DNA from: an uncultured Bacteroidales bacterium
GTDB taxonomy: Bacteria > Bacteroidota > Bacteroidia > Bacteroidales > Paludibacteraceae
Assembly (NCBI GenBank): GCA_902798385.1
Contig: CADBWK010000001.1
Coordinates: forward strand, 158,842-222,841
Length of the DNA: 64,000 nucleotides
Direction of reading: 5' to 3'
The notes beneath the pieces are model-generated. The model had not been told where the DNA came from. It did no database searches and saw only the letters and a list, made by a program, of their open reading frames with translations. A program made the position numbers and the translations under genes. Below are positions 1 to 64,000 of this stretch, piece by piece (the stretch's first letter is position 1; each line of letters opens with the position of its first letter).

Positions 1-542
1 CCGCCCACTGCCACATTGTCTGAGATGTTTTTATAGACCACTGTGTTGGGTGCAATACGTACGTTTTTGCCAATATGTATGTCGCCGTATATCTTACTAC
101 CCATCGCAAGTTCCACATGGTCTTCTATTGTGGGACGTGCTTCAGGTATGTCTTTATTGCCAATGACAACACCGGTTGATACGGTGCAATAGTTGCCCAT
201 CTTGCGGCAATTAATTATAACTCCTCCTGAAAAATGAGCAATCTTTATACCATAACCTACCATGTTTGCACCGATGTGAATGCCATATCGATGTCCCATG
301 CGGCTGTGGCGTACATTCCAGTATTTGCGGACCAATTCATGGATGATGTTGGTTGAGGTATTTGTCCAATATTCCAAGTGGCGTAATGTGTGCAAATATT
401 TGAGGACATGTGCTTGCTCGTCACCAATAGCCAGTTTGATAATATATTGGATATATCCGGAGATTGTATAGCGTGTCGGCATTCCGGCACGTATGGCATC
501 TTCCTGCAGGTAAAAATTTAAATCCTTCTTACTCTTAATCAT
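1..542 (-). CDS. Serine acetyltransferase-like hexapeptide acyltransferase, 3' end outside the window
   Basis: Reading leftward from an ATG at 542, the frame stays open to the window edge (about 180 codons), so the C-terminus is missing. The N-terminal half is helical and charged. The distal part has the spaced small and aliphatic residues of a left-handed beta-helix (stretches such as IGANMVGYGIKIAH, GGVIINCRKMGNY and GNKDIPEARPTIEDHVELA), as in serine O-acetyltransferase (CysE) and capsule acetyltransferases. It lies 3 nt after a nucleotidyltransferase in a sugar-nucleotide operon, so O- or N-acetylation of a surface sugar is as likely as cysteine synthesis. The acceptor cannot be read from the sequence. 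Confidence 0.75.
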   Translation of the reverse strand, partial: MIKSKKDLNFYLQEDAIRAGMPTRYTISGYIQYIIKLAIGDEQAHVLKYLHTLRHLEYWTNTSTNIIHELVRKYWNVRHSRMGHRYGIHIGANMVGYGIKIAHFSGGVIINCRKMGNYCTVSTGVVIGNKDIPEARPTIEDHVELAMGSKIYGDIHIGKNVRIAPNTVVYKNISDNVAVG

Positions 543-545
543 TGT

Positions 546-1280
546 TTATTTCCCGTATTTCTCGCAGGCCTCGTAATAGGTGTCGAGGCTGCCTATATCC
601 AATCGTCCGCCGTTCATCGGCCAGGCGTGCATCGTGGTGTGCTCTACCAGATAATGCGCCAGATTACCAGGGGCATCGTTCCCGCAACCGTTCTCCAGAC
701 AATGACGAATCAGGTCAAAATCTTTCTGCATATACAGATAGAACGGCGGCACAGCATGATGCGTCTTCGGAACTTGCGGTTTCTCCGCCATTTCCAGCAC
801 TTTGTTGTTCTCGTCCAGCACCACCACACCCGTGCGCTGTAGTTTCTCTATCGACGGCTGTTCGTGGTACATGATACAACTGGTGCCATTTTCTTTTGCA
901 AAATCCACGAAATCTTGGAAATGGAAGAAGAGGAGGTTGTCGGCTGCCACCACCAAGATGTCTTCTTTCAGCGCCATGTGCTCGATAGCGAACAGCAGGT
1001 CGCCTACCGCACCCAGACGCGTCTCGTTGCTACTCGTGCCGTCGTCCAAGATCGTCACGGGCTTGGTATAGTGTTGCTCCTTAGCCCATTTCTCAAAGAT
1101 CGGCGCAAAACGATGGTTCGTGATGATGATATGCTCGTTGATAGCCGCGATCGGATCGATATCGTCCAATAGGCGACCTAAAATAGTGTTATCGCCTATC
1201 TTCAACAGCGGTTTGGGGAAGTTCTTCGTCAATTCGCCCAAACGTGTTGCGTATCCTGCTGCTATCACGATCGTTTTCAT
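546..1280 (-). CDS. Sugar-1-phosphate nucleotidyltransferase (NTP_transferase family)
   Basis: A 244-residue protein opening MKTIVIAAGYATRLGEL, the nucleotide-binding signature of sugar-1-phosphate nucleotidyltransferases (here AAGYATRLGE), followed by FPKPLLKIGD. This start is chosen because its ATG overlaps the kinase stop codon upstream in an ATGA arrangement; an earlier in-frame start would run into the kinase. The family joins a sugar 1-phosphate to an NTP, giving NDP-sugar and pyrophosphate. Translational coupling to a GHMP sugar kinase suggests that it uses the kinase product, forming a two-step salvage route to an NDP-sugar. The nucleotide and sugar are not determined; a uronic acid is the inferred substrate because of the kinase type. 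Confidence 0.85.
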   Translation of the reverse strand: MKTIVIAAGYATRLGELTKNFPKPLLKIGDNTILGRLLDDIDPIAAINEHIIITNHRFAPIFEKWAKEQHYTKPVTILDDGTSSNETRLGAVGDLLFAIEHMALKEDILVVAADNLLFFHFQDFVDFAKENGTSCIMYHEQPSIEKLQRTGVVVLDENNKVLEMAEKPQVPKTHHAVPPFYLYMQKDFDLIRHCLENGCGNDAPGNLAHYLVEHTTMHAWPMNGGRLDIGSLDTYYEACEKYGK

Positions 1281-2425
1281 GCTTCCACAAAGCGGGCACC
1301 GTCGGTCGAGTGTACCCAATAGATACCAAATGTCTTCTTGTATTCCGGATATTGCGCCAGATACTCTCGGGTGATGGATTCTTCCACTTCTTTCTTATAC
1401 GCCGGATCCACCAGCGCGATCACCGCACCTTTGAAACCCGCACCGCTGAACCGACCTCCATACACTCCTTCAAGGTTCTTGAGGATGGTGTAGATGGCGA
1501 TCAACTCCGGACTGCCGCATTCATAGTTATGGATCGAACTCTCACAACTCTGCTTGATCAGTTGACCGAACAATTCCATGTTTCCGCTTTCCCACGCCGT
1601 CACACCTTTGCGTACACGACGGTATTCGGAGTAGAAATGTTCCGCCCTGCGGGCAAAGCGAGCCGGCATGCGGTCTTTGGTCTCTTCATACATCTCCAGC
1701 GGCACATCACGCAGAAAGGTTTGATCCAGCGGTCGGATTGGTTGCTCTTTGTAGGCTTGCATACACCATGCGGCAGTTTTGCACTCACTCACACGCAGGT
1801 TATAGTCGCTGTTAACCAGACTGCGTGTCAAGCCCGAGAAGATGATCGCAATCTCGTATTTACCCAAGTCCTCGCCGGGTTCAATCAACCGGTACTGCTC
1901 CGTGGCGGTGTCCAAAAAGAGCAGTTTGCCTTGTTCGCCCAACGCGATACAAGCCTGATCCAAGATACCGTTATTCAATCCGATATATTCGCGCTCGGCT
2001 TCCGAAGCGATCTTGATCACCTCCATCTTTGTCAGAGTAATCGCATTCGCTTTGGCAAAAGCCATCACGTACGCAATCAAAACGGCGGCACTGCTGCTCA
2101 AGCCTCCGATAGGCAATGAACCCGTGATCTCGCCCTCGATGCCGTGTTGGAGCACAAAGCGTTTGCTCAATGCATACTTGGCGCCGCGCACATAGTCGCC
2201 CCAGTTACCCTCCTTTACACGCGTCTTGTCGTCGATACGTATATTCACCTCTCCGGTGAAGGAATGGCTCGTAAGACGAACACTCCCGTCCTCGGTAATG
2301 TTAAACCATAGATCCACACCTTTGTCGATGGCAAAACCCGATACCAGACCGTGCTGGTGATCGACGTGCGCACCCAGAGGACAAACGCGGTAGGGCGCAA
2401 AAATATGATAGGCGTAATTTTTCAT
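1277..2425 (-). CDS. GHMP sugar kinase, galacturonokinase/galactokinase-like
   Basis: A 382-residue GHMP kinase. The N-terminal sugar motif reads PYRVCPLGAHVDHQHG, the ATP loop is PIGGLSSSAAV (near residue 107) and the C-terminal motif is GRFSGAGFKG. Ordinary galactokinases have an RVNLIGEHTDY-type motif; PLGAHVDHQ together with NYNLRVSEC-like (here DYNLRVSEC), NGILDQA and AEHFYSE match, from memory, plant galacturonokinase better than GalK. It is therefore called a uronic-acid or galactose 1-kinase rather than galK. The ATG overlaps the TAA of the UDP-glucose dehydrogenase (TAATG) and the stop overlaps the nucleotidyltransferase start, so the three are tightly coupled. Substrate assignment is inference. 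Confidence 0.8.
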   Translation of the reverse strand: MKNYAYHIFAPYRVCPLGAHVDHQHGLVSGFAIDKGVDLWFNITEDGSVRLTSHSFTGEVNIRIDDKTRVKEGNWGDYVRGAKYALSKRFVLQHGIEGEITGSLPIGGLSSSAAVLIAYVMAFAKANAITLTKMEVIKIASEAEREYIGLNNGILDQACIALGEQGKLLFLDTATEQYRLIEPGEDLGKYEIAIIFSGLTRSLVNSDYNLRVSECKTAAWCMQAYKEQPIRPLDQTFLRDVPLEMYEETKDRMPARFARRAEHFYSEYRRVRKGVTAWESGNMELFGQLIKQSCESSIHNYECGSPELIAIYTILKNLEGVYGGRFSGAGFKGAVIALVDPAYKKEVEESITREYLAQYPEYKKTFGIYWVHSTDGARFVEA

Positions 2426-3663
2426 TAATCTCTTCGGAATATGTCGCGTGTATATACCTTTTCTTGCACGTCATCCAGCACCGCATCGTAGCGGTTGGCG
2501 ATGATGGCTTGGCTGCGAAGTTTGAATTGTGCCAAATCATTCACCACTTCGCTACCAAAGAACGTCGTGCCGTTCTCCAGCGTCGGCTCGTAGATGATGA
2601 CCTGTGCACCCTTGGCTTTGACGCGTTTCATGATGCCTTGGATAGAAGATTGACGGAAATTATCGCTGTTCGATTTCATCGTCAGACGGTACACTCCGAT
2701 CGTGCAGTGCTTCTCCTCGCTCGCGTCGAAATCGCCCTTATGGTAGTAGTCGTAATATCCGGCTTTAGCCAGTACGCGGTCGGCGATGAAGTCCTTTCTC
2801 GTGCGGTTACTCTCCACGATCGCCTCGATCAGGTTCTCCGGCACGTCCTCGTAGTTAGCCAGCAACTGCTTCGTGTCCTTCGGCAGACAGTAGCCGCCAT
2901 AACCGAACGAAGGATTGTTATAGTGCGTGCCGATACGCGGATCGAGACAGACGCCGTCGATGATCGATTGCGTATCCAGACCCTTCATCTCCGCGTAAGT
3001 GTCGAGTTCGTTGAAATAGCTGACACGCAGCGCCAGATAGGTATTGGCGAACAACTTCACTGCTTCCGCTTCCGTCAAACCCATGATACGTACTTCCACA
3101 TCTTGTTTGATGGCACCTTCTTTGAGCAGTTTTGCAAAGGTATCAGCTGCCTGATACATAGCAGTATTGTCTAGGATAGTACCGACAATGATACGACTTG
3201 GGTAGAGGTTATCATAGAGTGCCTTGCTCTCGCGCAGGAACTCCGGCGAGAAGAGGATGTTGTTGCAGCTGTATTTCTCGCGAACGGACTTCGTGTATCC
3301 GACAGGGATGGTCGATTTGATGACCATGATCGCGTTCGGGTTGACGCGCAGCACCGTCTCGATAACGTTCTCTACGGCACTCGTGTCGAAGTAATTGAGC
3401 CGACTGTCATAGTTCGTCGGCGCGGCAATCACCACATACTCCGCATCCTTATACGCCGCCTCGGCATCCAAGGTAGCCGTTAAATGGAGATTCTTCTCAG
3501 TGAGATATCGCTCGATATACTCGTCCTGAATAGGGGATTTGCGATGATTGATCGCCTCCACCTTCTCCGGCACGATATCCACCGCCGTTACCTCGTTGTG
3601 TTGGGCGAGTAGGGTAGCTATACTAAGCCCCACATACCCCGTTCCTGCAACTGCAATTTTCAT
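2425..3663 (-). CDS. ugd: UDP-glucose 6-dehydrogenase
   Basis: A 412-residue NAD-dependent dehydrogenase that oxidises UDP-glucose to UDP-glucuronate. The Rossmann motif [10 protein letters not shown] starts at residue 7, the central helical domain contains the [13 protein letters not shown] segment with the catalytic lysine, the nucleophile cysteine sits in [10 protein letters not shown] (about residue 257), and a complete C-terminal UDP-binding domain follows. Length is typical of the shorter (Klebsiella-type) enzymes. It is second in the operon, 1 nt after the short paralogue and overlapping the kinase by one base. UDP-glucuronate would feed capsule or exopolysaccharide synthesis. Confidence 0.93.
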
Positions 3664-3664
3664 T

Positions 3665-4420
3665 TTAAATATGCTCTTCTACACCTCTAAAGTGTACATT
3701 TAACTCATGAAGATGCTCCAACAGCGTACCTAACGACGTACCTTTGGTCATCTCGGCAAAAGCGTTCACATCTTTCGGGAAGCACTTACCGCCGTAACCG
3801 TACTTACCGTCCGGTCCCGGAACATAGGTGTGGGTGTCGTTGATATATCCCGACAGCAACACGCCCGTGTGCACCTTGCGCCAGTCCGCACCCATCTTCT
3901 CGCAGTACTCGCGGCAGGCGTTGAAGTACGTAACCTTGTACGCACCGAACACATTGTGCATGTATTTGGTCAACTCAGCCTCCAGCGGCGACATCACCGT
4001 GAATTTCTTGCCCACAAAGATCTTCGTCAGTAATTCCTGTGCACCGGTGAACACCATCGTCTGCTTGTTGAAGTCCTCGATAAATGTACGCTCGGTCAAG
4101 AACTCCGGCATGTAATACACATTGTGGCCGGTCTCTTTGGTCAACATCGCACTCGTACCCGGCAGAATGGTCGTACGAACAAATACCGGCACGTCAGGCA
4201 ATTTCTTAATCAATTCCTTCATCAGCGTCAGGTCTTGCGTACCGTCCTCTTCGGTCGGCACATGAATCTGCAAGAACGCGATGTCGATGTCGCTCAAATC
4301 ATCATTGTAACCCTTGTACGGATCGCTGATGAATAACTTACATTCAGGGTTGTTGTGCTCCAACCAGTTTTTCAGGGCTCCTCCTACGAAGCCACACCCG
4401 ATAATTCCTACTTTTATCAT
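3665..4420 (-). CDS. Short UDP-glucose/GDP-mannose dehydrogenase-family protein lacking the C-terminal domain
   Basis: A 251-residue paralogue of the next gene. It has the N-terminal Rossmann fold ([13 protein letters not shown]), the central domain with [15 protein letters not shown], and the catalytic-cysteine motif YGGKCFPKD near residue 213, then ends about 40 residues later. The whole C-terminal substrate-binding domain of about 100-150 residues is absent. The ATG at 4420 is chosen because it begins directly at the Rossmann strand and lies 43 nt downstream of a good promoter; the upstream extension would include the transcription start. As catalytic residues are retained it is not an obvious pseudogene. 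It may act with the full-length enzyme or on a different substrate. Confidence 0.82.
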
Positions 4421-4462
4421 TTTTGATATGTTGTTTTTATTCGTTTTCTTACAAAAAGCCTG

Positions 4463-4493
4463 CAAAATTACAACTTTTTTTTCATATACGCAA
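4463..4493 (-). promoter_or_regulatory. Promoter of the sugar-nucleotide operon
   Basis: On the minus strand TTGC, a 19-nt spacer, then TAATTTTG followed by CA fits the Bacteroidetes -33/-7 promoter. It would start transcription about 35 nt upstream of the ATG at 4420. Confidence 0.7.
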
Positions 4494-4530
4494 GTGCGCG
4501 CGCATTTTTCCTTAAATTTTTTCTCGTTTT

Positions 4531-4562
4531 TTTGCAGATGTCAATTCTTTGTTGTACCTTTG
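4531..4562 (+). promoter_or_regulatory. Promoter upstream of the 140-residue orphan gene
   Basis: TTTG at 4531-4534, a 20-nt spacer and TACCTTTG at 4555-4562. The predicted leader before the ATG at 4735 is about 165 nt, long for this window, and contains the 11-nt tandem repeat. Confidence 0.75.
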
Positions 4563-4637
4563 CAACTGCAAAGGGTCGGGGAATACTATATTCATCCTAT
4601 ACTCTGGTTATAGTGTGGTAGGCTTATGATAGGCTTA

Positions 4638-4692
4638 ATCACTAAGGTATCATTAAGGAATCATTAAATAATCACTAAAGATTAGTTAAAGA
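4638..4692. repeat. Five tandem 11-nt repeats in the leader
   Basis: Consecutive units ATCACTAAGGT, ATCATTAAGGA, ATCATTAAATA, ATCACTAAAGA and TTAGTTAAAGA, followed by a decayed sixth. The period of 11 nt is close to one helical turn, so each copy presents the same face of the DNA. All lie in the predicted 5' leader of the next gene. Confidence 0.85.
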
Positions 4693-4734
4693 ATAATCAA
4701 TGATATATACGTAAAAGATAGGAAAGAAAGAATT

Positions 4735-5157
4735 ATGTCAAAGGCAGAATTAAGTGCGGGATTGGATGTCCTGCGAGGGAAAATGAGCGGGCAAGGAAGT
4801 TCGAATGCGCATATGGTGATGCGTATCAAGAGCTACCGCGACGACGAAGGGAACATTGTATCTATGGGTCCGCAAGAGTATTACCGTTTGAGAAAGCGCG
4901 ACTACAAGTATCGACCGAGGACGGCGGCGGAAGAGGCGCAGGCGGGGATTTGGCGTGAGGTATGTCGCGAGGCGAGTGCGATCGTAAAGGACACGAGTCA
5001 TCCGAGGTACGCAGAACTGCGGGCACGATGGAATGCGCAGTTCAAGGGCGGTTGCGATGCTTTTTTGAATGAAGGTCGGAAAGAGAAGGTCGTTTACGGG
5101 ATGTTTCCCGTGTTCGTACGGATGGTACTATTAAAAGAGAGGAAACCAGGAGACTAG
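4735..5157 (+). CDS. Hypothetical protein, 140 residues
   Basis: I do not recognise this protein. It is basic and soluble, with no signal peptide or membrane segment, and contains a central Arg/Tyr-rich stretch (YYRLRKRDYKYRPRTAAEEAQ) and a helical second half. The ATG at 4735 is preceded by an A/G-rich leader (aggaaagaaagaatt). It stands alone between a long repeat-bearing leader and a terminator, so it is a monocistronic unit. Its stop codon lies inside a second short-period repeat (5140-5179). Codon use resembles that of its neighbours, so it is likely a genuine gene. No function is proposed. Confidence 0.6.
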   Translation: MSKAELSAGLDVLRGKMSGQGSSNAHMVMRIKSYRDDEGNIVSMGPQEYYRLRKRDYKYRPRTAAEEAQAGIWREVCREASAIVKDTSHPRYAELRARWNAQFKGGCDAFLNEGRKEKVVYGMFPVFVRMVLLKERKPGD

Positions 5158-5179
5158 GAAACTATGGAACTAGGGAAAC
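5140..5179. repeat. 8-nt-period tandem repeat spanning a stop codon
   Basis: Units AGGAAACC, AGGAGACT, AGGAAACT, ATGGAACT and AGGGAAAC follow one another. The TAG stop of the preceding gene (5155-5157) lies within the run, so the last codons and the 3' untranslated region are made of repeat. Confidence 0.75.
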
Positions 5180-5215
5180 GGAAATAGGAGAGCCGAATAA
5201 TATGCGGCAGAACAA

Positions 5216-5276
5216 CCGAAGCCGGGCGCCTATCAGTCGGAGAAATAAACGAAGAGGCGCTTCGGTGCTTTTTTTG
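5216..5276 (+). terminator. Intrinsic terminator
   Basis: CCGAA (5216-5220) and GCGCCT pair with AGGCGC and TTCGG across a loop of about 24 nt, and the right arm is followed by TGC and seven T residues (5270-5275). A smaller nested hairpin with a TTCG loop is also possible. It ends the orphan-gene transcript before the next promoter. Confidence 0.65.
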
Positions 5277-5294
5277 TATAAAAATATACAAATA

Positions 5295-5326
5295 TTTGCA
5301 TATGTCATTTTTTTTGTGTACCTTTG
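5295..5326 (+). promoter_or_regulatory. Promoter of the DUF2723 operon
   Basis: TTTG at 5295-5298, a 20-nt spacer that starts CATATGTCA, and TACCTTTG at 5319-5326. The start codon is at 5376, giving a leader of about 45 nt. It is one of the closest matches to the window-wide promoter consensus. Confidence 0.8.
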
Positions 5327-5375
5327 CACCCGATTTTGCCGTAATGTGGCCTAATAATAAAAAATCAACGATAAA

Positions 5376-8300
5376 ATGAAGCAATTTAAATTATGGAATA
5401 CGCTGTGCGGATGGGCTGTTTTTGCCGTTGCCGCTGCGACGTATCTCCTTACGATGGAGCCCACCGCCTCGTTCTGGGACTGCGGTGAGTTCATCTCCAG
5501 CGCCTGGAAACTGGACGTTGGTCACCCGCCCGGAGCACCGTTCTTTATGCTCATGGGGCATTTCTTTAGTCTGTTTGCCAGTGACACCTCGCACGTAGCG
5601 ATGTGCGTCAACGCCCTCTCGGCGCTTGCATCAGCATTCACGATTCTGTTCCTTTTCTGGACGATCACAGCGCTCGCGAAGAAACTCGTTGCGCCGGACA
5701 GTCTCTGGAAGGGGATTGGTATCCTTGGTGCCGGAGCTGTTGGAGCCTTGGCGTACACGTTTAGCGACACGTTCTGGTTCAGTGCAGTTGAAGGCGAGGT
5801 GTATGCGAGCTCGTCGCTCTTCACGGCTGTCGTGTTCTGGTTAATCCTCAAGTGGGACGAGCAGGCTGAGGAAGAGGGTAGTGACAAATGGCTGATAGCG
5901 ATCGCCTACCTGATGGGCTTGAGTATTGGCGTGCACCTTTTGAACTTGCTGACCATACCGGCTATCGGACTCGTTTATTACTTCCGTAAATACGAGTTCA
6001 GCTGGAAGGGAATGATTTATGCGTTCCTGGCTTCCTGCGCGGTGTTGCTCGTGATCCTGTACGGCATCATCCCGGGTGTCCCGACGCTGATCGGTTGGTT
6101 CGAGTTGTTGTTCGTCAACGGCCTCGGATGTCCGTTCAATACGGGTCTGGCAGTGTGCCTCGTGCTGATTGCCGCCTTCCTGACTTGGGCAATCTGGTAC
6201 ACGCGTAAAAGCGAGTGGAGATGGCTCAATACGGCAGCTATCATGGTGACGGTAATCCTGATCGGTTACAGTAGTTATGCCGCGCTTGTGATCCGCTCCA
6301 ATGCAGACACACCGATGGATCAGAACAGTCCGGACAACGTGTTCAGCCTCAAGTACTACCTCAACCGTGAGCAGTACGGCGACCGTCCTTTGTTCTACGG
6401 TCAGACCTATAATGCCCCGGTAGAACTGCGTGTCGAAGGCAACATGTGCATCCCCGTCGAGAAGAAGGGTCATGCCCAATACGCCCCGGCGCCGAAAGTA
6501 GAAGGCGAGAAGGACAAATATGTGATCACCGGTTACAAGACGAGTTACAAGTACATGCCGCAGTTCTGTATGCTGTTCCCGCGTATGTACTCGAGTCAGG
6601 GTAGCCACGTGGGGGCATACAAAGAGTGGGCGAACGTAAAGGGCAAACGCGTGCGGTATGAATACTGCGGTCAGCAGAAGACAGAGTACTGTCCGACCTT
6701 CGGCGAGAACCTGCGTTTCTTCTTCCGCTATCAGGTGAACTTCATGTACTGGCGCTACTTCATGTGGAACTTCGCCGGTCGTCAGAACGACCTGCAGTCC
6801 TATGGCGATATCACGAAAGGTAACTGGATCTCGGGTATTTCGTTCATCGATAACGCGATGCTCGGCGACCAAGACCTGCTGCCGACCGAACTCAAGGAGA
6901 ACAAGGGTCATAACGTCTATTATTTCCTGCCGTTGCTGCTCGGTATCATCGGTATTGTATGGCAACTCGGCAAGAAGAAAGAAGGCATGGAGAACTTCAC
7001 GCTGACGTTCCTGCTGTTCTTCCTGACGGGTCTGGCAATCGTGCTGTATCTCAACCAAACGCCGTACCAGCCGCGTGAGCGTGACTATGCGTATGCCGGT
7101 TCGTTCTACGCGTTCTGTATATGGATCGGTCTGGGCGTATTAGCGCTGATTGACTGGATTAACAGCGCCCTCAAATCCGATGCCGGCAAAACCTGTGTTG
7201 CCGTTTTGGCTTCGCTCCTTTGCCTCGGTGTACCAGCGCTCATGGCACAGCAGAACTGGGATGATCACGACCGCAGTCAGCGCTATAGTTGCCGTGATTT
7301 CGGTGCGAACTACCTGAAGAGCTGCGAGACACAGGCTATTCTCTTCTCGAACGGCGATAACGACACCTTCCCCTTGTGGTACAACCAAGAGGTAGAGGAA
7401 GTAGGTACCGACCTGCGTGTATGTAACCTCTCGTACCTACAGACCGATTGGTATATCTCTCAGATGAAACGTCCGTACTACGAGTCCAAGGCACTGCCGA
7501 TCAGCTGGGAGTACAAGGATTTCATGCCGGGCAGCAACGAGATTGCCCGCGTGGACAACCGTCTGGGACAACCGATCAGCGTAGAGAAAGCATTCAATTT
7601 CCTGCGCTCGGACGATCCGCGCACCAAGACCCGTGAGGGCGATAACTACATCCCTTCGGATCAGCTGTACGTAGAGACCCCGGACGGCGAGCAGATCTAC
7701 TTCAAGAAGAAACGCATGTACACGCGCTCGGAGATGATGATCATGGAGATGCTGAGCACGAACAAATGGCAGCGTCCGATGTACTTCTGCGCGACGGTAG
7801 GTAATGACTACTACCTCGGTCTCGAGCCGTATATGGAGCTCACCGGTCTGGCATACCAGATCACGCCGACCCGCAGTCGTGACGGTCAACCGCGCGTCAA
7901 CACGGAGAAGATGTACGAGAACATGATGCATAAGTTCAAATACGGCAACATGAATATCCCGGGCATCTATATCGACGAGAACCTGATGCGCATGTGCCGC
8001 ACTCATCGTATGATGTTCGCCCAGCTGGCAGAACAGTTGATCCGTGAGAACCAACGCGAGAAAGCGCTGGAGGTACTGGACTATGCGGAAGAAATGCTGC
8101 CGGGCTACAACGTACCGTACGACTACACCTCTGCTTCGATGGCGCAGATGTATTTCATGCTCCACGAGGACGAGAAAGCTGTGGCCATCATGGATGTCGT
8201 TGCTAACACGTGCGTTGAGTACCTGCGCTTTGCGCAGAGTCTCGATCGCCGTCAGCGTAACCTGATGGAATCGACCACCGGTCGTGAGGCGGCGATCTTG

Positions 8301-8387
8301 AGTTACGTGCTGCAGACCTGCGAACGTTACGGACAAAAAGAATTAGTGGATAAATACTACGGCGACTATGCCGCGTATGTGAAGTAA
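5376..8387 (+). CDS. DUF2723 (TMEM260/GT117-like) multi-pass membrane glycosyltransferase
   Basis: A 1003-residue protein. The N-terminal ~600 residues carry many hydrophobic membrane segments. The family signature lies close to the N-terminus, with FWDCGEF and GHPPGAP in an extramembrane loop after the first helix, and QPRERDYAYAGSFY follows a later helix. The remaining ~400 residues are soluble and end in a helical, TPR-like region. DUF2723 proteins are a Bacteroidetes hallmark and are related to TMEM260, a protein O-mannosyltransferase; a role in O-glycosylating exported proteins or transferring lipid-linked sugar is therefore plausible, but the substrate is inferred. It heads an operon with the COG0523 GTPase (3-nt gap). 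Confidence 0.85.
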   Translation: MKQFKLWNTLCGWAVFAVAAATYLLTMEPTASFWDCGEFISSAWKLDVGHPPGAPFFMLMGHFFSLFASDTSHVAMCVNALSALASAFTILFLFWTITALAKKLVAPDSLWKGIGILGAGAVGALAYTFSDTFWFSAVEGEVYASSSLFTAVVFWLILKWDEQAEEEGSDKWLIAIAYLMGLSIGVHLLNLLTIPAIGLVYYFRKYEFSWKGMIYAFLASCAVLLVILYGIIPGVPTLIGWFELLFVNGLGCPFNTGLAVCLVLIAAFLTWAIWYTRKSEWRWLNTAAIMVTVILIGYSSYAALVIRSNADTPMDQNSPDNVFSLKYYLNREQYGDRPLFYGQTYNAPVELRVEGNMCIPVEKKGHAQYAPAPKVEGEKDKYVITGYKTSYKYMPQFCMLFPRMYSSQGSHVGAYKEWANVKGKRVRYEYCGQQKTEYCPTFGENLRFFFRYQVNFMYWRYFMWNFAGRQNDLQSYGDITKGNWISGISFIDNAMLGDQDLLPTELKENKGHNVYYFLPLLLGIIGIVWQLGKKKEGMENFTLTFLLFFLTGLAIVLYLNQTPYQPRERDYAYAGSFYAFCIWIGLGVLALIDWINSALKSDAGKTCVAVLASLLCLGVPALMAQQNWDDHDRSQRYSCRDFGANYLKSCETQAILFSNGDNDTFPLWYNQEVEEVGTDLRVCNLSYLQTDWYISQMKRPYYESKALPISWEYKDFMPGSNEIARVDNRLGQPISVEKAFNFLRSDDPRTKTREGDNYIPSDQLYVETPDGEQIYFKKKRMYTRSEMMIMEMLSTNKWQRPMYFCATVGNDYYLGLEPYMELTGLAYQITPTRSRDGQPRVNTEKMYENMMHKFKYGNMNIPGIYIDENLMRMCRTHRMMFAQLAEQLIRENQREKALEVLDYAEEMLPGYNVPYDYTSASMAQMYFMLHEDEKAVAIMDVVANTCVEYLRFAQSLDRRQRNLMESTTGREAAILSYVLQTCERYGQKELVDKYYGDYAAYVK

Positions 8388-8390
8388 AGA

Positions 8391-9608
8391 ATGAAAGAGA
8401 TTGCAAAAATTCCTGTCTTGCTGCTTACCGGTTATCTCGGAAGCGGCAAGACAACACTTCTCAACCGCATTCTGACCAACGAGAAAGGTATTCGCTTTGC
8501 TGTTGTCGTCAATGATATCGGTGAAGTGAATATCGATGCATCGTTGATTCAGAAGGGCGGGGTGGTGAGTCAGAACGATGACTCGCTGGTAGCGCTGCAG
8601 AACGGCTGTATCTGCTGTTCGCTCAAGATGGACTTGATTGCCCAACTGCACGATCTGGCGGCCCAGCACGCGTATGACTATATCGTGATCGAGGCTTCGG
8701 GTATTTGTGAGCCGGCGCCTATCGCGCAGACGCTCTGCAGTTATGCCCAGATGGTTCCGCAGTTTGCCACAGACGGGCTGCCGACACTCGATTGTATATG
8801 CTCGGTAGTGGACGCGTTGCGTATCCGCGATGAGTTCGATGGAGGTGACCAATTGGCGCACTATGTACCCAAGGAAGAAGACCTCGCCGCACTCGTTATC
8901 GAGCAGATCGAGTTCAGTAACATCATCCTGTTAAATAAGGCTTCCGAAGTAAGCGAAGAAGAGTTGGCGCGAATCAAATCTATTATTCGCGCAATACAAC
9001 CCAAGGCGGAAATCATCGAAACGAACTATTGCGATGTGGACTTGGACAAGATCCTGAACACCGGATTGTTTGACTTTGATAAGACCGCTACGTCCGCTAC
9101 TTGGATCCAAGAAGTGGAGGATGCAAGTCACCACCACGAGCATCACCACGATGACGATGATGACGATGACGACGAGGATGAACACGAGCACCACCATGAC
9201 CATGACCATGACCACGAGCATGGCGATCACGATCACCTCGCGGAGTTCGGTATAGAGACCTATGTATATTACGCGCGTAAACCTTTCGATCTCGGGATGT
9301 TTGATGAGTTCGTAGCGGCACATTGGCCGAAAAACGTCATTCGTTGTAAGGGTATGTGCTATTTCGCCGAGGAGTATGATATGTGCTATCTGTTCGAGCA
9401 GGCGGGTAAGCAGTTCAACCTCAAGCGGGCAGGGGAGTGGTTCGCCACGATGCCCAAAGAGGAGTTGATGCAACTGATGGCGGACGATGCGCAACTGCGT
9501 CACGACTGGGATGACCAATACGGCGACCGCATGCAGAAACTTGTCTTCATCGGCCAGCACTTGGATAAGAAAGCGCTGAAACAAGCATTGGATAACTGTC
9601 TGCAATGA
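8391..9608 (+). CDS. COG0523/CobW-family GTPase with His/Asp-rich metal-binding tract
   Basis: A 405-residue G3E P-loop GTPase. Walker A is GYLGSGKTT (residues 14-22), the family metal-site motif is GCICC (Cys73, 75, 76), the base-specificity loop reads LLNKAS (the usual last Asp of NKxD is replaced), and a CobW C-terminal domain covers the last ~120 residues. Between the domains, around residues 244-281, there is a run of His, Asp and Glu that includes eight consecutive Asp. Such tracts in this family bind or buffer Zn, Co or Ni for delivery to a client enzyme. The client is unknown; no zinc-uptake regulation site was recognised. The stop overlaps the thioesterase start (ATGA). Confidence 0.88.
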   Translation: MKEIAKIPVLLLTGYLGSGKTTLLNRILTNEKGIRFAVVVNDIGEVNIDASLIQKGGVVSQNDDSLVALQNGCICCSLKMDLIAQLHDLAAQHAYDYIVIEASGICEPAPIAQTLCSYAQMVPQFATDGLPTLDCICSVVDALRIRDEFDGGDQLAHYVPKEEDLAALVIEQIEFSNIILLNKASEVSEEELARIKSIIRAIQPKAEIIETNYCDVDLDKILNTGLFDFDKTATSATWIQEVEDASHHHEHHHDDDDDDDDEDEHEHHHDHDHDHEHGDHDHLAEFGIETYVYYARKPFDLGMFDEFVAAHWPKNVIRCKGMCYFAEEYDMCYLFEQAGKQFNLKRAGEWFATMPKEELMQLMADDAQLRHDWDDQYGDRMQKLVFIGQHLDKKALKQALDNCLQ

Positions 9609-10111
9609 AACGGATCATCAATCCTTGGACATCCTATCCCGGATACAACTGCTTCGGCTGCAGTCCGGACAACCCGATAGGTACGCGTATGCGCTTCTTT
9701 GAAGACGGCGATGACATTGTCTCTATCTGGCGTCCCACCCAGAACCATCAGTCGTGGCTAAATACGCTTCACGGCGGAATTCAAGCCGTGCTGCTGGATG
9801 AAGTATGCGGTTGGGTCGTTTTCCATAAACTGAAGACTGCCGGCGTGACCGCCAAGATGGAGATACGCTATCATAAACCCGTCTCCACGCTACAGGACTA
9901 CATCAAACTGCGGGCGTATCTGAAGGAGATGCGCCGAAACGTAGCGATCGTAGTAGGGGAGTTGTACTCCGCCGAAGGCGAACTGCTCTGCGAGTGCGCG
10001 TGTACGTACTTCACCTTCCCGCAGGACAAAGCGAAAGAAACGATGGGTTACATCCCTTCCGAAACGGAAGAGAAAGACTATACTTGGGAAGAAGCTACTT
10101 CACTTTCCTGA
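9605..10111 (+). CDS. PaaI-type hotdog-fold thioesterase
   Basis: A 168-residue single-domain hotdog protein. The active-site helix carries HGGIQAVLLDEVCGW, matching the HGG-x-x-x-x-D/E pattern of PaaI-family acyl-CoA thioesterases. The N-terminus has CFGCSPDNPIG, a Cys pair typical of the Bacteroidetes branch. The ATG overlaps the stop of the GTPase gene, so translation is coupled. Its last 17 nt overlap the 3' end of the convergent O-methyltransferase. The acyl-CoA substrate is unknown. Confidence 0.82.
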   Translation: MKRIINPWTSYPGYNCFGCSPDNPIGTRMRFFEDGDDIVSIWRPTQNHQSWLNTLHGGIQAVLLDEVCGWVVFHKLKTAGVTAKMEIRYHKPVSTLQDYIKLRAYLKEMRRNVAIVVGELYSAEGELLCECACTYFTFPQDKAKETMGYIPSETEEKDYTWEEATSLS

Positions 10112-10724
10112 TCATCGTTAACCCGTCACGCAAAGGGAGGATGACTTGCTCAAAGCGGTCGTCCTCCTTTAGTTTGTCATTGAAGGCACGGAGACCTAGC
10201 GTCTGCTTGTCTTTGTCGTACGCCGGATCAATGATGTGACCGTCCCAAAGGGTGTTATCAGCGAGGATAAAACCACCAACCGGCACGAGCGGATAAACGA
10301 GATCGAGGTACGCGCAGTACTCGCGCTTATCAGCGTCTATGAATACCAGATCGAATGAATCGACTATGTTCCCAATCTCCAATTTACAATCTCCAATACG
10401 CAATTCTATCCGGTCTGCTAAAGGCGACCGGGATAGATTGCGTCTAATAGTCTCTTCAAGTTCGTCGTTATGCTCGATGGTGATCAGTTTGCCGCCTTCT
10501 GCCAAGCCCTCTGCCAAGCACAAGGCACTGTAACCGGTGAAGGTTCCGAGTTCGAGGATACGCTTTGGACGGATCATGTGACTGATCATACTCAGTACGC
10601 GTCCCTGCACGTGTCCGCTTAGCATATGAGGATTAAGCACGTGTACGTAGGTGTCGCGCGTGATGGCCTTTAAGACTTCATTTTCAGGAGTCGAATGAAA
10701 CGAAATATACTCGTCAAGTGTCAT
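10095..10724 (-). CDS. Class I SAM-dependent O-methyltransferase
   Basis: A 209-residue methyltransferase of the COG4122/caffeoyl-CoA type. The SAM-binding motif is LELGTFTGYSAL, and FDLVFIDADKREY carries the metal-binding Asp residues; LADNTLWDG is also typical. The ATG at 10724 is used because an upstream ATG would overlap the promoter. Within it, residues RIGDCKLEIGN are encoded by a 7-nt-period repeat just before the conserved FIDADK motif. The 3' end overlaps the thioesterase gene tail-to-tail by 17 nt. The methyl acceptor is unknown. Confidence 0.85.
   Translation of the reverse strand: MTLDEYISFHSTPENEVLKAITRDTYVHVLNPHMLSGHVQGRVLSMISHMIRPKRILELGTFTGYSALCLAEGLAEGGKLITIEHNDELEETIRRNLSRSPLADRIELRIGDCKLEIGNIVDSFDLVFIDADKREYCAYLDLVYPLVPVGGFILADNTLWDGHIIDPAYDKDKQTLGLRAFNDKLKEDDRFEQVILPLRDGLTMIRKVK
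10373..10407. repeat. 7-nt-period repeat inside the O-methyltransferase gene
   Basis: Units on the plus strand are CAATCTC, CAATTTA, CAATCTC, CAATACG and CAATTCT. It lies in frame in a conserved part of the gene, between two SAM-fold strands, and does not noticeably lengthen the protein. Confidence 0.8.
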
Positions 10725-10743
10725 TTTGTTACAAAATTTGCTG

Positions 10744-10774
10744 CAAAAGTATAAAAAAATTTGCATATGTCAAA
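10744..10774 (-). promoter_or_regulatory. Promoter of the O-methyltransferase gene
   Basis: On the minus strand TTTG (10774-10771), a 19-nt spacer and TACTTTTG (10751-10744). The -33 box lies inside the spacer of the divergent lrp promoter, so the two polymerase sites interlock. Confidence 0.75.
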
Positions 10775-10791
10775 ATAATTCTGTAATTTTG
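10760..10791 (+). promoter_or_regulatory. Promoter of the Lrp-trpS operon
   Basis: TTTG at 10760-10763, a 20-nt spacer starting CATATGTCA and TAATTTTG at 10784-10791, about 25 nt before the ATG at 10821. The two divergent -33 boxes form a near-palindrome, TTTGCATATGTCAAA. Confidence 0.8.
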
Positions 10792-10820
10792 CAGCAGAAT
10801 TTAAGCATTTTATTAAAATA

Positions 10821-11279
10821 ATGGAAAAAATTGACGAATTAGATCGTAAAATTCTGCAGATTATCACGCAAAATGCGCGTATCGCTTTTCGCGATGTAGC
10901 GGAGCAATGCGGTGTGAGCCGTGCTGCTGTTCATCAGCGTGTACAGAAGATGTTTGATAATGGTGTGATTACCGGTTCGAGTTATCATGTGCAACCCAAA
11001 TCGCTTGGCTACCAGCTCTGCGTTTATATCGGTATAAAGATGGAGAAAGCCTCGATGTATAACCAAGTCATTACTGCCCTCGAGCAGATCCCCGAGATCG
11101 TGGAAGCGCAGTATACCTTGGGTGAGTTCGGACTCCTTATTAAAGTATACGCGCACGATAATGAGCACCTGTTGACTTTGCTGAACAGTAAGATTCAGAT
11201 CATCCCGGGTGTAGCTGACACAACCACGCTAACCACACTCGCGCAGCCGATCGATCGTCAATTACCCATAGAAATATAG
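10821..11279 (+). CDS. Lrp/AsnC-family transcriptional regulator
   Basis: A 152-residue regulator. The N-terminal winged helix-turn-helix (LDRKILQIITQNARIAFRDV, then CGVSRAAVHQRV) is followed by a RAM ligand-binding domain (residues ~65-140). The family senses amino acids or metabolites and binds DNA as octamers. It is co-directional with trpS and divergent from the O-methyltransferase, over whose promoter it could act; that control is inferred from position only. The stop codon lies in a 7-nt-period repeat that continues through the trpS start codon. Confidence 0.9.
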   Translation: MEKIDELDRKILQIITQNARIAFRDVAEQCGVSRAAVHQRVQKMFDNGVITGSSYHVQPKSLGYQLCVYIGIKMEKASMYNQVITALEQIPEIVEAQYTLGEFGLLIKVYAHDNEHLLTLLNSKIQIIPGVADTTTLTTLAQPIDRQLPIEI

Positions 11280-11302
11280 ATTATAGATGATAGATTATGG
11301 AG
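11275..11302. repeat. 7-nt-period repeat spanning the lrp stop and trpS start
   Basis: Units TATAGAT, TATAGAT, GATAGAT and TATGGAG. The TAG stop of the upstream gene (11277-11279) and the ATG start of trpS (11297-11299) are both made of repeat units. Confidence 0.8.
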
Positions 11303-12286
11303 AGAGTAATTAGTGGAATACGGCCTACGGGCAACTTGCATTTAGGTAATTATTTCGGTGCGGTGAAGTCCTTCGTGAAGATGCAGGATGAGTATGATTG
11401 TATGTTCTTTATTGCCGATTGGCACTCACTCACGACGCATCCGACACCGGAGAATATACGCAATTCGGTCAAGACAATCTTGGCGGAATACCTTGCTTGC
11501 GGTATCGATCCCGAGAAAGCACCGATCTATGTTCAATCAGACGTAAAACAAGTGTTGGAACTCTACCTGTACCTCAATATGAACGCCTATCTGGGTGAGT
11601 TGGAGCGCGTGACGTCCTTCAAGGAGAAAGTGCGCAAGCAGCCGGATAACGTCAATGCCGGTTTGCTGACGTACCCGTGCCTCATGGCAGCGGATATATT
11701 GATGCACAAGGCAGACAAAGTGCCGGTAGGCAAGGATCAGGAGCAAAATATGGAGATGGCGCGTTTGTTTGCCCGTCGCTTTAACCGCATCTATAACGTA
11801 GAGTACTTCAAAGAGCCCGCTTCGTTCCATTTTGCAGACAAGGCTGTCAAAGTGCCGGGTCTGGACGGAACAGGTAAGATGGGTAAGAGTGAAGGTAACT
11901 GCCTCTATCTGTGCGATGACGAGAAGACCGTCACCAAGAAGATCATGCGTGCAGTAACCGATCAGGGTCCAACCAAACTCAACCAAGAGAAACCCGAAGT
12001 GATCCAGAACCTCTTCCTGCTCTGCGAACTGCTGTCCGGTAAGGAAGCCGCTGACTACTACAACGACCTGTACAACAACATGCAGATCCGTTACGGTGAT
12101 ATGAAAAAGCAGATGGCGGCTGATGCGAATACACTTCTCGCACCAATCCGTGAGCGTATTTTCGCATACTCAAGCGACGATGCATTGCTCGATCGGATCA
12201 TGCGTCAGGGTGCAGAGAAAGCTGCTGCACGGGCAGAAAAGACTATCGAAGAAGTCCGCGAAATCATTGGTTTCAGGAAGGTCTGA
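11297..12286 (+). CDS. trpS: Tryptophanyl-tRNA synthetase
   Basis: A 329-residue class I aminoacyl-tRNA synthetase that charges tRNA-Trp. The HIGH-equivalent signature is GNLHLGNYFG near residue 12 and the KMSKS-equivalent is KMGKSEGN near residue 195, with the expected Rossmann and helical domains and a normal length. It starts 17 nt after the Lrp-type regulator and is followed by a hairpin that covers its stop codon. Pairing with an amino-acid-sensing regulator is consistent with amino-acid control, but no T-box or leader peptide is visible upstream. Confidence 0.96.
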   Translation: MERVISGIRPTGNLHLGNYFGAVKSFVKMQDEYDCMFFIADWHSLTTHPTPENIRNSVKTILAEYLACGIDPEKAPIYVQSDVKQVLELYLYLNMNAYLGELERVTSFKEKVRKQPDNVNAGLLTYPCLMAADILMHKADKVPVGKDQEQNMEMARLFARRFNRIYNVEYFKEPASFHFADKAVKVPGLDGTGKMGKSEGNCLYLCDDEKTVTKKIMRAVTDQGPTKLNQEKPEVIQNLFLLCELLSGKEAADYYNDLYNNMQIRYGDMKKQMAADANTLLAPIRERIFAYSSDDALLDRIMRQGAEKAAARAEKTIEEVREIIGFRKV

Positions 12287-12290
12287 AACC
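12269..12290 (+). promoter_or_regulatory. Hairpin over the trpS stop codon
   Basis: GGTTTCAG (12269-12276) and CTGAAACC (12283-12290) are perfect complements separated by 6 nt, with the TGA stop inside the right arm. There is no T tract, so it is more likely an mRNA processing or stability element than a terminator. Confidence 0.5.
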
Positions 12291-12338
12291 AATTAAATCG
12301 TGCCCTTTGGGCTAAGAAATTATTGGATTCAGAAAGAT

Positions 12339-12551
12339 TTGAAAAAGTTCATCTACATAGGAATAATGGCGATCTTGTGTGGCTCTTGTGCCTCACAAGC
12401 ACCCCTTGATGATGCCTACTATTGGCCGGATAAGCGGGGCAATAGTGGAGAGACAAAAGTGGAGAGTGGAGAGAAGAAAGTCGATAGTGAGAAGTCTATG
12501 GAGGTGGTCTCGCAGAACGATACGACGATAACCGTTAGGATTAAAAGATGA
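12339..12551 (+). CDS. Small lipoprotein
   Basis: About 70 residues from a TTG start at 12339, giving LKKFIYIGIMAILCGSCAS: a short basic end, a hydrophobic stretch and the lipobox LCGSC, so it is expected to be lipidated at the Cys. A GTG at 12300 would add 13 residues and spoil the signal peptide, so TTG is preferred. The middle is encoded by a 7-nt-period repeat and reads as Lys/Glu/Ser-rich low complexity. The stop overlaps the start of the outer-membrane protein gene (ATGA), suggesting coupled synthesis and possibly partnership. Function unknown. Confidence 0.6.
   Translation: MKKFIYIGIMAILCGSCASQAPLDDAYYWPDKRGNSGETKVESGEKKVDSEKSMEVVSQNDTTITVRIKR
12444..12499. repeat. 7-nt-period repeat inside the lipoprotein gene
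   Basis: Eight units: AGTGGAG, AGACAAA, AGTGGAG, AGTGGAG, AGAAGAA, AGTCGAT, AGTGAGA and AGTCTAT. Translated, this gives a run built from KVESGE-like steps. Confidence 0.8.
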
Positions 12552-13837
12552 GACGCATAGGAATCATAGGGTTTGTGATGCTCTCGCTTGCTTTGCAAGC
12601 GCAGGACTACGCCCGTCTGTCCGAGCGAACGATACTCGGTACGGCGCGCTATGTAGGTATGTCCGGCGCGATGACGGCCATCGGAGGTGATCCTTCGGCG
12701 GCGCAGGATAACCCAGCCGGCTTAGGTCTCTATCGCCGCTCGGAAGTGATGCTGACGGGTGACCTCGGCATCGATAAAACCACAAGCACCAAATCCTTAT
12801 TGCATTTCTCACTGGCTCAGGCTTCGGTGGTGCTCTCCTTACGAACCGGCAACGAAGACAAGGGAATCATTGCTCATAACCTGATGTTCTCCTACCAGCG
12901 CCGCCGCACCTATGCCCGTACGATGTACGGATCGGCTACGTATGGTCCTTCGTTGGGTAGCCTCTTGGCTTCGGAAGGGATAGATATACGCATCAAATAC
13001 CCGAATCACATGACCAATGACGGGAACTGCCTGACGTTCGATGAACGGGGTTCGACCTATGAGTTCGGCTTCGACTGGGCGATGAACTACTCCAATCAAT
13101 GGTACGCCGGTCTGGGTCTGCGGATCCATTCCTACGGACTGACGGAAGATGCGGTATATCAAGAAGATTTTGCGATCGATACCTCTTATTTGGATAACAA
13201 GACCTACGTCACCCATCGAGGGGTAGGTGTGAGCCTGGCTGCGGGTGCTATCTACCGTCCTACGGGCTGGTTACGTATCGGTTTGGCAATCCAGACCCCG
13301 TCGCTGGGTTCGCTGACCACCTACAGCCGTGGTACAACGGTCGCCGGAATGGATTCGATCCGTACCAGTTGGGCGCCCGACGGCAGTTACCGGGATAATG
13401 ACTTCCATCTGCCGTTGCGTCTGTCGAGTTCGCTGGCATTCCAGATCGGGGCGTACGGCATGGTCGCGGTGCAATATGACTATAGTCATGCCAAGTACCA
13501 AAACGACCGTCACACCTTCCGTGTCGGACTCGAGGCGATCCCTGTATTGGGACTCTATATCAATGCCGGCTACGCGTACGAGAACGATTTTGTAAAGGGA
13601 GACAACCCATATGCGATCGACCCGCTCTTTGAGCGCCGGGATTCGTACTCGCAATATACGCACGGCGTCCATTACGCCTCGTGTGCGATAGGCTACAGAG
13701 GTTCGGCGATGATCGTTCAGATGGCTTACCAATACCGCTGGCAGAAGATCAATCTGTATGCGCACCCGATGGCTGCGGACTACGATATCAAAGCAGAGAC
13801 ACATCGTATCGTGCTGACCCTGGGGTGGCACCGATAA
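12548..13837 (+). CDS. FadL/OmpP1-like outer-membrane beta-barrel protein
   Basis: A 429-residue protein with an N-terminal signal peptide ending near SLALQAQ. The mature N-terminus reads GTARYVGMSGAMTAIGGDPS then NPAGLGLY, the hallmark of Bacteroidetes FadL/TodX-type porins. The remainder alternates hydrophobic and polar residues with many aromatic strand ends, as expected of a beta barrel. It probably carries hydrophobic or small nutrients across the outer membrane. The start overlaps the lipoprotein stop. It ends the trpS operon; the candidate RNA at 13848-14050 follows 10 nt after the stop. Confidence 0.82.
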   Translation: MRRIGIIGFVMLSLALQAQDYARLSERTILGTARYVGMSGAMTAIGGDPSAAQDNPAGLGLYRRSEVMLTGDLGIDKTTSTKSLLHFSLAQASVVLSLRTGNEDKGIIAHNLMFSYQRRRTYARTMYGSATYGPSLGSLLASEGIDIRIKYPNHMTNDGNCLTFDERGSTYEFGFDWAMNYSNQWYAGLGLRIHSYGLTEDAVYQEDFAIDTSYLDNKTYVTHRGVGVSLAAGAIYRPTGWLRIGLAIQTPSLGSLTTYSRGTTVAGMDSIRTSWAPDGSYRDNDFHLPLRLSSSLAFQIGAYGMVAVQYDYSHAKYQNDRHTFRVGLEAIPVLGLYINAGYAYENDFVKGDNPYAIDPLFERRDSYSQYTHGVHYASCAIGYRGSAMIVQMAYQYRWQKINLYAHPMAADYDIKAETHRIVLTLGWHR

Positions 13838-13847
13838 GACATATACG

Positions 13848-14050
13848 GCATCGTGTAGCTACGAGACCGGAAAACTCAACAAATAACAACTAACCGAGTG
13901 CAAATGCTTCACTAATGGCGTGCCGATACTCTACGCCGTGACCCGGAAACGGATAGCGATGAGGTGGTCGGATTACAAAGGAAAAAGCAGGCCTCAAATC
14001 CTATCTTAAGGAAGTTTTCTCGCGCAAAAATGCTACACGGTGCTTTTTTT
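13848..14050 (+). ncRNA. Candidate structured RNA or structured 3' UTR, about 196 nt
   Basis: The ends pair over 12 bp: GCATCGTGTAGC (13848-13859) with GCTACACGGTGC (14032-14043), with one G-U pair, followed at once by seven T residues. Inside there is a hairpin of TCAC/GTGA plus GGCGT/ACGCC (about 13910-13965) and further short stems. I see no TAnnTTTG promoter just upstream, so it may be processed from the trpS operon mRNA. The closed-end rod shape and size recall 6S RNA, but I could not match it to any RNA family; RNase P, tmRNA and SRP signatures are absent. Confidence 0.45.
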
Positions 14051-14061
14051 GTGCACTTTTT

Positions 14062-14093
14062 CTTGCATATATGCAAAAAAAGTAGTAACTTTG
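14062..14093 (+). promoter_or_regulatory. Promoter of the TPR-ribH-aspartokinase operon
   Basis: CTTG (TTG at 14063-14065), a 20-nt spacer and TAACTTTG at 14086-14093, some 50 nt before the ATG at 14145. It begins immediately after the T tract of the preceding terminator-like stem. Confidence 0.75.
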
Positions 14094-14144
14094 CAGCCGA
14101 TTTGTGAAAACCATATTATTGAAAATAATAAAACAACAAATAAA

Positions 14145-14828
14145 ATGGCAAAAAAGAAAGAAGAGTTCGTAAAACAGGACGAACAGTTAGAAGAAGTTAA
14201 TGAGGCGTTGACAGGCGCCGGTAAGTGGATTGAAGACAACGCCAACCTCATCAGTTGGATCGTTTGCGGTATCGCTGTTGTTGTCATGGCTATCATCGCT
14301 ATCAACAACTACATCATCAAGCCGAAAGCCCTGGAGGCTAGCAACGAGAACGCGAAAGCAGTCGTTTATTTCATGGCAGGTGATTTTGACAAAGCGCTTG
14401 CAGGTGACGATGCGGAGTGCATCGGTTTTGAGGCGATCGCAGATGAGTACGGTCACTATCAGCAAGGTAAACTCGCTGCTCTCTACGCTGGTATTTGCTA
14501 CTACGAGAAGGGTGAGTACGAGGATGCTGCCAAGTACCTCAAGAAATTTGATGCTGATGATCTGAACATCGATCCGGCTGCCAGCCAACTGCTGGGTGAC
14601 GCGTATGTGGAGCTCGGTGAGTACGGCAAGGCTGCCAAGGCTTTTGAGACAGCAGCAGAGTCGGGGAACGAGATCATCGCCCCGATGAGTCTGAAGAAAG
14701 CCGGTCTCGTTTACCTCAAGGAGGAAAACAAAGCGAAAGCACTGAAAGCTTTCAAAGCTATCAAAGAGAACTACCCGAGTTCTGCAGAGGCTCAGGATAT
14801 TGACAAATACATCGCGATCGCTGAATAA
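14145..14828 (+). CDS. Membrane-anchored tetratricopeptide protein
   Basis: A 227-residue protein from the ATG at 14145; an in-frame upstream extension would run back through the promoter. A Lys/Glu-rich cytoplasmic head is followed by one membrane helix (LISWIVCGIAVVVMAIIAI, residues ~34-52) and then TPR-like helical pairs (YAGICYYEKGEYEDAAKYL, LGDAYVELGEYGKAAKAF). The layout resembles YfgM/BamD-like accessory proteins of envelope folding. The TAA shares a base with the ribH start (TAATG). The partner is not evident. Confidence 0.75.
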   Translation: MAKKKEEFVKQDEQLEEVNEALTGAGKWIEDNANLISWIVCGIAVVVMAIIAINNYIIKPKALEASNENAKAVVYFMAGDFDKALAGDDAECIGFEAIADEYGHYQQGKLAALYAGICYYEKGEYEDAAKYLKKFDADDLNIDPAASQLLGDAYVELGEYGKAAKAFETAAESGNEIIAPMSLKKAGLVYLKEENKAKALKAFKAIKENYPSSAEAQDIDKYIAIAE

Positions 14829-15304
14829 TGACGACCGATTTGTCAAAATATGATAGTTCCCAATTGCCTAGCGCTGATGTTCTCGAACGTCAGCGCTATG
14901 CGATTGTAGTAGCGGATTGGAACAGCGAGATCACTTTCTCGATGGCGCAAGGAGCCGTTGACACCTTCGTCAAACACGGCATTCCGGCGGAGAACATCGA
15001 CGTGATCCATGTGCCGGGTACAGTGGAACTGACCTATGGCGCTGCGCGTATCACCAAAGAAGAGCGCGTCGATGCCGTCATTGTCATCGGCTGCGTGATC
15101 CAAGGCGAGACACCGCATTTTGACTACGTGTGCCAATCGGTGACGCAAGGCGTGGCGATGCTCAATGCACAAGGCAAAGTGCCGGTGATCTTCTCCGTGC
15201 TGACGGTCCTGAACCAACAACAGGCGCTGGACCGTTGCGGCGGTAAACTTGGCAATAAAGGTATCGAAGGCGCCTATACAGCCATCCGCATGGCTAACCT
15301 GTAA
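14828..15304 (+). CDS. ribH: 6,7-dimethyl-8-ribityllumazine synthase
   Basis: A 158-residue lumazine synthase, the penultimate enzyme of riboflavin synthesis, joining the ribityl-uracil and butanone phosphate substrates. Family landmarks are visible: DWNSEIT near the N-terminus, VPGTVELTYGA, GCVIQGETPHFDYVC with the catalytic His, and VIFSVLTV. Length is normal. No FMN riboswitch is present upstream; the gene is instead coupled to the TPR gene. Its last codons and stop lie in a 7-nt-period repeat. Confidence 0.94.
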   Translation: MTTDLSKYDSSQLPSADVLERQRYAIVVADWNSEITFSMAQGAVDTFVKHGIPAENIDVIHVPGTVELTYGAARITKEERVDAVIVIGCVIQGETPHFDYVCQSVTQGVAMLNAQGKVPVIFSVLTVLNQQQALDRCGGKLGNKGIEGAYTAIRMANL

Positions 15305-15322
15305 CCCATAACGCGTAACCCC
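15295..15322. repeat. 7-nt-period repeat at the ribH-aspartokinase junction
   Basis: Units TAACCTG, TAACCCA, TAACGCG and TAACCCC. The ribH stop codon (15302-15304) is the first triplet of the second unit, and the run ends 2 nt before the next ATG (15325). Confidence 0.8.
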
Positions 15323-15324
15323 TC

Positions 15325-16569
15325 ATGAAGGTCTTTAAGTTCGGTGGAGCATCAGTGAAGGACGCGGCAGGTATCCGGAACCTGGAGCAGATCGTGCGTA
15401 TGAATAACACGCCCGACGGACTGATGGTCGTAGTATCGGCCATCGGCAAGACCACCAACGCTCTCGAGCGGGTGGTTGAGTTCTGCGACGCCGGTAAGGA
15501 AGAGATGGCGCTCAACCAATGGATCGACATCATCGATCACCACGTAGCCATCATGAAGGAACTGGGCTTGCAACCGGGTGTCGATATCCGTCTGCAAGGT
15601 GAGATCCCTTATGATCCGAACAAGTCTTACGACGAGAACTACGACCAGATCGTCTCGATGGGTGAGCTCCTCTCCACGCAGATCATCGCCGTCTATCTGC
15701 TCAAGCAGGGATTATCGGTGGAATGGTGGAACATGCCGAAATTGCTCCGCACGGACAATACCTGGCGGGAAGCGAGAGTCGATGATAAGACCAGTGCTGC
15801 AACCATCCGCGCAGGGTGGGAGAGATCGCAACGACCCAATATTGTGGTAACACAAGGCTTCATCGGCGGCACGGCAGACGGTCAGCGTACGACGCTCGGT
15901 CGCGAAGGCTCGGACTACACGGCTGCCCTCTTAGGCAACTACCTCGATGCTGAGTCGGTGACGATCTGGAAAGACGTTCCGGGAATCCTGAACGCCGATC
16001 CGCGTATCGAACCCAACACGGTACTTATCCCCTCATTACGCTACCAAGACGCGGTCGAACTCAGTTATTCGGGTGCACAGATCATTCACCCGAAAACTAT
16101 CAAACCGCTTGAGAATAAACATATTCCGTTATTTGTAAAGCCCTTCGGCGACCCGAATGCCGCAGGATCGTGTATCTCGGAAGACGGAATAGGACCGATC
16201 AACATACCGGTTTATATATGGCGTAAGAATCAGATTCTGATTACCATGCGCCCCAAGGATTTCGCCTTTGTGCTCGAAGAGAGCCTGAGCGAGATCTTTG
16301 ATATCATCCATCGTCATCGTCTCAAAGTCTCGCTCATTCAGTCCTCCGCCGTGACGATCTCCGTCTGCGTGGACAACACGCGCTTTGTGCCCGATGCGAT
16401 GACTGAACTCAAACAGCATTTCAATGTATCCTATAACGACCACTTGTCGCTGCTCACGATCCGCGGTACAACCAAGCAGATCCTCGAGCAAGCCAAAGCC
16501 GGTCGTACGATCATGCTCAGCCAGACAACCCGCCGTACGGCACGTCTGGTAGTAGCGGAAAACGAATAA
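15325..16569 (+). CDS. Aspartate kinase
   Basis: A 414-residue aspartokinase forming aspartyl phosphate, the first step to lysine, threonine and methionine. It opens MKVFKFGGASV, the family signature, and contains TQGFIGGTADGQRTTLGREG and SYSGAQIIHPKTI. The C-terminal third (from about residue 300) fits ACT regulatory domains, so feedback inhibition by an amino acid is expected; which one cannot be told. It is monofunctional, with no homoserine dehydrogenase domain, and is co-transcribed with ribH and a YitT-type protein. Confidence 0.92.
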   Translation: MKVFKFGGASVKDAAGIRNLEQIVRMNNTPDGLMVVVSAIGKTTNALERVVEFCDAGKEEMALNQWIDIIDHHVAIMKELGLQPGVDIRLQGEIPYDPNKSYDENYDQIVSMGELLSTQIIAVYLLKQGLSVEWWNMPKLLRTDNTWREARVDDKTSAATIRAGWERSQRPNIVVTQGFIGGTADGQRTTLGREGSDYTAALLGNYLDAESVTIWKDVPGILNADPRIEPNTVLIPSLRYQDAVELSYSGAQIIHPKTIKPLENKHIPLFVKPFGDPNAAGSCISEDGIGPINIPVYIWRKNQILITMRPKDFAFVLEESLSEIFDIIHRHRLKVSLIQSSAVTISVCVDNTRFVPDAMTELKQHFNVSYNDHLSLLTIRGTTKQILEQAKAGRTIMLSQTTRRTARLVVAENE

Positions 16570-16574
16570 TAACC

Positions 16575-17714
16575 ATGAATTTAGCACAAGAATTTTCACA
16601 TCTGAAGACCTACGTCACGCTGGACTATTGGCGCGATCTGATTCTCGATTTCTGGCACGCGCTGGGCACGTTTAAGTTCTGGAAGGAACTGGTGATGATG
16701 ACCATCGGTATGAGTGTCGGAGCGATCGCCGTTTATTACTTCCTGATGCCGAGCCATCTGATCGTAGGTTCGATCTCCGGTCTGTCGATCGTGTTCAATA
16801 CTCTGATTGGCGGGGACGCAGATACGTTCTCCGTGCTTGTGATGAGTATCAACGCCTTCCTGCTTTTGATGGCATTCATCCTCATCGGTAATGAGTTCGG
16901 TGCCAAGACCGTCTATACGGCGTTGATCTTGGGTCCGTTGACGCAGATGTGGGATCGTATCTATCCGAATACCAATTTCACCCATCAGGTGATCGATGCC
17001 CCGGATATTCTGGCACAACTGCAAGCAGGAGAAACGGTCCTGGATGCACATGGCAACCCGTATCTGCTCAGCCGTTCGGGCGAAGTGCTGGAGCGCGTTC
17101 GTGACTCGGTGATGAGCGGCGGACTCGGTACCGGCGATGTGTGGTTCGATCTCATCTGCTTTGTGCTTCTGCTCTCGATATGTCAGGCTTTTCTGTTTCG
17201 CATCAACGCCTCTACCGGAGGACTCGATATCATCGGCAAGATCTTCAATAAGTACCTGCATTTCGACATTGGTACATCGGTGGCGATCGGCGGCGTGATG
17301 ATTTGCTGTACCTCTTTCCTAATCAATGACTTCCGCATGGTGGTCATCGGTATCATAGGAACCTGGATCAACGGTCTGGCGATTGATTATTTCACCGCTT
17401 CGCTTAACAAGCGCAAACGCGTATGTATCATTTCCAATGAGTACGAGCGTATCCGTACGTTCATCATCAAAGAGCTCTTACGCGGGTGTTCCTTATATAA
17501 GATAGAAGGCGGTTACAGCGGCGAGGAGCATACCGAGATTCAAGTGCTGATCACGCAGGATGAGTTCTCCAGCCTCATGGCCTTCATCCGCAACAATAAG
17601 ATCCAGGCCTTCATCACGGCTGGTAACTGCTCCGAAGTCTATGGTCTATGGGCAAAACACTACAAACACAACGGTAAGTTGGAATATAAAGCTGAATCAC
17701 AAAATACAATATAA
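16575..17714 (+). CDS. YitT-family membrane protein with DUF2179 domain
   Basis: A 379-residue integral membrane protein. About six hydrophobic segments fall between residues ~35 and 280 (for example MMTIGMSVGAIAVYYFLM and VAIGGVMICCTSFLI), with the loop GSISGLSIVF and NASTGGLDIIGK typical of the YitT/DUF161 family. The last ~90 residues form a soluble DUF2179 domain. Compared with many YitT proteins it has a long insert of about 60 residues (~120-190). The transported substrate of this family is not established. It lies 5 nt after the aspartokinase. Confidence 0.82.
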   Translation: MNLAQEFSHLKTYVTLDYWRDLILDFWHALGTFKFWKELVMMTIGMSVGAIAVYYFLMPSHLIVGSISGLSIVFNTLIGGDADTFSVLVMSINAFLLLMAFILIGNEFGAKTVYTALILGPLTQMWDRIYPNTNFTHQVIDAPDILAQLQAGETVLDAHGNPYLLSRSGEVLERVRDSVMSGGLGTGDVWFDLICFVLLLSICQAFLFRINASTGGLDIIGKIFNKYLHFDIGTSVAIGGVMICCTSFLINDFRMVVIGIIGTWINGLAIDYFTASLNKRKRVCIISNEYERIRTFIIKELLRGCSLYKIEGGYSGEEHTEIQVLITQDEFSSLMAFIRNNKIQAFITAGNCSEVYGLWAKHYKHNGKLEYKAESQNTI

Positions 17715-17715
17715 T

Positions 17716-18615
17716 ATGAAACCGACATTATTTATTCTGGCTGCCGGCATGGGTAGCCGTTATGGAGGATTGAAACAGATGGATGGTCTTGGTCCTAACG
17801 GCGAAGCTATCCTCGACTACAGCGTCTTTGATGCCCTGCGTGCAGGCTTCGGTAAGATCGTTTTCGTGATCCGCAAGGACTTTGAAGATGATTTCCGTCG
17901 CGTGGTACTGAGCAAATACGAAGGCAAGGTGCAGTGCGAGATCTGCTTCCAATCCATCGATAAAGTGCCGGCCGGTTGTACGTACAACCCGGAGCGCACC
18001 AAACCTTGGGGAACCAACCATGCCGTGTTGATGGGCAAAGACCTTATTCACGAACCTTTCGCAGTCATCAATGCCGATGATTTCTACGGCGCGGATGCCT
18101 TCCGTGTGCTGGCAGATTTCCTGCGTTCGGTAGAGGGCAAGCAAGGCGAGTACTGCATGGTCGGATACCGCGTAGCCAACACGCTCAGCGAGAACGGATC
18201 GGTTAGCCGCGGTGTATGTACTACCGATGCCAACGGATTGCTGACCGATGTGGTAGAGCGTACGAAGATAGAAGAGAAGAACGGAACGATTGTCTTCACA
18301 GAGGATGGAGTAGATACCGCTTTGGATCCGCACACCCCTGTTTCGATGAACATGTGGGGCTTCACACCGGAGTATTTTGAGTACACTGAGAAAGCGTTCC
18401 ATACCTTCTTGGCTGCGCACGGACAGGAACTCAAATCGGAGTTCTACATCCCGACGCTGGTCAACCAACTCATCAACGAGGGCAAGGCCAGCTGCAAAGT
18501 GCTGGACACCACCGCCAAATGGTTTGGTGTGACCTACGCAGAAGACCGTCCGCAGGTGGTTATGAAAATCAATAATCTCATCAAAGAGGGTGTTTACCCC
18601 GCTAAATTATTCTAG
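17716..18615 (+). CDS. Sugar nucleotidyltransferase
   Basis: A 299-residue nucleotidyltransferase from the ATG at 17716, directly after the upstream stop. The N-terminal loop is LAAGMGSRYGGLKQ, with the Arg-Tyr-Gly-Gly form typical of a Bacteroidetes branch, and the metal-binding Asp pair lies in INADDFYG. The family makes NDP-sugars from sugar 1-phosphates. Its neighbours galE and manA suggest hexose nucleotide supply, so UTP-glucose-1-phosphate is a reasonable but unproven substrate. A 1-nt gap separates it from galE. Confidence 0.85.
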   Translation: MKPTLFILAAGMGSRYGGLKQMDGLGPNGEAILDYSVFDALRAGFGKIVFVIRKDFEDDFRRVVLSKYEGKVQCEICFQSIDKVPAGCTYNPERTKPWGTNHAVLMGKDLIHEPFAVINADDFYGADAFRVLADFLRSVEGKQGEYCMVGYRVANTLSENGSVSRGVCTTDANGLLTDVVERTKIEEKNGTIVFTEDGVDTALDPHTPVSMNMWGFTPEYFEYTEKAFHTFLAAHGQELKSEFYIPTLVNQLINEGKASCKVLDTTAKWFGVTYAEDRPQVVMKINNLIKEGVYPAKLF

Positions 18616-18616
18616 T

Positions 18617-19645
18617 ATGGCCAGAATCCTTGTCACCGGTGGAACCGGATATATCGGCTCGCACACAGTCGTGGAGCTTATGCAGAAAGGCTACGACGTG
18701 ACCATCGTAGATAACCTCTCCAACTCGTCCATCGACGTGCTGGACGGTATCACGGAGATCGTCGGACACAAACCGGAATTCGCCAATATCGATTGCTGTA
18801 ACTTCATGGACTTGGACAATGTGTTCCGCCAGTTTACGGACATCGTGGGTGTGATCCATTTCGCCGCCAGCAAAGCGGTAGGCGAGTCCGTGGAGAAACC
18901 GCTCATGTACTATCGTAACAACATCGGAAGCCTCGTGACGTTGCTGGAGGTGATGAAGTTGCATCAAGTACCCAATATTGTCTTCTCATCCTCTTGCACC
19001 GTATACGGTCAACCGGACAACGATCATCTGCCGGTAGATGAGACCGCGCCGATTCAGAAAGCGCTCTCTCCGTACGGAAATACCAAGCAGATCAACGAAG
19101 AGATCATCTGCGATGAAGCACACGCCGATAAGGGACTGCACGCTACGATCTTGCGTTACTTCAATCCGATCGGAGCCCATCCCTCGGCACTCATCGGCGA
19201 ACTGCCGAATGGCGTACCGCAGAACCTGCTTCCGTTCATCACGCAGACTGCAGCCGGATTACGTCCGGAACTCAAAGTGTTCGGCAATGATTACAACACG
19301 CCCGATGGCTCGTGTATCCGCGATTATATCTACGTAGTAGATCTCGCCAAGGCACACGTCAAAGCGATCGACCGCATGCTGGAAGTCAAAGACCGCGACC
19401 AAGTGGAGGTGTTCAACCTCGGTACCGGCACCGGACTCAGTGTCCTCACGCTCATTAATGAGTTTGAAGCGGCAACAGGTCTCAAACTGCCATACACCAT
19501 CGTAGGTCGCAGAGAAGGCGATATCGAACAGGTGTGGGCTGCTCCGAAGAAAGCCAATGAAGTGCTGGGATGGAAAGCCGACACCCCGATTCGTGACGTC
19601 CTTGCGTCGGCATGGAAGTGGGAGAAACATATCAGAAAACTATAA
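18617..19645 (+). CDS. galE: UDP-glucose 4-epimerase
   Basis: A 342-residue short-chain dehydrogenase-type epimerase interconverting UDP-glucose and UDP-galactose with bound NAD. It starts MARILVTGGTGYIGSH, with the glycine-rich NAD loop, and has the catalytic SSSCTVYG region and YGNTK (the YxxxK pair). The tail has DVLASAWKWEKH, as in GalE. Together with the preceding nucleotidyltransferase it would supply UDP-hexoses for surface glycans. Confidence 0.93.
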   Translation: MARILVTGGTGYIGSHTVVELMQKGYDVTIVDNLSNSSIDVLDGITEIVGHKPEFANIDCCNFMDLDNVFRQFTDIVGVIHFAASKAVGESVEKPLMYYRNNIGSLVTLLEVMKLHQVPNIVFSSSCTVYGQPDNDHLPVDETAPIQKALSPYGNTKQINEEIICDEAHADKGLHATILRYFNPIGAHPSALIGELPNGVPQNLLPFITQTAAGLRPELKVFGNDYNTPDGSCIRDYIYVVDLAKAHVKAIDRMLEVKDRDQVEVFNLGTGTGLSVLTLINEFEAATGLKLPYTIVGRREGDIEQVWAAPKKANEVLGWKADTPIRDVLASAWKWEKHIRKL

Positions 19646-19648
19646 ACT

Positions 19649-20644
19649 ATGTTATATCCGTTTAAATTCAGGGCCAAACTGTTCCATAAGATTTGGGGCG
19701 GACATACCATCGAGAAATGGTATGACCATGTGCCGGCCGACTACGAGAACGTAGGCGAGGCTTGGGTCATGTCAGACGTAGAGAAGTATCCGACCGAAGT
19801 GATCAACGGTTCCCATGCCGGCGACAGTCTGCAGGATCTGCTGGAGGTATATATGGACGAACTTGTCGGAGAGAAAGTGTACGACGTTTTCGGAAACCAT
19901 TTCCCTTTACTGCTCAAGTTCATTGACGCCACGGACGACCTCTCTATTCAGGTGCATCCGGACGATGAGTACGCGTTGGAGAACGAGAAATGTCTGGGTA
20001 AAACAGAAATGTGGTACGTGCTGCCCGCACAGGGACAATCGGCCATCTACCTCGGCTGGAAACAGCAGATGAACGTATCGCTCATCCACGCGGCCATCCA
20101 AGATGGTACGCTCTCGGACTACCTGCGCGAGTATAAGGTACACGAAGGCGATGTGGCTTATATCCCTTCGGGCACGGTACATGCCATGCGCAAAGATACC
20201 ATCGTTGCAGAGATTCAGGAGAATAGCGACATCACCTACCGTCTCTATGACTATAACCGTGTAGGAAATGACGGTAAGAAACGACCACTTAAGCTTGATA
20301 AAGCGCTCAAAGTGATGGATTTCTCGCCCAAGAACGATGCCTCTTGTGTGTCGACTGCACCGCGCATTGACGGGGTTGTGAACCTCAAGCAATGTCCGTA
20401 TTTCACAGCGAACCTGTTATCGCCCACCAAGCCGATTCAGCGCGATTACGCTCCGCTTGACTCGTTCGTGGCGTATATGTGCGTAGAAGGTCAGGGCAGC
20501 ATCACCGCGCTCGATTGTGAGACAGAGGATAAGACCGTATCGCTGAAAAAAGGAGAAGCAGTGTTGATTCCTGCTTCCCTAAACGATATCCGCATCGACC
20601 CGCAAGGTCATTGCAAACTGCTCGAGATCTATATCGAACTCTAA
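19649..20644 (+). CDS. manA: Type I mannose-6-phosphate isomerase
   Basis: A 331-residue cupin-type zinc isomerase interconverting mannose 6-phosphate and fructose 6-phosphate. Visible landmarks are KIWGGHTIEKWY at the N-terminus, the metal ligands in IQVHPDDEYA and, further on, GDVAYIPSGTVHAM. The size agrees with the short bacterial ManA type. It ends the block, and its stop overlaps the 3' end of the convergent rsmD by 4 nt. Mannose is a likely core sugar of Bacteroidetes protein O-glycans, which would connect it to the DUF2723 protein; that link is inference. Confidence 0.92.
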   Translation: MLYPFKFRAKLFHKIWGGHTIEKWYDHVPADYENVGEAWVMSDVEKYPTEVINGSHAGDSLQDLLEVYMDELVGEKVYDVFGNHFPLLLKFIDATDDLSIQVHPDDEYALENEKCLGKTEMWYVLPAQGQSAIYLGWKQQMNVSLIHAAIQDGTLSDYLREYKVHEGDVAYIPSGTVHAMRKDTIVAEIQENSDITYRLYDYNRVGNDGKKRPLKLDKALKVMDFSPKNDASCVSTAPRIDGVVNLKQCPYFTANLLSPTKPIQRDYAPLDSFVAYMCVEGQGSITALDCETEDKTVSLKKGEAVLIPASLNDIRIDPQGHCKLLEIYIEL

Positions 20645-21171
20645 TGAAAGAACGAGAAGTGCACACTTCCGTACGTGCGCGTCTCATAATGCCTCGGGTG
20701 GCTCGTAAAATCGGTATCTTTACCGTGTTCAATAACGAGCCATCCGTTTTCTTTTAGTATGTCGCGCTCTAAGATGACGTCGGGCAGAGTAGGTAAGGCT
20801 TCCAAAGCATAAGGCGGATCGGCAAAGATCAGATCGTACTTGGTTCGGCATGCACTCAAAAACTTAAACACATCGCCTCGTATCACACTCAGATTGCGGA
20901 TCCCTAATTGCCGGCAACAGGTGATGATCCAGTTCTGCTGTACATGCGCGATCTCTACCGCTGTCACCTCTCGTGCGCCGCGACTGATGCACTCAATACC
21001 GATACCTCCTGTACCGGCAAATAAATCGAGTACATCGATGCCGTCCAAATCCATTCGGTTGTTGAGCAGATTGAACAGACTCTCCTTGGCAAAGTCCGTC
21101 GTTGGCCTCGCTGTGATATTTTTAGGGGGCGACAATCGCCGCCCCCCATATCTTCCAGAGATAATTCTCAT
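20641..21171 (-). CDS. rsmD: 16S rRNA (guanine(966)-N(2))-methyltransferase
   Basis: A 176-residue RNA methyltransferase of the RsmD family. It opens MRIISGRYGGRRL, has RPTTDFAKESLFNLL, the SAM loop DLFAGTGGIGIE and the N-methyltransferase tetrad FADPPY. Its ATG overlaps the TAA of the upstream membrane-protein gene (TAATG). The 3' end overlaps manA by 4 nt, tail to tail. Confidence 0.92.
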   Translation of the reverse strand: MRIISGRYGGRRLSPPKNITARPTTDFAKESLFNLLNNRMDLDGIDVLDLFAGTGGIGIECISRGAREVTAVEIAHVQQNWIITCCRQLGIRNLSVIRGDVFKFLSACRTKYDLIFADPPYALEALPTLPDVILERDILKENGWLVIEHGKDTDFTSHPRHYETRTYGSVHFSFFH

Positions 21172-21929
21172 TACTCCCAGTTACCTGCGTTGTTGTTCGG
21201 CGAGTAAATATCACCCACCTTCAAACCAGCGTAGTGGTCGAGCTTGTTTTCTTTATCGATCAGGTTAACCAACTCCTGCTTATTCAGGTCGCCCAGATAG
21301 CTCTCGTAAGAAGCGCGTGCCTCGAACAGCGGAACACGGATGCCCTGGCTTGTCTTGTAATCGTTGTTAACCTCGATCTCATAACGCTGACCGTTGCTGT
21401 ACGGGATCTCCATGATCTGATCGATCGTCGTCTCGTCGTACTCGCCCTTATACAGGGATTGCAACATATTCAACTCAATCGTATCACGACGGAAACCTGC
21501 CAAACCATTATCCTTCACGTCTTTGTCGTTCTCCCAGATGTAAGCATACAAAGCATCGCTATCTTCAAAACTCTGCTTTTTCAGCGCTTTCTTCTTTGCT
21601 TCGTTCAGGATCTTGATGGCTTTGTGCTCGGTCAAACCGGCCTCCAACTGCTTATCCGTCAGACTACCTTCCTTCAACAACTCTTTCTTCGGAGCGGTCT
21701 TCAGGAACAATAACAAAGAGTCATGATTGGCGGTGAATACACCCTTTTGATGGTGATACTCCACCTCTGCAGTACGCAAATCAACCAGATGTTTGATGAC
21801 TGCTACCTCGCGCTCAGCACGCGTGTTCTCAAACTTAATAGGCGTTGTTACGCTCGATGCGCAGAAGTAAGCCATTACTACTGCTGCAATGCCAAGTAAG
21901 CAAATTACAAGGGTTCTTGTCGTTTTCAT
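21171..21929 (-). CDS. Single-pass membrane protein, unknown function
   Basis: A 252-residue protein with one N-terminal hydrophobic helix (TLVICLLGIAAVVMAYFCA, residues ~6-24) that could be an uncleaved signal anchor, then a soluble, charged exterior domain rich in helices (AEREVAVIKHLVDLRTAEVEYH) with a C-terminal tail ending NNNAGNWE. I recognise it only as a protein often found next to rsmD in Bacteroidales; no enzymatic motif is visible. It is transcribed from its own promoter (21966-21997) divergently from the (p)ppGpp synthetase gene. Confidence 0.6.
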   Translation of the reverse strand: MKTTRTLVICLLGIAAVVMAYFCASSVTTPIKFENTRAEREVAVIKHLVDLRTAEVEYHHQKGVFTANHDSLLLFLKTAPKKELLKEGSLTDKQLEAGLTEHKAIKILNEAKKKALKKQSFEDSDALYAYIWENDKDVKDNGLAGFRRDTIELNMLQSLYKGEYDETTIDQIMEIPYSNGQRYEIEVNNDYKTSQGIRVPLFEARASYESYLGDLNKQELVNLIDKENKLDHYAGLKVGDIYSPNNNAGNWE

Positions 21930-21965
21930 TATAGGTTAAATTTTAATATTTCCACAAAATCGCTG

Positions 21966-21997
21966 CAAAATTACAAAAAAATTTTTATATGTGCAAA
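21966..21997 (-). promoter_or_regulatory. Promoter of the membrane protein-rsmD operon
   Basis: On the minus strand TTTG (21997-21994), a 20-nt spacer and TAATTTTG (21973-21966). It interlocks with the divergent promoter at 21982-22013. Confidence 0.75.
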
Positions 21998-22013
21998 TTT
22001 TTTCGTATCTTTG
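21982..22013 (+). promoter_or_regulatory. Promoter of the RSH-recR operon
   Basis: TATCTTTG at 22006-22013 with a weak -33 (TTTT, 21982-21985) after a 20-nt spacer beginning ATATGTG. The predicted start of transcription is only about 15 nt upstream of the ATG at 22037, which also shows that the gene has no coding sequence further upstream. Confidence 0.6.
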
Positions 22014-22036
22014 TGCCGTTTTTTAGAATTAGATGA

Positions 22037-23473
22037 ATGGAAGATAGCAATAAGGTACTTTTTTCGATACTGAATGAGCGGCTGGAACTTCTCCGTCAAC
22101 TTGATAAAGAGGAGGACTCGGAGAAAAAGAGACACATCGCGCGGGAGACACAGAATCTCCATGCGCCGATGGCGCATCGACTCGGTCTCTATCAGATCAA
22201 AACTGAGATGGAAGACCTTGCGCTCAAGTTCCTCGATTACGATACCTATAAATATATCGCGCACGCGCTTAACGCGAAGAAAACTGAGCGCGAGGCCTAC
22301 ATAGCGTCGTTTATCGCGCCGCTGGAGAAAAAACTGACGGAAGAGGGATTCAAATTCACCATCAAAGGGCGTCCTAAGTCCATCCACTCGATCTACCACA
22401 AGATGCAGGCACAGCACTGCGATGTAGACAAGATCTACGACCTCTTTGCGATCCGCATCATTTTGGACTCGGCGCCGGAGAAAGAGAAATCCGATTGTTG
22501 GCAGGTCTATTCCTTGATCACCGATATCTTCCCGCCCAACCCTAAACGGCTTCGCGATTGGCTGTCTGTGCCCAAAGAGAACGGCTATGAGTCCTTACAC
22601 ACGACGGTGCTGGGACCGCAAAACCGCTGGGTCGAAGTGCAGATCCGTACCCGTCGCATGGACGAGATAGCAGAGCAGGGAGTAGCGGCTCACTGGTCGT
22701 ACAAAGGTGTCAAAGGTTCGATCGTACAGAGCTCCGGAGACGTGTTTGTCTTCACACCGACCGGCGACTTAAGACGTCTTCCGGCAGGTGCCACCGTACT
22801 GGATTTCGCGTATTCGATACACAGCGAAGTAGGCGCGCACTGCGTTGGAGGTATTATTCGCAACCAGAATGTCTCCATTCGACAGAAGCTCGAGAACGGC
22901 GATCAGGTGTCTGTAATGACCTCGCCGAACCAGCATCCGAATGCCGATTGGTTGAATGTGGTGGTGTCCACCAAAGCCAAGAATAAGATTCGTCAGGCAC
23001 TCAAAGAGATCGAGTACAAACAGGCTGCAGAAGGCAAGGAGATCATCGACCGGAAATTCAAGAACTGGAAGATTAACTATACCGAAGGGGACATCACCAA
23101 GATGGCTATCCGTCTCGGATACAAGGCTGTGTCCGACATGTATCAGGCGGTTGCGACCGGTAAGGAGATGATCCAACGGCTGCGTGACGTGTTGCAGGAA
23201 CCCGAGGAGGCACCTGTTCAACGCGAACATACCGAGTATGTCGATCGCTCTGAACTCAAAGGTCTTGCTATCGAGGTGGACATGAACGTCAAGAACGTGG
23301 ACTACAATCTCTCCAAGTGCTGTAACCCACAACCCGGAGATCCGATCTTTGCCTTCGTGTCCGTACTCAAAGGTATCCGTATCCACCGTGTCGACTGTCC
23401 GAATGCAGCCGATATACGCAAACGTTATCCTTATCGAATGATCCCTGCCCATTGGGCGAAGAAACATGAGTGA
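22037..23473 (+). CDS. Short RelA/SpoT homologue: (p)ppGpp synthetase without HD or ACT domain
   Basis: A 478-residue member of the long RSH family that lacks both ends. It begins inside the usual linker ([20 protein letters not shown]), so the N-terminal HD hydrolase of about 180 residues is absent. The synthetase domain keeps [13 protein letters not shown] (~107), DLFAIRII and GYESLHTTV (~183). Then come TGS ([16 protein letters not shown], ~236), a helical region and the conserved Cys-Cys motif (KCCNPQPGD, ~428); it stops before the ACT domain. A TGA codon sits directly before the ATG in frame and a promoter lies just upstream, so this is the gene's real extent, not a missed start. It is expected to make but not degrade (p)ppGpp. 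Confidence 0.88.
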
Positions 23474-24080
23474 TTATCCAAGCGTCATATTAGAACAAGC
23501 GGTCAATCAGATGGCCTCGTTGCCCGGAGTAGGGCGGAGAACCGCTCTCCGTCTGGTGCTGCATCTGTTGCGCCAACCGGAAGCTGAAGTGGAAGCGTTC
23601 TCCAATGCGTTCACGCGCCTTAAGAAGGATGTTGTATACTGCCGCGAGTGCCATAATATATCCGATACCGAACTCTGTCCGATATGTGCTTCTACCCGCC
23701 GCGACCATGCGACCATTTGCGTGGTGGAGAACGTTCAGGACGTCATGTCCATCGAGAATACCGGTCAGTACAACGGCGTCTATCATGTGCTCGGCGGCAT
23801 CATTTCGCCGATGGAGGGTATAGGTCCAAAGGATATAGAGATCGACTCGCTCATTGAGCGGGTTACCAAAGGTAATATCGACGAAATCATCCTCGCACTG
23901 CCTACGACCATGGAGGGCGACACAACGAATTTCTATATCTATCGCCGCCTCCAAAACGCCGGTATTGACATCAAGATATCGCAGATAGCCCGCGGTGTGG
24001 CAGTTGGCAACCAAATCGAATATACGGACGAGATCACCCTCGGACGCTCCATCGTTAATAGAACTATATTTAAAGCATAA
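23466..24080 (+). CDS. recR: Recombination mediator RecR
   Basis: A 204-residue RecR, which acts with RecF/RecO in loading RecA during repair of single-strand gaps. The N-terminal helix-hairpin-helix has [12 protein letters not shown], the zinc finger is [16 protein letters not shown], and the Toprim domain follows ([14 protein letters not shown]). The ATG overlaps the end of the RSH gene by 8 nt, and its TAA overlaps the next ATG by one base. Confidence 0.95.
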
Positions 24081-24520
24081 TGGAAGAAAATCAAGTTATC
24101 CGCCAACTCAATTGGATCTATTACATCCAAATGGTCATTGCACTCATCGTCCTCACCGCCATGTATTACGCATGGTCGAAAGGGCTCTATGAACCGCTGG
24201 ACAGGATGTCCTCGTTAGGTCAAGCCGTGCAGTATATCATCATCTTCGATGCCCTCATTACCATTCCCTTGGGTCTCTATATCGTCAAATGGATCAAACC
24301 GCAGACCTACGATAAGTACTTCAAATGTGCCGCGGCGCGTATCCTCTTGGCGTCCAACACCATGCCGCTTGGTATAGCTGCTTACTACTGGATGGGGTGT
24401 TACCAATCGATGCTGTGGGTAGCCGCGATCGCAGCCGTTGCTTGGTATTTCAGCAAACCCACACGCGGCAAAATGGAAGCGGAAATGACTCCCGAAGACC
24501 CGAATATTCCTACGTATTGA
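24080..24520 (+). CDS. Small multi-pass membrane protein
   Basis: A 146-residue protein with about four hydrophobic helices (residues ~14-31, 48-67, 83-100 and 105-120), with the C-terminus charged and hydrophilic. It is not assigned to a known family from sequence alone. It is translationally coupled to recR (TAATG) and followed after 1 nt by the HAD-like gene. No transport or enzymatic motif is seen. Confidence 0.65.
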   Translation: MEENQVIRQLNWIYYIQMVIALIVLTAMYYAWSKGLYEPLDRMSSLGQAVQYIIIFDALITIPLGLYIVKWIKPQTYDKYFKCAAARILLASNTMPLGIAAYYWMGCYQSMLWVAAIAAVAWYFSKPTRGKMEAEMTPEDPNIPTY

Positions 24521-24521
24521 T

Positions 24522-24944
24522 ATGATTATAGCTTGTGACTTTGATGGTACGATCGTTACCCACGAGTACCCGAAAATAGGCAAACCCATCCCCTTTGCCA
24601 TCCAGACCCTCAAGAAACTTCAGGATGAGGATCATCACCAGATCATCCTCTGGACGGTGCGGGAAGGCGACCTGCTCCAAGAGGCCATTGATTACTGCAA
24701 GTCCAAAGGATTGGAATTCTATGCGGTTAATTCCAATTATCCGGAAGAAGAACCAGAGCACGGCACGGCGCGCAAATTGGTAGCTGATCTCTGGATCGAT
24801 GACCGCAATCTCGGTGGACTGCCCGATTGGGGAGTAATCTATAATATGATTCATTCCGGACATCCCTACGAACCCGCTCCGCAGGGGAATATGGAAGATC
24901 TTCGTCCTCAGAAAAAAGGCTTCTTTGCCAAACTGTTTGACTAA
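24522..24944 (+). CDS. HAD-like hydrolase (BT0820 type)
   Basis: A 140-residue minimal HAD-superfamily protein. The N-terminal nucleophile motif is IIACDFDGTIV, and LWIDDRNLGG supplies the late acidic motif. There is no large cap domain. It resembles the small phosphatase-like proteins of Bacteroides, such as BT0820, whose substrate is not known to me. The C-terminal tail is Lys/Phe-rich. The stop codon abuts a 7-nt-period repeat leading into the next gene. Confidence 0.75.
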   Translation: MIIACDFDGTIVTHEYPKIGKPIPFAIQTLKKLQDEDHHQIILWTVREGDLLQEAIDYCKSKGLEFYAVNSNYPEEEPEHGTARKLVADLWIDDRNLGGLPDWGVIYNMIHSGHPYEPAPQGNMEDLRPQKKGFFAKLFD

Positions 24945-24971
24945 ATATCCAGTATCCAATGTCCAATATCC
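24944..24971. repeat. 7-nt-period repeat forming the GNAT gene start
   Basis: Units AATATCC, AGTATCC, AATGTCC and AATATCC. The third unit contains the ATG start codon of the next gene and the fourth encodes part of its N-terminus. Confidence 0.8.
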
Positions 24972-25468
24972 GCTTGCGTAAACTCGAGCCCTCCGACTTG
25001 CCGTTTCTCTATTTATGGGAGAACGATGCGGCTGCTTGGGCAGATGGCGACAATCATAATCCCTTGTCCCAACAGGATTTGCGCGATTATATTGAATCCA
25101 CAACCGGCGATATATACAAGGACGGTCAGTTACGTCTGATTATAGAGCAATCACCAATGACCAATGACCAATCACCCATTACCCTTGGTTGCATCGATCT
25201 CTTTGATTTCGACCCCCGGAATCGCAAGACCGCGCTCGGAATGTACATCGCGCCGGAACACCGCGGTAAAGGAGTAGGGCGGCAAGCGCTCGAGCAATTG
25301 GAGGCCTATGCTTTTGGTCATCTTAATCTCCGCCTCTTATACGCTGTCATCGCCACGAATAACGAGCCCTGTTCGGCGCTTTACCGCTCCGCCGGCTACC
25401 AACCTTCATCTCCTCTACCGGCTTGGACACTCGAATCCGATGCCGTCATTTGGATAAAAAAACAATAA
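24959..25468 (+). CDS. GNAT-family N-acetyltransferase
   Basis: A 169-residue RimJ/RimL-like acetyltransferase. It begins IRLRKLEPSDLPFLYLWEND, typical of the family, and has the acetyl-CoA loop APEHRGKGVGRQAL and the closing strand with LYRSAGYQ. Acceptor unknown (protein N-terminus, amino sugar or antibiotic-like amine are all possible). Two 7-nt-period repeats touch the gene: one supplies the start codon, the other (25148-25182) encodes residues around QSPMTNDQSPITL in a loop before the central strand, apparently an insertion. It is the last gene of the RSH-recR operon and is followed by a terminator. Confidence 0.82.
   Translation: MSNIRLRKLEPSDLPFLYLWENDAAAWADGDNHNPLSQQDLRDYIESTTGDIYKDGQLRLIIEQSPMTNDQSPITLGCIDLFDFDPRNRKTALGMYIAPEHRGKGVGRQALEQLEAYAFGHLNLRLLYAVIATNNEPCSALYRSAGYQPSSPLPAWTLESDAVIWIKKQ
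25148..25182. repeat. 7-nt-period repeat inside the GNAT gene
   Basis: Units CAATCAC, CAATGAC, CAATGAC, CAATCAC and CCATTAC, in frame. The reading frame is kept although single units are not a multiple of three. Confidence 0.85.
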
Positions 25469-25474
25469 AAATGG

Positions 25475-25506
25475 CATACACTCTTGTGTATGTCATTCTT
25501 TTTTTG
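25475..25506 (+). terminator. Intrinsic terminator overlapping the next promoter
   Basis: CATACAC (25475-25481) and GTGTATG (25486-25492) form a perfect 7-bp stem with loop TCTT, followed by TCATTC and seven T residues. The same bases contain the -33 box and spacer of the downstream promoter. Confidence 0.75.
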
Positions 25507-25514
25507 TACCTTTG
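25484..25514 (+). promoter_or_regulatory. Promoter of the methylmalonyl-CoA decarboxylase operon
   Basis: TTG at 25484-25486, a 20-nt spacer and TACCTTTG at 25507-25514, about 55 nt before the ATG at 25576. The terminator hairpin of the previous operon lies in this promoter. Confidence 0.78.
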
Positions 25515-25575
25515 TAGCCGATTTCGTATTATACGCGAAGAATACTATAAAACAATATAAAAAAACACATTTCTT

Positions 25576-25989
25576 ATGAAACCCACACACATTGAGCATT
25601 TGGGTATTGCAGTTACCTCTATCGAAGAGGCTGCTCCCTTCTTTGAGTTCCTTTCCGGAAACAAATGTTATTCAATCGAAGTAGTAGAAGACCAAAAGGT
25701 CCGCACTGCTTTCTTTAAGGTTGGTGAAGTGAAGATCGAGCTTCTGGAGCCGACGAGCCCGGAATCCACGATTGCTAAGTTCATCGAGAAGAACGGTGGT
25801 CGCGGTGGTGTTCACCACGTTGCTTTCAACGTTGAGAACGTAGCTGACGCACTCGCAGAATGCGAGGCAGCAGGTATCCAACTCATCGACAAGGCTCCGC
25901 GTAAAGGCGCTGAGAACCTGATGATTGCTTTCCTGCACCCGAAATCCACCAAGGGCGTATTAACCGAATTGTGTCAACAGCCGAAATAA
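25576..25989 (+). CDS. mce: Methylmalonyl-CoA epimerase
   Basis: A 137-residue VOC-superfamily metalloenzyme that interconverts (R)- and (S)-methylmalonyl-CoA. It opens HIEHLGIAVTSIEEA with a metal-binding His and contains GGRGGVHHVAFNVENV and the closing metal-ligand segment. Length is normal. It heads the operon of the succinate-to-propionate pathway, placing the (S)-isomer at the decarboxylase that follows 7 nt later. Confidence 0.94.
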   Translation: MKPTHIEHLGIAVTSIEEAAPFFEFLSGNKCYSIEVVEDQKVRTAFFKVGEVKIELLEPTSPESTIAKFIEKNGGRGGVHHVAFNVENVADALAECEAAGIQLIDKAPRKGAENLMIAFLHPKSTKGVLTELCQQPK

Positions 25990-25996
25990 GCACACT

Positions 25997-27553
25997 ATGG
26001 ATCAAGCTAAATTAGACAAATTGGTTGCTAACCGCGAGAAGGCGATCGCCGGAGGCGGTGAAGCAGCAGTCGAAAAACATCACGCCAAAGGCAGTTACAC
26101 CTGCCGTGAGCGTATTAATATGCTGCTCGACGAAGGTTCGTTCGAGGAGGTAAATATGTTCCTTACCCACCGTTGCCATGACTTCGGTATGGAGAAAAAA
26201 GTCTTTCTGGGTGATGGTGTAGCAGTAGGATCGGGTACCATCGACGGTCGTCTGGTATTCGTTTTTGCCCAAGATGCAACGGTTATCGGTGGTTCGCTCT
26301 CTGAGACGATGGCGCAGAAGATCTGCAACGTCATGGATCAGGCGATGAAACTCGGTGCGCCGATCATCGGTCTGAACGACTCGGGTGGAGCACGTATCCA
26401 AGAAGGTGCTTGCGCACTGGCAGGCTACGCTGAGATCTTCGAGCGTAACATCCTGGCTTCGGGTGTTGTTCCGCAGATATCCGTTATCTTTGGTCCGTGT
26501 GCCGGTGGTGCTGTATATAGCCCTGCGCTGACTGACTTTATTATGATGACCGAGCAGAACAGTTACATGTTCATTACTGGTCCAAAGGTAGTGAAGTCTG
26601 TTACCGGCGAAGATGTGACAGTAGAGCAACTTGGCGGTGCTAAGATTCACGCTACCAAATCCGGTGTGACCCATTTTGTGGCTGCAACCGAGGAAGAGGC
26701 GCTTGCTGAAGTTCGTCGTCTTGTTTCCTTCATCCCGCAGAACAACATGGAGGAGGCTCCGCTCGTAGAGTGTACCGATGATATCGCCCGCGTAGATGAT
26801 AATCTGAATGACATCGTTCCGGATGATCCGAACAAGCCTTATGACATGCACGAGATCATCAACACGATCGTAGATAACGGTGACTTCATGGAGGTACATA
26901 AAGACTACGCCAAGAATGTCATTTGTGGTTTCGCGCGCTTCAACGGCCGTTCGACAGGTATCATTGCTAACCAACCGAGTTGGTTGGCTGGTGTGCTGGA
27001 CTGTGATGCTAGCCGAAAGGCTGCTCGTTTCGTACGTTTCTGCGACGCATTCAACATCCAGATCCTGACCCTCGTGGACGTTCCGGGCTTCTTGTGCGGT
27101 ACCGGACAAGAGTACGCAGGTATCATTGATCACGGCGCAAAACTGATGTTTGCTTACGGCGAAGCGACCGTTCCGAAAGTTACTATCACCGTTCGCAAGT
27201 CGTACGGCGGTAGTCATATCGTGATGAGTTGTAAACAACTCCGCGGCGATATGTGCTATGCATGGCCGAATGCAGAGATCGCAGTCATGGGTGCAAGCGG
27301 CGCTGTAGGTGTGCTGCAGGCAAAAGCTATCAAGGCTATCGAAGATCCGGAGGAGAAGAAAGCCTTCATCGCAGAGAAAGAGGCAGAGTACAAAGATCTG
27401 TTCGCTTCTCCGTACCAGGCTGCTAACCGCGGATACATCGACGATGTGATTGAGCCGCGCTACACGCGTAGCCGTATCATCCGTGCGTTCGAGATGCTGC
27501 AGACCAAGCGTCTGACTAACCCGCTTAAGAAACACTCTAATATACCGCTGTAA
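25997..27553 (+). CDS. mmdA: Methylmalonyl-CoA decarboxylase alpha subunit (carboxyltransferase)
   Basis: A 518-residue biotin-dependent carboxyltransferase. Both crotonase-like halves are present, with GLNDSGGARIQEG and FGPCAGGAVYSPALTDF in the first and VPGFLCGTGQEY and RKSYGGSHIVM in the second. It moves the carboxyl of methylmalonyl-CoA to the biotin of the carrier protein. Propionyl-CoA carboxylase beta subunits look almost the same, but the downstream OadG-like, biotin carrier and Na+-pump genes support decarboxylase. Cytoplasmic, membrane-associated through the complex. Confidence 0.93.
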   Translation: MDQAKLDKLVANREKAIAGGGEAAVEKHHAKGSYTCRERINMLLDEGSFEEVNMFLTHRCHDFGMEKKVFLGDGVAVGSGTIDGRLVFVFAQDATVIGGSLSETMAQKICNVMDQAMKLGAPIIGLNDSGGARIQEGACALAGYAEIFERNILASGVVPQISVIFGPCAGGAVYSPALTDFIMMTEQNSYMFITGPKVVKSVTGEDVTVEQLGGAKIHATKSGVTHFVAATEEEALAEVRRLVSFIPQNNMEEAPLVECTDDIARVDDNLNDIVPDDPNKPYDMHEIINTIVDNGDFMEVHKDYAKNVICGFARFNGRSTGIIANQPSWLAGVLDCDASRKAARFVRFCDAFNIQILTLVDVPGFLCGTGQEYAGIIDHGAKLMFAYGEATVPKVTITVRKSYGGSHIVMSCKQLRGDMCYAWPNAEIAVMGASGAVGVLQAKAIKAIEDPEEKKAFIAEKEAEYKDLFASPYQAANRGYIDDVIEPRYTRSRIIRAFEMLQTKRLTNPLKKHSNIPL

Positions 27554-27555
27554 TT

Positions 27556-27927
27556 ATGGTACTTTTAGCAGTAACAGCAGATACATGGATTGTTACCGGC
27601 TTAGGTTTCGGTATCGTCTTGGCGCTGCTCTTCTGTCTGGTTTATATCCTGAAACTCTTCGGATTAATCATGCAGAAAGCAACTGAACCCAAGGCTCCGA
27701 AAGCGGAGAAGGCACCGAAAGTTGCCCCAAAAGAGGAAACCCCAGCTCCGAAGGTTACCGCTCCATCGGCGGAGCCTACGGATGAGGGAACCAAAGCCGC
27801 AATCGCTTATGCGCTTTATCTCGCGCGTGATATCCATCACGATATACCCACCGCAATGATCTCGCTCCACAAGCACGAGACCGCGTGGAATGAAAAATCA
27901 ATAGGTATGAACAATCAAGGTTTTTAA
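27556..27927 (+). CDS. OadG-like gamma subunit of the decarboxylase pump
   Basis: A 123-residue protein with one N-terminal membrane helix (IVTGLGFGIVLALLFCLVYILKLF), an Ala/Pro/Lys linker, and a C-terminal helix ending NEKSIGMNNQGF. The layout of one helix, a flexible linker and a soluble tail is that of OadG/MmdD-type subunits, which tether the carboxyltransferase to the membrane beta subunit. It sits between the alpha subunit and biotin carrier genes, 2 nt from each. Sequence identity alone would be weak; the context is decisive. Confidence 0.82.
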   Translation: MVLLAVTADTWIVTGLGFGIVLALLFCLVYILKLFGLIMQKATEPKAPKAEKAPKVAPKEETPAPKVTAPSAEPTDEGTKAAIAYALYLARDIHHDIPTAMISLHKHETAWNEKSIGMNNQGF

Positions 27928-27928
27928 T

Positions 27929-28369
27929 ATGAAAGAATTTGCATTTAAGATCAACGGCGCTGAGTACAAGTGCGCTGTAGAAGAAATCGAAGCCGGCAAG
28001 ACCAAAGTAACCGTCAACGGCAAAGTATATGAAGTAGAGACCGAAGCTCCGAAAGCTGCTCCTGTAGCTGCTAAACCGGTTGCTGCTCCTGCTCCGAAGC
28101 CCGCAGCTCCTGCTGCACCGAAAGCAGAGGCTAAACCCGCTGCTCCTGCGGCAGGTGGTGTGCAAGTAAAGAGCCCGCTGCCCGGATCGGTTATCAAAGT
28201 GCTGGTAAGCGAAGGTCAGGCCGTTAAGAAAGGTGACACCCTGCTGACGCTCGAGTCCATGAAGATGGAGAATGCCATCATGGCAGAGGCAGATGGTACG
28301 GTAAAGCAAATCGCTGTGACGCCGGGTCAGAACGTAATGCAGGATGATCTGCTCATCGTGCTCGGATAA
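27929..28369 (+). CDS. Biotin carboxyl carrier subunit
   Basis: A 146-residue carrier protein. An N-terminal ~45-residue strand-rich segment is followed by an Ala/Pro/Lys hinge (~residues 48-78) and a biotinyl domain (~79-146) with the biotin-accepting Lys in the canonical ESMKMENAI motif. It shuttles the carboxyl group from the alpha subunit to the Na+-pumping beta subunit. Equivalent to MmdC/GcdC-type subunits. Confidence 0.93.
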   Translation: MKEFAFKINGAEYKCAVEEIEAGKTKVTVNGKVYEVETEAPKAAPVAAKPVAAPAPKPAAPAAPKAEAKPAAPAAGGVQVKSPLPGSVIKVLVSEGQAVKKGDTLLTLESMKMENAIMAEADGTVKQIAVTPGQNVMQDDLLIVLG

Positions 28370-28393
28370 TTCCACTTCTAAAGGCAGACAACA

Positions 28394-29569
28394 ATGAATA
28401 TTGTGGAATTTTTCCAAGGCATGGGTTTTATGCAGATGACCTGGCAACAAGGCATTATGCTCTTGGTGTCGTTCTTCCTGCTATACCTTGCTATTCATAA
28501 GAAATACGAACCGCTCTTGCTGCTTCCGATCGCTTTCGGTATGCTTCTGACGAACCTACCGGGCGCAGGGATGTTCCATAGTGAGTTATGGTCGGCTTTC
28601 CTTGATCCGGAGAGCCCTGCGTACCATTCCTACGGTGCGATTCTCAAAGAGGGAGGCCTGCTTGATATGCTTTATATCGGCGTCAAAGCAGGTATCTATC
28701 CTTGCTTGATCTTCATCGGAGTAGGTGCTATGACGGACTTCGGACCGCTGATTGCGAATCCGAAATCGCTCATCCTCGGTGCAGCTGCTCAGATCGGTAT
28801 CTTCGTTACGTTCCTCTGTGCTAACGCGATGGGCTTTACGCCCGCAGAGGCCGGTTCGATCGGTATCATCGGTGGTGCAGACGGTCCTACGTCGATCTTC
28901 CTGACCAGTAAGCTTGCTCCGCATCTCTTAGGTCCGATCGCGATCGCAGCCTATAGTTATATGGCACTTGTGCCGGTTATCCAACCGCCTATCATGCGTG
29001 CGTTGACGACTAAAAAAGAGCGCGCTATCAAGATGGGGCAGTTGCGTCCGGTGAGCAAGACCGAGAAGATCGTCTTCCCGATCATCATCACCGCCATCGT
29101 AGCCCTCATCCTCCCGGACGCAGCGCCGCTGATCGGCTGTCTGATGCTCGGTAACTTGATGAAAGAGTGTGGAGTAGTGGATCGCCTCTCGAAGACGGCA
29201 CAGAACGAGTTGATGAACATCGTGGTCATCTTCCTCGGTCTCTCCGTAGGCGCTACCGCAACGGCCGGCAGTTTCCTGAACTGGCAGACCCTGATGATTC
29301 TTGCGATGGGAATCGTGGCCTTCGGTCTTGGTAGCGCAGGTGGTGTGCTCTTGGCTAAGTTCATGAACCTCTTCCTCAAAGAGAAGATCAACCCGCTGAT
29401 CGGTTCGGCCGGTGTTTCGGCTGTGCCTATGGCCGCACGTGTCAGCCAGACAGTCGGTCAAGAGGAGAACCCGTCGAACTTCCTGCTGATGCACGCGATG
29501 GGTCCGAACGTAGCCGGCGTCATCGGTTCGGCAGTTGCCGCAGGTGTCCTGCTGACAATGCTTGGTTAA
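28394..29569 (+). CDS. Sodium-pumping decarboxylase beta subunit
   Basis: A 391-residue multi-pass membrane protein of the OadB/MmdB/GcdB family, about 10 helices. It carries [16 protein letters not shown], with the conserved Asp that takes part in Na+ transport, and [14 protein letters not shown] plus [14 protein letters not shown] near the C-terminus. It decarboxylates carboxybiotin and exports Na+, turning the last steps of propionate formation into a sodium gradient. The operon lacks any ATP-dependent biotin carboxylase, as expected. Confidence 0.94.
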
Positions 29570-29572
29570 TAT

Positions 29573-30685
29573 ATGACTAACCGACAGATTGGAACAATAG
29601 TACTGGTAATAGCCATGATCATCGTGGCTATTTCCGTATTGTTCACGAACAACCTGGCTCACTCGTTACAGGCGGAGGAAGAGAAAAATATGGCCATCTG
29701 GGCAGAAGCGACCCAACAACTCATCGTAGCCGATGATGACGCGGATATTGATTTCTACATGTCCATCATCGAGAAGAACACGACTATTCCGGTTTATATC
29801 TGCGATAAGGATGGCAATGTGCTCTCGAGCCGCAATGTGCAGAAAGGCAAGCGCGGAGTAGGCAAACACGGACCTATCGAACTGAAGATAGATGAGCAGA
29901 CGACGCAATACCTCTTTTGGGACGACAGTCATCTGCTAACACGTCTTCGTTATGTGCCTTATGCCCAATTCGCACTTATCTTCATCTTTATCGCGATTGC
30001 TGTGATCACGATGCTGACCGGTCAACGGAGTGAAGAGAACCGTCTCTGGGTGGGGCTCTCCAAAGAGACAGCTCACCAGCTTGGCACGCCGATCTCCTCG
30101 CTTAATGCCTGGCAACAACTGCTGGCTGACAAGTATCCGAACGATGAGTATGTGCCGCAGATGAAGCGGGATATTGACCGTCTGCAGATGATAGCCGATC
30201 GATTCCAGAAGATCGGTTCTGAGCCATCGTTGGAAGAAGGAGACTTGATCCCTGTCGTTCAAAATGCCGTCGCATACATGCGTGCGCGTATATCGAATCG
30301 GATAACGATTGACGACAGTTGCCTCAATAATATCCAACGCACCGTGCTGCTCAATGCACCGCTACTACAGTGGGTCATTGAGAATCTGACAAAGAATGCC
30401 GTAGATGCTATCTCCGGAGAAGGGTCGATCACTTTCCAGATCCACGAGAATGAACATGACGTGATGCTCGATGTCACCGATACCGGAAAAGGTATCGACA
30501 ATAAAACCCAGCGTCGAATCTTCGAGCCGGGCTTTACTTCCAAGGATAGAGGATGGGGCTTAGGACTTCCACTCGCCAAACGTATCGTCGAGCAGTACCA
30601 TGGAGGCAAACTCCTGCTTAAGAGCAGCCAAGTGGGCATCGGAACGACCTTCCGGATCGTGCTTAAAAAGCCCGAAAACAGTTGA
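29573..30685 (+). CDS. Sensor histidine kinase, orphan
   Basis: A 370-residue kinase. One membrane helix lies at the N-terminus (residues ~6-27) and a second near ~131-150, enclosing an extracytoplasmic sensor region of about 100 residues; no HAMP domain is recognisable. The H-box reads ETAHQLGTPISSL, the N-box NLTKNAVDA, and the G-boxes DTGKGI and GWGLGLPLAKRIV. No response regulator is adjacent. It lies 3 nt after the decarboxylase beta subunit, so its expression is tied to the Na+ pump. Its last 126 nt, encoding the region after the final G-box, overlap ispE on the other strand. Confidence 0.88.
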   Translation: MTNRQIGTIVLVIAMIIVAISVLFTNNLAHSLQAEEEKNMAIWAEATQQLIVADDDADIDFYMSIIEKNTTIPVYICDKDGNVLSSRNVQKGKRGVGKHGPIELKIDEQTTQYLFWDDSHLLTRLRYVPYAQFALIFIFIAIAVITMLTGQRSEENRLWVGLSKETAHQLGTPISSLNAWQQLLADKYPNDEYVPQMKRDIDRLQMIADRFQKIGSEPSLEEGDLIPVVQNAVAYMRARISNRITIDDSCLNNIQRTVLLNAPLLQWVIENLTKNAVDAISGEGSITFQIHENEHDVMLDVTDTGKGIDNKTQRRIFEPGFTSKDRGWGLGLPLAKRIVEQYHGGKLLLKSSQVGIGTTFRIVLKKPENS

Positions 30686-31390
30686 GCCGCTCCCTGACAT
30701 ACTCGCATAATAAGCGCCTGCGTCCAGCAGACGCTTTTTTATTTGTCCGATAATAGGGTGCAGCGGGAAAACCGTCGCCTCAAAGTCGTTGATATACTGA
30801 CTAAAATCTCCCGTAACCTGTAGTCCTTCACCAGTAATCTTTATTCCGGAATAGGCTTCACGGGTAGAAACGCCCTCGTTAGGCTTAATCATAACGATTC
30901 GTGTTCCCTTCAGATCCAAGTCAATAGGAGTCAGTTTATCCCCGATTCCTTCGGCAAAACAGGGTACATTGTATATAAAGAACGCACAATCGGCGCCCAA
31001 GGATGCTACTTCAGCAGCTAATTGCTCTTTGCTCAGCCCAAGTTCAAACAATTCGTTGAGCGCAATTGCCATATGAGCCGCATCGCTACTACCACCGCCT
31101 AAGCCTGCACCAAAAGGTATATTCTTCTTAAAACGCACCTTCACAGCACCGATCTGCGGATATTTGCTTGCCATCTGACGGTAACACTTCATGATCAGGT
31201 TATCCTCCGGCTTGCAATCTACCGCAATTCCTTCTTGCTGAAAGGCAAAAGAAGGGGAAGGAATGACTTCGAGTTCATCGTGCAGCCCGTAAATAGGTAC
31301 AAAGATTGTCTCTAAGTCATGGTATCCGTCCGGGCGTTTGCGTACCACGCGCAGACCAAGATTTATTTTACAATTCGGATAGAGTATCAT
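30560..31390 (-). CDS. ispE: 4-diphosphocytidyl-2-C-methyl-D-erythritol kinase
   Basis: A 276-residue GHMP kinase of the MEP isoprenoid pathway. It opens MILYPNCKINLGLRVVRKRPDGYH, has the ATP loop PFGAGLGGGSSDAA and the C-terminal motif MSGSGSTVFGLF. The ~34 residues after that motif are encoded in DNA that is also the 3' end of the histidine kinase gene (126 nt, opposite strands); this tail is longer and more charged than I would expect. The ATG lies 8 nt after a TACCTTTG box, implying a nearly leaderless mRNA. Confidence 0.93.
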   Translation of the reverse strand: MILYPNCKINLGLRVVRKRPDGYHDLETIFVPIYGLHDELEVIPSPSFAFQQEGIAVDCKPEDNLIMKCYRQMASKYPQIGAVKVRFKKNIPFGAGLGGGSSDAAHMAIALNELFELGLSKEQLAAEVASLGADCAFFIYNVPCFAEGIGDKLTPIDLDLKGTRIVMIKPNEGVSTREAYSGIKITGEGLQVTGDFSQYINDFEATVFPLHPIIGQIKKRLLDAGAYYASMSGSGSTVFGLFKHDPEGRSDAHLAALKQEFASMVLLDDTFGEWKS

Positions 31391-31398
31391 ATCGACTG

Positions 31399-31429
31399 CA
31401 AAGGTACTACTTTTTCCTCAAATATGCAA
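31399..31429 (-). promoter_or_regulatory. ispE promoter, nearly leaderless
   Basis: On the minus strand TTGC (31429-31426), a 19-nt spacer and TACCTTTG (31406-31399), followed by only 8 nt before the ATG. Transcription would begin at or within a few bases of the start codon. Confidence 0.75.
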
Positions 31430-31442
31430 GAATTTTTAAAAA

Positions 31443-31580
31443 TTATTGATGCAAACGCGCGTGTGTACCTGCGTGCGCACACGTATAATAAGAAGGAGTA
31501 GAGGAACTCCTGTAGGATTCAACGAACAAACGCAGGAAAAAATCCTGCGCTTGCTGTTTCAGTGTGTGAAAATGAATCAT
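31443..31580 (-). CDS. Possible 45-residue small protein
   Basis: An ATG-started frame (MIHFHTLKQQAQDFFLRLF...) lies about 55 nt downstream of a strong leftward promoter. It has no recognisable domain and contains the CGCAGGA hairpin. The alternative is that the transcript is a leader or small RNA for ispE. I cannot decide between these from sequence. Confidence 0.25.
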   Translation of the reverse strand: MIHFHTLKQQAQDFFLRLFVESYRSSSTPSYYTCAHAGTHARLHQ

Positions 31581-31643
31581 AGTTCAAATAGTTTAGAGTT
31601 TAATGGCAAAAGTCGCTGAATATTGTCTTTTTCAAAATCGATG

Positions 31644-31674
31644 CAAAGGTAATACATTTTTGTGAATTATGCAA
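31644..31674 (-). promoter_or_regulatory. Second leftward promoter upstream of ispE
   Basis: On the minus strand TTGC (31674-31671), a 19-nt spacer and TACCTTTG (31651-31644). It matches the window consensus well yet has no confident gene for the next 250 nt, so it either drives an untranslated RNA or small protein, or adds to ispE expression. Confidence 0.65.
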
Positions 31675-31742
31675 GAAAAAAATCAGAAAAATATACACAA
31701 TAAACGTGAACATATTTTGCAACAGAAATATTCACAATGTGC

Positions 31743-31868
31743 ATGTACACAAACTACAGCAAACGTGCAATCATCCCGATTCCATCGGACAAACTCATCA
31801 AGAGAGTAGAGTGGTACGTTCTATCGGAGATCATCCCTAAAATGCGCTCATGCAGCAGAGTAGGTTAG
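31743..31868 (+). CDS. Possible 41-residue fragment or small protein
   Basis: ATG-started frame (MYTNYSKRAIIPIPSDKLIK...) whose codon choice (ATC, CCG, GAC, GAG) resembles the genes of this genome, unlike its AT-rich surroundings. No promoter was found just upstream. It may be the remnant of a longer gene. Family unknown. Confidence 0.3.
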   Translation: MYTNYSKRAIIPIPSDKLIKRVEWYVLSEIIPKMRSCSRVG

Positions 31869-31990
31869 GGCATGTATTACGCAGGAATACAATTCATAAA
31901 TTGCTATATTTCAATCGTTATGTAATTTACTCAAAATAAAAAGAATCCCTATTCTAATACAAACCCGCATAATGCCCTATAATAATAGAA

Positions 31991-32050
31991 TTTATATATT
32001 AAATCACATATAAATCGCTTATTTTCTGCATATTATGTGATTTATATAAA
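31991..32050. repeat. Long AT-rich inverted repeat
   Basis: AAATCACATA (32001-32010) and TATGTGATTT (32034-32043) are perfect complements. Pairing continues outward over about six more A/T bases with a 2-nt bulge, giving a ~16-bp stem and a 23-nt loop. It could be a cruciform, an operator or the remnant of a small element. Confidence 0.6.
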
Positions 32051-32120
32051 GTAATATAGCGGTATTATAACGGGTTCTGGTTGAGTAGATGTACAGTTTA
32101 TGGTTGCTGCTTCAGAAAAT

Positions 32121-32147
32121 TGTTCCACGGAGACTGCGCGTGGAACA
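32121..32147. promoter_or_regulatory. TGTTCCACG / CGTGGAACA hairpin
   Basis: Perfect 9-bp arms (32121-32129 and 32139-32147) with a 9-nt loop. The arms equal the two halves of a parS-like palindrome pulled apart. It lies 70 nt upstream of the promoter of a DNA-binding protein, so an operator is possible. Confidence 0.45.
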
Positions 32148-32215
32148 TAATTCACAACGCAAAATATTATGTATTCATATGTGTGAAAAATATTTTATAA
32201 AAAAGTTTGTAAATA

Positions 32216-32247
32216 TTTGTGTATTTCACATTTATTTTGTACCTTTG
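32216..32247 (+). promoter_or_regulatory. Promoter of the HTH regulator gene
   Basis: TTTG at 32216-32219, a 20-nt spacer and TACCTTTG at 32240-32247, some 50 nt before the ATG at 32297. Confidence 0.78.
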
Positions 32248-32296
32248 CGGCCAAATTTAAATATCGTGCCTCACGAGGCTAAGAAATTTCAAATTT

Positions 32297-32692
32297 ATGA
32301 GCGATAAAGAAAGAATAGAAAAAGTGATTAGTTCGTTAGGCTTGAATGCACGGCAGTTTGCAACGGAGATTCATGTGCAGCCGGGAACGATCAGTAATAT
32401 GATGGCAGGGCGTAATAATCCCAGCCTTGAGGTAATGAAACGGATCATGGAGCGCTATCCGACGCTTAATCCGGAATGGTTGATTGCCGGTCGTGGAGAG
32501 ATGTGGCGTACAGAGCCCGGCAAAGAACCCGGTCTGTTTGATGCGCAAGCACCTGATCCGAAGGCGCAAGCCGCTCGTGCAGCACAAAAAGAAGAGCCGC
32601 AAGTGATTGCAGCTCCTTCTAAGCAGATTGCGCGTATCGTCGTGTATTATACCGACAATACCTACGCGGAATTTAAACAAGTGCTATCTTGA
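32297..32692 (+). CDS. XRE-family helix-turn-helix protein
   Basis: A 131-residue protein. Residues ~5-65 form a Cro/CI-type HTH (GLNARQFATEIHVQPGTISNMMAGRNNPSLEVM), then an Ala/Pro-rich linker and a C-terminal strand (IARIVVYYTDNTYAEFKQVL) that may be a dimer or ligand module. Such regulators are common in Bacteroidetes and resemble phage repressors, but no phage genes are near. Its last 20 nt overlap the 3' end of lon on the other strand. Targets unknown; the hairpins upstream are candidate operators. Confidence 0.8.
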   Translation: MSDKERIEKVISSLGLNARQFATEIHVQPGTISNMMAGRNNPSLEVMKRIMERYPTLNPEWLIAGRGEMWRTEPGKEPGLFDAQAPDPKAQAARAAQKEEPQVIAAPSKQIARIVVYYTDNTYAEFKQVLS

Positions 32693-35036
32693 GTACCTCG
32701 CTGATATCGTGCACGTAGTGCAGATTTAGCCCTTTGAGGTAGATATCCGCTATCTCCATGACGTCTTTGCGGTTGTCCTCGCAGAGGATGATATCCGTTA
32801 TACCTGCTCGTTTCGCCGCGAGCAGTTTTTCTTTGACTCCTCCAATAGGCAGTACCTTTCCGCGCAGCGTCATCTCTCCTGTCATGGCGATACGTGGCTT
32901 CACAAGCCGTTTGGTGAACGCACTCACGAGTGCGGTAGTCATCGTGATACCGGCACTCGGACCATCTTTAGGGATAGCTCCTTCCGGCACGTGGATATGA
33001 ACCGCCGTTTTCTCGAATACTTCCGGTTTGATGCCTAATTCTTTGGCATGTGCCTTCACGTAGCCCAAGGCCAGCGTAGCGGATTCTTTCATCACGTCGC
33101 CTAAGTTACCCGTCAGGGTCAGGGTCGGTGCTTTGGCTGTGGAGAGGCTGGTCTCGATGAATAGGATCTCGCCGCCCACTTGTGTCCAAGCCAGACCGGT
33201 CACTACGCCTACGTACTTGTTTGTCTCCCAGGCATCGCGGCTATAGCGCTTCTGACCGAGATAAGTGCGCAAGTCATCGAGGGTGACGGTGACGTTATAC
33301 TCCTCATCCAGCGCCAGTTTGGTATCTACCTTGCGGCAGATCGTTGCAATCTGGCGTTCCAACGAGCGCACACCGGACTCGCGCGTGTAATCATCTATTA
33401 TATGCGCGAGGATATCCTTTTTGAACTTCAGTTGCGAGGCTTTGAGTCCGTGGTTGGCCAGTTCCTTCGGAATGAGATGCCGTTTGGCGATTTCTTCTTT
33501 CTCCTCCTGTAGGTAACCGGTCATCTCGATCAGCTCCATTCGGTCGAGTAGGGGTCTTGGCACGGTTTCCAGCGTGTTAGCGGTTGCGATAAAGAGCACT
33601 TTGCTCAGGTCATAATCGACATCCAGGTAGTTGTCATGGAACGTGCTGTTCTGTTCCGGATCGAGCACTTCGAGCAGCGCAGCTGTCGGATCACCTTTGT
33701 AATCGGCACCGATTTTATCGACTTCATCGAGCACAAACACGGGATTCGACGTGCCGCATTTCTTGATGCTGTCAATGATACGACCGGGTAGGGCACCGAT
33801 ATAGGTGCGGCGATGACCGCGGATCTCCGCCTCATCGTGCAATCCACCTAATGAGATGCGTGCATACTTACGTCCAAGGGCTTCTGCTACACTCTTTCCG
33901 AGGCTCGTTTTGCCGACACCCGGAGGGCCAAAAAGACACAATATCGGCGATTTCACCGGATATTTTTCTTTCTCTTTTTGCGAGCGAAGAGCCAATTGAC
34001 GTTGTACCGCCAAGTATTCGACAATCCGTTCCTTCACTTTGTCCAATCCGTAGTGATCTCGGTCGAGCACTTCTTTGGCGTGCTGCATGTCGTAGTTATC
34101 CTCCGAATAAACGCCCCACGGCAGGTCAAGGAATGTGTTCAGATAGTCCAGTTGGGTGGAGTAGTCCGGCGAGAACATATGCATGTGTTCGAGGCGTTTC
34201 AATTCCTTCTCAAACTGTTCTCCGACAGCCTCAGACCATTTCTTTTCCTTGGCGCGTTCCCGCAGTTCTTTGACGGTTTTCTCGTTATCATCGTTGGTTC
34301 CGAGGTCTTTCTTGATGGTCTCCATCTCTTGCTGCAGGAAGTACTCGCGTTGCCGCTGGTCAATCTTCTCGGCCGTACGGCGACGGATATCCGCCTTGAT
34401 ATTTAGCTCCTGCAGATCTTTTTGCAGAATGGTCAGCAAGGCCTCGGCACGCTCCATCATAGAGTGGATCTCCAGCAGTCCCTGCGCCGCTTCGGTCGGC
34501 ATTTGATAGATCGAGCAGACATAATTGACCATGGTGGCATCGTCTTTGATGCTCTGGATAGCCGTTTGAAGCCCGGCGGGGGTATTGTCGCGCTCGTCCA
34601 TTATCTTGACAATCGTCTCGCGAATACTCTCTGCGGTGGCTTTAAACTGTGGTTTGTCGGTCTTGAGCGGCATATTTTCTTCCATGATGAACGCCTGTGC
34701 CATCAGTTGCCCGTCTTGCTCGATGAAATCGGAAGCATGCACACGGTGATAACTCTCAAAAATGGTCATCATCGTATCTTTGCCCATTTCCGGAACAGGA
34801 ATGATCTGCAGCACACGCGCCAACACGCCGGTAGTGTACAGATCGGCTTCTTTGGGATCGGTTGCTTTGTTGTCCTTCACTGTAAGCAGGAGCAACTGCC
34901 GGCGATCCTTGTTGGCCGCCTTAATCAGTTTGAGACTGTTTTTCTTTGAAACCGCAATAGGGATCAACACTCCCGGGAACATTACTTTGTTCCGAATAGG
35001 GAGCACGTCATAAAGTATATTATTGTTTTCTTCCAT
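32673..35036 (-). CDS. lon: ATP-dependent protease Lon
   Basis: A 787-residue LonA-type AAA+ protease that degrades misfolded and short-lived proteins. The N-terminal substrate domain starts LPIRNKVMFPGVLIPI, Walker A is GPPGVGKTS (~352), Walker B lies in VFVLDEVDKI, and the C-terminal protease carries the catalytic Ser in PKDGPSAGITM with the partner Lys in GGVKEKLLAAKRAG. Length is typical. No classical TAnnTTTG promoter is visible between lon and the divergent sprT-like gene; two palindromes there are candidate control sites. Confidence 0.96.
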   Translation of the reverse strand: MEENNNILYDVLPIRNKVMFPGVLIPIAVSKKNSLKLIKAANKDRRQLLLLTVKDNKATDPKEADLYTTGVLARVLQIIPVPEMGKDTMMTIFESYHRVHASDFIEQDGQLMAQAFIMEENMPLKTDKPQFKATAESIRETIVKIMDERDNTPAGLQTAIQSIKDDATMVNYVCSIYQMPTEAAQGLLEIHSMMERAEALLTILQKDLQELNIKADIRRRTAEKIDQRQREYFLQQEMETIKKDLGTNDDNEKTVKELRERAKEKKWSEAVGEQFEKELKRLEHMHMFSPDYSTQLDYLNTFLDLPWGVYSEDNYDMQHAKEVLDRDHYGLDKVKERIVEYLAVQRQLALRSQKEKEKYPVKSPILCLFGPPGVGKTSLGKSVAEALGRKYARISLGGLHDEAEIRGHRRTYIGALPGRIIDSIKKCGTSNPVFVLDEVDKIGADYKGDPTAALLEVLDPEQNSTFHDNYLDVDYDLSKVLFIATANTLETVPRPLLDRMELIEMTGYLQEEKEEIAKRHLIPKELANHGLKASQLKFKKDILAHIIDDYTRESGVRSLERQIATICRKVDTKLALDEEYNVTVTLDDLRTYLGQKRYSRDAWETNKYVGVVTGLAWTQVGGEILFIETSLSTAKAPTLTLTGNLGDVMKESATLALGYVKAHAKELGIKPEVFEKTAVHIHVPEGAIPKDGPSAGITMTTALVSAFTKRLVKPRIAMTGEMTLRGKVLPIGGVKEKLLAAKRAGITDIILCEDNRKDVMEIADIYLKGLNLHYVHDISEVLKIALV

Positions 35037-35089
35037 ATGCTATTTTACATAACTCGGATTAGATTCTCTTTGGCAATATTCTTCCATAT

Positions 35090-35139
35090 ATACTTATACA
35101 AGTATTATGCCATTCATTTTCCTCTGCCATTTTGGCAGA
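35090..35139. promoter_or_regulatory. Two palindromes between lon and the SprT-like gene
   Basis: ATACTT-atac-AAGTAT (35090-35105) and TCTGCCA-ttt-TGGCAGA (35123-35139) are perfect inverted repeats in the divergent gap. They may bind a stress regulator of lon. Neither matches CIRCE. Confidence 0.45.
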
Positions 35140-35163
35140 AACAAATAAAAATAAGCGTTTGAA

Positions 35164-35195
35164 TTTGTATAAGTCAAATATTTGTTGTACTTTTG
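35164..35195 (+). promoter_or_regulatory. Promoter of the SprT-like gene, leaderless
   Basis: TTTG at 35164-35167, a 20-nt spacer and TACTTTTG at 35188-35195. The likely GTG start is at 35200, five bases after the box, so the mRNA would have no leader. Confidence 0.72.
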
Positions 35196-35199
35196 CAGT

Positions 35200-35574
35200 G
35201 TGAAAGCAAGTTTGGAATATATTCAGGCGCATTTTGACGAATATAACCGTCAGTTTTTTGGCGGGCAGTTACCGACCATACCGATTAAGTTGAGCCATGC
35301 CAAGGGTTTTCTGGGCAAAGTGACGTTTGTCAAGCGGCGGCAGTGGTTGTTTGGTCCGTACCGGAATGAGAACTTTGTGTTGCGAATCAACGTGCGTATT
35401 GACCTGCCGGAAGAGGTGGTACAGGACACTATTCTGCACGAGATGATTCATTATTATATTGCGGTTAATCAATGGAAAGACACCTCGGCTCACGGGCGTT
35501 TATTCCGCACTGAGATGGCGCGTATCAACGCCGCCGGCAACCGTCATATCACGATTTCTTATCGTTTAGATTAG
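35200..35574 (+). CDS. SprT-like zinc metalloprotease-family protein
   Basis: About 124 residues from a GTG at 35200; an upstream TTG in the same frame lies within the -7 box and is rejected. The active-site motif is LHEMIHYYIA (HExxH), followed by a third zinc ligand candidate in SAHGRLFRTEM, as in SprT/Spartan-type proteins. The C-terminal zinc ribbon found in some relatives is absent. The substrate is unknown; relatives act on DNA-bound proteins. The stop overlaps the convergent gene by 4 nt. Confidence 0.8.
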   Translation: MKASLEYIQAHFDEYNRQFFGGQLPTIPIKLSHAKGFLGKVTFVKRRQWLFGPYRNENFVLRINVRIDLPEEVVQDTILHEMIHYYIAVNQWKDTSAHGRLFRTEMARINAAGNRHITISYRLD

Positions 35575-36185
35575 TCGATATAGGTCACGTACGATCCGCG
35601 GATGCATTTCCAAGTGCCGTTGTTGAGGAGCGTGACTTCATCGCCATAGACACCATCGAGTTTATCGCCATCCGTGTCCACTGCGTACCAATATTTGCCT
35701 TGTTTGATAAGGAAACAGCCGTTCCAGAAGATATAAGGCGCCTCATCGGAATAACAGTTGACCTTACGCCCGGAAGAATGGTAGAGATCCCAATAGCCGG
35801 CGCTGCGTTGAACCGTTACATATCCCCAAGGATAGTAGTAGATATAGTTGCCGTAGATGCCGCTGACGAGATCTCCGTCTTCATCGGCGAGATACCATGT
35901 GTTGCTGCGTTTGACGCGGTAATATCCATTGTACAGCAGGTTGATCTCATCGCCGTAGAGGATGGACGAAGAACCGCGGTAGATATAGATCCTACTACCG
36001 GAAGTCTTGATGTAACAGCCATTCCATAGATCCTGGTAGTTGTCGGTACAAAAAACGGATTTGCGGGTCGTAACTTCGTATCCGGAGTCTTCGAACCACA
36101 AGTCATACTTGTCGTTAACGACGTACTGCGCTGACATCGTCAGGCATGCCGTTAGTGCTACTATGAATGAATACAAACGTTTCAT
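35571..36185 (-). CDS. Secreted WG-repeat-like protein
   Basis: A 204-residue protein with a signal peptide (MKRLYSFIVALTACLTMSAQ). The mature part is almost all Tyr/Trp/Gly-rich strand repeats of roughly 20-45 residues, each containing a step such as NGCYIKTSG, NGYYRVKRSNTWYLADEDGD, GYWDLYHSSG or GKYWYAVDTDGD, resembling WG (beta-propeller-like) repeats. It is probably periplasmic or surface-exposed. No enzymatic motif. It is separated by 31 nt from the DUF456 gene upstream and may be co-transcribed with it. Confidence 0.65.
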   Translation of the reverse strand: MKRLYSFIVALTACLTMSAQYVVNDKYDLWFEDSGYEVTTRKSVFCTDNYQDLWNGCYIKTSGSRIYIYRGSSSILYGDEINLLYNGYYRVKRSNTWYLADEDGDLVSGIYGNYIYYYPWGYVTVQRSAGYWDLYHSSGRKVNCYSDEAPYIFWNGCFLIKQGKYWYAVDTDGDKLDGVYGDEVTLLNNGTWKCIRGSYVTYID

Positions 36186-36216
36186 ACCCCCTATTTACAA
36201 TTTCCGTGCCAAAGAT

Positions 36217-36690
36217 TTACCAAATCGCTTGAATCAGGGCAACGGTCATGAGACCGCAGGCGATTAGTTTGAGGATCGTACCAAAGAGGATGCCGATAAA
36301 ACTACCCCATCCTGCTTTGAGAGCTTCGGCGAGTTGTTTGCCGGCAATGAGTTCGCCGAGGATAGCGCCCACTAACGGACCTAAGATGACGCCGATGGCG
36401 CCAAAGAAAAGTCCGATGAAAACGCCGATAGTACTACCCCACACTCCCCATTTTGTGCCTCCGTAGTGTTTGGTGCCCCATGCCGGTACGACGTAGTCTA
36501 AAACCGAGATAACCACCACGATGACTCCCCATATAAGAAGGAACTGCCATGAGAAATCGACTCGATCGGTGGCTTGTGCAATCAATAAGCCCACATAGGC
36601 AATCGGTGTACCCGGCAGCCCCGGCACGATACAGCCAATTATACCGATGATCAAGCACAAAAATGCCAGTATAAGCAACACAATATCCAT
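36217..36690 (-). CDS. DUF456 membrane protein
   Basis: A 157-residue integral membrane protein with about four to five helices; the glycine-rich loop GLPGTPIAYVGLLI and the long hydrophobic stretch FIGLFFGAIGVILGPLVGAILGEL, with Gly spacing like that of glycine-zipper membrane proteins, are typical of DUF456. The ATG at 36690 is used because the reading frame upstream crosses the promoter at 36715-36745. Function unknown. Confidence 0.82.
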   Translation of the reverse strand: MDIVLLILAFLCLIIGIIGCIVPGLPGTPIAYVGLLIAQATDRVDFSWQFLLIWGVIVVVISVLDYVVPAWGTKHYGGTKWGVWGSTIGVFIGLFFGAIGVILGPLVGAILGELIAGKQLAEALKAGWGSFIGILFGTILKLIACGLMTVALIQAIW

Positions 36691-36714
36691 TCCCCTATCC
36701 TTTTTAATCGGTTG

Positions 36715-36745
36715 CAAAGGTACAAAAAATTTTTTATATATGCAA
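36715..36745 (-). promoter_or_regulatory. Promoter of the DUF456 gene
   Basis: On the minus strand TTGC (36745-36742), a 19-nt spacer and TACCTTTG (36722-36715), about 20 nt before the ATG at 36690. Confidence 0.75.
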
Positions 36746-36763
36746 ATTATATGGGATTTTTTA

Positions 36764-36792
36764 GAAAAAAGGGCGAGGTTGTACCCCACCCT
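36764..36792 (-). terminator. Intrinsic terminator of the LPP20-like operon
   Basis: On the minus strand AGGGTGGGGT and ACCTCGCCCT pair over 10 bp (two G-U pairs) around a 3-nt loop and are followed by six T residues. It sits 26 nt after the stop of the last gene. It strongly resembles the terminator at 41235-41261. Confidence 0.8.
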
Positions 36793-36817
36793 GAATGTTT
36801 TCACAACGGAATAATCC

Positions 36818-37894
36818 TTATTGTGCTATTTGTGTTTGGATTACCGATACTATCTGTGGCGTGATTTCTTGATAGGCGTCACGGGCTGCCGGCTCAAAGC
36901 CCTTGGTATGAGATTTGTTTTTAGAGGTTAAGCCATTACTATAAACCCGCTTTTTATCAGAAAGCCGCTCTATATCCAGATGCGACTCAACAAAGGCAGC
37001 ATAGTTGCTAACCGAACCGAAATCTGTTTTGGCATATTCTTGTGCAGTAGCGGTAATAAATATTGCCCAATCCGCTTCTGACGGATCGTTGACAAATGAA
37101 ACTCCCATTTCAGACAGAGCACCTTCAACAGCCCCGCATAATGCCGGATAATTGCTCTCAAACAGTTTCGTATCGCACTGGATATAAACAGCTACTGCAT
37201 TTCGCAACTGCGTTAACAGATCGGATAATTGCCGTTTGAGTGTTTGTGTCTGCGCTGTCTGGAGTGTTTCTTCGTCTGCAAATTCATCCACTATTGCAAG
37301 TAATGATTGCAGGTCTTCCATTTGTGCAATCTGTTCCACTCCGTTTTCCGCGTATGAACGCGCTTGCGTTTTTTGCCCGCGCTCAAGGCAGGAAACCGCT
37401 TGCTGCCAATTATCCTCCGCCTTGCCGGACAACATGGCTATACGTCGCGTCAATTGATTTACAAGCGTTTGGCGTTTGATGTATGCAAAGGCGGCAATAG
37501 TTCCGCCGGACGGATTGCGGTATGCCTCTATTTGCAGACCTTGAATATCTTTGATGCTTGAAGAAATACGTGTCTCAACGGAAAAGGTCTCATGAATCTG
37601 TTCGTCAAAATCCCGTGTGGATTGTCGCAAATTGCTTTGCGTACGGCTGTCTGTTGTTTGCTCTACGGTCGTACGAATTGTAGAAATCAGCTCTGCGCGG
37701 GCAGCGTCTTTCAGCCGTGAGATAGCGTCTTCCAATGCTTCGCCTTTTCGCTGTTCCCCTTCTATATAGCCGGTATAATAGGCTTCGGATGGATAGTACA
37801 TTTTGCGGCTTGCTGCATTATACCAATTCGGCATTTGTGCAGCAAGCGGCAAAATGACTGACAGCAAACAAATTATGTTTAATAATCTGCGCAT
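36818..37894 (-). CDS. Secreted LPP20-like envelope protein
   Basis: A 358-residue protein with a signal peptide (MRRLLNIICLLSVILPLAAQ). It has MPNWYNAASRKMY at the mature N-terminus and a long amphipathic helical section with a LPP20/FlgP-like feel (GEALEDAISRLKDAARAELISTI, residues ~50-75), followed by another helical domain and a C-terminal module with SEADWAIFITATAQ. It has no lipobox, so it is predicted to be periplasmic. It is last of three consecutive genes for exported proteins. Role unknown; assembly or stabilisation of an envelope structure is inferred. Confidence 0.6.
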   Translation of the reverse strand: MRRLLNIICLLSVILPLAAQMPNWYNAASRKMYYPSEAYYTGYIEGEQRKGEALEDAISRLKDAARAELISTIRTTVEQTTDSRTQSNLRQSTRDFDEQIHETFSVETRISSSIKDIQGLQIEAYRNPSGGTIAAFAYIKRQTLVNQLTRRIAMLSGKAEDNWQQAVSCLERGQKTQARSYAENGVEQIAQMEDLQSLLAIVDEFADEETLQTAQTQTLKRQLSDLLTQLRNAVAVYIQCDTKLFESNYPALCGAVEGALSEMGVSFVNDPSEADWAIFITATAQEYAKTDFGSVSNYAAFVESHLDIERLSDKKRVYSNGLTSKNKSHTKGFEPAARDAYQEITPQIVSVIQTQIAQ

Positions 37895-38542
37895 TTATTC
37901 TTCAACGAACGCTTCTTCGATGAATTTTGATACTTGCTCCGCATATTTCTGCGCGACAGCGGATTCTTTTGCTGCAGCCTCAAAAGCGCGAATGCGTGCA
38001 CGAGAAGCGGCTGCTTCATCTATGATGTAATATGCTTCAAACTCATAAGCATCTTTCCCATGCACTTTCGTTGGACGGAAGATAGCATATGAAGGACGCA
38101 ACTCGCCACGGATTTCTGCTTTTACTTTGTTCTCATAAGCTGAATAGAAATGGTCAAACTCTGCCAGTTCTTCTGTAGTCAAAGTAGAACCCATATCTTC
38201 CACGATACGGCCTTTGATGTTGCTTCCGATCATCTGCGCGTAAGCGGTGCAGGCAGACATCATCAACTTGTCCTTTCCGACATTCTTGCTGGCAGAGGTG
38301 GCATAGCCGACTACTTCAGCCACATTTTCTTTTTCCAATGCCTCATAGTGATTCAGCAAAGACATCTCCAATGTATGGGAAGAACCGAATACTTGCCAGC
38401 CTTCTTTGTTGAGTTTCTTCACTTTCTGTTTGTACTCTTTCTTGGCTTGTTTTGCTTTCTGCTTAGAATAAGCGGTTTGAGCACTTGCCGTAAAAGACAT
38501 ACCGAGGCATACTGCCAATAAACAAACGAGAATCTTTTTCAT
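37895..38542 (-). CDS. Secreted helical protein of unknown function
   Basis: A 215-residue protein with signal peptide MKKILVCLLAVCLGMSFTASAQ. The mature start is very basic (SKQKAKQAKKEYKQKVKKLNKEGW), then come long Ala-rich helices ending EAFVEE. An LPP20-like core (YATSASKNVGKDKLMMSACTAYAQMIGSN) can be perceived, similar to that in the next gene, with which it shares a zero-length gap. Probably a structural partner of its neighbours. Confidence 0.6.
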   Translation of the reverse strand: MKKILVCLLAVCLGMSFTASAQTAYSKQKAKQAKKEYKQKVKKLNKEGWQVFGSSHTLEMSLLNHYEALEKENVAEVVGYATSASKNVGKDKLMMSACTAYAQMIGSNIKGRIVEDMGSTLTTEELAEFDHFYSAYENKVKAEIRGELRPSYAIFRPTKVHGKDAYEFEAYYIIDEAAASRARIRAFEAAAKESAVAQKYAEQVSKFIEEAFVEE

Positions 38543-38579
38543 AATGCTTGATTTTTTGAGGGTTAATATTTTTAGACTA

Positions 38580-39515
38580 TTAGAACTGCATGGCGATTCC
38601 GAGACCGTTCTGCCCTGCTGTAAGATTGAAGGTTAGCGCAGTGGCAGAAGATGAGGCGCATGTGTTGTTATACATATCAACAGATTTTTTCTGATTAATA
38701 TTGCCTATAATAATTAATGGGATACCACCTCCTGCTGCAACAATTCCTATGCCAATAAAAGCACCTCCCATTCCCTTAATAGGATTAGGTGCCCCTGATG
38801 CGTCATAGTAACCTAAATCCCCAATAGTCATACACAGTACCCCTCCTGCTAATAATGCTATGCCAGAACCTACACATGCCCAGCCTCCCTTAATCATTCT
38901 TTTTCCTTTCAGAAATTTTTGATATGCTTGGGAGCAGTTAGCATGAAGGAAGGTTTCATAACTTTCTTTATTCATATATTTATCCATGTATAAATACTCT
39001 TTTGAACTCAAGCGTTTTATTGTGTATTTTTCTATTGCTGAATTAGTAGCGGTAACCCCAAACAAGCGTTTAGCTAATGTGGTACAGCCCTCTTGAATGG
39101 CTTCAGTATTTAATCCCATGGAGAGATTATCCATCATATCAACTCTACCGGTTTCAATATTCAGGATCTTTGCACTGACGAAAATCTTATCGTCTCCGGT
39201 TAATACCCCTTCTGTTACAAGGATGAGAGACACGCCTGTCATTTCACCTAATTTTCGGATTTCAGCATTGCTTACCATGCCTGTGCGTTGAAAATCATGC
39301 TCACTCATGATCATATCAACATCCGAGCGGTCATAAGCTTCATAACCTGTAGTGTTAGACACGGCGCGCGCCATATTACTGCGCAGTAATAATTTTTGGC
39401 TGTATGAAAGTCGTCCTTCCCGATCTACCGTTTCCAAGATGGCTACTTTTTTGGTTTGGGCGAAGGTCATGAGTGCCGATAAAAGCAGGCATGTCAGTAA
39501 AAAATACTTTTTCAT
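38580..39515 (-). CDS. Secreted CsgG/LpoB-like protein
   Basis: A 311-residue protein with signal peptide MKKYFLLTCLLLSALMTFAQ. Residues ~22-150 (KKVAILETVDREG, ARAVSNTTGYEAYDRSDVDMIM, GVSLILVTEGVLTGDDKIFVSAKILNIETG) have the pattern of the CsgG/LpoB/FlgO fold. A later hydrophobic, Gly-rich stretch (~220-275) could form a membrane-inserting hairpin. It lacks a lipobox. Heading an operon with two LPP20-like proteins, it suggests an envelope pore or scaffold. Confidence 0.62.
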   Translation of the reverse strand: MKKYFLLTCLLLSALMTFAQTKKVAILETVDREGRLSYSQKLLLRSNMARAVSNTTGYEAYDRSDVDMIMSEHDFQRTGMVSNAEIRKLGEMTGVSLILVTEGVLTGDDKIFVSAKILNIETGRVDMMDNLSMGLNTEAIQEGCTTLAKRLFGVTATNSAIEKYTIKRLSSKEYLYMDKYMNKESYETFLHANCSQAYQKFLKGKRMIKGGWACVGSGIALLAGGVLCMTIGDLGYYDASGAPNPIKGMGGAFIGIGIVAAGGGIPLIIIGNINQKKSVDMYNNTCASSSATALTFNLTAGQNGLGIAMQF

Positions 39516-39628
39516 TGTTGTTTGATTTTTTTGGTTAATATTATTGTTTTTAATAGTTTAACTAGTATAACTAGGCCGCTTCGCTATTCTTGATAATCCG
39601 GATATTCCAGAAAATAGGCACAAATATA

Positions 39629-39662
39629 TAAAAAAGCGGAGCTGCACTATTGCTGTTCCGCT
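39629..39662 (-). terminator. Terminator of the candidate RNA
   Basis: On the minus strand AGCGGA and TCCGCT form a 6-bp stem followed by six T residues. Confidence 0.55.
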
Positions 39663-39928
39663 ACTTGAGGCTCTAGCATTGCCTTAACATCCGAACAAAC
39701 AACACTGAAGCCCACGCCGTATGTACAAATGCGCGCACAATGCGCGTACATTATTTACATACCAATGGGCATCTTGTGCTGCAATGTTTTGGTTGTTAGT
39801 TTGAATTTGCTAGATTCCAAGTAGCCAAAACAAAGCGCGTAAGACGCCTTTTTCAATATGTCATGTATTTTACCCACCCTAAGACATATACCCTCAGCGT
39901 GGGCTCAATACGGCAAAACTTTTGTTTT
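39629..39928 (-). ncRNA. Candidate structured non-coding RNA, about 300 nt
   Basis: A leftward transcript is expected from the promoter at 39935-39965 and would end at the hairpin plus T tract at 39629-39662. It contains no credible reading frame but much pairing. AGCCCACGC near its 5' end (39894-39902) complements GCGTGGGCT near its 3' part (39713-39721). Other stems are GCAAAAC/GTTTTGC at the 5' end, GTTTTGG/CCAAAAC in the middle, and a nested hairpin GTATGTA, AATG, CGCGCA with TGCGCG, CATT, TACATAC (around 39728-39770). RNase P, tmRNA and SRP signatures are absent; a divergent 6S RNA is possible. Confidence 0.55.
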
Positions 39929-39934
39929 GCGCTG

Positions 39935-39965
39935 CAAAATTACTACATTTTTTTGATATATGCAA
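39935..39965 (-). promoter_or_regulatory. Promoter of the candidate RNA
   Basis: On the minus strand TTGC (39965-39962), a 19-nt spacer and TAATTTTG (39942-39935). A palindrome TTTTGC-gct-GCAAAA (39925-39939) covers the -7 box and start site, the same design as at the toxin-antitoxin promoter. Confidence 0.72.
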
Positions 39966-39983
39966 TTTTTTTTCGAATATTTA

Positions 39984-40012
39984 TGAAAAAAATCTGCACT
40001 TTTATGCAGATT
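39984..40012 (-). terminator. Terminator after the zeta-like toxin
   Basis: AATCTGCA (39991-39998) and TGCAGATT (40005-40012) form an 8-bp stem with a 6-nt loop; on the minus strand a T tract follows directly. A near-identical hairpin lies upstream of the module at 40876-40900. Confidence 0.7.
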
Positions 40013-40071
40013 TATTGTATTTGTGGAGCATGGGAGACCCGAAAGGAATGGTGGATGAACTAATACCCCAA

Positions 40072-40665
40072 TTATATCTTTTTTGATATTCTATCCGCCC
40101 ATCCGGGAAGAGAATGGACATATTGTTTGGCGAACTTGCCATCTTTTGTTCTAAACAACAATAGAGCATCTCGGTTGTCAACGGAATTATCGTAAAAATA
40201 TGCTCTGTCTGCAAACTTAGTGACTTTTACGGCATTAACAATTGCTTTCTCGTGACGCGAAATGATTTTTTGAATAGGCACATCATGACCGCCTTGCATT
40301 ACTCGATTGGCGATACGTGCCGCATTGATGGTAGGAGATTCTGTACAAATAAAGAACACGCGGATAAAATAGCCGGCTTCTTTAGCTCGTTTTAAGAATT
40401 CAACCTTACCATCTGAGGATAATACGGTCTCAAAGATAAAATCTTTGCGTTCTTGCAGTAGTTGTTCACGCCATGACTCACAATACTCTACTGCTTGACG
40501 AATAGCATTAGCGTCATTCCAATCTCCAAATTTATTTTGGGCGATCTCGTCAGGATTGATATAGACACATTGTTCCGCCCACTCGTGCTTGATGACAAGA
40601 CGAGTAGTCGATGTTTTTCCTGAGCCGTTTGGACCTGCAATCACTATTAGAACCGGTTTTCTCAT
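40072..40665 (-). CDS. Zeta-toxin-like P-loop kinase
   Basis: A 197-residue protein with Walker A at residues 11-19 (GPNGSGKTS), YINPDEIA (the Asp-Glu region that in zeta toxins contacts the substrate), FETVLSS and a later Arg-rich RIANRVMQGGHDVP. This pattern fits the zeta-toxin / UDP-N-acetylglucosamine kinase family, whose toxins phosphorylate cell-wall precursors, though chromosomal relatives can have other roles. It is translationally coupled by ATGA to the small gene just upstream, a toxin-antitoxin layout. A terminator follows 60 nt after the stop. Confidence 0.8.
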   Translation of the reverse strand: MRKPVLIVIAGPNGSGKTSTTRLVIKHEWAEQCVYINPDEIAQNKFGDWNDANAIRQAVEYCESWREQLLQERKDFIFETVLSSDGKVEFLKRAKEAGYFIRVFFICTESPTINAARIANRVMQGGHDVPIQKIISRHEKAIVNAVKVTKFADRAYFYDNSVDNRDALLLFRTKDGKFAKQYVHSLPGWADRISKKI

Positions 40666-40817
40666 AGTGCCTGTAACATTTGATCTAAATGAGCATAATA
40701 AGCCGCATGTGCACGATCGTGGCGCTCCTTAGCTTCCACGGCTACTTCGTGCATCAGTTGAGCCAATTGTTCATCGCTCGGCTCCTGATCAATGTTTATG
40801 AAACGATAGTCATTCAT
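40662..40817 (-). CDS. Small putative antitoxin paired with the zeta-like toxin
   Basis: A 51-residue acidic, helical protein (MNDYRFININQEPSDEQLAQ-type start; the visible reading is MNDYRFINIDQEPSD, then LAQLMHEVAVEAKERHDRAH). Its stop codon overlaps the toxin start (ATGA). The ATG is about 20 nt downstream of the predicted transcription start. It contains no DNA-binding motif that I recognise, so autoregulation would need the toxin or another protein. It is easily missed because of its size. Confidence 0.7.
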   Translation of the reverse strand: MNDYRFINIDQEPSDEQLAQLMHEVAVEAKERHDRAHAAYYAHLDQMLQAL

Positions 40818-40830
40818 AGTGGTCAAAATC

Positions 40831-40849
40831 AACTTTGCGCTGCAAAGTT
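40831..40849. promoter_or_regulatory. Palindromic operator candidate over the TA promoter
   Basis: AACTTTGC (40831-40838) and GCAAAGTT (40842-40849) are perfect arms around GCT, covering the -7 box and the transcription start. Occupation would block the promoter. Confidence 0.55.
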
Positions 40850-40912
40850 ACTGCTTTTTTTTGACATATACAAATAAATCTGCACTTTTGATGCAGATTT
40901 ATTGTTTTTGTG
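40833..40912. repeat. Right copy of the duplicated promoter-hairpin cassette
   Basis: Aligns with 39925-40025: the same palindrome with GCT centre, the same promoter spacing, and a hairpin AAATCTGCA/TGCAGATTT at 40876-40900 followed by ATTGTTTTTGTG. The two copies flank the toxin-antitoxin genes in the same orientation. Confidence 0.65.
40843..40874 (-). promoter_or_regulatory. Promoter of the toxin-antitoxin genes
   Basis: On the minus strand TTTG (40874-40871), a 20-nt spacer starting TATATGTCA and TAACTTTG (40850-40843). Confidence 0.75.
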
Positions 40913-40996
40913 TCGTAGAGCGGACTCGAAAGCCAAATGAGCGAATGTCCCTACTCTTTTATTATAGTCCAAGCCGGGTCGAACACATAGCAAACA

Positions 40997-41183
40997 CTAT
41001 TTATCTATGTCTTCATCAAAAGGAAGCTCTTGAATTTTGGTTTCTTCAATAGGATTAATGTAATTAGAGGCTTTATTGGGCGAAATAAAGAAGTTGCTCT
41101 ATGTCCGCGACATCCGTAGCACGATTTTTACCATCAGAAGCAGGCAATTTCAATTGCTTACAATTTGTAAGCAGTTCAACGAA
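40997..41183 (-). pseudogene. Remnant of a protein-coding gene
   Basis: Two overlapping open stretches lack start codons. One (41183 to 41073) ends ASDGKNRATDVADIEQLLYF, reminiscent of nucleotidyltransferase-like proteins that end in ADIE. The other, in another frame (41098 to 40997), reads NFFISPNKASNYINPIEET and ends in a stop at 40997. They could be one C-terminus broken by a frameshift. The rest of the 490-bp gap from 40818 to 41307 holds the TA promoter, hairpin 40876-40900 and a terminator at 41235-41261, with no intact gene. Confidence 0.4.
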
Positions 41184-41234
41184 CTAAAAATCACTCAACC
41201 GGGATTCAATCCCGCGGAATGGAAGAAAGAGAGA

Positions 41235-41261
41235 TAAAAAAGGTGAGGCATGTGCCCCACC
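41235..41261 (-). terminator. Intrinsic terminator of the hyp cluster
   Basis: On the minus strand GGTGGGGCA and TGCCTCACC pair over 9 bp around a 2-nt loop, with a T tract after the right arm. It lies about 47 nt past the stop of the last gene. Confidence 0.8.
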
Positions 41262-41307
41262 CTGATAATTACCGACATGAAATGTCTGGCTAATTGACGA
41301 AATTAGA

Positions 41308-42414
41308 TTAGCTGTTAACAATGGCGCGAGCTTGTGCGTCTTTGTAGTACTTCTGATCCACGAAGACATCCTCCTTATACGGATTGATCTTGCGAACCTT
41401 AGCCTGGTACATGATGTAACCGAAGGCGATGATGTTCGTGATAAGAGCCAATGCGCTGATAACGAGCATAGCGTTCGGGTTAGCAGCGGTTGCACCTTCT
41501 GCTACCACAGTCGTGTGCGTTACCACCTCTTCGCCCAAGCCGGAAGCGGCATAGATAGCGTTAACGGTCTCAATACCGTTGACGTACTGAACCGGCAATA
41601 CCGCCCACGGGAAGAACTGCTTTCCGTTGAAGAAAGTCTCTTGGAAGAGCGGGAACACTTGCGCGAACATACACCAGATAGCCAATGTGTTAGCACGGTT
41701 TTGGATCCAACCACCACGGTTCCAGCAGAGCGCTGCAATCGTCGGAGCAACCAACAGCGCTACACCGCAATACCAGCTGTGCGTCGGCAAGCAGTTGTAG
41801 GTGTACGCGAAGTTCCAGATGTCATAGACTACGATGAAGACCCACGTCATGTCTGCCCAGATCATATCCTTGCGATCTTTGGACGGGAAGACATTCCACC
41901 AAGCGGTCATACAGAAAATGTTGAACAGACCTGCAAGGCCGTTGAATACGTTGTGCCAACCGCCATACAACCACACACCTTCGCTGGACAACCACCATTT
42001 GTTCCAACCGCAGATAGCCGACTCGAAATCCGAGCAAACAGCGATGAGGATGTTAATGGCTACGATGATGAACGGGAAAGGTTTGAACCAGCGCTTAGCG
42101 CCAATACCCCACTCGTACTTGATCATCATGAAACCGATACAGCCGGTGAGGGCTGCGTACAGTTTGGCATAGTGGAACCAGCCATTCATGTACACATGCG
42201 TTTGGTTGTTGAGTGCCCATTCAGCGCCCATGCGTGCACCGACAGCGATCGCAATGAAATAGACGGTCAATGCCAGCGGGATAGCGAAGAAGGTGATCGC
42301 ACCGCCGAGTTTGGTACGGCGTGCAAACTCATTCCACAGAATCAGTCCGGCGAGGACTGCAAAGAGCATTACCCATTGGATGAATGCGTGCTCTCCATAG
42401 ACTTCAAAAAACAT
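41308..42414 (-). CDS. DUF5692-family multi-pass membrane protein
   Basis: A 368-residue integral membrane protein with about nine to ten helices, rich in Trp, Tyr and His in the loops (FNGLAGLFNIFCMTAWWNVF, YNCLPTHSWYCGVALL). It agrees with what I recall as DUF5692. No cofactor motif of a known oxidoreductase is certain, but several His residues lie near helix ends. It is the last gene of the hyp cluster, which lacks hydrogenase subunits, so it may be part of a membrane complex that the cluster assembles or feeds. Confidence 0.65.
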   Translation of the reverse strand: MFFEVYGEHAFIQWVMLFAVLAGLILWNEFARRTKLGGAITFFAIPLALTVYFIAIAVGARMGAEWALNNQTHVYMNGWFHYAKLYAALTGCIGFMMIKYEWGIGAKRWFKPFPFIIVAINILIAVCSDFESAICGWNKWWLSSEGVWLYGGWHNVFNGLAGLFNIFCMTAWWNVFPSKDRKDMIWADMTWVFIVVYDIWNFAYTYNCLPTHSWYCGVALLVAPTIAALCWNRGGWIQNRANTLAIWCMFAQVFPLFQETFFNGKQFFPWAVLPVQYVNGIETVNAIYAASGLGEEVVTHTTVVAEGATAANPNAMLVISALALITNIIAFGYIMYQAKVRKINPYKEDVFVDQKYYKDAQARAIVNS

Positions 42415-42430
42415 AAGCTTTTAGAATTAA

Positions 42431-42455
42431 TAATGATTAATGAATAATGAATATC
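42431..42455. repeat. 7-nt-period repeat, first copy of a 25-bp identical pair
   Basis: Units TAATGAT, TAATGAA, TAATGAA, then TATC. These 25 bases are repeated exactly at 43149-43173. They lie between the two membrane-protein genes. Confidence 0.9.
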
Positions 42456-42466
42456 TTTAAGATATT

Positions 42467-42793
42467 TTATGCTTGCGCAGTTTTGCGTTCTTTGGCATAG
42501 CAATAAACAGCCCAAACAAGGGTGACAAGTACGGACATCGGGATACCGACGGTTAGCATCTCACGGAGCATCACAAGCCCGCCTCCTTCGGTTTCAAGGG
42601 CCGTAAAGAAGGGGTACATGTATGTTACTTCGCCGTTGATAATGTGATCTACAATCAACATCAACGAACCACCCCAGAGCATCTGTTCCAAGGTCTTTAA
42701 ATTTCGACCGACAAACGAATCGGTGTTTTTAGTCGTTTTGCGGTAGATCGTGGTTGCTACCGCCTGAGTTAATGGTACAATAAAACAAGCCAT
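42467..42793 (-). CDS. Small membrane protein of the hyp cluster
   Basis: A 108-residue protein with about three hydrophobic segments (near the N-terminus, around MLWGGSLMLIVDHII, and MSVLVTLVWAVYCYA at the C-terminus) and a basic tail. Not assigned to a known family. The gene starts 1 nt after hypA and precedes the larger membrane protein, so the two probably work together. Confidence 0.62.
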   Translation of the reverse strand: MACFIVPLTQAVATTIYRKTTKNTDSFVGRNLKTLEQMLWGGSLMLIVDHIINGEVTYMYPFFTALETEGGGLVMLREMLTVGIPMSVLVTLVWAVYCYAKERKTAQA

Positions 42794-42794
42794 A

Positions 42795-43136
42795 TTATAC
42801 TTCTATTTGTTTGATTTCCACTTCATTACCGCGTAGCAGCCAGGTGTTCTGTGAGCCGCAATGCGGACAAATTTTGCCGTGCGCGACGGTGGGATAGTCT
42901 TTGCCACAGCCGTCGCAATGCGTCACGGCAGGGATGGGCTCGATCTTCAGTTCGCAGCCCTTGAGCATCTCTTCTTTATCCGCTGCCCAACGCCAACAGT
43001 CCTGCAGATAGTCCGGGATGATGGTGGACACTTCGCCGATGGACATTACCACCGCTGAGACGTGCTGTACGCCGTTCTCCTCTGCCGCTTTCTTGACGTC
43101 ACGGATAATAAAAAAGACGATCCCTAACTCGTGCAC
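42795..43136 (-). CDS. hypA: Nickel metallochaperone HypA
   Basis: A 113-residue HypA. Translation starts at a GTG (43136), giving the invariant MHELGI with the Ni-binding His2. The zinc site is formed by two CxxC motifs (CDGCGKDY and CPHCGSQ). HypA delivers nickel with HypB to NiFe hydrogenases, and in some bacteria to urease. No hydrogenase or urease gene lies in the window. The 5' side of the gene is occupied by a 7-nt-period repeat. Confidence 0.92.
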   Translation of the reverse strand: MHELGIVFFIIRDVKKAAEENGVQHVSAVVMSIGEVSTIIPDYLQDCWRWAADKEEMLKGCELKIEPIPAVTHCDGCGKDYPTVAHGKICPHCGSQNTWLLRGNEVEIKQIEV

Positions 43137-43141
43137 AATAG

Positions 43142-43173
43142 TAATGAATAATGATTAATGAATAATGAATATC
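43142..43173. repeat. 7-nt-period repeat, second copy of the 25-bp pair
   Basis: Units TAATGAA, TAATGAT, TAATGAA, TAATGAA, then TATC. Bases 43149-43173 equal 42431-42455. It separates hypA from the flavoprotein gene and reaches the stop codon of the latter. Confidence 0.9.
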
Positions 43174-46015
43174 ATTTTTTCCTAAAAATTATTTTACCTG
43201 CGCGTTTGAGCATGTACGGAAGGATACCGTCGAACTTATTCTCGGATGTGCGCATGATACTGGCTTCGGGGTGTTCACGGTGCAGATGGATGGCATCAAA
43301 TGCACATTTGGTGGTACAGATACCGCATCCGATACATCGATTTTCATCCACGACGGAAGCTCCGCAGCTGAGACAACGAGCGGTTTCGCGTTTTACTTGC
43401 TCTTCAGTCAATGTACCGTGGTACTCTTCGAAATTGGACTTAGTCGGAATAACTCCCGGGTCTTGACGAGAACCATTATCGTATTGCTCAACAAGGATAT
43501 CCTGTTTGTTGAGTTCGATGAAGTCACGTCTGTTTCGACCGATGGTCATGTGGCCACCTTGGACGTATCGATGGAGCGATTCAGCGGCTTCTTTGCCCGT
43601 AGCAATCGCATCGATAGCGAACTTAGGACCGGTGAACACATCGCCTCCGACGAAGATGTCCGGTTCGGCTGTTTGGAGCGTCAGTTTATCTGCGACGGGA
43701 TATACGCCACGGAAAAACTCCACCTTCGTATCTTTTAGCAGGTCTTTTAATACCACCGTCTGACCAATCGCAAAGATGACTAAATCGGCTTCCAGCGTGA
43801 TGGTTTGGGACTCATCGAAGGTCGGCGCGAACTTATGGTCTTTGTCAAAAACAGCGGTACATTTCTTGAAGGTGATACTCTTTACTTTCGACTTTTCACC
43901 TTCCACTTTCATCGGTCCCCAGCCGGGATTGATGACTACCCCATCCTCGCGTGCTTCGAGTCGTTCTTCGAGTGATGCCGGCATGATATCTTCTGTTTCG
44001 AGCGAGAGCATGGTCACTTCCGAAGCACCGCTACGTTTAGCCACACGTGCCGCGTCGATCGCTACGTTACCACCTCCGACCACCACGACTTTGCCTTTGA
44101 TCTTCTTCTGTCCGCAGTTGGCGTCATGGAGAAAGTCGATCGCTGTAGTGCAGCCTTCGAGGTCTTGACCTTCAATACCCGGCAGACGTCCGCCTTGGCA
44201 GCCGATAGCGACATAGAAGCCTTTGTATCCCTGCTCGCGCATTTGGGCGATCGTGATGTCTTTGCCGACTTCGACGCCACATTGGATGTCCACACCAATC
44301 TCGCGCATGATATCAATTTCGGCGTCAATAACGGCCTTGTCGAGTTTGTAGGACGGGATGCCATAACGCAACATACCTCCGGGTTTCTCGTTACGCTCAA
44401 AGACGGTCGGCTTGTAACCCATCGTAGCAAGGTAATACGCACAACTGAGGCCCGAAGGACCACCGCCAATGATGGCGATCTTCTCTTCCCAACGTTCTTG
44501 GACGTTCGAGCAGATGTTAACTTCGGGAATGAAGCGTGTCTCGGCGTGCAGGTCGCGCTCCGCAATGAATTTCTTGACGGCATCGATGGCGACCGCACGA
44601 TCAATCGTTCCGCGCGTACAAGCGTCCTCGCAACGACGGTTGCAGATACGGCCGCAGACAGCCGGGAACGGGTTCTCACGTTTGATGAGTTCTAGGGCCT
44701 CGGTGTATTTGCCTTCCGCGGCTTTCTTGAGGTAGCCTTGCACGGCTATATGGGCCGGACAAGCGGTTTTGCAAGGCGCCGTTCCTGTCGGATAACAGTT
44801 GATACGGTTATCATCGCGATAGTTCTCATTCCATTTATCTTCGCCCCATTTGGTAGCATCAGGCAGTTCTTGTTTGGGATAAGTCTGCGGACCATGTTGG
44901 GTACACAGTTTCTGACCCAATTTGACTGCACCAGCCGGACAATACTCGACGCAACGACCGCACGCGACGCAGTTCTTCGGATCGACTTCTGCAACATAGG
45001 CACTGCGGCTCATGTTAGGTGTATTGAAGAGTTGGGAAGTACGTAAGGCGTTGCAAATCTTAACGTTACAGTTACAGATAGCAAAGATCTTACCTTCTCC
45101 GTCGATGTTCGTTACCTGGTGTACAAATCCATGGTCTTCGGCTTTCTTAAGTATGGCGATCGCCTCATCGTAGGTGATATCATGGCCACGCCCCGTCTCG
45201 CGCAAGTAATCCGCCATATCGCCCACACCGATACACCAATCGCGGTAGTCATCGGCACAGCCTTCGTCCAGCTTTTTGCGGCCGTAACGGCAGGAACAGA
45301 TACCCACGCCGATATGTCCTTCGTATTTCTTAAGCCAATACGAGATATGCTCAATATCCACGGATTGGTTCTCCATGGAGATGGCTTTCTCAACTGGAAT
45401 GACATGCATACCGATCCCGGAACCGCCCATCGGGACCATCGGCGTGATCTTCTCCAACGGAAGGAAGGTCATTCGCTCGAAGAACATCGCCAGTTCGGGA
45501 TGCTTGTCCATGAGTTCGACGTTCATGTTCGTATATTCAGCACTTCCAGGCACGAACATCGGGACCCAGTAGATGCGCTCTTCTCTTGTGAAACCAGAAC
45601 GCTCTACGTCCTGCCACACTCCATTCACATGCTTCGGATATTTATCGCCGTAATCGTATTCGAGCATGCCGAAATACGCCAGTTTATCGAGCAAGTCATC
45701 CAAACTCTTATCGTCAGGCGTGTAGTGTTTCTCGGCATTCATCGCGTGCAACTGCGCGTAGGTATGATGCTTGCGAACCTTGAAGAAATTACCGGGCAGC
45801 ATATCTAACAGCAGATCCAACGACGCCTCACGCGTTACGGGATCCATCTCGTCCTCAAAGATACACGCTAAGCCCCAATATTCCGGGGCATCGGTAGTCA
45901 TCTTGATCTTTCCTGGAACACGGTCAGTCACGTGCCGAACGAACTTCAGCAATTTGGGATTCGGATTTTGGTCGCCCCTATGTTTGGGAACGAACTTGTC
46001 GGACATCTGTGGCAT
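43172..46015 (-). CDS. Large iron-sulfur flavoprotein, GltD-like NAD(P)H oxidoreductase
   Basis: A 947-residue multidomain protein. The N-terminal ~330 residues form a Cys-rich domain with CSCRYGRKKLDEGC, DWCIGVGD and CNCNVKIC. A dicluster ferredoxin motif follows (CVACGRCVEYCP, ~350), then a GltD-type four-Cys module (CKTACPAHI, VCGRICNRRCEDAC), the FAD loop (IIGGGPSGLSCAYYLA), the NAD(P) loop (VVGGGNVAIDAARVAKRSG), FAIGQTV and a final 4Fe-4S motif (CIGCGICTTKC). It resembles subunits that pass electrons from NAD(P)H to ferredoxin or a partner enzyme. A 7-nt-period repeat encodes KVEGEKSKVKS. It lies between hypB and hypA. Confidence 0.82.
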   Translation of the reverse strand: MPQMSDKFVPKHRGDQNPNPKLLKFVRHVTDRVPGKIKMTTDAPEYWGLACIFEDEMDPVTREASLDLLLDMLPGNFFKVRKHHTYAQLHAMNAEKHYTPDDKSLDDLLDKLAYFGMLEYDYGDKYPKHVNGVWQDVERSGFTREERIYWVPMFVPGSAEYTNMNVELMDKHPELAMFFERMTFLPLEKITPMVPMGGSGIGMHVIPVEKAISMENQSVDIEHISYWLKKYEGHIGVGICSCRYGRKKLDEGCADDYRDWCIGVGDMADYLRETGRGHDITYDEAIAILKKAEDHGFVHQVTNIDGEGKIFAICNCNVKICNALRTSQLFNTPNMSRSAYVAEVDPKNCVACGRCVEYCPAGAVKLGQKLCTQHGPQTYPKQELPDATKWGEDKWNENYRDDNRINCYPTGTAPCKTACPAHIAVQGYLKKAAEGKYTEALELIKRENPFPAVCGRICNRRCEDACTRGTIDRAVAIDAVKKFIAERDLHAETRFIPEVNICSNVQERWEEKIAIIGGGPSGLSCAYYLATMGYKPTVFERNEKPGGMLRYGIPSYKLDKAVIDAEIDIMREIGVDIQCGVEVGKDITIAQMREQGYKGFYVAIGCQGGRLPGIEGQDLEGCTTAIDFLHDANCGQKKIKGKVVVVGGGNVAIDAARVAKRSGASEVTMLSLETEDIMPASLEERLEAREDGVVINPGWGPMKVEGEKSKVKSITFKKCTAVFDKDHKFAPTFDESQTITLEADLVIFAIGQTVVLKDLLKDTKVEFFRGVYPVADKLTLQTAEPDIFVGGDVFTGPKFAIDAIATGKEAAESLHRYVQGGHMTIGRNRRDFIELNKQDILVEQYDNGSRQDPGVIPTKSNFEEYHGTLTEEQVKRETARCLSCGASVVDENRCIGCGICTTKCAFDAIHLHREHPEASIMRTSENKFDGILPYMLKRAGKIIFRKK
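43881..43908. repeat. 7-nt-period repeat inside the flavoprotein gene
   Basis: Plus-strand units CTTTACT, TTCGACT, TTTCACC and TTCCACT. In the coding direction they read AGTGGAA-like, close to the AGTGGAG units of the lipoprotein gene at 12444. It falls between the NAD(P)-binding and final FAD segments. Confidence 0.75.
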
Positions 46016-46022
46016 GGTGTCA

Positions 46023-46050
46023 ATTATGAATTAAGAATTATGAATTAATA
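46023..46050. repeat. 7-nt-period repeat at the hypB-flavoprotein junction
   Basis: Units AATTATG, AATTAAG, AATTATG and AATTAAT. The hypB stop codon (46045-46047) lies in the last unit. Confidence 0.85.
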
Positions 46051-46713
46051 TTTCCACTCTTGCACCTCTTTCAGCAGCCAATTAGCGAATACATCTACCC
46101 CTTCGCCGGTCTTGGCGCAGATGGGAATCACTTGCGCCTTGGGATTGCGCATGTGGATATATTGTTTGCATTTCTCGAGATCGAAATCAAAGTACGGCAT
46201 GACATCTATCTTGTTGATTACCACCGTATCACAGACACTGAACATCAACGGGTATTTGAGGGGTTTGTCGTGCCCTTCGGGCACAGAGAGGATCATGGCG
46301 TTCTTGACAGCGCCTGTATCGAACTCTGCCGGACAAACGAGATTTCCGACGTTCTCCAAGATAATGAGGTCGTATTTGTCTTCCAGGCCATCCAAACCTT
46401 GTTGCGTCATTTCAGCGTCCAAATGGCACATACCTCCGGTATGCAATTGGATAGACTCTACACCGGTGGCGTCCTTGATTTTGATGGCATCGACATCGGA
46501 GTCGATATCGGCCTCCATGACGGCGATACGAATCTGATCTTTAAGCCGGTTGATGGTTTGAATGAGCGTGGTCGTTTTACCGCTTCCCGGAGCCGACATC
46601 AAGTTCAGCAGATAGACACCCTTACGCTTTAACTCACCGCGCAATGCATCCGCTGCACGGTCGTTATCTTCGAACACACTCTTCTTGATTTCGATGATTT
46701 TGACAGAATCCAT
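46045..46713 (-). CDS. hypB: Hydrogenase nickel incorporation GTPase HypB
   Basis: A 222-residue GTPase. Walker A is APGSGKTT, the metal site is GGMCHLDAE (Cys and His at the dimer interface), and the specificity motif is INKIDV. There is no His-rich N-terminal extension and no CxxCGC motif, so it is the minimal form that depends on HypA for nickel. It is the first gene of the cluster, with its own strong promoter. hypC, D, E and F are not in this window. Confidence 0.94.
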   Translation of the reverse strand: MDSVKIIEIKKSVFEDNDRAADALRGELKRKGVYLLNLMSAPGSGKTTTLIQTINRLKDQIRIAVMEADIDSDVDAIKIKDATGVESIQLHTGGMCHLDAEMTQQGLDGLEDKYDLIILENVGNLVCPAEFDTGAVKNAMILSVPEGHDKPLKYPLMFSVCDTVVINKIDVMPYFDFDLEKCKQYIHMRNPKAQVIPICAKTGEGVDVFANWLLKEVQEWKY

Positions 46714-46756
46714 GTTGTGTTTTTCTTGTATTAGGCGATTTTATTCAATTTTGCTG

Positions 46757-46788
46757 CAAAGGTACAAAAAAAATCCCACATACGCAAA
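46757..46788 (-). promoter_or_regulatory. Promoter of the hyp cluster
   Basis: On the minus strand TTTG (46788-46785), a 20-nt spacer and TACCTTTG (46764-46757), about 40 nt before the hypB ATG. Its spacer is the terminator of the upstream operon. Confidence 0.78.
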
Positions 46789-46800
46789 TGTTTGTGGGAT
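46765..46800 (-). terminator. Terminator of the V-ATPase/fabD/BI-1 operon, inside the hypB promoter
   Basis: On the minus strand ATCCCACA and TGTGGGAT (46800-46793 and 46780-46773) form an 8-bp stem with a 12-nt loop, followed by eight T residues that belong to the -33/-7 spacer of the hypB promoter. Confidence 0.75.
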
Positions 46801-46852
46801 TTTTTGTGGGATTTGTTGATATTTACTCTAATACCATGCCAAAGATAATTTA

Positions 46853-47560
46853 TTATTTCCTTTTACCAAATAAACTCAGCAGTTTCAGCAAGAGGTTGAT
46901 GAAGTCCAGATACAAGGCTAAGGCGCCTAATAGAGCCAACTTCATATTGCCTTCATTCACAGTCTCCTGATCGAGCATCATGTTGCGGATTCGCTGGGCA
47001 TCATAGACGGTCAAACCGGCAAAGATCAACACACCGAGGCCGGAGATCCAAACGCTGTCCGGATTACCCATGATGAGACCGACGATGGATGCGATGATCA
47101 AGCCAAAGAGCGCCATAATGAGGAAAGTTCCGAGTTTGCTCAGGTCTTTCTTCGTGACCGTTCCGATGAACGCCAAGGCGGCAAAAGAACCGGCTGTGAT
47201 GAAGAAGATCTCAGCAATACTGCTCAGTTCATACACCAAGAAGATGGTACTGAGAGTAGCTCCGTTCAGCACACAATACAGCGTGTATAGCAGGGATGCC
47301 GTCGTGAAACTCAGTTTATTGATTGCCGCACTCAGTACGATCACAAAGACGAACTCAGCGATAATCAATCCCCACAACACGGCTTGTGAGCCGAAGATGA
47401 TACCCTGAAGTACCGGTGAGGTCGCTACGATCCATGCTACGAGGCCGGTCAGCGCCAAACCTCCGGTCATCCAGAGATACACGTTACGCATCAATTCCGC
47501 CACCACATCCTTGCGGCGCTCATCGATGATGGTTGTTTCTGCTATATAATTATTGTCCAT
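46853..47560 (-). CDS. Bax inhibitor-1/YccA-family membrane protein
   Basis: A 235-residue protein with seven hydrophobic helices and the BI-1 signature region (AGLTVYDAQRIRNMM) near the C-terminus, where the Asp is part of the pH-sensitive di-aspartyl site. It opens with a soluble ~28-residue segment. Family members are proposed to be pH-regulated Ca2+ leak channels or FtsH regulators. The gene follows fabD by 3 nt and ends the long V-ATPase transcript. Confidence 0.9.
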   Translation of the reverse strand: MDNNYIAETTIIDERRKDVVAELMRNVYLWMTGGLALTGLVAWIVATSPVLQGIIFGSQAVLWGLIIAEFVFVIVLSAAINKLSFTTASLLYTLYCVLNGATLSTIFLVYELSSIAEIFFITAGSFAALAFIGTVTKKDLSKLGTFLIMALFGLIIASIVGLIMGNPDSVWISGLGVLIFAGLTVYDAQRIRNMMLDQETVNEGNMKLALLGALALYLDFINLLLKLLSLFGKRK

Positions 47561-47563
47561 AAT

Positions 47564-48436
47564 TTAACCAACTTGAACTTCGGGATTAATCTTGCGAATC
47601 AGTCCTTTGAGCACATCGCCCGGACCGAACTCATAGAACGTATCTGCGCCATCCGCAATCATGTTTTGCACACTCTGCGTCCAGCGAACGGGGGCTGTAA
47701 GTTGTGCAAGAAGGTTTTCGCGGATTTCTTCCGGATTCATCGAGGATTTTGCGGTCACGTTCTGATAGATCGGACAGAAGGGTTTTCTAAATTCCGTCTT
47801 GTTGATAGCTTCTGCGAGATCTTCTGCGGCAGGCGCCATGAGCGGCGAGTGGAAAGCACCACCGACCGGCAGACGCAAAGCACGACGTGCACCCTCTTCC
47901 TTGAGCGTCACGCAAACCGCATCTACCGCGTCTATATCTCCGGAAATAACAATCTGCCCAGGGCAGTTAAAGTTAGCCGCTACTACGACCCCATCATTGT
48001 GATTCTTGCAGATTTCATCGACTTTTTCGTCGTCCAGGCCAAGCACAGCAGCCATCGTGCCGGGATTGGCTTCACAGGCCGCCTGCATCGCCTGCGCACG
48101 CGCGCTCACTAATTGTAAGGCGTCCTCGAAACGCAAAGCACCACAAGCTACGAGTGCCGAAAACTCACCCAAACTATGACCAGCCACCATCTCGGGTTTC
48201 TCAATCGTCATCAGACGTTGGGCTACCACGGAGTGCAGGAACACAGCCGGTTGCGTCACTTTAGTTTGCTTCAGATCCTCTGCCGTGCCGTTGAACATCA
48301 CATCGGTCAGCGAGAAGCCAAGCAGCCTGTCGGCTGCCTGACATAACTCGCGTGCCTCTTGATGCGCATCGTAGAGGTCCTTGCACATACCCGGAAACTG
48401 GCTACCCTGCCCCGGGAAAACGAATGCTTTAGCCAT
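47564..48436 (-). CDS. fabD: Malonyl-CoA:ACP transacylase
   Basis: A 290-residue transacylase that moves malonyl from CoA to acyl carrier protein for fatty-acid synthesis. It begins AKAFVFPGQGSQFPGM, with the nucleophile Ser in AGHSLGEFSAL and the catalytic His in GGAFHSPLM. Size is normal. It sits downstream of the V-ATPase rotor gene (2-nt gap), an operon mix that suggests growth-linked expression and no specific partnership. Confidence 0.95.
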   Translation of the reverse strand: MAKAFVFPGQGSQFPGMCKDLYDAHQEARELCQAADRLLGFSLTDVMFNGTAEDLKQTKVTQPAVFLHSVVAQRLMTIEKPEMVAGHSLGEFSALVACGALRFEDALQLVSARAQAMQAACEANPGTMAAVLGLDDEKVDEICKNHNDGVVVAANFNCPGQIVISGDIDAVDAVCVTLKEEGARRALRLPVGGAFHSPLMAPAAEDLAEAINKTEFRKPFCPIYQNVTAKSSMNPEEIRENLLAQLTAPVRWTQSVQNMIADGADTFYEFGPGDVLKGLIRKINPEVQVG

Positions 48437-48438
48437 AA

Positions 48439-48870
<432 letters not shown>

Positions 48871-48880
48871 TTATTTATTG

Positions 48881-50629
48881 TTATTTACTAAATGGTTTAT
48901 ATATTTTGCCGCTTCCTTCATAGCCCGCGTTTCTGAAATACTCCACGAACGACAGACGCAGCGGGTGAACAAACGCACCGAGGCATGCCATCAGCAGGTT
49001 CAGCACGTGACCAAAGGTCACGATCAGGATAAAGCCTATCCAGGTACCTACGTTCGGGTTCTCACCTAACACTTGGGCGCCTAACTGGTTGAACGCTGCG
49101 CCCAACATACCGCCTGCCAAACCAAGGGCGTACAGACGGATATAACTGAGCACATCGCCCAACAGACCTGTGGACATCTGATACGTATCCCATAGACCTG
49201 CGCCTACGTTCAACAGCGGGTTACGTCCCGGTGTGTTGAAGACGAAGATACCCAAAGCCGAGACAGCACCGATGCCGATGAGGATCCATTTGACGGTTTC
49301 GGTCGGCAACGAGAAGGTCATCGCCAAGATGGCCGTACAGATTCCACCTACGATGAGCAACAACCAGCCCCAGGTAGAAACAGTGTTCTTGAATCCGTCG
49401 CGCTTGGTGTAACTGATGGCCTTAATGGTCATCGCGAGGATGATATGAACCACACCGATAACGAGTGCAAGAACCATCATCACGTCGTATTCACCGATCT
49501 TGCCGTTCACACCTAAGTTATTGAACATTACGGCTTTAGCGCTCTCCGGGAACCACTCGGCGCGGTAGATATCGATGCCGAAGAACGTTCCCATGAGGTA
49601 ACCGATAACCGTCGAGCCTACACCTAATGCCATGATGATGCCGCCGAGTCCGTCGAACATCTCGATCTTCAGTTTGCCTTTGTAAATGAGGTATCCGATG
49701 AGCGTCAGCATCAATCCGTAACCGCAGTCTCCGATACAGAGGGCGAAGAACAACAGGAAGCACGGACCGAGGATCGGCGTCGGGTCAAACTCATTGTAGT
49801 TCGGCCAACCGTACATGCCGGTGAGCGGTTCAAAGAGCTTCACGAACCAGTTATTACGCAACTTGATCGGCGTTGCATCTTCTTTCTCCGGATCGGTTTC
49901 CTCGTAATAAACCTGCGCTTCTTGGAGCATAGCGTTCAGTTCGGCCTCTTTGTCAATCGGACAGAAACCTTCGAACAAGCACAACGCTCCTTCTGCTAGT
50001 TTATCGGTGGAGAGAGTCACTTTTTGCCAATCGATCTGCTGGCGTGCTTCTGCGAGTTCTTGCTCCAGACGTTCTTTATTAGCGAGTTGCCATGCCTCGA
50101 TACGGGCATTTGCCGCTGCAAGCAGACCTTTGAGGTGCTCTATTTCTTGCAACCATGCAGCCGAAGACTTCTCAGGAAGTGGTAACTCGGTAAGATCTTC
50201 TATGGTCTCCAGGGCTACGAAATAGGTCTTTCCTCCGACTTCGTTCACCTTAATACCCCATCCTTCTTGGAAAGCCTTGCTCGAGCACTCATAGAAATGC
50301 AAGGTATAACCGGCTTCTTTGAGAGATTCGATGCGTGCGGCATCAAACTCACCCCAGACAGCGGCTTGTTTAGCGGCTTCTTGGGCTGCTACGATACGCT
50401 CGCTCACTTCATTGCGCTCCGCAATCAGTTGATCAGGCGCACCTTGTTTGAGCAGACGACGAATCTCATCTTCATGCTGAAGGGCGGCTTGTAATTGCTC
50501 ATCATCTGCGATGAGACCGGCGGCTTTCTGCGTGATATGTACTACTCCGAGTTCACGAAGTTGCGTGAGGAAAGGCTCGTAGTCACGATGGAATACCAGG
50601 AAGGTATATTTTTTCATTTGTGTAATCAT
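48881..50629 (-). CDS. V-type ATP synthase subunit I (stator)
   Basis: A 582-residue stator subunit. The soluble N-terminal half (to ~300) has long coiled-coil stretches, and the C-terminal half carries about seven or eight membrane helices with the conserved region GDVLSYIRLYALGLAGGMLG that holds the essential Arg facing the rotor. The ATG at 50629 is preferred because it overlaps the subunit D stop codon (ATGA); a second ATG 12 nt later (MKKYTFL) is also possible. Confidence 0.93.
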   Translation of the reverse strand: MITQMKKYTFLVFHRDYEPFLTQLRELGVVHITQKAAGLIADDEQLQAALQHEDEIRRLLKQGAPDQLIAERNEVSERIVAAQEAAKQAAVWGEFDAARIESLKEAGYTLHFYECSSKAFQEGWGIKVNEVGGKTYFVALETIEDLTELPLPEKSSAAWLQEIEHLKGLLAAANARIEAWQLANKERLEQELAEARQQIDWQKVTLSTDKLAEGALCLFEGFCPIDKEAELNAMLQEAQVYYEETDPEKEDATPIKLRNNWFVKLFEPLTGMYGWPNYNEFDPTPILGPCFLLFFALCIGDCGYGLMLTLIGYLIYKGKLKIEMFDGLGGIIMALGVGSTVIGYLMGTFFGIDIYRAEWFPESAKAVMFNNLGVNGKIGEYDVMMVLALVIGVVHIILAMTIKAISYTKRDGFKNTVSTWGWLLLIVGGICTAILAMTFSLPTETVKWILIGIGAVSALGIFVFNTPGRNPLLNVGAGLWDTYQMSTGLLGDVLSYIRLYALGLAGGMLGAAFNQLGAQVLGENPNVGTWIGFILIVTFGHVLNLLMACLGAFVHPLRLSFVEYFRNAGYEGSGKIYKPFSK

Positions 50630-51225
50630 ACCGCAGCCTCTCTTTCCTTTTTGGATTTCACAATCTTCTGACTCGATTTGTTGAGGTTCTCCTCGTCTTC
50701 CATAAAGCGTTTGATCTTACGGATGGCGTCTTGATAACCGGGTATTTGCACTTTCTCAAAGAGGTTCACTTTCTGCGTCGTTTTCTTACGCGCATACTCG
50801 AGCAGATCCACCTTGCGGCGTACAAACTCCTGGCGGATACCTACATCGGCGATGGCCTTGAGTTGCTCAAAGCCATCTGCAAACCATTTCGGGCTGGAGA
50901 ACAGCGAGAACTCTTTGGTCGAGTACACCACTTCATCCAACACAGGTACGCGCACGCCCGCAATCTTTTTAATCGACATGCGTACATCGTCCACGTGGAT
51001 GAGGCTCGTGTCAAACTCTCCCCAAAGCGCAATCATCTGATCGTAGTCCTTGATGCGGCGGTTCACTTCCTCGTCGAGGTCAGCCAGTTCTTTCTTGGCT
51101 TTCTTGACCTCCAAACGAAGTGCCGTTTCCTTGCTTTGCAGCGTAGGAAGCGTTCGTTGCCGCATCTTCAAGTCCTTCTCCAGACTCTGCAACGATGTTT
51201 TATTAAATTGATAAGTTATTGCCAT
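50626..51225 (-). CDS. V-type ATP synthase subunit D (central shaft)
   Basis: A 199-residue, almost entirely helical protein (long coiled coils at both ends, starting NKTSLQSLEKDLKMRQRTLP), matching the D subunit that rotates inside the A3B3 hexamer. It sits between subunits B and I in the expected order. The stop overlaps the subunit I start. Confidence 0.92.
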   Translation of the reverse strand: MAITYQFNKTSLQSLEKDLKMRQRTLPTLQSKETALRLEVKKAKKELADLDEEVNRRIKDYDQMIALWGEFDTSLIHVDDVRMSIKKIAGVRVPVLDEVVYSTKEFSLFSSPKWFADGFEQLKAIADVGIRQEFVRRKVDLLEYARKKTTQKVNLFEKVQIPGYQDAIRKIKRFMEDEENLNKSSQKIVKSKKEREAAV

Positions 51226-51231
51226 AACCTA

Positions 51232-52560
51232 TTATGCTTTCGGCCAATACTTGTCAACAAGTGCAGCCTTGATATTTACTTCTTCGGGCTTGAAATATTT
51301 GCCAAACAACGTCCATGCGATATCGAGCATCTGAACGGTGTTGATGTTTACGTCGATGGCCAAGATCTCACGAGAATAGTCACGTGCGAAGTCCAAACAA
51401 CGCAAGTCGTAGTCCGTCAAATCGAAACCGTTCTCTTTCTTGGTCTTGGCGTTAGCGGCGTCTGCATACAGACGAACAGCCGCGTTCATTACCTGCGGAT
51501 GATCTTCGCGGGTCTTTTTGCCGGCAACCAATTGTTTCAGACGAGACAACGAACGGAACGGATCGACGATGACTTTACCAATCTCGGAGTCACGGCGGAG
51601 GTACAACTGACCCTCGGTGATATAACCGGTGTTATCCGGGATAGCGTGCGTGATATCGCCACCGGACAGGGTCGTTACAGCGATGATCGTGATCGAACCG
51701 CCACCTGCTTCCTCCGGGAACTGAACGGCCTTCTCGTAGATCTTAGCGAGGTCCGAATAGAGCGAACCCGGCATAGAGTCTTTGGACGGAATCTGGTCCA
51801 TACGGTTCGATACGATAGCCAACGCGTCTGCATAGAGCGTCATATCGGTGAGGAGGACGAGAACTTTCTCGTGTTTCTCCACGGCAAAATACTCAGCCGC
51901 TGTCAATGCCATGTCCGGAATAAGAAGACGCTCAACAGGCGGGTTCTCCGTCGTATTGACGAACGAGATGATGTGGTCAAGCACACCGGCGTTGGTAAAC
52001 ACGTTCTTGAAATAGAGGTAGTCATCGTTGGTAAGACCCATACCGCCGAGGATGATCTTATCGGCTTGCGCACGAAGTGCTACGTTCGCCATGACCTGGT
52101 TGTACGGTTGATCCGGATCCGCAAAGAAAGGAATCTTCTGACCGGATACCAATGTGTTGTTCAAGTCAATACCGGCAATACCGGTTGCGATGAGCTCCGA
52201 CGGTTGTTTACGACGAACGGGGTTCACAGACGGACCACCGATCTCGACATCCTTACCCTCGATAGCAGGACCGCCATCGATCGGGTCACCGTAAGCGTTG
52301 AAAAATCGACCGGCCAGTTGGTCACTCACTTTCAATGAAGGAGCTTTACCGAGGAACACCACTTCGGCGTTGGTCGGGATACCTTCGGTTCCTTGGAACA
52401 CCTGCAGTGTCACCTCGTCACCGATGATCTTCACCACCTGCGCCAACTTACCATTCACGGTCGCCAACTCATCGTTACCTACTCCTTCGGCCTTCAAAGA
52501 ACACGTAGCCTTGGTAATGGCCGTGATCTGTGTATATATCTTTTGAAATGCTTTAGCCAT
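51232..52560 (-). CDS. V-type ATP synthase subunit B (non-catalytic)
   Basis: A 442-residue nucleotide-binding-fold subunit. There is no Walker A lysine motif, as expected for the regulatory B subunit; family marks are GIDLNNTLVSGQKIPFFA and ILLDMT-type Walker B (VLVLLTDMTLYADAL). It follows subunit A by 5 nt. It forms the A3B3 ring with subunit A. Confidence 0.95.
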   Translation of the reverse strand: MAKAFQKIYTQITAITKATCSLKAEGVGNDELATVNGKLAQVVKIIGDEVTLQVFQGTEGIPTNAEVVFLGKAPSLKVSDQLAGRFFNAYGDPIDGGPAIEGKDVEIGGPSVNPVRRKQPSELIATGIAGIDLNNTLVSGQKIPFFADPDQPYNQVMANVALRAQADKIILGGMGLTNDDYLYFKNVFTNAGVLDHIISFVNTTENPPVERLLIPDMALTAAEYFAVEKHEKVLVLLTDMTLYADALAIVSNRMDQIPSKDSMPGSLYSDLAKIYEKAVQFPEEAGGGSITIIAVTTLSGGDITHAIPDNTGYITEGQLYLRRDSEIGKVIVDPFRSLSRLKQLVAGKKTREDHPQVMNAAVRLYADAANAKTKKENGFDLTDYDLRCLDFARDYSREILAIDVNINTVQMLDIAWTLFGKYFKPEEVNIKAALVDKYWPKA

Positions 52561-52565
52561 AGTAC

Positions 52566-54323
52566 TTACTTTTTAATTTGTTTTTCTGCCAATAGTTCAT
52601 CGAGTTTCTTGCGGTAATCTTCGAACTCAGCCGAGTGGAACTCGCAGTAGTTCATCTGCTTGCAGAGGTTGATCACACGCTTGAAATAGTCGATGACATC
52701 GAGGAAATTATCGAAGTCATAATCGTGCTTGCAGATATCCATTACGAGACGCAGCATGTATTGCTGACGCTCGAGCGGACAAACAGCATCGATCTTATCG
52801 AAGGCATCTTGCTGGAGGATGACGAAGTCAATCACTTCGGCTTTCCAGAATGCCTCGTGGTAATCTACAGGTACACCGTCATCACCGAGGATGTTAATCT
52901 GCTCCTGAATCTCCTTACCGCGTTGCAGATAGGTCTTCATGTCGTTGACCATCGGCAACCAGTCTTTATCAATCAGTTGGCTGATATATTCGGCAAACTC
53001 CGGATACTCCACATATTTGGAGTACGAATCGATCGGGTTGACAGCCGGGTAACGCTTACGGTCCGCACGTGCCTGCTCCAAAGCATAGAAACAACGTGCC
53101 ACTTTCTTCGTACCTTCGGTAACCGGCTCTTTGAGGTTACCACCGGCCGGCGATACGGTACCGAGGAAGGTTACCGAACCTGTAGCTCCGTTATTGAGAT
53201 ATACGTATCCTGCGCGAGCATAGAAAGCACCGATGATCGCCGAGAGGTCCATCGGGAACGCATCCTGACCCGGCAACTCCTCCAGACGGTTCGACATCTC
53301 ACGCAAGGCCTGTGCCCAACGAGAGGTGGAGTCCGCCATGAGGAGGACACGCAGACCCATCGAGCGGTAATACTCAGCGATGGTCATGGATGTGTAGACA
53401 GAAGCTTCACGGGAAGCGACCGGCATGTTCGAGGTGTTGGCAATGATGATGGTACGCTCCATGAGCTTACGGCCCGTGTGCGGGTCATCGAGTTCAGGGA
53501 ACTCGGTAAAGGTCTCTACGACCTCGTTGGCACGCTCACCGCAGGCAGCGATGATCACGATGTCTGCTTCGGCCTGTTTTGAGATAGCGTGCTGAAGCAC
53601 GGTCTTACCGGTACCGAACGGACCTGGTATAAAGCCCGTACCACCCTCGCAAAGCGGGTTCGCCGTATCGATCGTACGCACACCCGTCTCGAGCAGTTTG
53701 AATGGCCGCGGTTTCTCGCGGTACGCCAGGATAGCTTTCTTCACCGGCCATTTCTGCACCATCGTCACGTTGTGGTCGTTGCCCTCTGCGTCAGTCAGCA
53801 CAGCCATCGTATCGTTGATGGTGTACTCACCTGCCTTGGCAATCGACTTCACGGTGTACGTTCCTTCAAACACGAAGGGCACCATGATCTTGTGCGGTTG
53901 GTGATTCTCATCCACTTCTCCCAGCCAAGCAGCTGCTTCTACCTTATCGCCCACTTTCGCGATCGGAGTGAAAGCCCATTTCTTTTGCTCGTCAAGCGGG
54001 AAGTTGTACTCACCGCGCTTGAGGAACACGCCCGTCAGTTTGTCGAGGTCATTCTGCAGACCGTCGTAGTTACGGCTGAGCAGACCCGGACCTAAGGTCA
54101 CTTCGAGCATGTGACCGGTGAACTCCACTTTGTTGCCCACTTTGAGGCCACGAGTGGACTCGAACACCTGCGCGTACACATTTGCGCCGATGACCTTGAT
54201 GACCTCAGCCATCAGTTTGGTCTCACCGACGTAGATGTAACAGATTTCGTTTTGCGCAACCGGGCCGTCTACAGCAACGGTCACCAAGTTGGCAATAATT
54301 CCTTTTACTTTTCCAGTTGTCAT
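52566..54323 (-). CDS. V-type ATP synthase subunit A (catalytic)
   Basis: A 585-residue catalytic ATPase subunit. Walker A is GPFGTGKTV (~230), the catalytic-Glu region reads CGERANEV and the arginine-finger region ADSTSRWAQALREMSNRLEE. It has the non-homologous insert (~110-190) that distinguishes V/A-type A subunits from F-type beta. Length is normal for bacterial V-type enzymes. Confidence 0.96.
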   Translation of the reverse strand: MTTGKVKGIIANLVTVAVDGPVAQNEICYIYVGETKLMAEVIKVIGANVYAQVFESTRGLKVGNKVEFTGHMLEVTLGPGLLSRNYDGLQNDLDKLTGVFLKRGEYNFPLDEQKKWAFTPIAKVGDKVEAAAWLGEVDENHQPHKIMVPFVFEGTYTVKSIAKAGEYTINDTMAVLTDAEGNDHNVTMVQKWPVKKAILAYREKPRPFKLLETGVRTIDTANPLCEGGTGFIPGPFGTGKTVLQHAISKQAEADIVIIAACGERANEVVETFTEFPELDDPHTGRKLMERTIIIANTSNMPVASREASVYTSMTIAEYYRSMGLRVLLMADSTSRWAQALREMSNRLEELPGQDAFPMDLSAIIGAFYARAGYVYLNNGATGSVTFLGTVSPAGGNLKEPVTEGTKKVARCFYALEQARADRKRYPAVNPIDSYSKYVEYPEFAEYISQLIDKDWLPMVNDMKTYLQRGKEIQEQINILGDDGVPVDYHEAFWKAEVIDFVILQQDAFDKIDAVCPLERQQYMLRLVMDICKHDYDFDNFLDVIDYFKRVINLCKQMNYCEFHSAEFEDYRKKLDELLAEKQIKK

Positions 54324-54326
54324 ATC

Positions 54327-54938
54327 TTAGTCTAATTTAATTCCCTTTTTCATATCCGCAACCAGTTCACGGAAGATCTTTTCGCCTTCTTCGATGGTCA
54401 GGATGGACCAGCGATGGAGCATCACAGCTTCGAGATAGTAAGCAAAGACCATCTCCGGCGAGAAGAAATCGAACTCCGTGCGGTCTTGGAGCCATGTGAA
54501 GCGAATGGCGTCTTGCGCTTTCTCGCGTTGCATCAGATCCTCGATATTGGCCAACGCCAATATCTCCGTCCAGTCACCGCTTACCTCGTTCAGACCGAAG
54601 TCTTTTTGGTTCACGTGGGCGCGTAACTGCTCAGCCACTTCACCTTCTCCAACGATCTGGGTCTTGGCATCGAAACCGTGCTTGCGGCATATCTGCGCTA
54701 CCAGGATATTATTCATATCCTGATTGAACGCAAACCACTCCCGCACAAAGCGGTTGCGAGCCTTGAGACCTTCCGCCAACGTAGCTTCGTCCATCGGAGC
54801 ACGCAACAATGCCAAATATTTCTTATCCGACGCAGACAGCTGTTCATCCAGCAGTTCGTCCAATTTCTCCATCGAAATCGGACTATCACTTCCTGCCTTC
54901 AGTTCAGGCAATCCCGCCAATAAATATTCGTAAGTCAT
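54327..54938 (-). CDS. DUF2764 family, V-ATPase-associated (possible subunit C equivalent)
   Basis: A 203-residue soluble, helical and acidic protein opening MTYEYLLAGLPELK. DUF2764 genes are regularly found between subunits E and A in Bacteroidetes V-ATPase operons, where a recognisable subunit C gene is missing. A role joining the shaft to the rotor ring is inferred from position. Subunits F and G/H are also unrecognised here. Confidence 0.82.
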   Translation of the reverse strand: MTYEYLLAGLPELKAGSDSPISMEKLDELLDEQLSASDKKYLALLRAPMDEATLAEGLKARNRFVREWFAFNQDMNNILVAQICRKHGFDAKTQIVGEGEVAEQLRAHVNQKDFGLNEVSGDWTEILALANIEDLMQREKAQDAIRFTWLQDRTEFDFFSPEMVFAYYLEAVMLHRWSILTIEEGEKIFRELVADMKKGIKLD

Positions 54939-54939
54939 A

Positions 54940-55524
54940 TCAGAAGAGTTCTTCTACGAGTTGCGGACGAAGCATTTCCTTGAAGTATGCGATGAACTCG
55001 GCATCACCGAAGGCGAGTTTGTAACCACCCTTTGCCGGTTGGATCGTGAAATCGGTCTTGATGCCTTTCACTTCGCTGATCTTCACGCCCTTCTCGAGCA
55101 ATCCCTTTGCGTTCGCTGCAAAGTATTTCTTCAGCGCCTCGGCATCCTTGGTCTCGATGAGCACCTCGCCGTTCTTGGCCATCTGCTCTGCCAACTTCGC
55201 GATGAGACCCTGCATGAACTTCGCATCTGCCGTCGCAGCCTTCACGCTATCCGCAGTGATCTTATCAGCCAAGAGATTCACGATCTCGGTCTTCACGGCG
55301 TTCACGCTCTGCTCTGCGTACAATTTCAATTCAGCACGTGTTTTCTTGTCCATGTCTGCCGATTTCGACTCTGCCTCTGCTACTAACGCAGCGGCTTTCT
55401 TCTCTGCCTCTGCAATGATCGCAGCCGCTTTCTCGTTCGCCTGTGCTACGATCTCTTGCGCCTGCGCATTTCCTTTTTCTACGCCTTCCGCATAGATTTT
55501 CTCAGTAATTTCTGAAAGATTCAT
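54940..55524 (-). CDS. V-type ATP synthase subunit E (peripheral stalk)
   Basis: A 194-residue protein. The first ~110 residues form an Ala/Glu/Lys-rich helix (EIVAQANEKAAAIIAEAEKK), as in the stator stalk, and the remainder a small globular domain ending EMLRPQLVEELF. First gene of the V-ATPase operon, close behind the promoter at 55583-55614, with 1 nt to the DUF2764 gene. Confidence 0.9.
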   Translation of the reverse strand: MNLSEITEKIYAEGVEKGNAQAQEIVAQANEKAAAIIAEAEKKAAALVAEAESKSADMDKKTRAELKLYAEQSVNAVKTEIVNLLADKITADSVKAATADAKFMQGLIAKLAEQMAKNGEVLIETKDAEALKKYFAANAKGLLEKGVKISEVKGIKTDFTIQPAKGGYKLAFGDAEFIAYFKEMLRPQLVEELF

Positions 55525-55582
55525 TTTGTATAGTAATTTTATATTATTGCAATTCCTAACGGCTTTGCGCCGAATTCGGCTG

Positions 55583-55614
55583 CAAAGTTACGAAAAAAAA
55601 ATGACATAAACAAA
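55583..55614 (-). promoter_or_regulatory. Promoter of the V-ATPase operon
   Basis: On the minus strand TTTG (55614-55611), a 20-nt spacer beginning TTTATGTCA and TAACTTTG (55590-55583), about 52 nt before the ATG at 55524. Confidence 0.78.
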
Positions 55615-55622
55615 TGTTTATG
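55593..55622 (-). terminator. Terminator inside the V-ATPase promoter
   Basis: CATAAAC (55605-55611) and GTTTATG (55616-55622) form a 7-bp stem with loop AAAT; on the minus strand TCA and nine T residues follow. It would end the OmpA-gyrA-side transcript, within the next promoter. Confidence 0.75.
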
Positions 55623-55648
55623 CCACTTTTTATAATTTTCTTTCTTTT

Positions 55649-56836
55649 TTATGGAATAAGGGTTATCTCCACGCGACGATTAAGTGCGCGACCTTCTTCC
55701 GTATCATTGGAAGCGACCGGTTTGAGATCTCCGTATCCAAAAGCCTTGATTCCATCGGGATTACAGCCGTATTCGATAAGTTGTCTCCGAACGGCTTCTG
55801 CGCGTGCCTGCGAGAGGGCTTTGTTATCTTCCGGCTTGCCAATATTATCTGTGTGTCCCGCCAGGCGGATCTTATAGCCATACGTACTCACGAACGTAGC
55901 AATACGTTTGAGTTCCGGAAGGGACGCCGGCATGATGATATCTTTGCCTGTCTCGAAGAGCAGATTATTGATTGCCACGGCTTGATTGGTTGCCAAAACC
56001 GTGATGGTTTCCGGGCGTTTGTCTTCGGGCAGTTCCACACAATAGATATCATGTCTACGACCGGATTTCTGCGCATAGTATGCTGTCTTGCCATCTGTGG
56101 AGATCTTATACCAGCAGTCACGACCGGGAGTATTGATAGCTTCTCCGAGGTTCTCGGGTTCCGACCAGCAGTTCCAGCAGGTGTCACTAAGCCTGCGGCT
56201 TACCCATACATCCAAATCGCCCATCGTGCCTTCTTTGTCCGATGAGAAATACAGAGTCTTCATGTCCGGGTGCAAGAACGGGGAACGTTCCATTCCGCGG
56301 GTGTTGATTGCCGCTCCTATCGAATACGGTTGCCCCCACCTACCCTGCGCATCACGCTCCGAGACAAAGATGTTCAGACTCGCTTTTTCTTCGTTTTCAA
56401 CGGGATGATTTGCTGCGAAGAGCAGTACCGAACCATCGGCAGAGATCTGTGCATCCGCTTGCCAGTTGCCTAATTGCAGATACCGCGGTAAGGGTTGGGG
56501 TTCTGTCCAGCCGTACGGTCCTTTTTGTGAGAAACACATACGTCCTTCCACAAAGAGCAACATCAATCGCCCGTCACCGGAGATCGATGTAGGCGCTTCG
56601 TTGCGGTAAGGACTCGACAAAGCCGGTACGATCTGCGCCGCCGACCACTCTCCGCTTTTGGGATCACGACGAGAAACAAAGATATCTTCAGACAGATTGC
56701 TCTCCGAGCGGTTAAGTCCCACAAAATACAGGGTGTTATCGTCGACGGTTAGCGTCGGACCATACTCCTCACCTTCCGGCGTATTGATCGCGGAAGACAA
56801 GATGATTGCAGATAATATAGATAGAATTAATTTCAA
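55649..56836 (-). CDS. OmpA-family protein with PD40 repeats
   Basis: About 395 residues from a TTG at 56836, which gives a good signal peptide (LKLILSILSAIILSSA); earlier ATG codons lie in the cinA gene. The middle contains WD40-like PD40 strands (DNTLYFVGLNRSE, MKTLYFSSDKEGTMGDLDVWVS, KTAYYAQKSGRRHDIYCVELP) and the C-terminus a peptidoglycan-binding OmpA domain (RLAGHTDNIGKPEDNKALSQ, RVEITL). It links the outer membrane to the cell wall. The layout resembles PorE-like type IX secretion proteins, but the usual partners are absent here. Confidence 0.82.
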   Translation of the reverse strand: MKLILSILSAIILSSAINTPEGEEYGPTLTVDDNTLYFVGLNRSESNLSEDIFVSRRDPKSGEWSAAQIVPALSSPYRNEAPTSISGDGRLMLLFVEGRMCFSQKGPYGWTEPQPLPRYLQLGNWQADAQISADGSVLLFAANHPVENEEKASLNIFVSERDAQGRWGQPYSIGAAINTRGMERSPFLHPDMKTLYFSSDKEGTMGDLDVWVSRRLSDTCWNCWSEPENLGEAINTPGRDCWYKISTDGKTAYYAQKSGRRHDIYCVELPEDKRPETITVLATNQAVAINNLLFETGKDIIMPASLPELKRIATFVSTYGYKIRLAGHTDNIGKPEDNKALSQARAEAVRRQLIEYGCNPDGIKAFGYGDLKPVASNDTEEGRALNRRVEITLIP

Positions 56837-56838
56837 AC

Positions 56839-58080
56839 TTATGCTTGTTGATGGATAATTTTTAATAGGCCTACCAGGGCTTTGAGACACGCACGATCGG
56901 TTATCTGTTCCCGCAGTTTCCCGAGATGGAAGCATTCAGCGAAGGTGCCTTTAGGAGTAGCCCACGCCATCCAAACAGTGCCCACGGGTTTGGCGGCAGA
57001 ACCGCCGGAAGGACCGGCTATACCGCTCGTTGCGATGGCATAATCTGTGCCTAACTGTTGACGCACCGACTCCGCCATCACACGTACCACATCTTCACTC
57101 ACCACGCCGTACTCTTGTATCATCTCAGCGGGGACGCCTAACATATGCTCCTTGACCGAGTTGTCGTAACTGATGACCGAACCGTAATAAAAAGCCGATG
57201 AACCCGGGTGTTTGCTAAGTAATGAAGCTAACTTTCCACCCGTACAGCTCTCAGCGGTAGAGATAGTCTGATGACGCTCTGTGAGCAGACGACCGACAAT
57301 CATTTCTAGCGGTTCATCGGTTTCAGCGATGAGATACTCACGCACAAGTGCCTTTAAGTCAGCGAAATAACGCGCCATCTCTGTCTCCGTCAGTTCTCCA
57401 TAACTTGACAAACGCAAACGGATGACACCATCTTTCGGCAAGTACGCCAGATGAAGACCTGAAGGCATATTTGTCTCGAATTCATCGAGTAAAATAGCCA
57501 ACGAACTCTCCGCAATACCGGTTACCTGCATTGTGCGATGCAGGATTTGTGATTTTTGATTCTCGAGTTTTGATTGGATATACGGAAGGATCTGCTCTTT
57601 CATTGCAATCTCCATCTCGTACGGGACACCGGGCATCGAAGCCAGTATCTTATTGTCCTTGTGGAAGATCATCAGCGGCGCCGAACCTACCCGATTCTCC
57701 AGAATAACCGCCTTATCAGGTACCTGCCATTGTGTCTCTGTCAAACGGTTGAGCACGTCCGGGCGATCTTTATACAGATCCTTTATATGCGCGCGCACGT
57801 TTTGATCTTCTATAAGGTGTGCGCCGAAATACTCGCACAGCACGTGTTTGGTGATGTCATCTTTGGTAGGACCAAGTCCACCGGTTGTCAGAACGATATT
57901 TGCTCTATTAAAAGCCTCGTTGAGAGCTGCAATAATATGTTCGCGGTCGTCATGAACAGAGGTAATCTGATACAGTTCAATACCCTGTTCGTTCAGTCTT
58001 TGAGCCATCCAAGCGGAGTTGGTGTCTACCACTTGGCCGATCAGCAACTCGTCTCCTATCGTGATTATTTCTGCGCGCAT
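56839..58080 (-). CDS. cinA: CinA family (nicotinamide mononucleotide deamidase/damage-inducible)
   Basis: About 413 residues from the ATG at 58080, giving MRAEIITIGDELLIGQVVDTNS; an ATG 12 nt earlier is possible. The N-terminal MoCF-like domain has LTTGGLGPTKDDITK and the C-terminal deamidase domain TAESCTGGKLASLL and ATSGIAGPSGGS. Roles are NMN recycling and repair of ADP-ribose compounds. A 7-nt-period repeat (57544-57578) encodes residues around SKLENQKSQIL in the linker between subdomains. It overlaps the DUF3109 gene by 16 nt. Confidence 0.93.
   Translation of the reverse strand: MRAEIITIGDELLIGQVVDTNSAWMAQRLNEQGIELYQITSVHDDREHIIAALNEAFNRANIVLTTGGLGPTKDDITKHVLCEYFGAHLIEDQNVRAHIKDLYKDRPDVLNRLTETQWQVPDKAVILENRVGSAPLMIFHKDNKILASMPGVPYEMEIAMKEQILPYIQSKLENQKSQILHRTMQVTGIAESSLAILLDEFETNMPSGLHLAYLPKDGVIRLRLSSYGELTETEMARYFADLKALVREYLIAETDEPLEMIVGRLLTERHQTISTAESCTGGKLASLLSKHPGSSAFYYGSVISYDNSVKEHMLGVPAEMIQEYGVVSEDVVRVMAESVRQQLGTDYAIATSGIAGPSGGSAAKPVGTVWMAWATPKGTFAECFHLGKLREQITDRACLKALVGLLKIIHQQA
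57544..57578. repeat. 7-nt-period repeat inside cinA
   Basis: Plus-strand units GATTTGT, GATTTTT, GATTCTC, GAGTTTT and GATTGGA, kept in frame in the coding strand. Confidence 0.8.
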
Positions 58081-58652
58081 TGTTTTTTCCATTCGTTTGC
58101 AGTTAGTTCCAATTCATCGTACCATTCCTGTCCAAAACGCCGAATGAGCGGTTCTTTGAGGAACTGATACAGCGGTAAGTGCAGTTTCTTTCCTTTGATA
58201 CGGGCACAATGGCATATATCCCAACGGTGGTACTCCACCCCCGTATATTCGCCCACTTTGGTCAAACGTATCGGATACAGATGACAAGAGATGGGTTTCT
58301 TAAAATCGATTTTTCCAGCGTTGTATGCTTTCTCGATCAAACAGTAACACCAACCTTGATGATCCGTGCGCGCAAAGACACAGTCTTTGCCATTGACGAT
58401 AGAAAGCACTTGTTCTCCCGATGGATCGAGATACGATAGCCCTTGTTGTTCTACCACAGCACGTGCCTCTTTTGTCATCTGCGGCAGTAGTTCGGGCAGG
58501 ATGGATTCTATCCGTTTGAGTTCCTCATCGGAGATCGGACAGCCTGCGTCTCCTTCGATACAGCAACAACCGCGACAGGTGTCGAGGTCGCAACAGAACT
58601 CCTTTTCCAGAACGTCCAGCGAGACTAATGTGTTATTGCCTATGATAAACAT
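58065..58652 (-). CDS. DUF3109 Cys-rich protein
   Basis: A 195-residue protein with a Cys-rich N-terminus (CCDLDTCRGCCCIEGDAGCP) and further Cys/His at CYCLIEKAY, ISCHLYPIRL and HWDICH-like (here RWDICHCARI). This matches DUF3109/YkgJ-type proteins, thought to bind zinc or an iron-sulfur cluster; function unknown. It overlaps cinA and shares a base with the mntP stop. Confidence 0.85.
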   Translation of the reverse strand: MFIIGNNTLVSLDVLEKEFCCDLDTCRGCCCIEGDAGCPISDEELKRIESILPELLPQMTKEARAVVEQQGLSYLDPSGEQVLSIVNGKDCVFARTDHQGWCYCLIEKAYNAGKIDFKKPISCHLYPIRLTKVGEYTGVEYHRWDICHCARIKGKKLHLPLYQFLKEPLIRRFGQEWYDELELTANEWKKQCAQK

Positions 58653-59209
58653 TATATTCCAAGGAATCCTTCTGCCCAGATCTTAATACCCAAGCCGATG
58701 AGCACGAGCCCACCGATCAGTTCCATATTCAGTTTCAGTTTACCCACATAGACACCGAGCAAGTAACCGCCCAGCGAGAAAAGGGCTGTGATGCCACCGA
58801 TCGTAACTACAGACGGATATAACCAATCGGGATATGGCACGAAAAGCAGTCCTGTTGCCAACACGTCGATACTCGTTGCAATAGCCAAGAACAGCAGGTT
58901 CGAGACATGCCAATTGGCACATTTCTTTGCATCTTTCTCTTCGTGGTACGACTCCCAGATCATCTTCACGCCCAAGAAACCCAGCAAAGCAAGGGCAATC
59001 CAGGGCGCATAGGTCTGCATGAAGTTGACAAAGAGCGTACCGGCGTAATAGCCGATAATCGGCATACCCATATGGAAACAGCCGAAGATAGCTGCCATCA
59101 GGAGTGCCCGCGGATGCCATTGTTTATGTGTGAGGCCTTGTACGGTCGATACCGCACAGCAGTCCATCGCCAAACCGACACCCATCACGATGACATTAAT
59201 CCAATCCAT
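58652..59209 (-). CDS. mntP: Manganese efflux pump MntP
   Basis: A 185-residue membrane protein with six hydrophobic helices in two similar halves. The two conserved acidic motifs are AMDCCAVS near residue 15 and ATSIDVLATGL near residue 112, as in MntP (DUF204). It expels Mn2+ and protects against overload. No Mn riboswitch (yybP-ykoY) is visible upstream; the gene is embedded in an operon. Confidence 0.88.
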   Translation of the reverse strand: MDWINVIVMGVGLAMDCCAVSTVQGLTHKQWHPRALLMAAIFGCFHMGMPIIGYYAGTLFVNFMQTYAPWIALALLGFLGVKMIWESYHEEKDAKKCANWHVSNLLFLAIATSIDVLATGLLFVPYPDWLYPSVVTIGGITALFSLGGYLLGVYVGKLKLNMELIGGLVLIGLGIKIWAEGFLGI

Positions 59210-59757
59210 TAGTTCCTTTTGTATTTATACCTTGCACCAGTTTTGCCTTTGGCAATAGCAGCTAACTTATTGCGAACAAAGGTCTTACGAATCGGCGATA
59301 TTCTGTCGGTAAAAACGTGTCCTTCGAGGTGATCATACTCGTGCTGCACGATGCGTGCGCAGAAGCCGGTGAAGGTCTCCTCGTGCTCGTTGAAGTCCTC
59401 ATCCAAGTAGCGCATCTTAATCGTGGTAGGACGAACCACATTTTCACTAATACCCGGCAAGGACAAGCAACCCTCGCTATACGAGCATGTTTCTTCGGAT
59501 TCATCGAGTAATTCGGGGTTGATGAATGCCCGCTTGAAGTCTTTGCACTCCGGATAGTCTTCCGCTAATTCCGAACCGTCCACCACGAACAAACGCCAGG
59601 GTTTGCCCACTTGCGGAGCCGCCAGACCGCAGCCTTCAGCCTGCGTCAGCGTCTCGTACATATCCGCGATAAACTGCTTGAGTTCCGGCGTGTTTTCTAT
59701 CTCTTCAGCCTCTTTTCTCAGTACGGGCTGACCGTACAAATATATAGGTAAAATCAT
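59209..59757 (-). CDS. def: Peptide deformylase
   Basis: A 182-residue metalloenzyme that removes the N-formyl group from new proteins. All three motifs are present: GCGLAAPQVG, EGCLSLPG and QHEYDHLEG, giving the Cys and two His metal ligands and the catalytic Glu. Overlaps ruvX by 4 nt and mntP by 1 nt. Confidence 0.96.
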   Translation of the reverse strand: MILPIYLYGQPVLRKEAEEIENTPELKQFIADMYETLTQAEGCGLAAPQVGKPWRLFVVDGSELAEDYPECKDFKRAFINPELLDESEETCSYSEGCLSLPGISENVVRPTTIKMRYLDEDFNEHEETFTGFCARIVQHEYDHLEGHVFTDRISPIRKTFVRNKLAAIAKGKTGARYKYKRN

Positions 59758-60167
59758 ATTCTGCTATCCAAATAATCTTCCAGTATTATACAAGCGGCTA
59801 TTTTATCGACTACCGCCTTGTCCTGTCGGTCTTTCTTCTTCATTCCTCCATCTATCATCGCCCTATGCGCCAAAACCGACGTGAAGCGCTCATCGTACAT
59901 AGTTATAGGTTTATCGGGAAATTGTTTCTTGAACAATCCCATGAACGGCCGGATATAGTTCATCGATTCCGAATCCTGTCCGTTCATTTGTGTAGGATGG
60001 CCTATGACGACCTCGTCCACGGGTTCGTGGGCAAAATAGTCTTTGAGCCAGTTCATCAGTTCTTTGGTCTCGATCGTAAGCAACGGATTAGCCGTTATGC
60101 GGAGAACATCCGTAACGGCTAATCCAGTGCGTTTACGACCGTAATCTATTGCGAGAATACGTCCCAT
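59754..60167 (-). CDS. ruvX: Holliday-junction resolvase-like protein (YqgF/RuvX)
   Basis: A 137-residue RNase H-fold protein. It starts MGRILAIDYGRKRTGLAVTD, the YqgF signature with the first catalytic Asp, and has VVIGHPTQMNGQ and YDERFTSVLA plus a distal DKIAACIILEDYL. The family is implicated in pre-16S rRNA 5' processing. The ATG shares a base with the TPR gene stop upstream. Confidence 0.93.
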   Translation of the reverse strand: MGRILAIDYGRKRTGLAVTDVLRITANPLLTIETKELMNWLKDYFAHEPVDEVVIGHPTQMNGQDSESMNYIRPFMGLFKKQFPDKPITMYDERFTSVLAHRAMIDGGMKKKDRQDKAVVDKIAACIILEDYLDSRI

Positions 60168-61408
60168 TAGAGGTTATTAAGTTCCTCTGCGATCTTCTCG
60201 TACTGAGCGTCCATATGGAAGCGGTAGTACAGACCCTTGAGAATCTGCATGTACGTACGATCTTGCGGATCCATCTCGTGTGCACGCTCGAAGAACGGCA
60301 ACGATTTGCGGAATACCTCGTTCATCTCCTCCAAAGCTTTCTTGTATGCCTTGTTGTCTGAGATCATCGCAGCTTCCTCATTCAGTTTAACGGCTTGGTT
60401 ATAGTATACTCTACCCTTACCTGCCATCGCGTCAGCCAGCGTCGGATCGAGGGCCAGCGCGTTATCGAAGTCCTTGAGTGCATCCTCGTAGTTACCGAGG
60501 TTCTCATCGAGGTTACCCTTGATGTGATGATACTGCGCTACGTTCGGCTCACGCTCGATAGCTTTAGCCAAGTACTCAACAGCTGTTTTCTCCTGACCGG
60601 AATAGATATAGAAGTTGATCAGGTTTTGCAAGAACCACGGTTCACCCGGGAAACGAGCGATAGCGTTCTGCAAAGTCTCAACGAACTTAGCGGTATCCTT
60701 CACGCTTACATACTCCTGATAAAGGAACTGGTTAACCGAGATAGCCTCGTAGTCACCGTCCTTGAGTTGCTCCAGCAGGGCGATAGCATCCTCATGACGC
60801 TCCGACTGAACAGCGAAGATAGCTGCGTAGTACTTGTACTGCTCGTACGTGGTGTCACGCGGCATCTCTTTCTGGATCTTCGGGTCTTGCATCATAGCCA
60901 AATCCGGCATGTCCACATGCATCTTGAAAGCCTGAAAAGCGCCCTCGAAGTCACGTTGCTCATTCAGATAGATACCGTACTTCACCAACTCCTGTTGTTT
61001 ATAGTACTCCAGCATCTTCTTCACAATGTTCGCGTGGGTCTTGGGGTCGGTCATCACTTCGCGACCTTTCTTATCCAGCGTCATTGCGGTAGCCAACTCA
61101 TCTGCTTTGAGCCAGTGTTTGTAACTCTCCTCAACCGCATAGCCGGCTTTCGCCTGGTTGATACCCTTACCCATCATCTGGTTGTAGTTCTCTTGCGTCA
61201 GTTCCTGATAACCGATCATACCTGCCCAGTAGTAGGTCTCAACGGTCGGAGCAGCTTCGATGGCCTCATCGATAGCCACGCGAGCAGCCGAGAAGTCCGG
61301 CGTCTCTGCCATCATGTAACTCTTCGCCTTCTTAACCAGCGGGTTTTTCTGTGCAAAGCAGCCTGCACTCATCAGTACAGCAACTGCCAAAATCAAACCT
61401 TTTTTCAT
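60167..61408 (-). CDS. Secreted tetratricopeptide-repeat protein
   Basis: A 413-residue protein with a signal peptide (MKKGLILAVAVLMSAGCFAQ). Helical repeats with TPR spacing fill the rest, clearest around GQEKTAVEYLAKAIEREPNV and NYEDALKDFDNALALDPTLADAM. Periplasmic or outer-membrane-attached scaffold role is likely; a Cys at the signal end (GCFAQ) could allow lipidation but the lipobox is poor. It sits 3 nt after gyrA. Confidence 0.8.
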   Translation of the reverse strand: MKKGLILAVAVLMSAGCFAQKNPLVKKAKSYMMAETPDFSAARVAIDEAIEAAPTVETYYWAGMIGYQELTQENYNQMMGKGINQAKAGYAVEESYKHWLKADELATAMTLDKKGREVMTDPKTHANIVKKMLEYYKQQELVKYGIYLNEQRDFEGAFQAFKMHVDMPDLAMMQDPKIQKEMPRDTTYEQYKYYAAIFAVQSERHEDAIALLEQLKDGDYEAISVNQFLYQEYVSVKDTAKFVETLQNAIARFPGEPWFLQNLINFYIYSGQEKTAVEYLAKAIEREPNVAQYHHIKGNLDENLGNYEDALKDFDNALALDPTLADAMAGKGRVYYNQAVKLNEEAAMISDNKAYKKALEEMNEVFRKSLPFFERAHEMDPQDRTYMQILKGLYYRFHMDAQYEKIAEELNNL

Positions 61409-61411
61409 AAT

Positions 61412-64000
61412 TTATTCGTTTGTTTCGTTGTTATTTTCACCATTTTCACCATTTTCACCATTGAGCGCAGCGTCACCATTCTCTTCGTCGTCCTTCGGAA
61501 CGATACAACCGCTCATGAGCGTGTCGTTACGTTTCTGGAGCTCGATCAGCTTGACGCCCTGTGCAGCACGACCGGTTTGACGAATCGTCGAGATATCCAT
61601 GCGGATGGCTGTTCCGGCCTTGGTGATGAGCATCAGGTCATCGCTGTCGGTAACGGCGTGGATACCGATCAGTTGACCGGTCTTCTCGGTGATCTCGATG
61701 GTCTTGACACCCTTACCGCCACGGTTGGTGACGCGGTAGATAGCATTTCCTTCTTCGTCATCGAGGGCCGTACGCTTACCGAATCCGTTCTCAGAGATAA
61801 CAAGGATCGTCTTGTCTGTATTCTTCTCTACACAAACCGTGCCAATTACGCGATCTTGGCCGTCGTCCTCCAACGTAATCGCCTTCACACCGGTAGCCGA
61901 ACGACCCATCTGACGTACGCCCGACTCGTTGAAACGACATACCTTACCGTTGTACGAAGCCACTAACATCTCGCTCTGTCCGTCGGTGAGCGTAACGCCG
62001 ATTAACTCGTCGCCTTCACGCAGACCCAACGCGATGATACCGTTCGCACGCGGACGGCTGTACGCCTCGAGCGTCGTCTTCTTCATAAGACCATTCTTGG
62101 TGATGAAGATCAGGTAGTGGTTCTCGATATACTCCTGGTCGTTGAGACCCTTCACATTGATACAGGTACGTACCTTATCGCCGTTCTGGAGGTTAATCAT
62201 ATTCTGGATAGCACGACCCTTTGATTGCTTGTTACCTTCCGGCAGTTCATAAACCTTGAGCCAATAGAGACGGCCCATCTCAGTGAAGAACATCATCGTC
62301 GAGTGCATCGAAGCCTGGTGAACGTACTCAATGAAGTCCTGATCACGAGCGCTACTTGCCTTCGATCCTACTCCACCGCGTGTCTGCTGACGGAAGTCAG
62401 CCAGCGGCGTACGTTTGATATAACCGAGGTGCGAGATGGTGATCACCATATCATCGTCGGCATACATATCCTCCGGGTTGAACTCGGTAGCCATCTTCAC
62501 GATTTGAGTACGACGCTCGTCGCCGTATTTCTCTTTGATCTCCACGAGCTCTTCGTTGATCACGTCGTAACGCATCTCTTCGCTGGCGAGCAGTTCGTTG
62601 AGGTGAGCGATGAGTTTCTCAATCTCCTCGTACTCCTGCTTCAACTCGTCGATACGCAGGCCGGTGAGGGCACTCAGACGCATATCTACGATCGCTTTCG
62701 ACTGCAGGTTATCGAGGTTGAAACGTGCCTCGAGGTTCGCCTGAGCGTCCGCCGGAGTACGGCTGGCGCGAATGATACGAACTACCTCGTCGATGTTATC
62801 TACGGCGATGATCAAGCCCTCTAAGATATGGGCTTTCTCCTCGGCTTTCTTCAACTCGAATTTCGTACGGCGCGTTACAACGTCCATACGGTGCTCGATG
62901 AAGTTACCGATGAGTTGCTTGAGGTTCAGCAGCATCGGACGACCCTTCACCAGGGCGATGCTGTTAACCGCGAAGCTGGACTGCAGGGCGGTGAACTTAT
63001 AGAGTTTGTTCAGTACTACCTGTGCGTTCGCGTCGCGCTTCACATCGATCACGATACGGATATCGCGCTTCGAGTGATCCTGGATATCGGAGATACCTTC
63101 GATCTTCTTGTCGTTCGCCAGCTCCGCGATAGCCTTAACGAGTTCGTTCTTCACCACGCCGTACGGCAGTTCGGTGATCACGATGCGCTCACGACCATTG
63201 TCGTCCGCCTCAATATCGGCATTCGAACGGATGATCACGCGACCACGACCGGTCTCGTAAGCATCCTTGACGCCCTGGTAACCGTAGATCGTACCACCGG
63301 TCGGGAAATCCGGAGCCTTGATATACTCCATCAAGTCCTCCACCGTGATCTCCGGGCAGAACTCATCGTGCATGCGCGCTTTGATATTATTGATATACGC
63401 GCAGCAGCCGTCAATCACCTCGCTCAGGTTATGGGTCGGCATGTTCGTCGCCATACCTACGGCGATACCGCTGGCGCCGTTCACCAACAGGTTCGGGAAA
63501 CGGCAAGGCAGAACCGTCGGCTCTTTGAGCGAGTCGTCGAAGTTATTCTGCATGTCTACGGTATCCTTCTCGATATCACGCAGCATCTCTTCTGCGAGCT
63601 TCGAGAGGCGCGCCTCGGTATAACGCATAGCAGCAGCACCATCGCCGTCGACCGAACCGAAGTTACCTTGGCCGTCTACGAGGCAATAACGCATTGCCCA
63701 GGGCTGCGCCATACGCACCAGCGTACCATAGATAGAACTGTCACCGTGCGGGTGATACTTACCCATAACCTCACCGACGATACGTGCAGATTTCTTGGTC
63801 GGCTTGTCGCTCGTGTTACCGAGCTCATTCATACCGAACAGCACACGGCGGTGAACAGGCTTGAAACCATCGCGCACATCAGGCAGCGCACGACTTACGA
63901 TCACAGACATCGAGTAGTCGATATACGAGGATTTCATTTCCTCATCAATCTTCACCGGAATAATGTGATCATTCTTGATAATCTCGTTGTTTTCTTCCAT
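61412..64000 (-). CDS. gyrA: DNA gyrase subunit A
   Basis: A complete 862-residue gene whose ATG occupies the last three bases of the window. The catalytic Tyr is residue 127 (AAMRYTEA), the quinolone region reads HPHGDSSIYGTLVRM (Ser88 and Gly92 at the two resistance hot spots of E. coli S83/D87), and six beta-pinwheel blades follow from about residue 510 with a GyrA-box variant (NRGGKG). It ends in an Asn/Glu/Gly low-complexity tail coded by a 9-nt repeat. Cuts and religates DNA during negative supercoiling with GyrB. Confidence 0.97.
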   Translation of the reverse strand: MEENNEIIKNDHIIPVKIDEEMKSSYIDYSMSVIVSRALPDVRDGFKPVHRRVLFGMNELGNTSDKPTKKSARIVGEVMGKYHPHGDSSIYGTLVRMAQPWAMRYCLVDGQGNFGSVDGDGAAAMRYTEARLSKLAEEMLRDIEKDTVDMQNNFDDSLKEPTVLPCRFPNLLVNGASGIAVGMATNMPTHNLSEVIDGCCAYINNIKARMHDEFCPEITVEDLMEYIKAPDFPTGGTIYGYQGVKDAYETGRGRVIIRSNADIEADDNGRERIVITELPYGVVKNELVKAIAELANDKKIEGISDIQDHSKRDIRIVIDVKRDANAQVVLNKLYKFTALQSSFAVNSIALVKGRPMLLNLKQLIGNFIEHRMDVVTRRTKFELKKAEEKAHILEGLIIAVDNIDEVVRIIRASRTPADAQANLEARFNLDNLQSKAIVDMRLSALTGLRIDELKQEYEEIEKLIAHLNELLASEEMRYDVINEELVEIKEKYGDERRTQIVKMATEFNPEDMYADDDMVITISHLGYIKRTPLADFRQQTRGGVGSKASSARDQDFIEYVHQASMHSTMMFFTEMGRLYWLKVYELPEGNKQSKGRAIQNMINLQNGDKVRTCINVKGLNDQEYIENHYLIFITKNGLMKKTTLEAYSRPRANGIIALGLREGDELIGVTLTDGQSEMLVASYNGKVCRFNESGVRQMGRSATGVKAITLEDDGQDRVIGTVCVEKNTDKTILVISENGFGKRTALDDEEGNAIYRVTNRGGKGVKTIEITEKTGQLIGIHAVTDSDDLMLITKAGTAIRMDISTIRQTGRAAQGVKLIELQKRNDTLMSGCIVPKDDEENGDAALNGENGENGENNNETNE
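61434..61460. repeat. Three 9-nt repeats in the gyrA tail
   Basis: TTTTCACCA occurs three times in tandem, encoding repeated Gly-Glu-Asn in the C-terminal tail of GyrA. In frame, so copy-number changes would only alter tail length. Confidence 0.85.

Follow-up and report, generated by a model that had tools for sequence, protein, structure and literature searches.

Period-7 runs in the window

The window, i.e., the whole 64-kb stretch of DNA analysed, includes genes for an AsnC/Lrp-type regulator, trpS, lumazine synthase, aspartate kinase, an acetyltransferase-like protein (a match below the cut-off), an oxidoreductase and hypB, and short tandem runs with a period of 7 nt lie both inside and between its genes. 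A preliminary description listed 11 such runs, all of which are found in the sequence where it had placed them. For the scoring, each site was set individually against 300 shuffled versions of the window with dinucleotides preserved, and the number expected per shuffled window is given in parentheses below, with a strand only where one is assigned.

10373..10407: run of unit CAATCTC within the weakly scored minus-strand ORF 10095-10766 (0.40; singly noise)
11275..11302: array occupying the gap between the AsnC/Lrp-type regulator gene and trpS (0.010)
12444..12499: purine-rich run of unit AGTGGAG in a gap (0.40; singly noise)
15295..15322: run that crosses from the end of the lumazine synthase gene into the space before the aspartate kinase gene (1.25; singly noise)
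24944..24971: array spanning a gap into the acetyltransferase-like gene 24959-25468 (0.017)
25148..25184: strongest array in the window, listed up to 25182, inside the acetyltransferase-like gene 24959-25468 (0 in 300 shuffles)
42425..42455: TAATGAA array, listed from 42431 on, in the gap between minus-strand genes (0.003)
43142..43173: TAATGAA array that takes up the spacer on the downstream side of the oxidoreductase gene 43172-46015 (0 in 300 shuffles)
43877..43912, minus strand: slot that codes MKVEGEKSKVKS in the oxidoreductase gene and includes the listed run 43881-43908 (1.25; singly noise)
46022..46050: array, listed from 46023 on, occupying the spacer that separates hypB from the oxidoreductase gene (0.003)
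57544..57578: weak run of unit GATTTTT within ORF 56839-58092 (0.59; singly noise)

Taken singly, the sites at 11275, 24944, 25148, 42425, 43142 and 46022 are beyond chance (each at most 0.017 expected per shuffled window), whereas those at 10373, 12444, 15295, 43881 and 57544 are at noise level (0.4 to 1.25 expected). The window's set of period-7 segments as a whole is nevertheless in excess over chance, with 12 segments scoring at least 8 (one of them outside the list) against 1.25 expected from the same shuffles, and 6 scoring at least 10 against 0.1 expected. The weak sites at 10373, 15295 and 43881 gain further support, given that relatives hold period-7 arrays or units there.

Abundance, length and units of the arrays

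In 462 kb of the window's own genome, 98 period-7 arrays were counted against 0 in the shuffle, and the runner-up non-harmonic periods were 8 (13 arrays) and 9 (11 arrays); one array tallied under both periods 7 and 8 in a period count is a run of N. Tandem 7-nt units are thus above chance and heptamers are the commonest class, as in known heptanucleotide repeats, and the earlier reading withstands the comparison with shuffled sequence. The period is not "strict", as had been stated, since unit-to-unit identity is about 0.88 in shared arrays and 8-nt arrays also occur. Once the arrays were masked the lag-7 signal was gone, and diffuse 7-nt mutagenesis was rejected.

Of 105 arrays, 46 lie in gaps between same-direction genes and about as many (46/105) inside genes, as called by a home-made codon-usage script that missed at least one array-bearing gene (24959-25468). 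Among the arrays in genes the coding strand is G-rich in 25 and C-rich in 19, the counts in gaps being 31 and 18, which gives no clear strand preference. Across 61 genomes of one genus, the density of an AT-biased pattern ranges from about 0.5 to 336 hits per Mb. This AAT pattern is biased towards AT-rich units, scores one long array several times over and overlooks other arrays. For example, genome G072 is low by the pattern, yet has 3 arrays in 20 kb, and in 5 of the 61 genomes the pattern does not exceed its reversed control. In a GC-rich set, one of the two arrays is a run of N.

The lengths of the detected arrays peak near 31 nt, or about four units, and this argues against simple slippage, which predicts a fall-off. 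Among the in-gene arrays, 30/54 measure 29-34 nt and 0/54 measure 19-24 nt. When the lengths were fitted, the shortfall of a geometric law against a free law, which has 11 more free parameters, was 41, 16 and 14 log-likelihood units, and the fit also placed 58 of about 186 runs at two units, some of which are due to chance.

After alignment by rotation and strand, 68 distinct consensus units were found among 111 arrays, the most frequent occurring 8 times, and hence no single unit is conserved here, unlike in repeats of the TAACTGA or cyanobacterial type, where each genome has one fixed unit or a few. The commonest aligned units, such as AAATCAA, have no G-runs on either strand, so that the G-run per unit of quadruplex-forming repeats is missing. 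The varying sequence noted earlier therefore holds, although the units are not arbitrary and follow a weak common base-order pattern. This pattern showed no clear coverage of the published units of other phyla, and low RNA structure, tried as its source, had no consistent effect.

The same slots in related genomes

A given slot may be empty in some species and filled in others with period-7 arrays whose units are unrelated. Of 13 genomes compared upstream of trpS, 5 have no array and 7 have arrays, whose mutual likeness is no greater than that among unrelated arrays when spacer units are compared on one strand or, in a repeat of the comparison, on both. The slot at 15295 is empty in 3 relatives and filled with other 7-nt units in several others, the nearest relative having a period-7 array. 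At 46022 relatives have differing 7- or 8-nt repeats or none, and at 43142 the two flanking genes overlap, other arrays are present, or there is none. In the oxidoreductase gene slot 43877..43912, several relatives have clearer, different 7-nt arrays, and the array-free ones have a loop resembling KEVLGEDKVSG. At 10373, genomes G006 and G036 show matching units and one extra, with different inserts in other relatives. The nearest relative lacks the array 24944..24971 and has that at 25148..25184 at equal length. The nearest relative aligned at 12444 has a shorter, differing purine-rich run; in the slot comparison across relatives, no aligned relative was found for 12444 and 57544. The earlier view that the period and not the unit is conserved thus stands for slots with the same period and different units, but has to be tempered by the weak pattern that the units share.

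The partner genome also has the array in 63% of cases when DNA identity is 90-95%, but in 29% when it is 80-85%. Lengths differ by whole units in 9/23 cases against 3.2 expected at identities of at least 88%, and in 17/66 against 8.8 expected at at least 80%, with clear single cases as well; in these presence and length comparisons, the orthologous pairs have common ancestry and are not independent. Whole-unit length change between relatives, a property of heptanucleotide repeats, is thus present, and the earlier reading also comes through the check on length variation, made between close relatives. Arrays kept at equal length are 0.95 identical between species, i.e., stable, and such stability in degenerate units is what was found when the arrays were set beside phase-variation contingency repeats. 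Concerted evolution of kept arrays, which was suspected from one gene slot, received no support from 20 equal-length orthologous pairs.

Seeding, copying and candidate enzymes

In one slot, the units track the codons with which each species itself ends the upstream gene (5/5000 permutations). General seeding from the upstream gene end gave a strong signal over 133 spacer sites, but in-phase likeness to the gene end was absent in the 71 of these arrays that start after the stop codon. Given this, the strong signal largely reflects arrays overlapping the gene end, and upstream-gene-end seeding stands at one slot only.

Genome-wide copying of arrays was likewise rejected, since stretches of 14-24 nt are shared no more than in unit-order shuffles; sharing of 12 nt is slightly high (reached by 13/200 unit-order shuffles). 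Unit order is not common to different arrays beyond the unit shuffle, and the arrays do not share more than unit composition, as copies of a mobile repeat would, a few neighbouring pairs excepted. Arrays separated by under 3 kb resemble each other slightly more (p 0.002), and a few neighbouring arrays share 27-33 nt, namely 27 nt in the window, between those at 42425 and 43142, and 33 nt in genome G003, by which some local copying may have occurred.

No match to a reverse transcriptase was found in any of 10 genomes. Loss of mismatch repair was discarded, with a mutS-family match in 60/61 genomes (56 above the cut-off), as was a Y-family polymerase, which is present in 48/61 genomes and with which array density does not differ significantly (p 0.12).

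Relation to known heptamer repeats

Cyanobacterial short tandemly repeated repetitive sequences are heptanucleotide tandem runs, as here, with few conserved units, which the present arrays do not have. The preliminary statement that no matching description is known for Bacteroidales needs correcting in that related repeats have been described, namely the TAACTGA heptamers that occur in marine Beggiatoaceae, in Cyanobacteria and in five Bacteroidetes, including Paludibacter (MacGregor 2015, PMC4679880). These repeats resemble the present ones as 7-nt arrays in short gaps; some relatives have the genes too, but closer together and free of repeats, and other heptamer repeats occur beside some of the Bacteroidetes sets. 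TAACTGA is one fixed unit, heptamers related to it are rare in the main genome studied, and horizontal transfer was proposed, whereas the present units differ by site and species.

In Xanthomonas and Nostoc, the GGGAATC and GGGGA(T/C)T repeats (Rehm et al. 2015, PMC4692102) also have a partly degenerate 7-nt unit (GGGANTN) in hundreds of dispersed arrays, most often of four units, mostly between same-direction genes, and differing between close species in length and sequence. Unlike the present arrays, with many unit types often devoid of G-runs, they have a single G-rich, quadruplex-capable type, and only 7-11% of the Xanthomonas repeats are in genes, where many of the present arrays lie; Calothrix heptanucleotide repeats are also cited there. 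As cited in PMC4679880 and PMC4692102, Mrazek et al. 2007 found heptamers to be the most abundant class of long simple sequence repeats in most genomes and proposed a 7-nt polymerase contact length as the cause, in per-genome counts that, as so cited, do not describe births at orthologous slots. The present arrays are a many-unit variant of heptamer repeats, elsewhere known with one main unit.

Possible origin of the arrays

The reading preferred here, judged about evenly poised between right and wrong, is that degenerate heptanucleotide repeats are born again and again in place through copying in 7-nt steps, are kept where harmless, and are lost. Copying at the site would proceed in steps of 7 nt, less often 8 nt, with slipped-strand synthesis as its simplest form; births may begin where a 7-nt similarity happens to lie close by, partly at the end of the upstream gene, and most arrays would be neutral, surviving where length and sequence matter little. 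Birth in place is supported by the excess of period 7 over other periods and shuffles, by slots empty or with unrelated units, by the whole-unit length differences, the unshared unit order and the codon match at one slot, and by the lack of a reverse transcriptase match in 10 genomes. The earlier suggestion of copying or slipping in 7-nt steps is thus partly borne out, by slots with unrelated units and by whole-unit length changes. In-place slippage is weakened by the stability of kept equal-length arrays and by the post-stop arrays without gene-end likeness, and the unexplained unit pattern also counts against it, as does the likeness among some neighbouring arrays.

Instead of gradual slippage, a block-writing step might insert ready-made stretches of about four units, which seems unlikely: the length peak, the poor geometric fit, the in-gene lengths (30/54 at 29-34 nt, none at 19-24 nt) and 22-28 nt insertions where the other species of a pair is short speak for it, while the whole-unit length changes and the many two-unit runs (partly chance) speak against it, and in genes reading-frame selection may favour three-unit gains. 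That an unusual or dedicated replication or repair process of this clade writes such blocks at gene junctions and in protein loops, repeatedly and independently in sister species, is similarly doubtful; if true, it would generate spacers and peptide loops anew in place, its stride and its stopping length being built in. It is also rather improbable that the arrays are selected cis-elements, in which about four units in gaps would serve the translation machinery or a nucleic-acid-binding protein whose footprint is 7 nt, and the slots would stay filled while the sequence drifts. The 46/105 arrays between same-direction genes and the peak near four units agree with this, as does a similar idea in PMC4679880 for TAACTGA repeats lying just upstream of start codons, with heptamer-binding cold-shock proteins, but about as many arrays lie inside genes, the strand preference is not clear, and close relatives retain the gene pair without the array.

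Spread of arrays from site to site as copies, through gene conversion or a mobile step, is very unlikely, given that pairs sharing 14-24 nt are no more frequent than in unit-order shuffles and that reverse transcriptase matched in 0/10 genomes, against which only the slight likeness below 3 kb and the shared 27 and 33 nt can be set. Chance or an assembly artefact is scarcely credible: the compared genomes are mostly metagenome bins and five listed runs are at chance level, but 98 arrays face 0 in the shuffle, and matching arrays recur at orthologous sites in separately named assemblies.

In this gut-bacterial group, unrelated arrays at matching places point to a little-understood habit of copying in 7-nt steps. 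The clade offers a natural experiment, with its wide density range over 61 genomes and slots that can be read empty or with unrelated arrays, and with this range and variety it becomes testable where the 7-nt stride and the length peak come from. The repeat arrays are also seen rewriting loops in conserved proteins, as in HypB.

Abundance and distribution of the arrays

Tandem arrays with a 7-nt period are abundant in the genome from which the window derives, a bin of 1.92 Mb that is 74% complete. A sample of 462 kb, formed by the window and 20 stretches, contains 98 such arrays, against none in one shuffle, and the other periods are represented there by 13 (period 8), 11 (period 9) and 8 arrays (period 11), periods 14 and 21 being harmonics of period 7. 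The preliminary description had pointed to 11 period-7 stretches between 10373 and 57578 of the window; as a set, these do exceed shuffled sequence, and six are significant singly, with the remaining five falling short when taken one by one.

Relatives were gathered through one gene of the window, and the best 80 of 353 loci come from uncultured Bacteroidales; many have names taken from ruminant samples, and some carry the label Paludibacteraceae. These 80 loci (1.43 Mb) hold 116 arrays of period 7 and 48 of period 8, each count including one run of N, versus one of each in the shuffle. The window's genome has a density of 21 arrays per 100 kb, near relatives (19 loci) have 25, and G003, the nearest genome, has 11; the density is 0 to 2.5 in five genomes of other families (samples of 40-120 kb) and 0.3 in 40 GC-rich loci, the last figure being made up of two arrays, one of them a run of N. 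In the protein tree, arrays characterise the 20-row clade of the window and some other groups. GC content alone is insufficient to explain them, given that 7 of the 40 loci below 54% GC have no array, the other 33 bearing one of period 7 or 8.

Among the literature matches listed, none describes heptamer arrays of many units in Bacteroidales of the rumen. Of the papers searched, PMC4679880 alone combines the terms heptanucleotide repeat and Bacteroidetes, and PMC12699852 describes a high repeat density in Bacteroidota, using neither heptanucleotide nor heptamer as a term.

According to gene positions from our own gene caller, 105 arrays are divided into 46 within genes, 46 between genes of the same direction, 10 between convergent genes, 1 between divergent genes and 2 next to ends. 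The in-gene arrays inspected, in HypB and the oxidoreductase gene, leave the reading frame continuous and are flanked by conserved protein sequence on both sides. Curated cut-offs were passed by HypB, tryptophanyl-tRNA synthetase, lumazine synthase and aspartate kinase, and missed by the oxidoreductase and the regulator upstream of trpS.

Different arrays in the same slot

Upstream of trpS, where both flanks could be aligned in 12 genomes besides the window, the gap has 13-14 nt and no array in five, period-7 arrays in six as well as in the window, and a different, longer form in one. When both strands are compared, likeness averages 0.52 (0.34-0.68) among the seven units, versus 0.57 among unrelated arrays of the window's genome. 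Between the lumazine synthase and aspartate kinase genes, the compared span has 6 nt in 3 of 16 genomes and is longer in 13, including the window, most of these with differing 7-nt units, some of them weak.

Similar slots exist within genes. One HypB loop, compared across 78 rows, is 13 residues long in most of them, and at least four kinds of insert, not all heptamers, occur in the window's clade. The oxidoreductase slot has 11 residues in most relatives versus 12-20 where different arrays encode it; here, the array substitutes for the loop, rather than being added to it. The hypB genes of three relatives (L059, L063 and L068) share an identical 32-nt array, their aligned DNA being 81-92% identical between species, and this sharing suggests a recent exchange of part of the gene.

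Orthologous sites were set against an array in 231 cases. The partner site also carried an array in 29% of the 157 cases at 80-85% identity, 54% of the 26 at 85-90%, 63% of the 43 at 90-95% and 60% of the 5 above 95%. In many replaced arrays, the other unit is traceless, even at 90-93% identity.

Array length and origin

Repeated birth in place, in strides of 7 nt, agrees with the data, whereas a genome-wide spread of array copies and diffuse mutagenesis do not, though a few neighbouring arrays have 27-33 nt in common and nearby arrays are slightly more similar to each other. For birth in place, slippage would be the simplest engine, and it is supported by length steps of whole units. Shared arrays of unequal length differ by whole units in 9 of 23 cases at 88% identity or more (3.2 expected) and in 17 of 66 at 80% or more (8.8 expected), and the clear changes are a gain of 21 nt in a gene, a loss of 14 in a gap and a gain of 32 in an 8-nt array.

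On the other hand, the length peak speaks against slippage in its plainest form, as do the stability of kept arrays and the lack of likeness to the flanks in 71 of 133 arrays in spacers. The main alternative is a block-writing step, which would lay down ready-made stretches of about four units. In three data sets, the lengths of detected period-7 arrays have a maximum near 31 nt. In detection-corrected fits, a geometric law is worse than a free law by 41 log-likelihood units in the window's genome, by 16 in G003 and by 14 in the relatives; the free law has 11 more parameters and also places many runs, part of them due to chance, at 14 nt. From 17 nt upwards, it assigns 59%, 37% and 46%, respectively, to 28-31 nt. 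This peak is absent for periods 6 and 9 at the lower threshold, and is sharpest within genes (30 of 54 arrays at 29-34 nt), where frame selection may contribute. Four units are likewise the commonest number in the Xanthomonas repeats (PMC4692102); quadruplexes are a possible reason there, whereas G-runs are absent from most units here.

Unit composition

A joint alignment of 111 arrays yields 4.6 bits, where random genomic 7-mers reach 2.6 and shuffled units 3.1, and the pattern recurs in G003 and near relatives, and weakly in other clades. G and C tend to lie on opposite strands, occurring together in 38 of the 111 units (53.6 expected), a separation not seen in other clades (8 of 26 units; 7.1 expected).

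Other repeats and inserts

Upstream of the oxidoreductase gene, in the gap at window 46016-46044, relatives have a 15-nt repeat of the type AAATCGTAAATNATT ahead of the start codon, which is lost or replaced in the window; its carriers are distant relatives, some nearly without arrays. Another family of inserts, resembling AAAGACCGCTTCGCTCAAAG or GACCGCTTCGCTGTA, is found in slots also used by 7-nt arrays, and palindrome-like inserts whose arms are CCCTC and GAGGG lie in array-bearing loops of the HypB and oxidoreductase slots (L052, L059, L063, L065, L128).

Relatives L061, L065, L067, L068, L070, L072, L080, L105, L111: 15-nt (7+8) repeat
Relatives L053, L060, L080: AAAGACCGCTTCGCTCAAAG/GACCGCTTCGCTGTA inserts, HypB and oxidoreductase slots
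Relatives L161, L138, L139: inserts of the same family, ortholog of window 10373
Window 55358-55433: 33-nt repeat, 2.3 copies, inside an ORF
Window 61433-61462: perfect 9-nt repeat ATTTTCACC, 3.3 copies, inside an ORF
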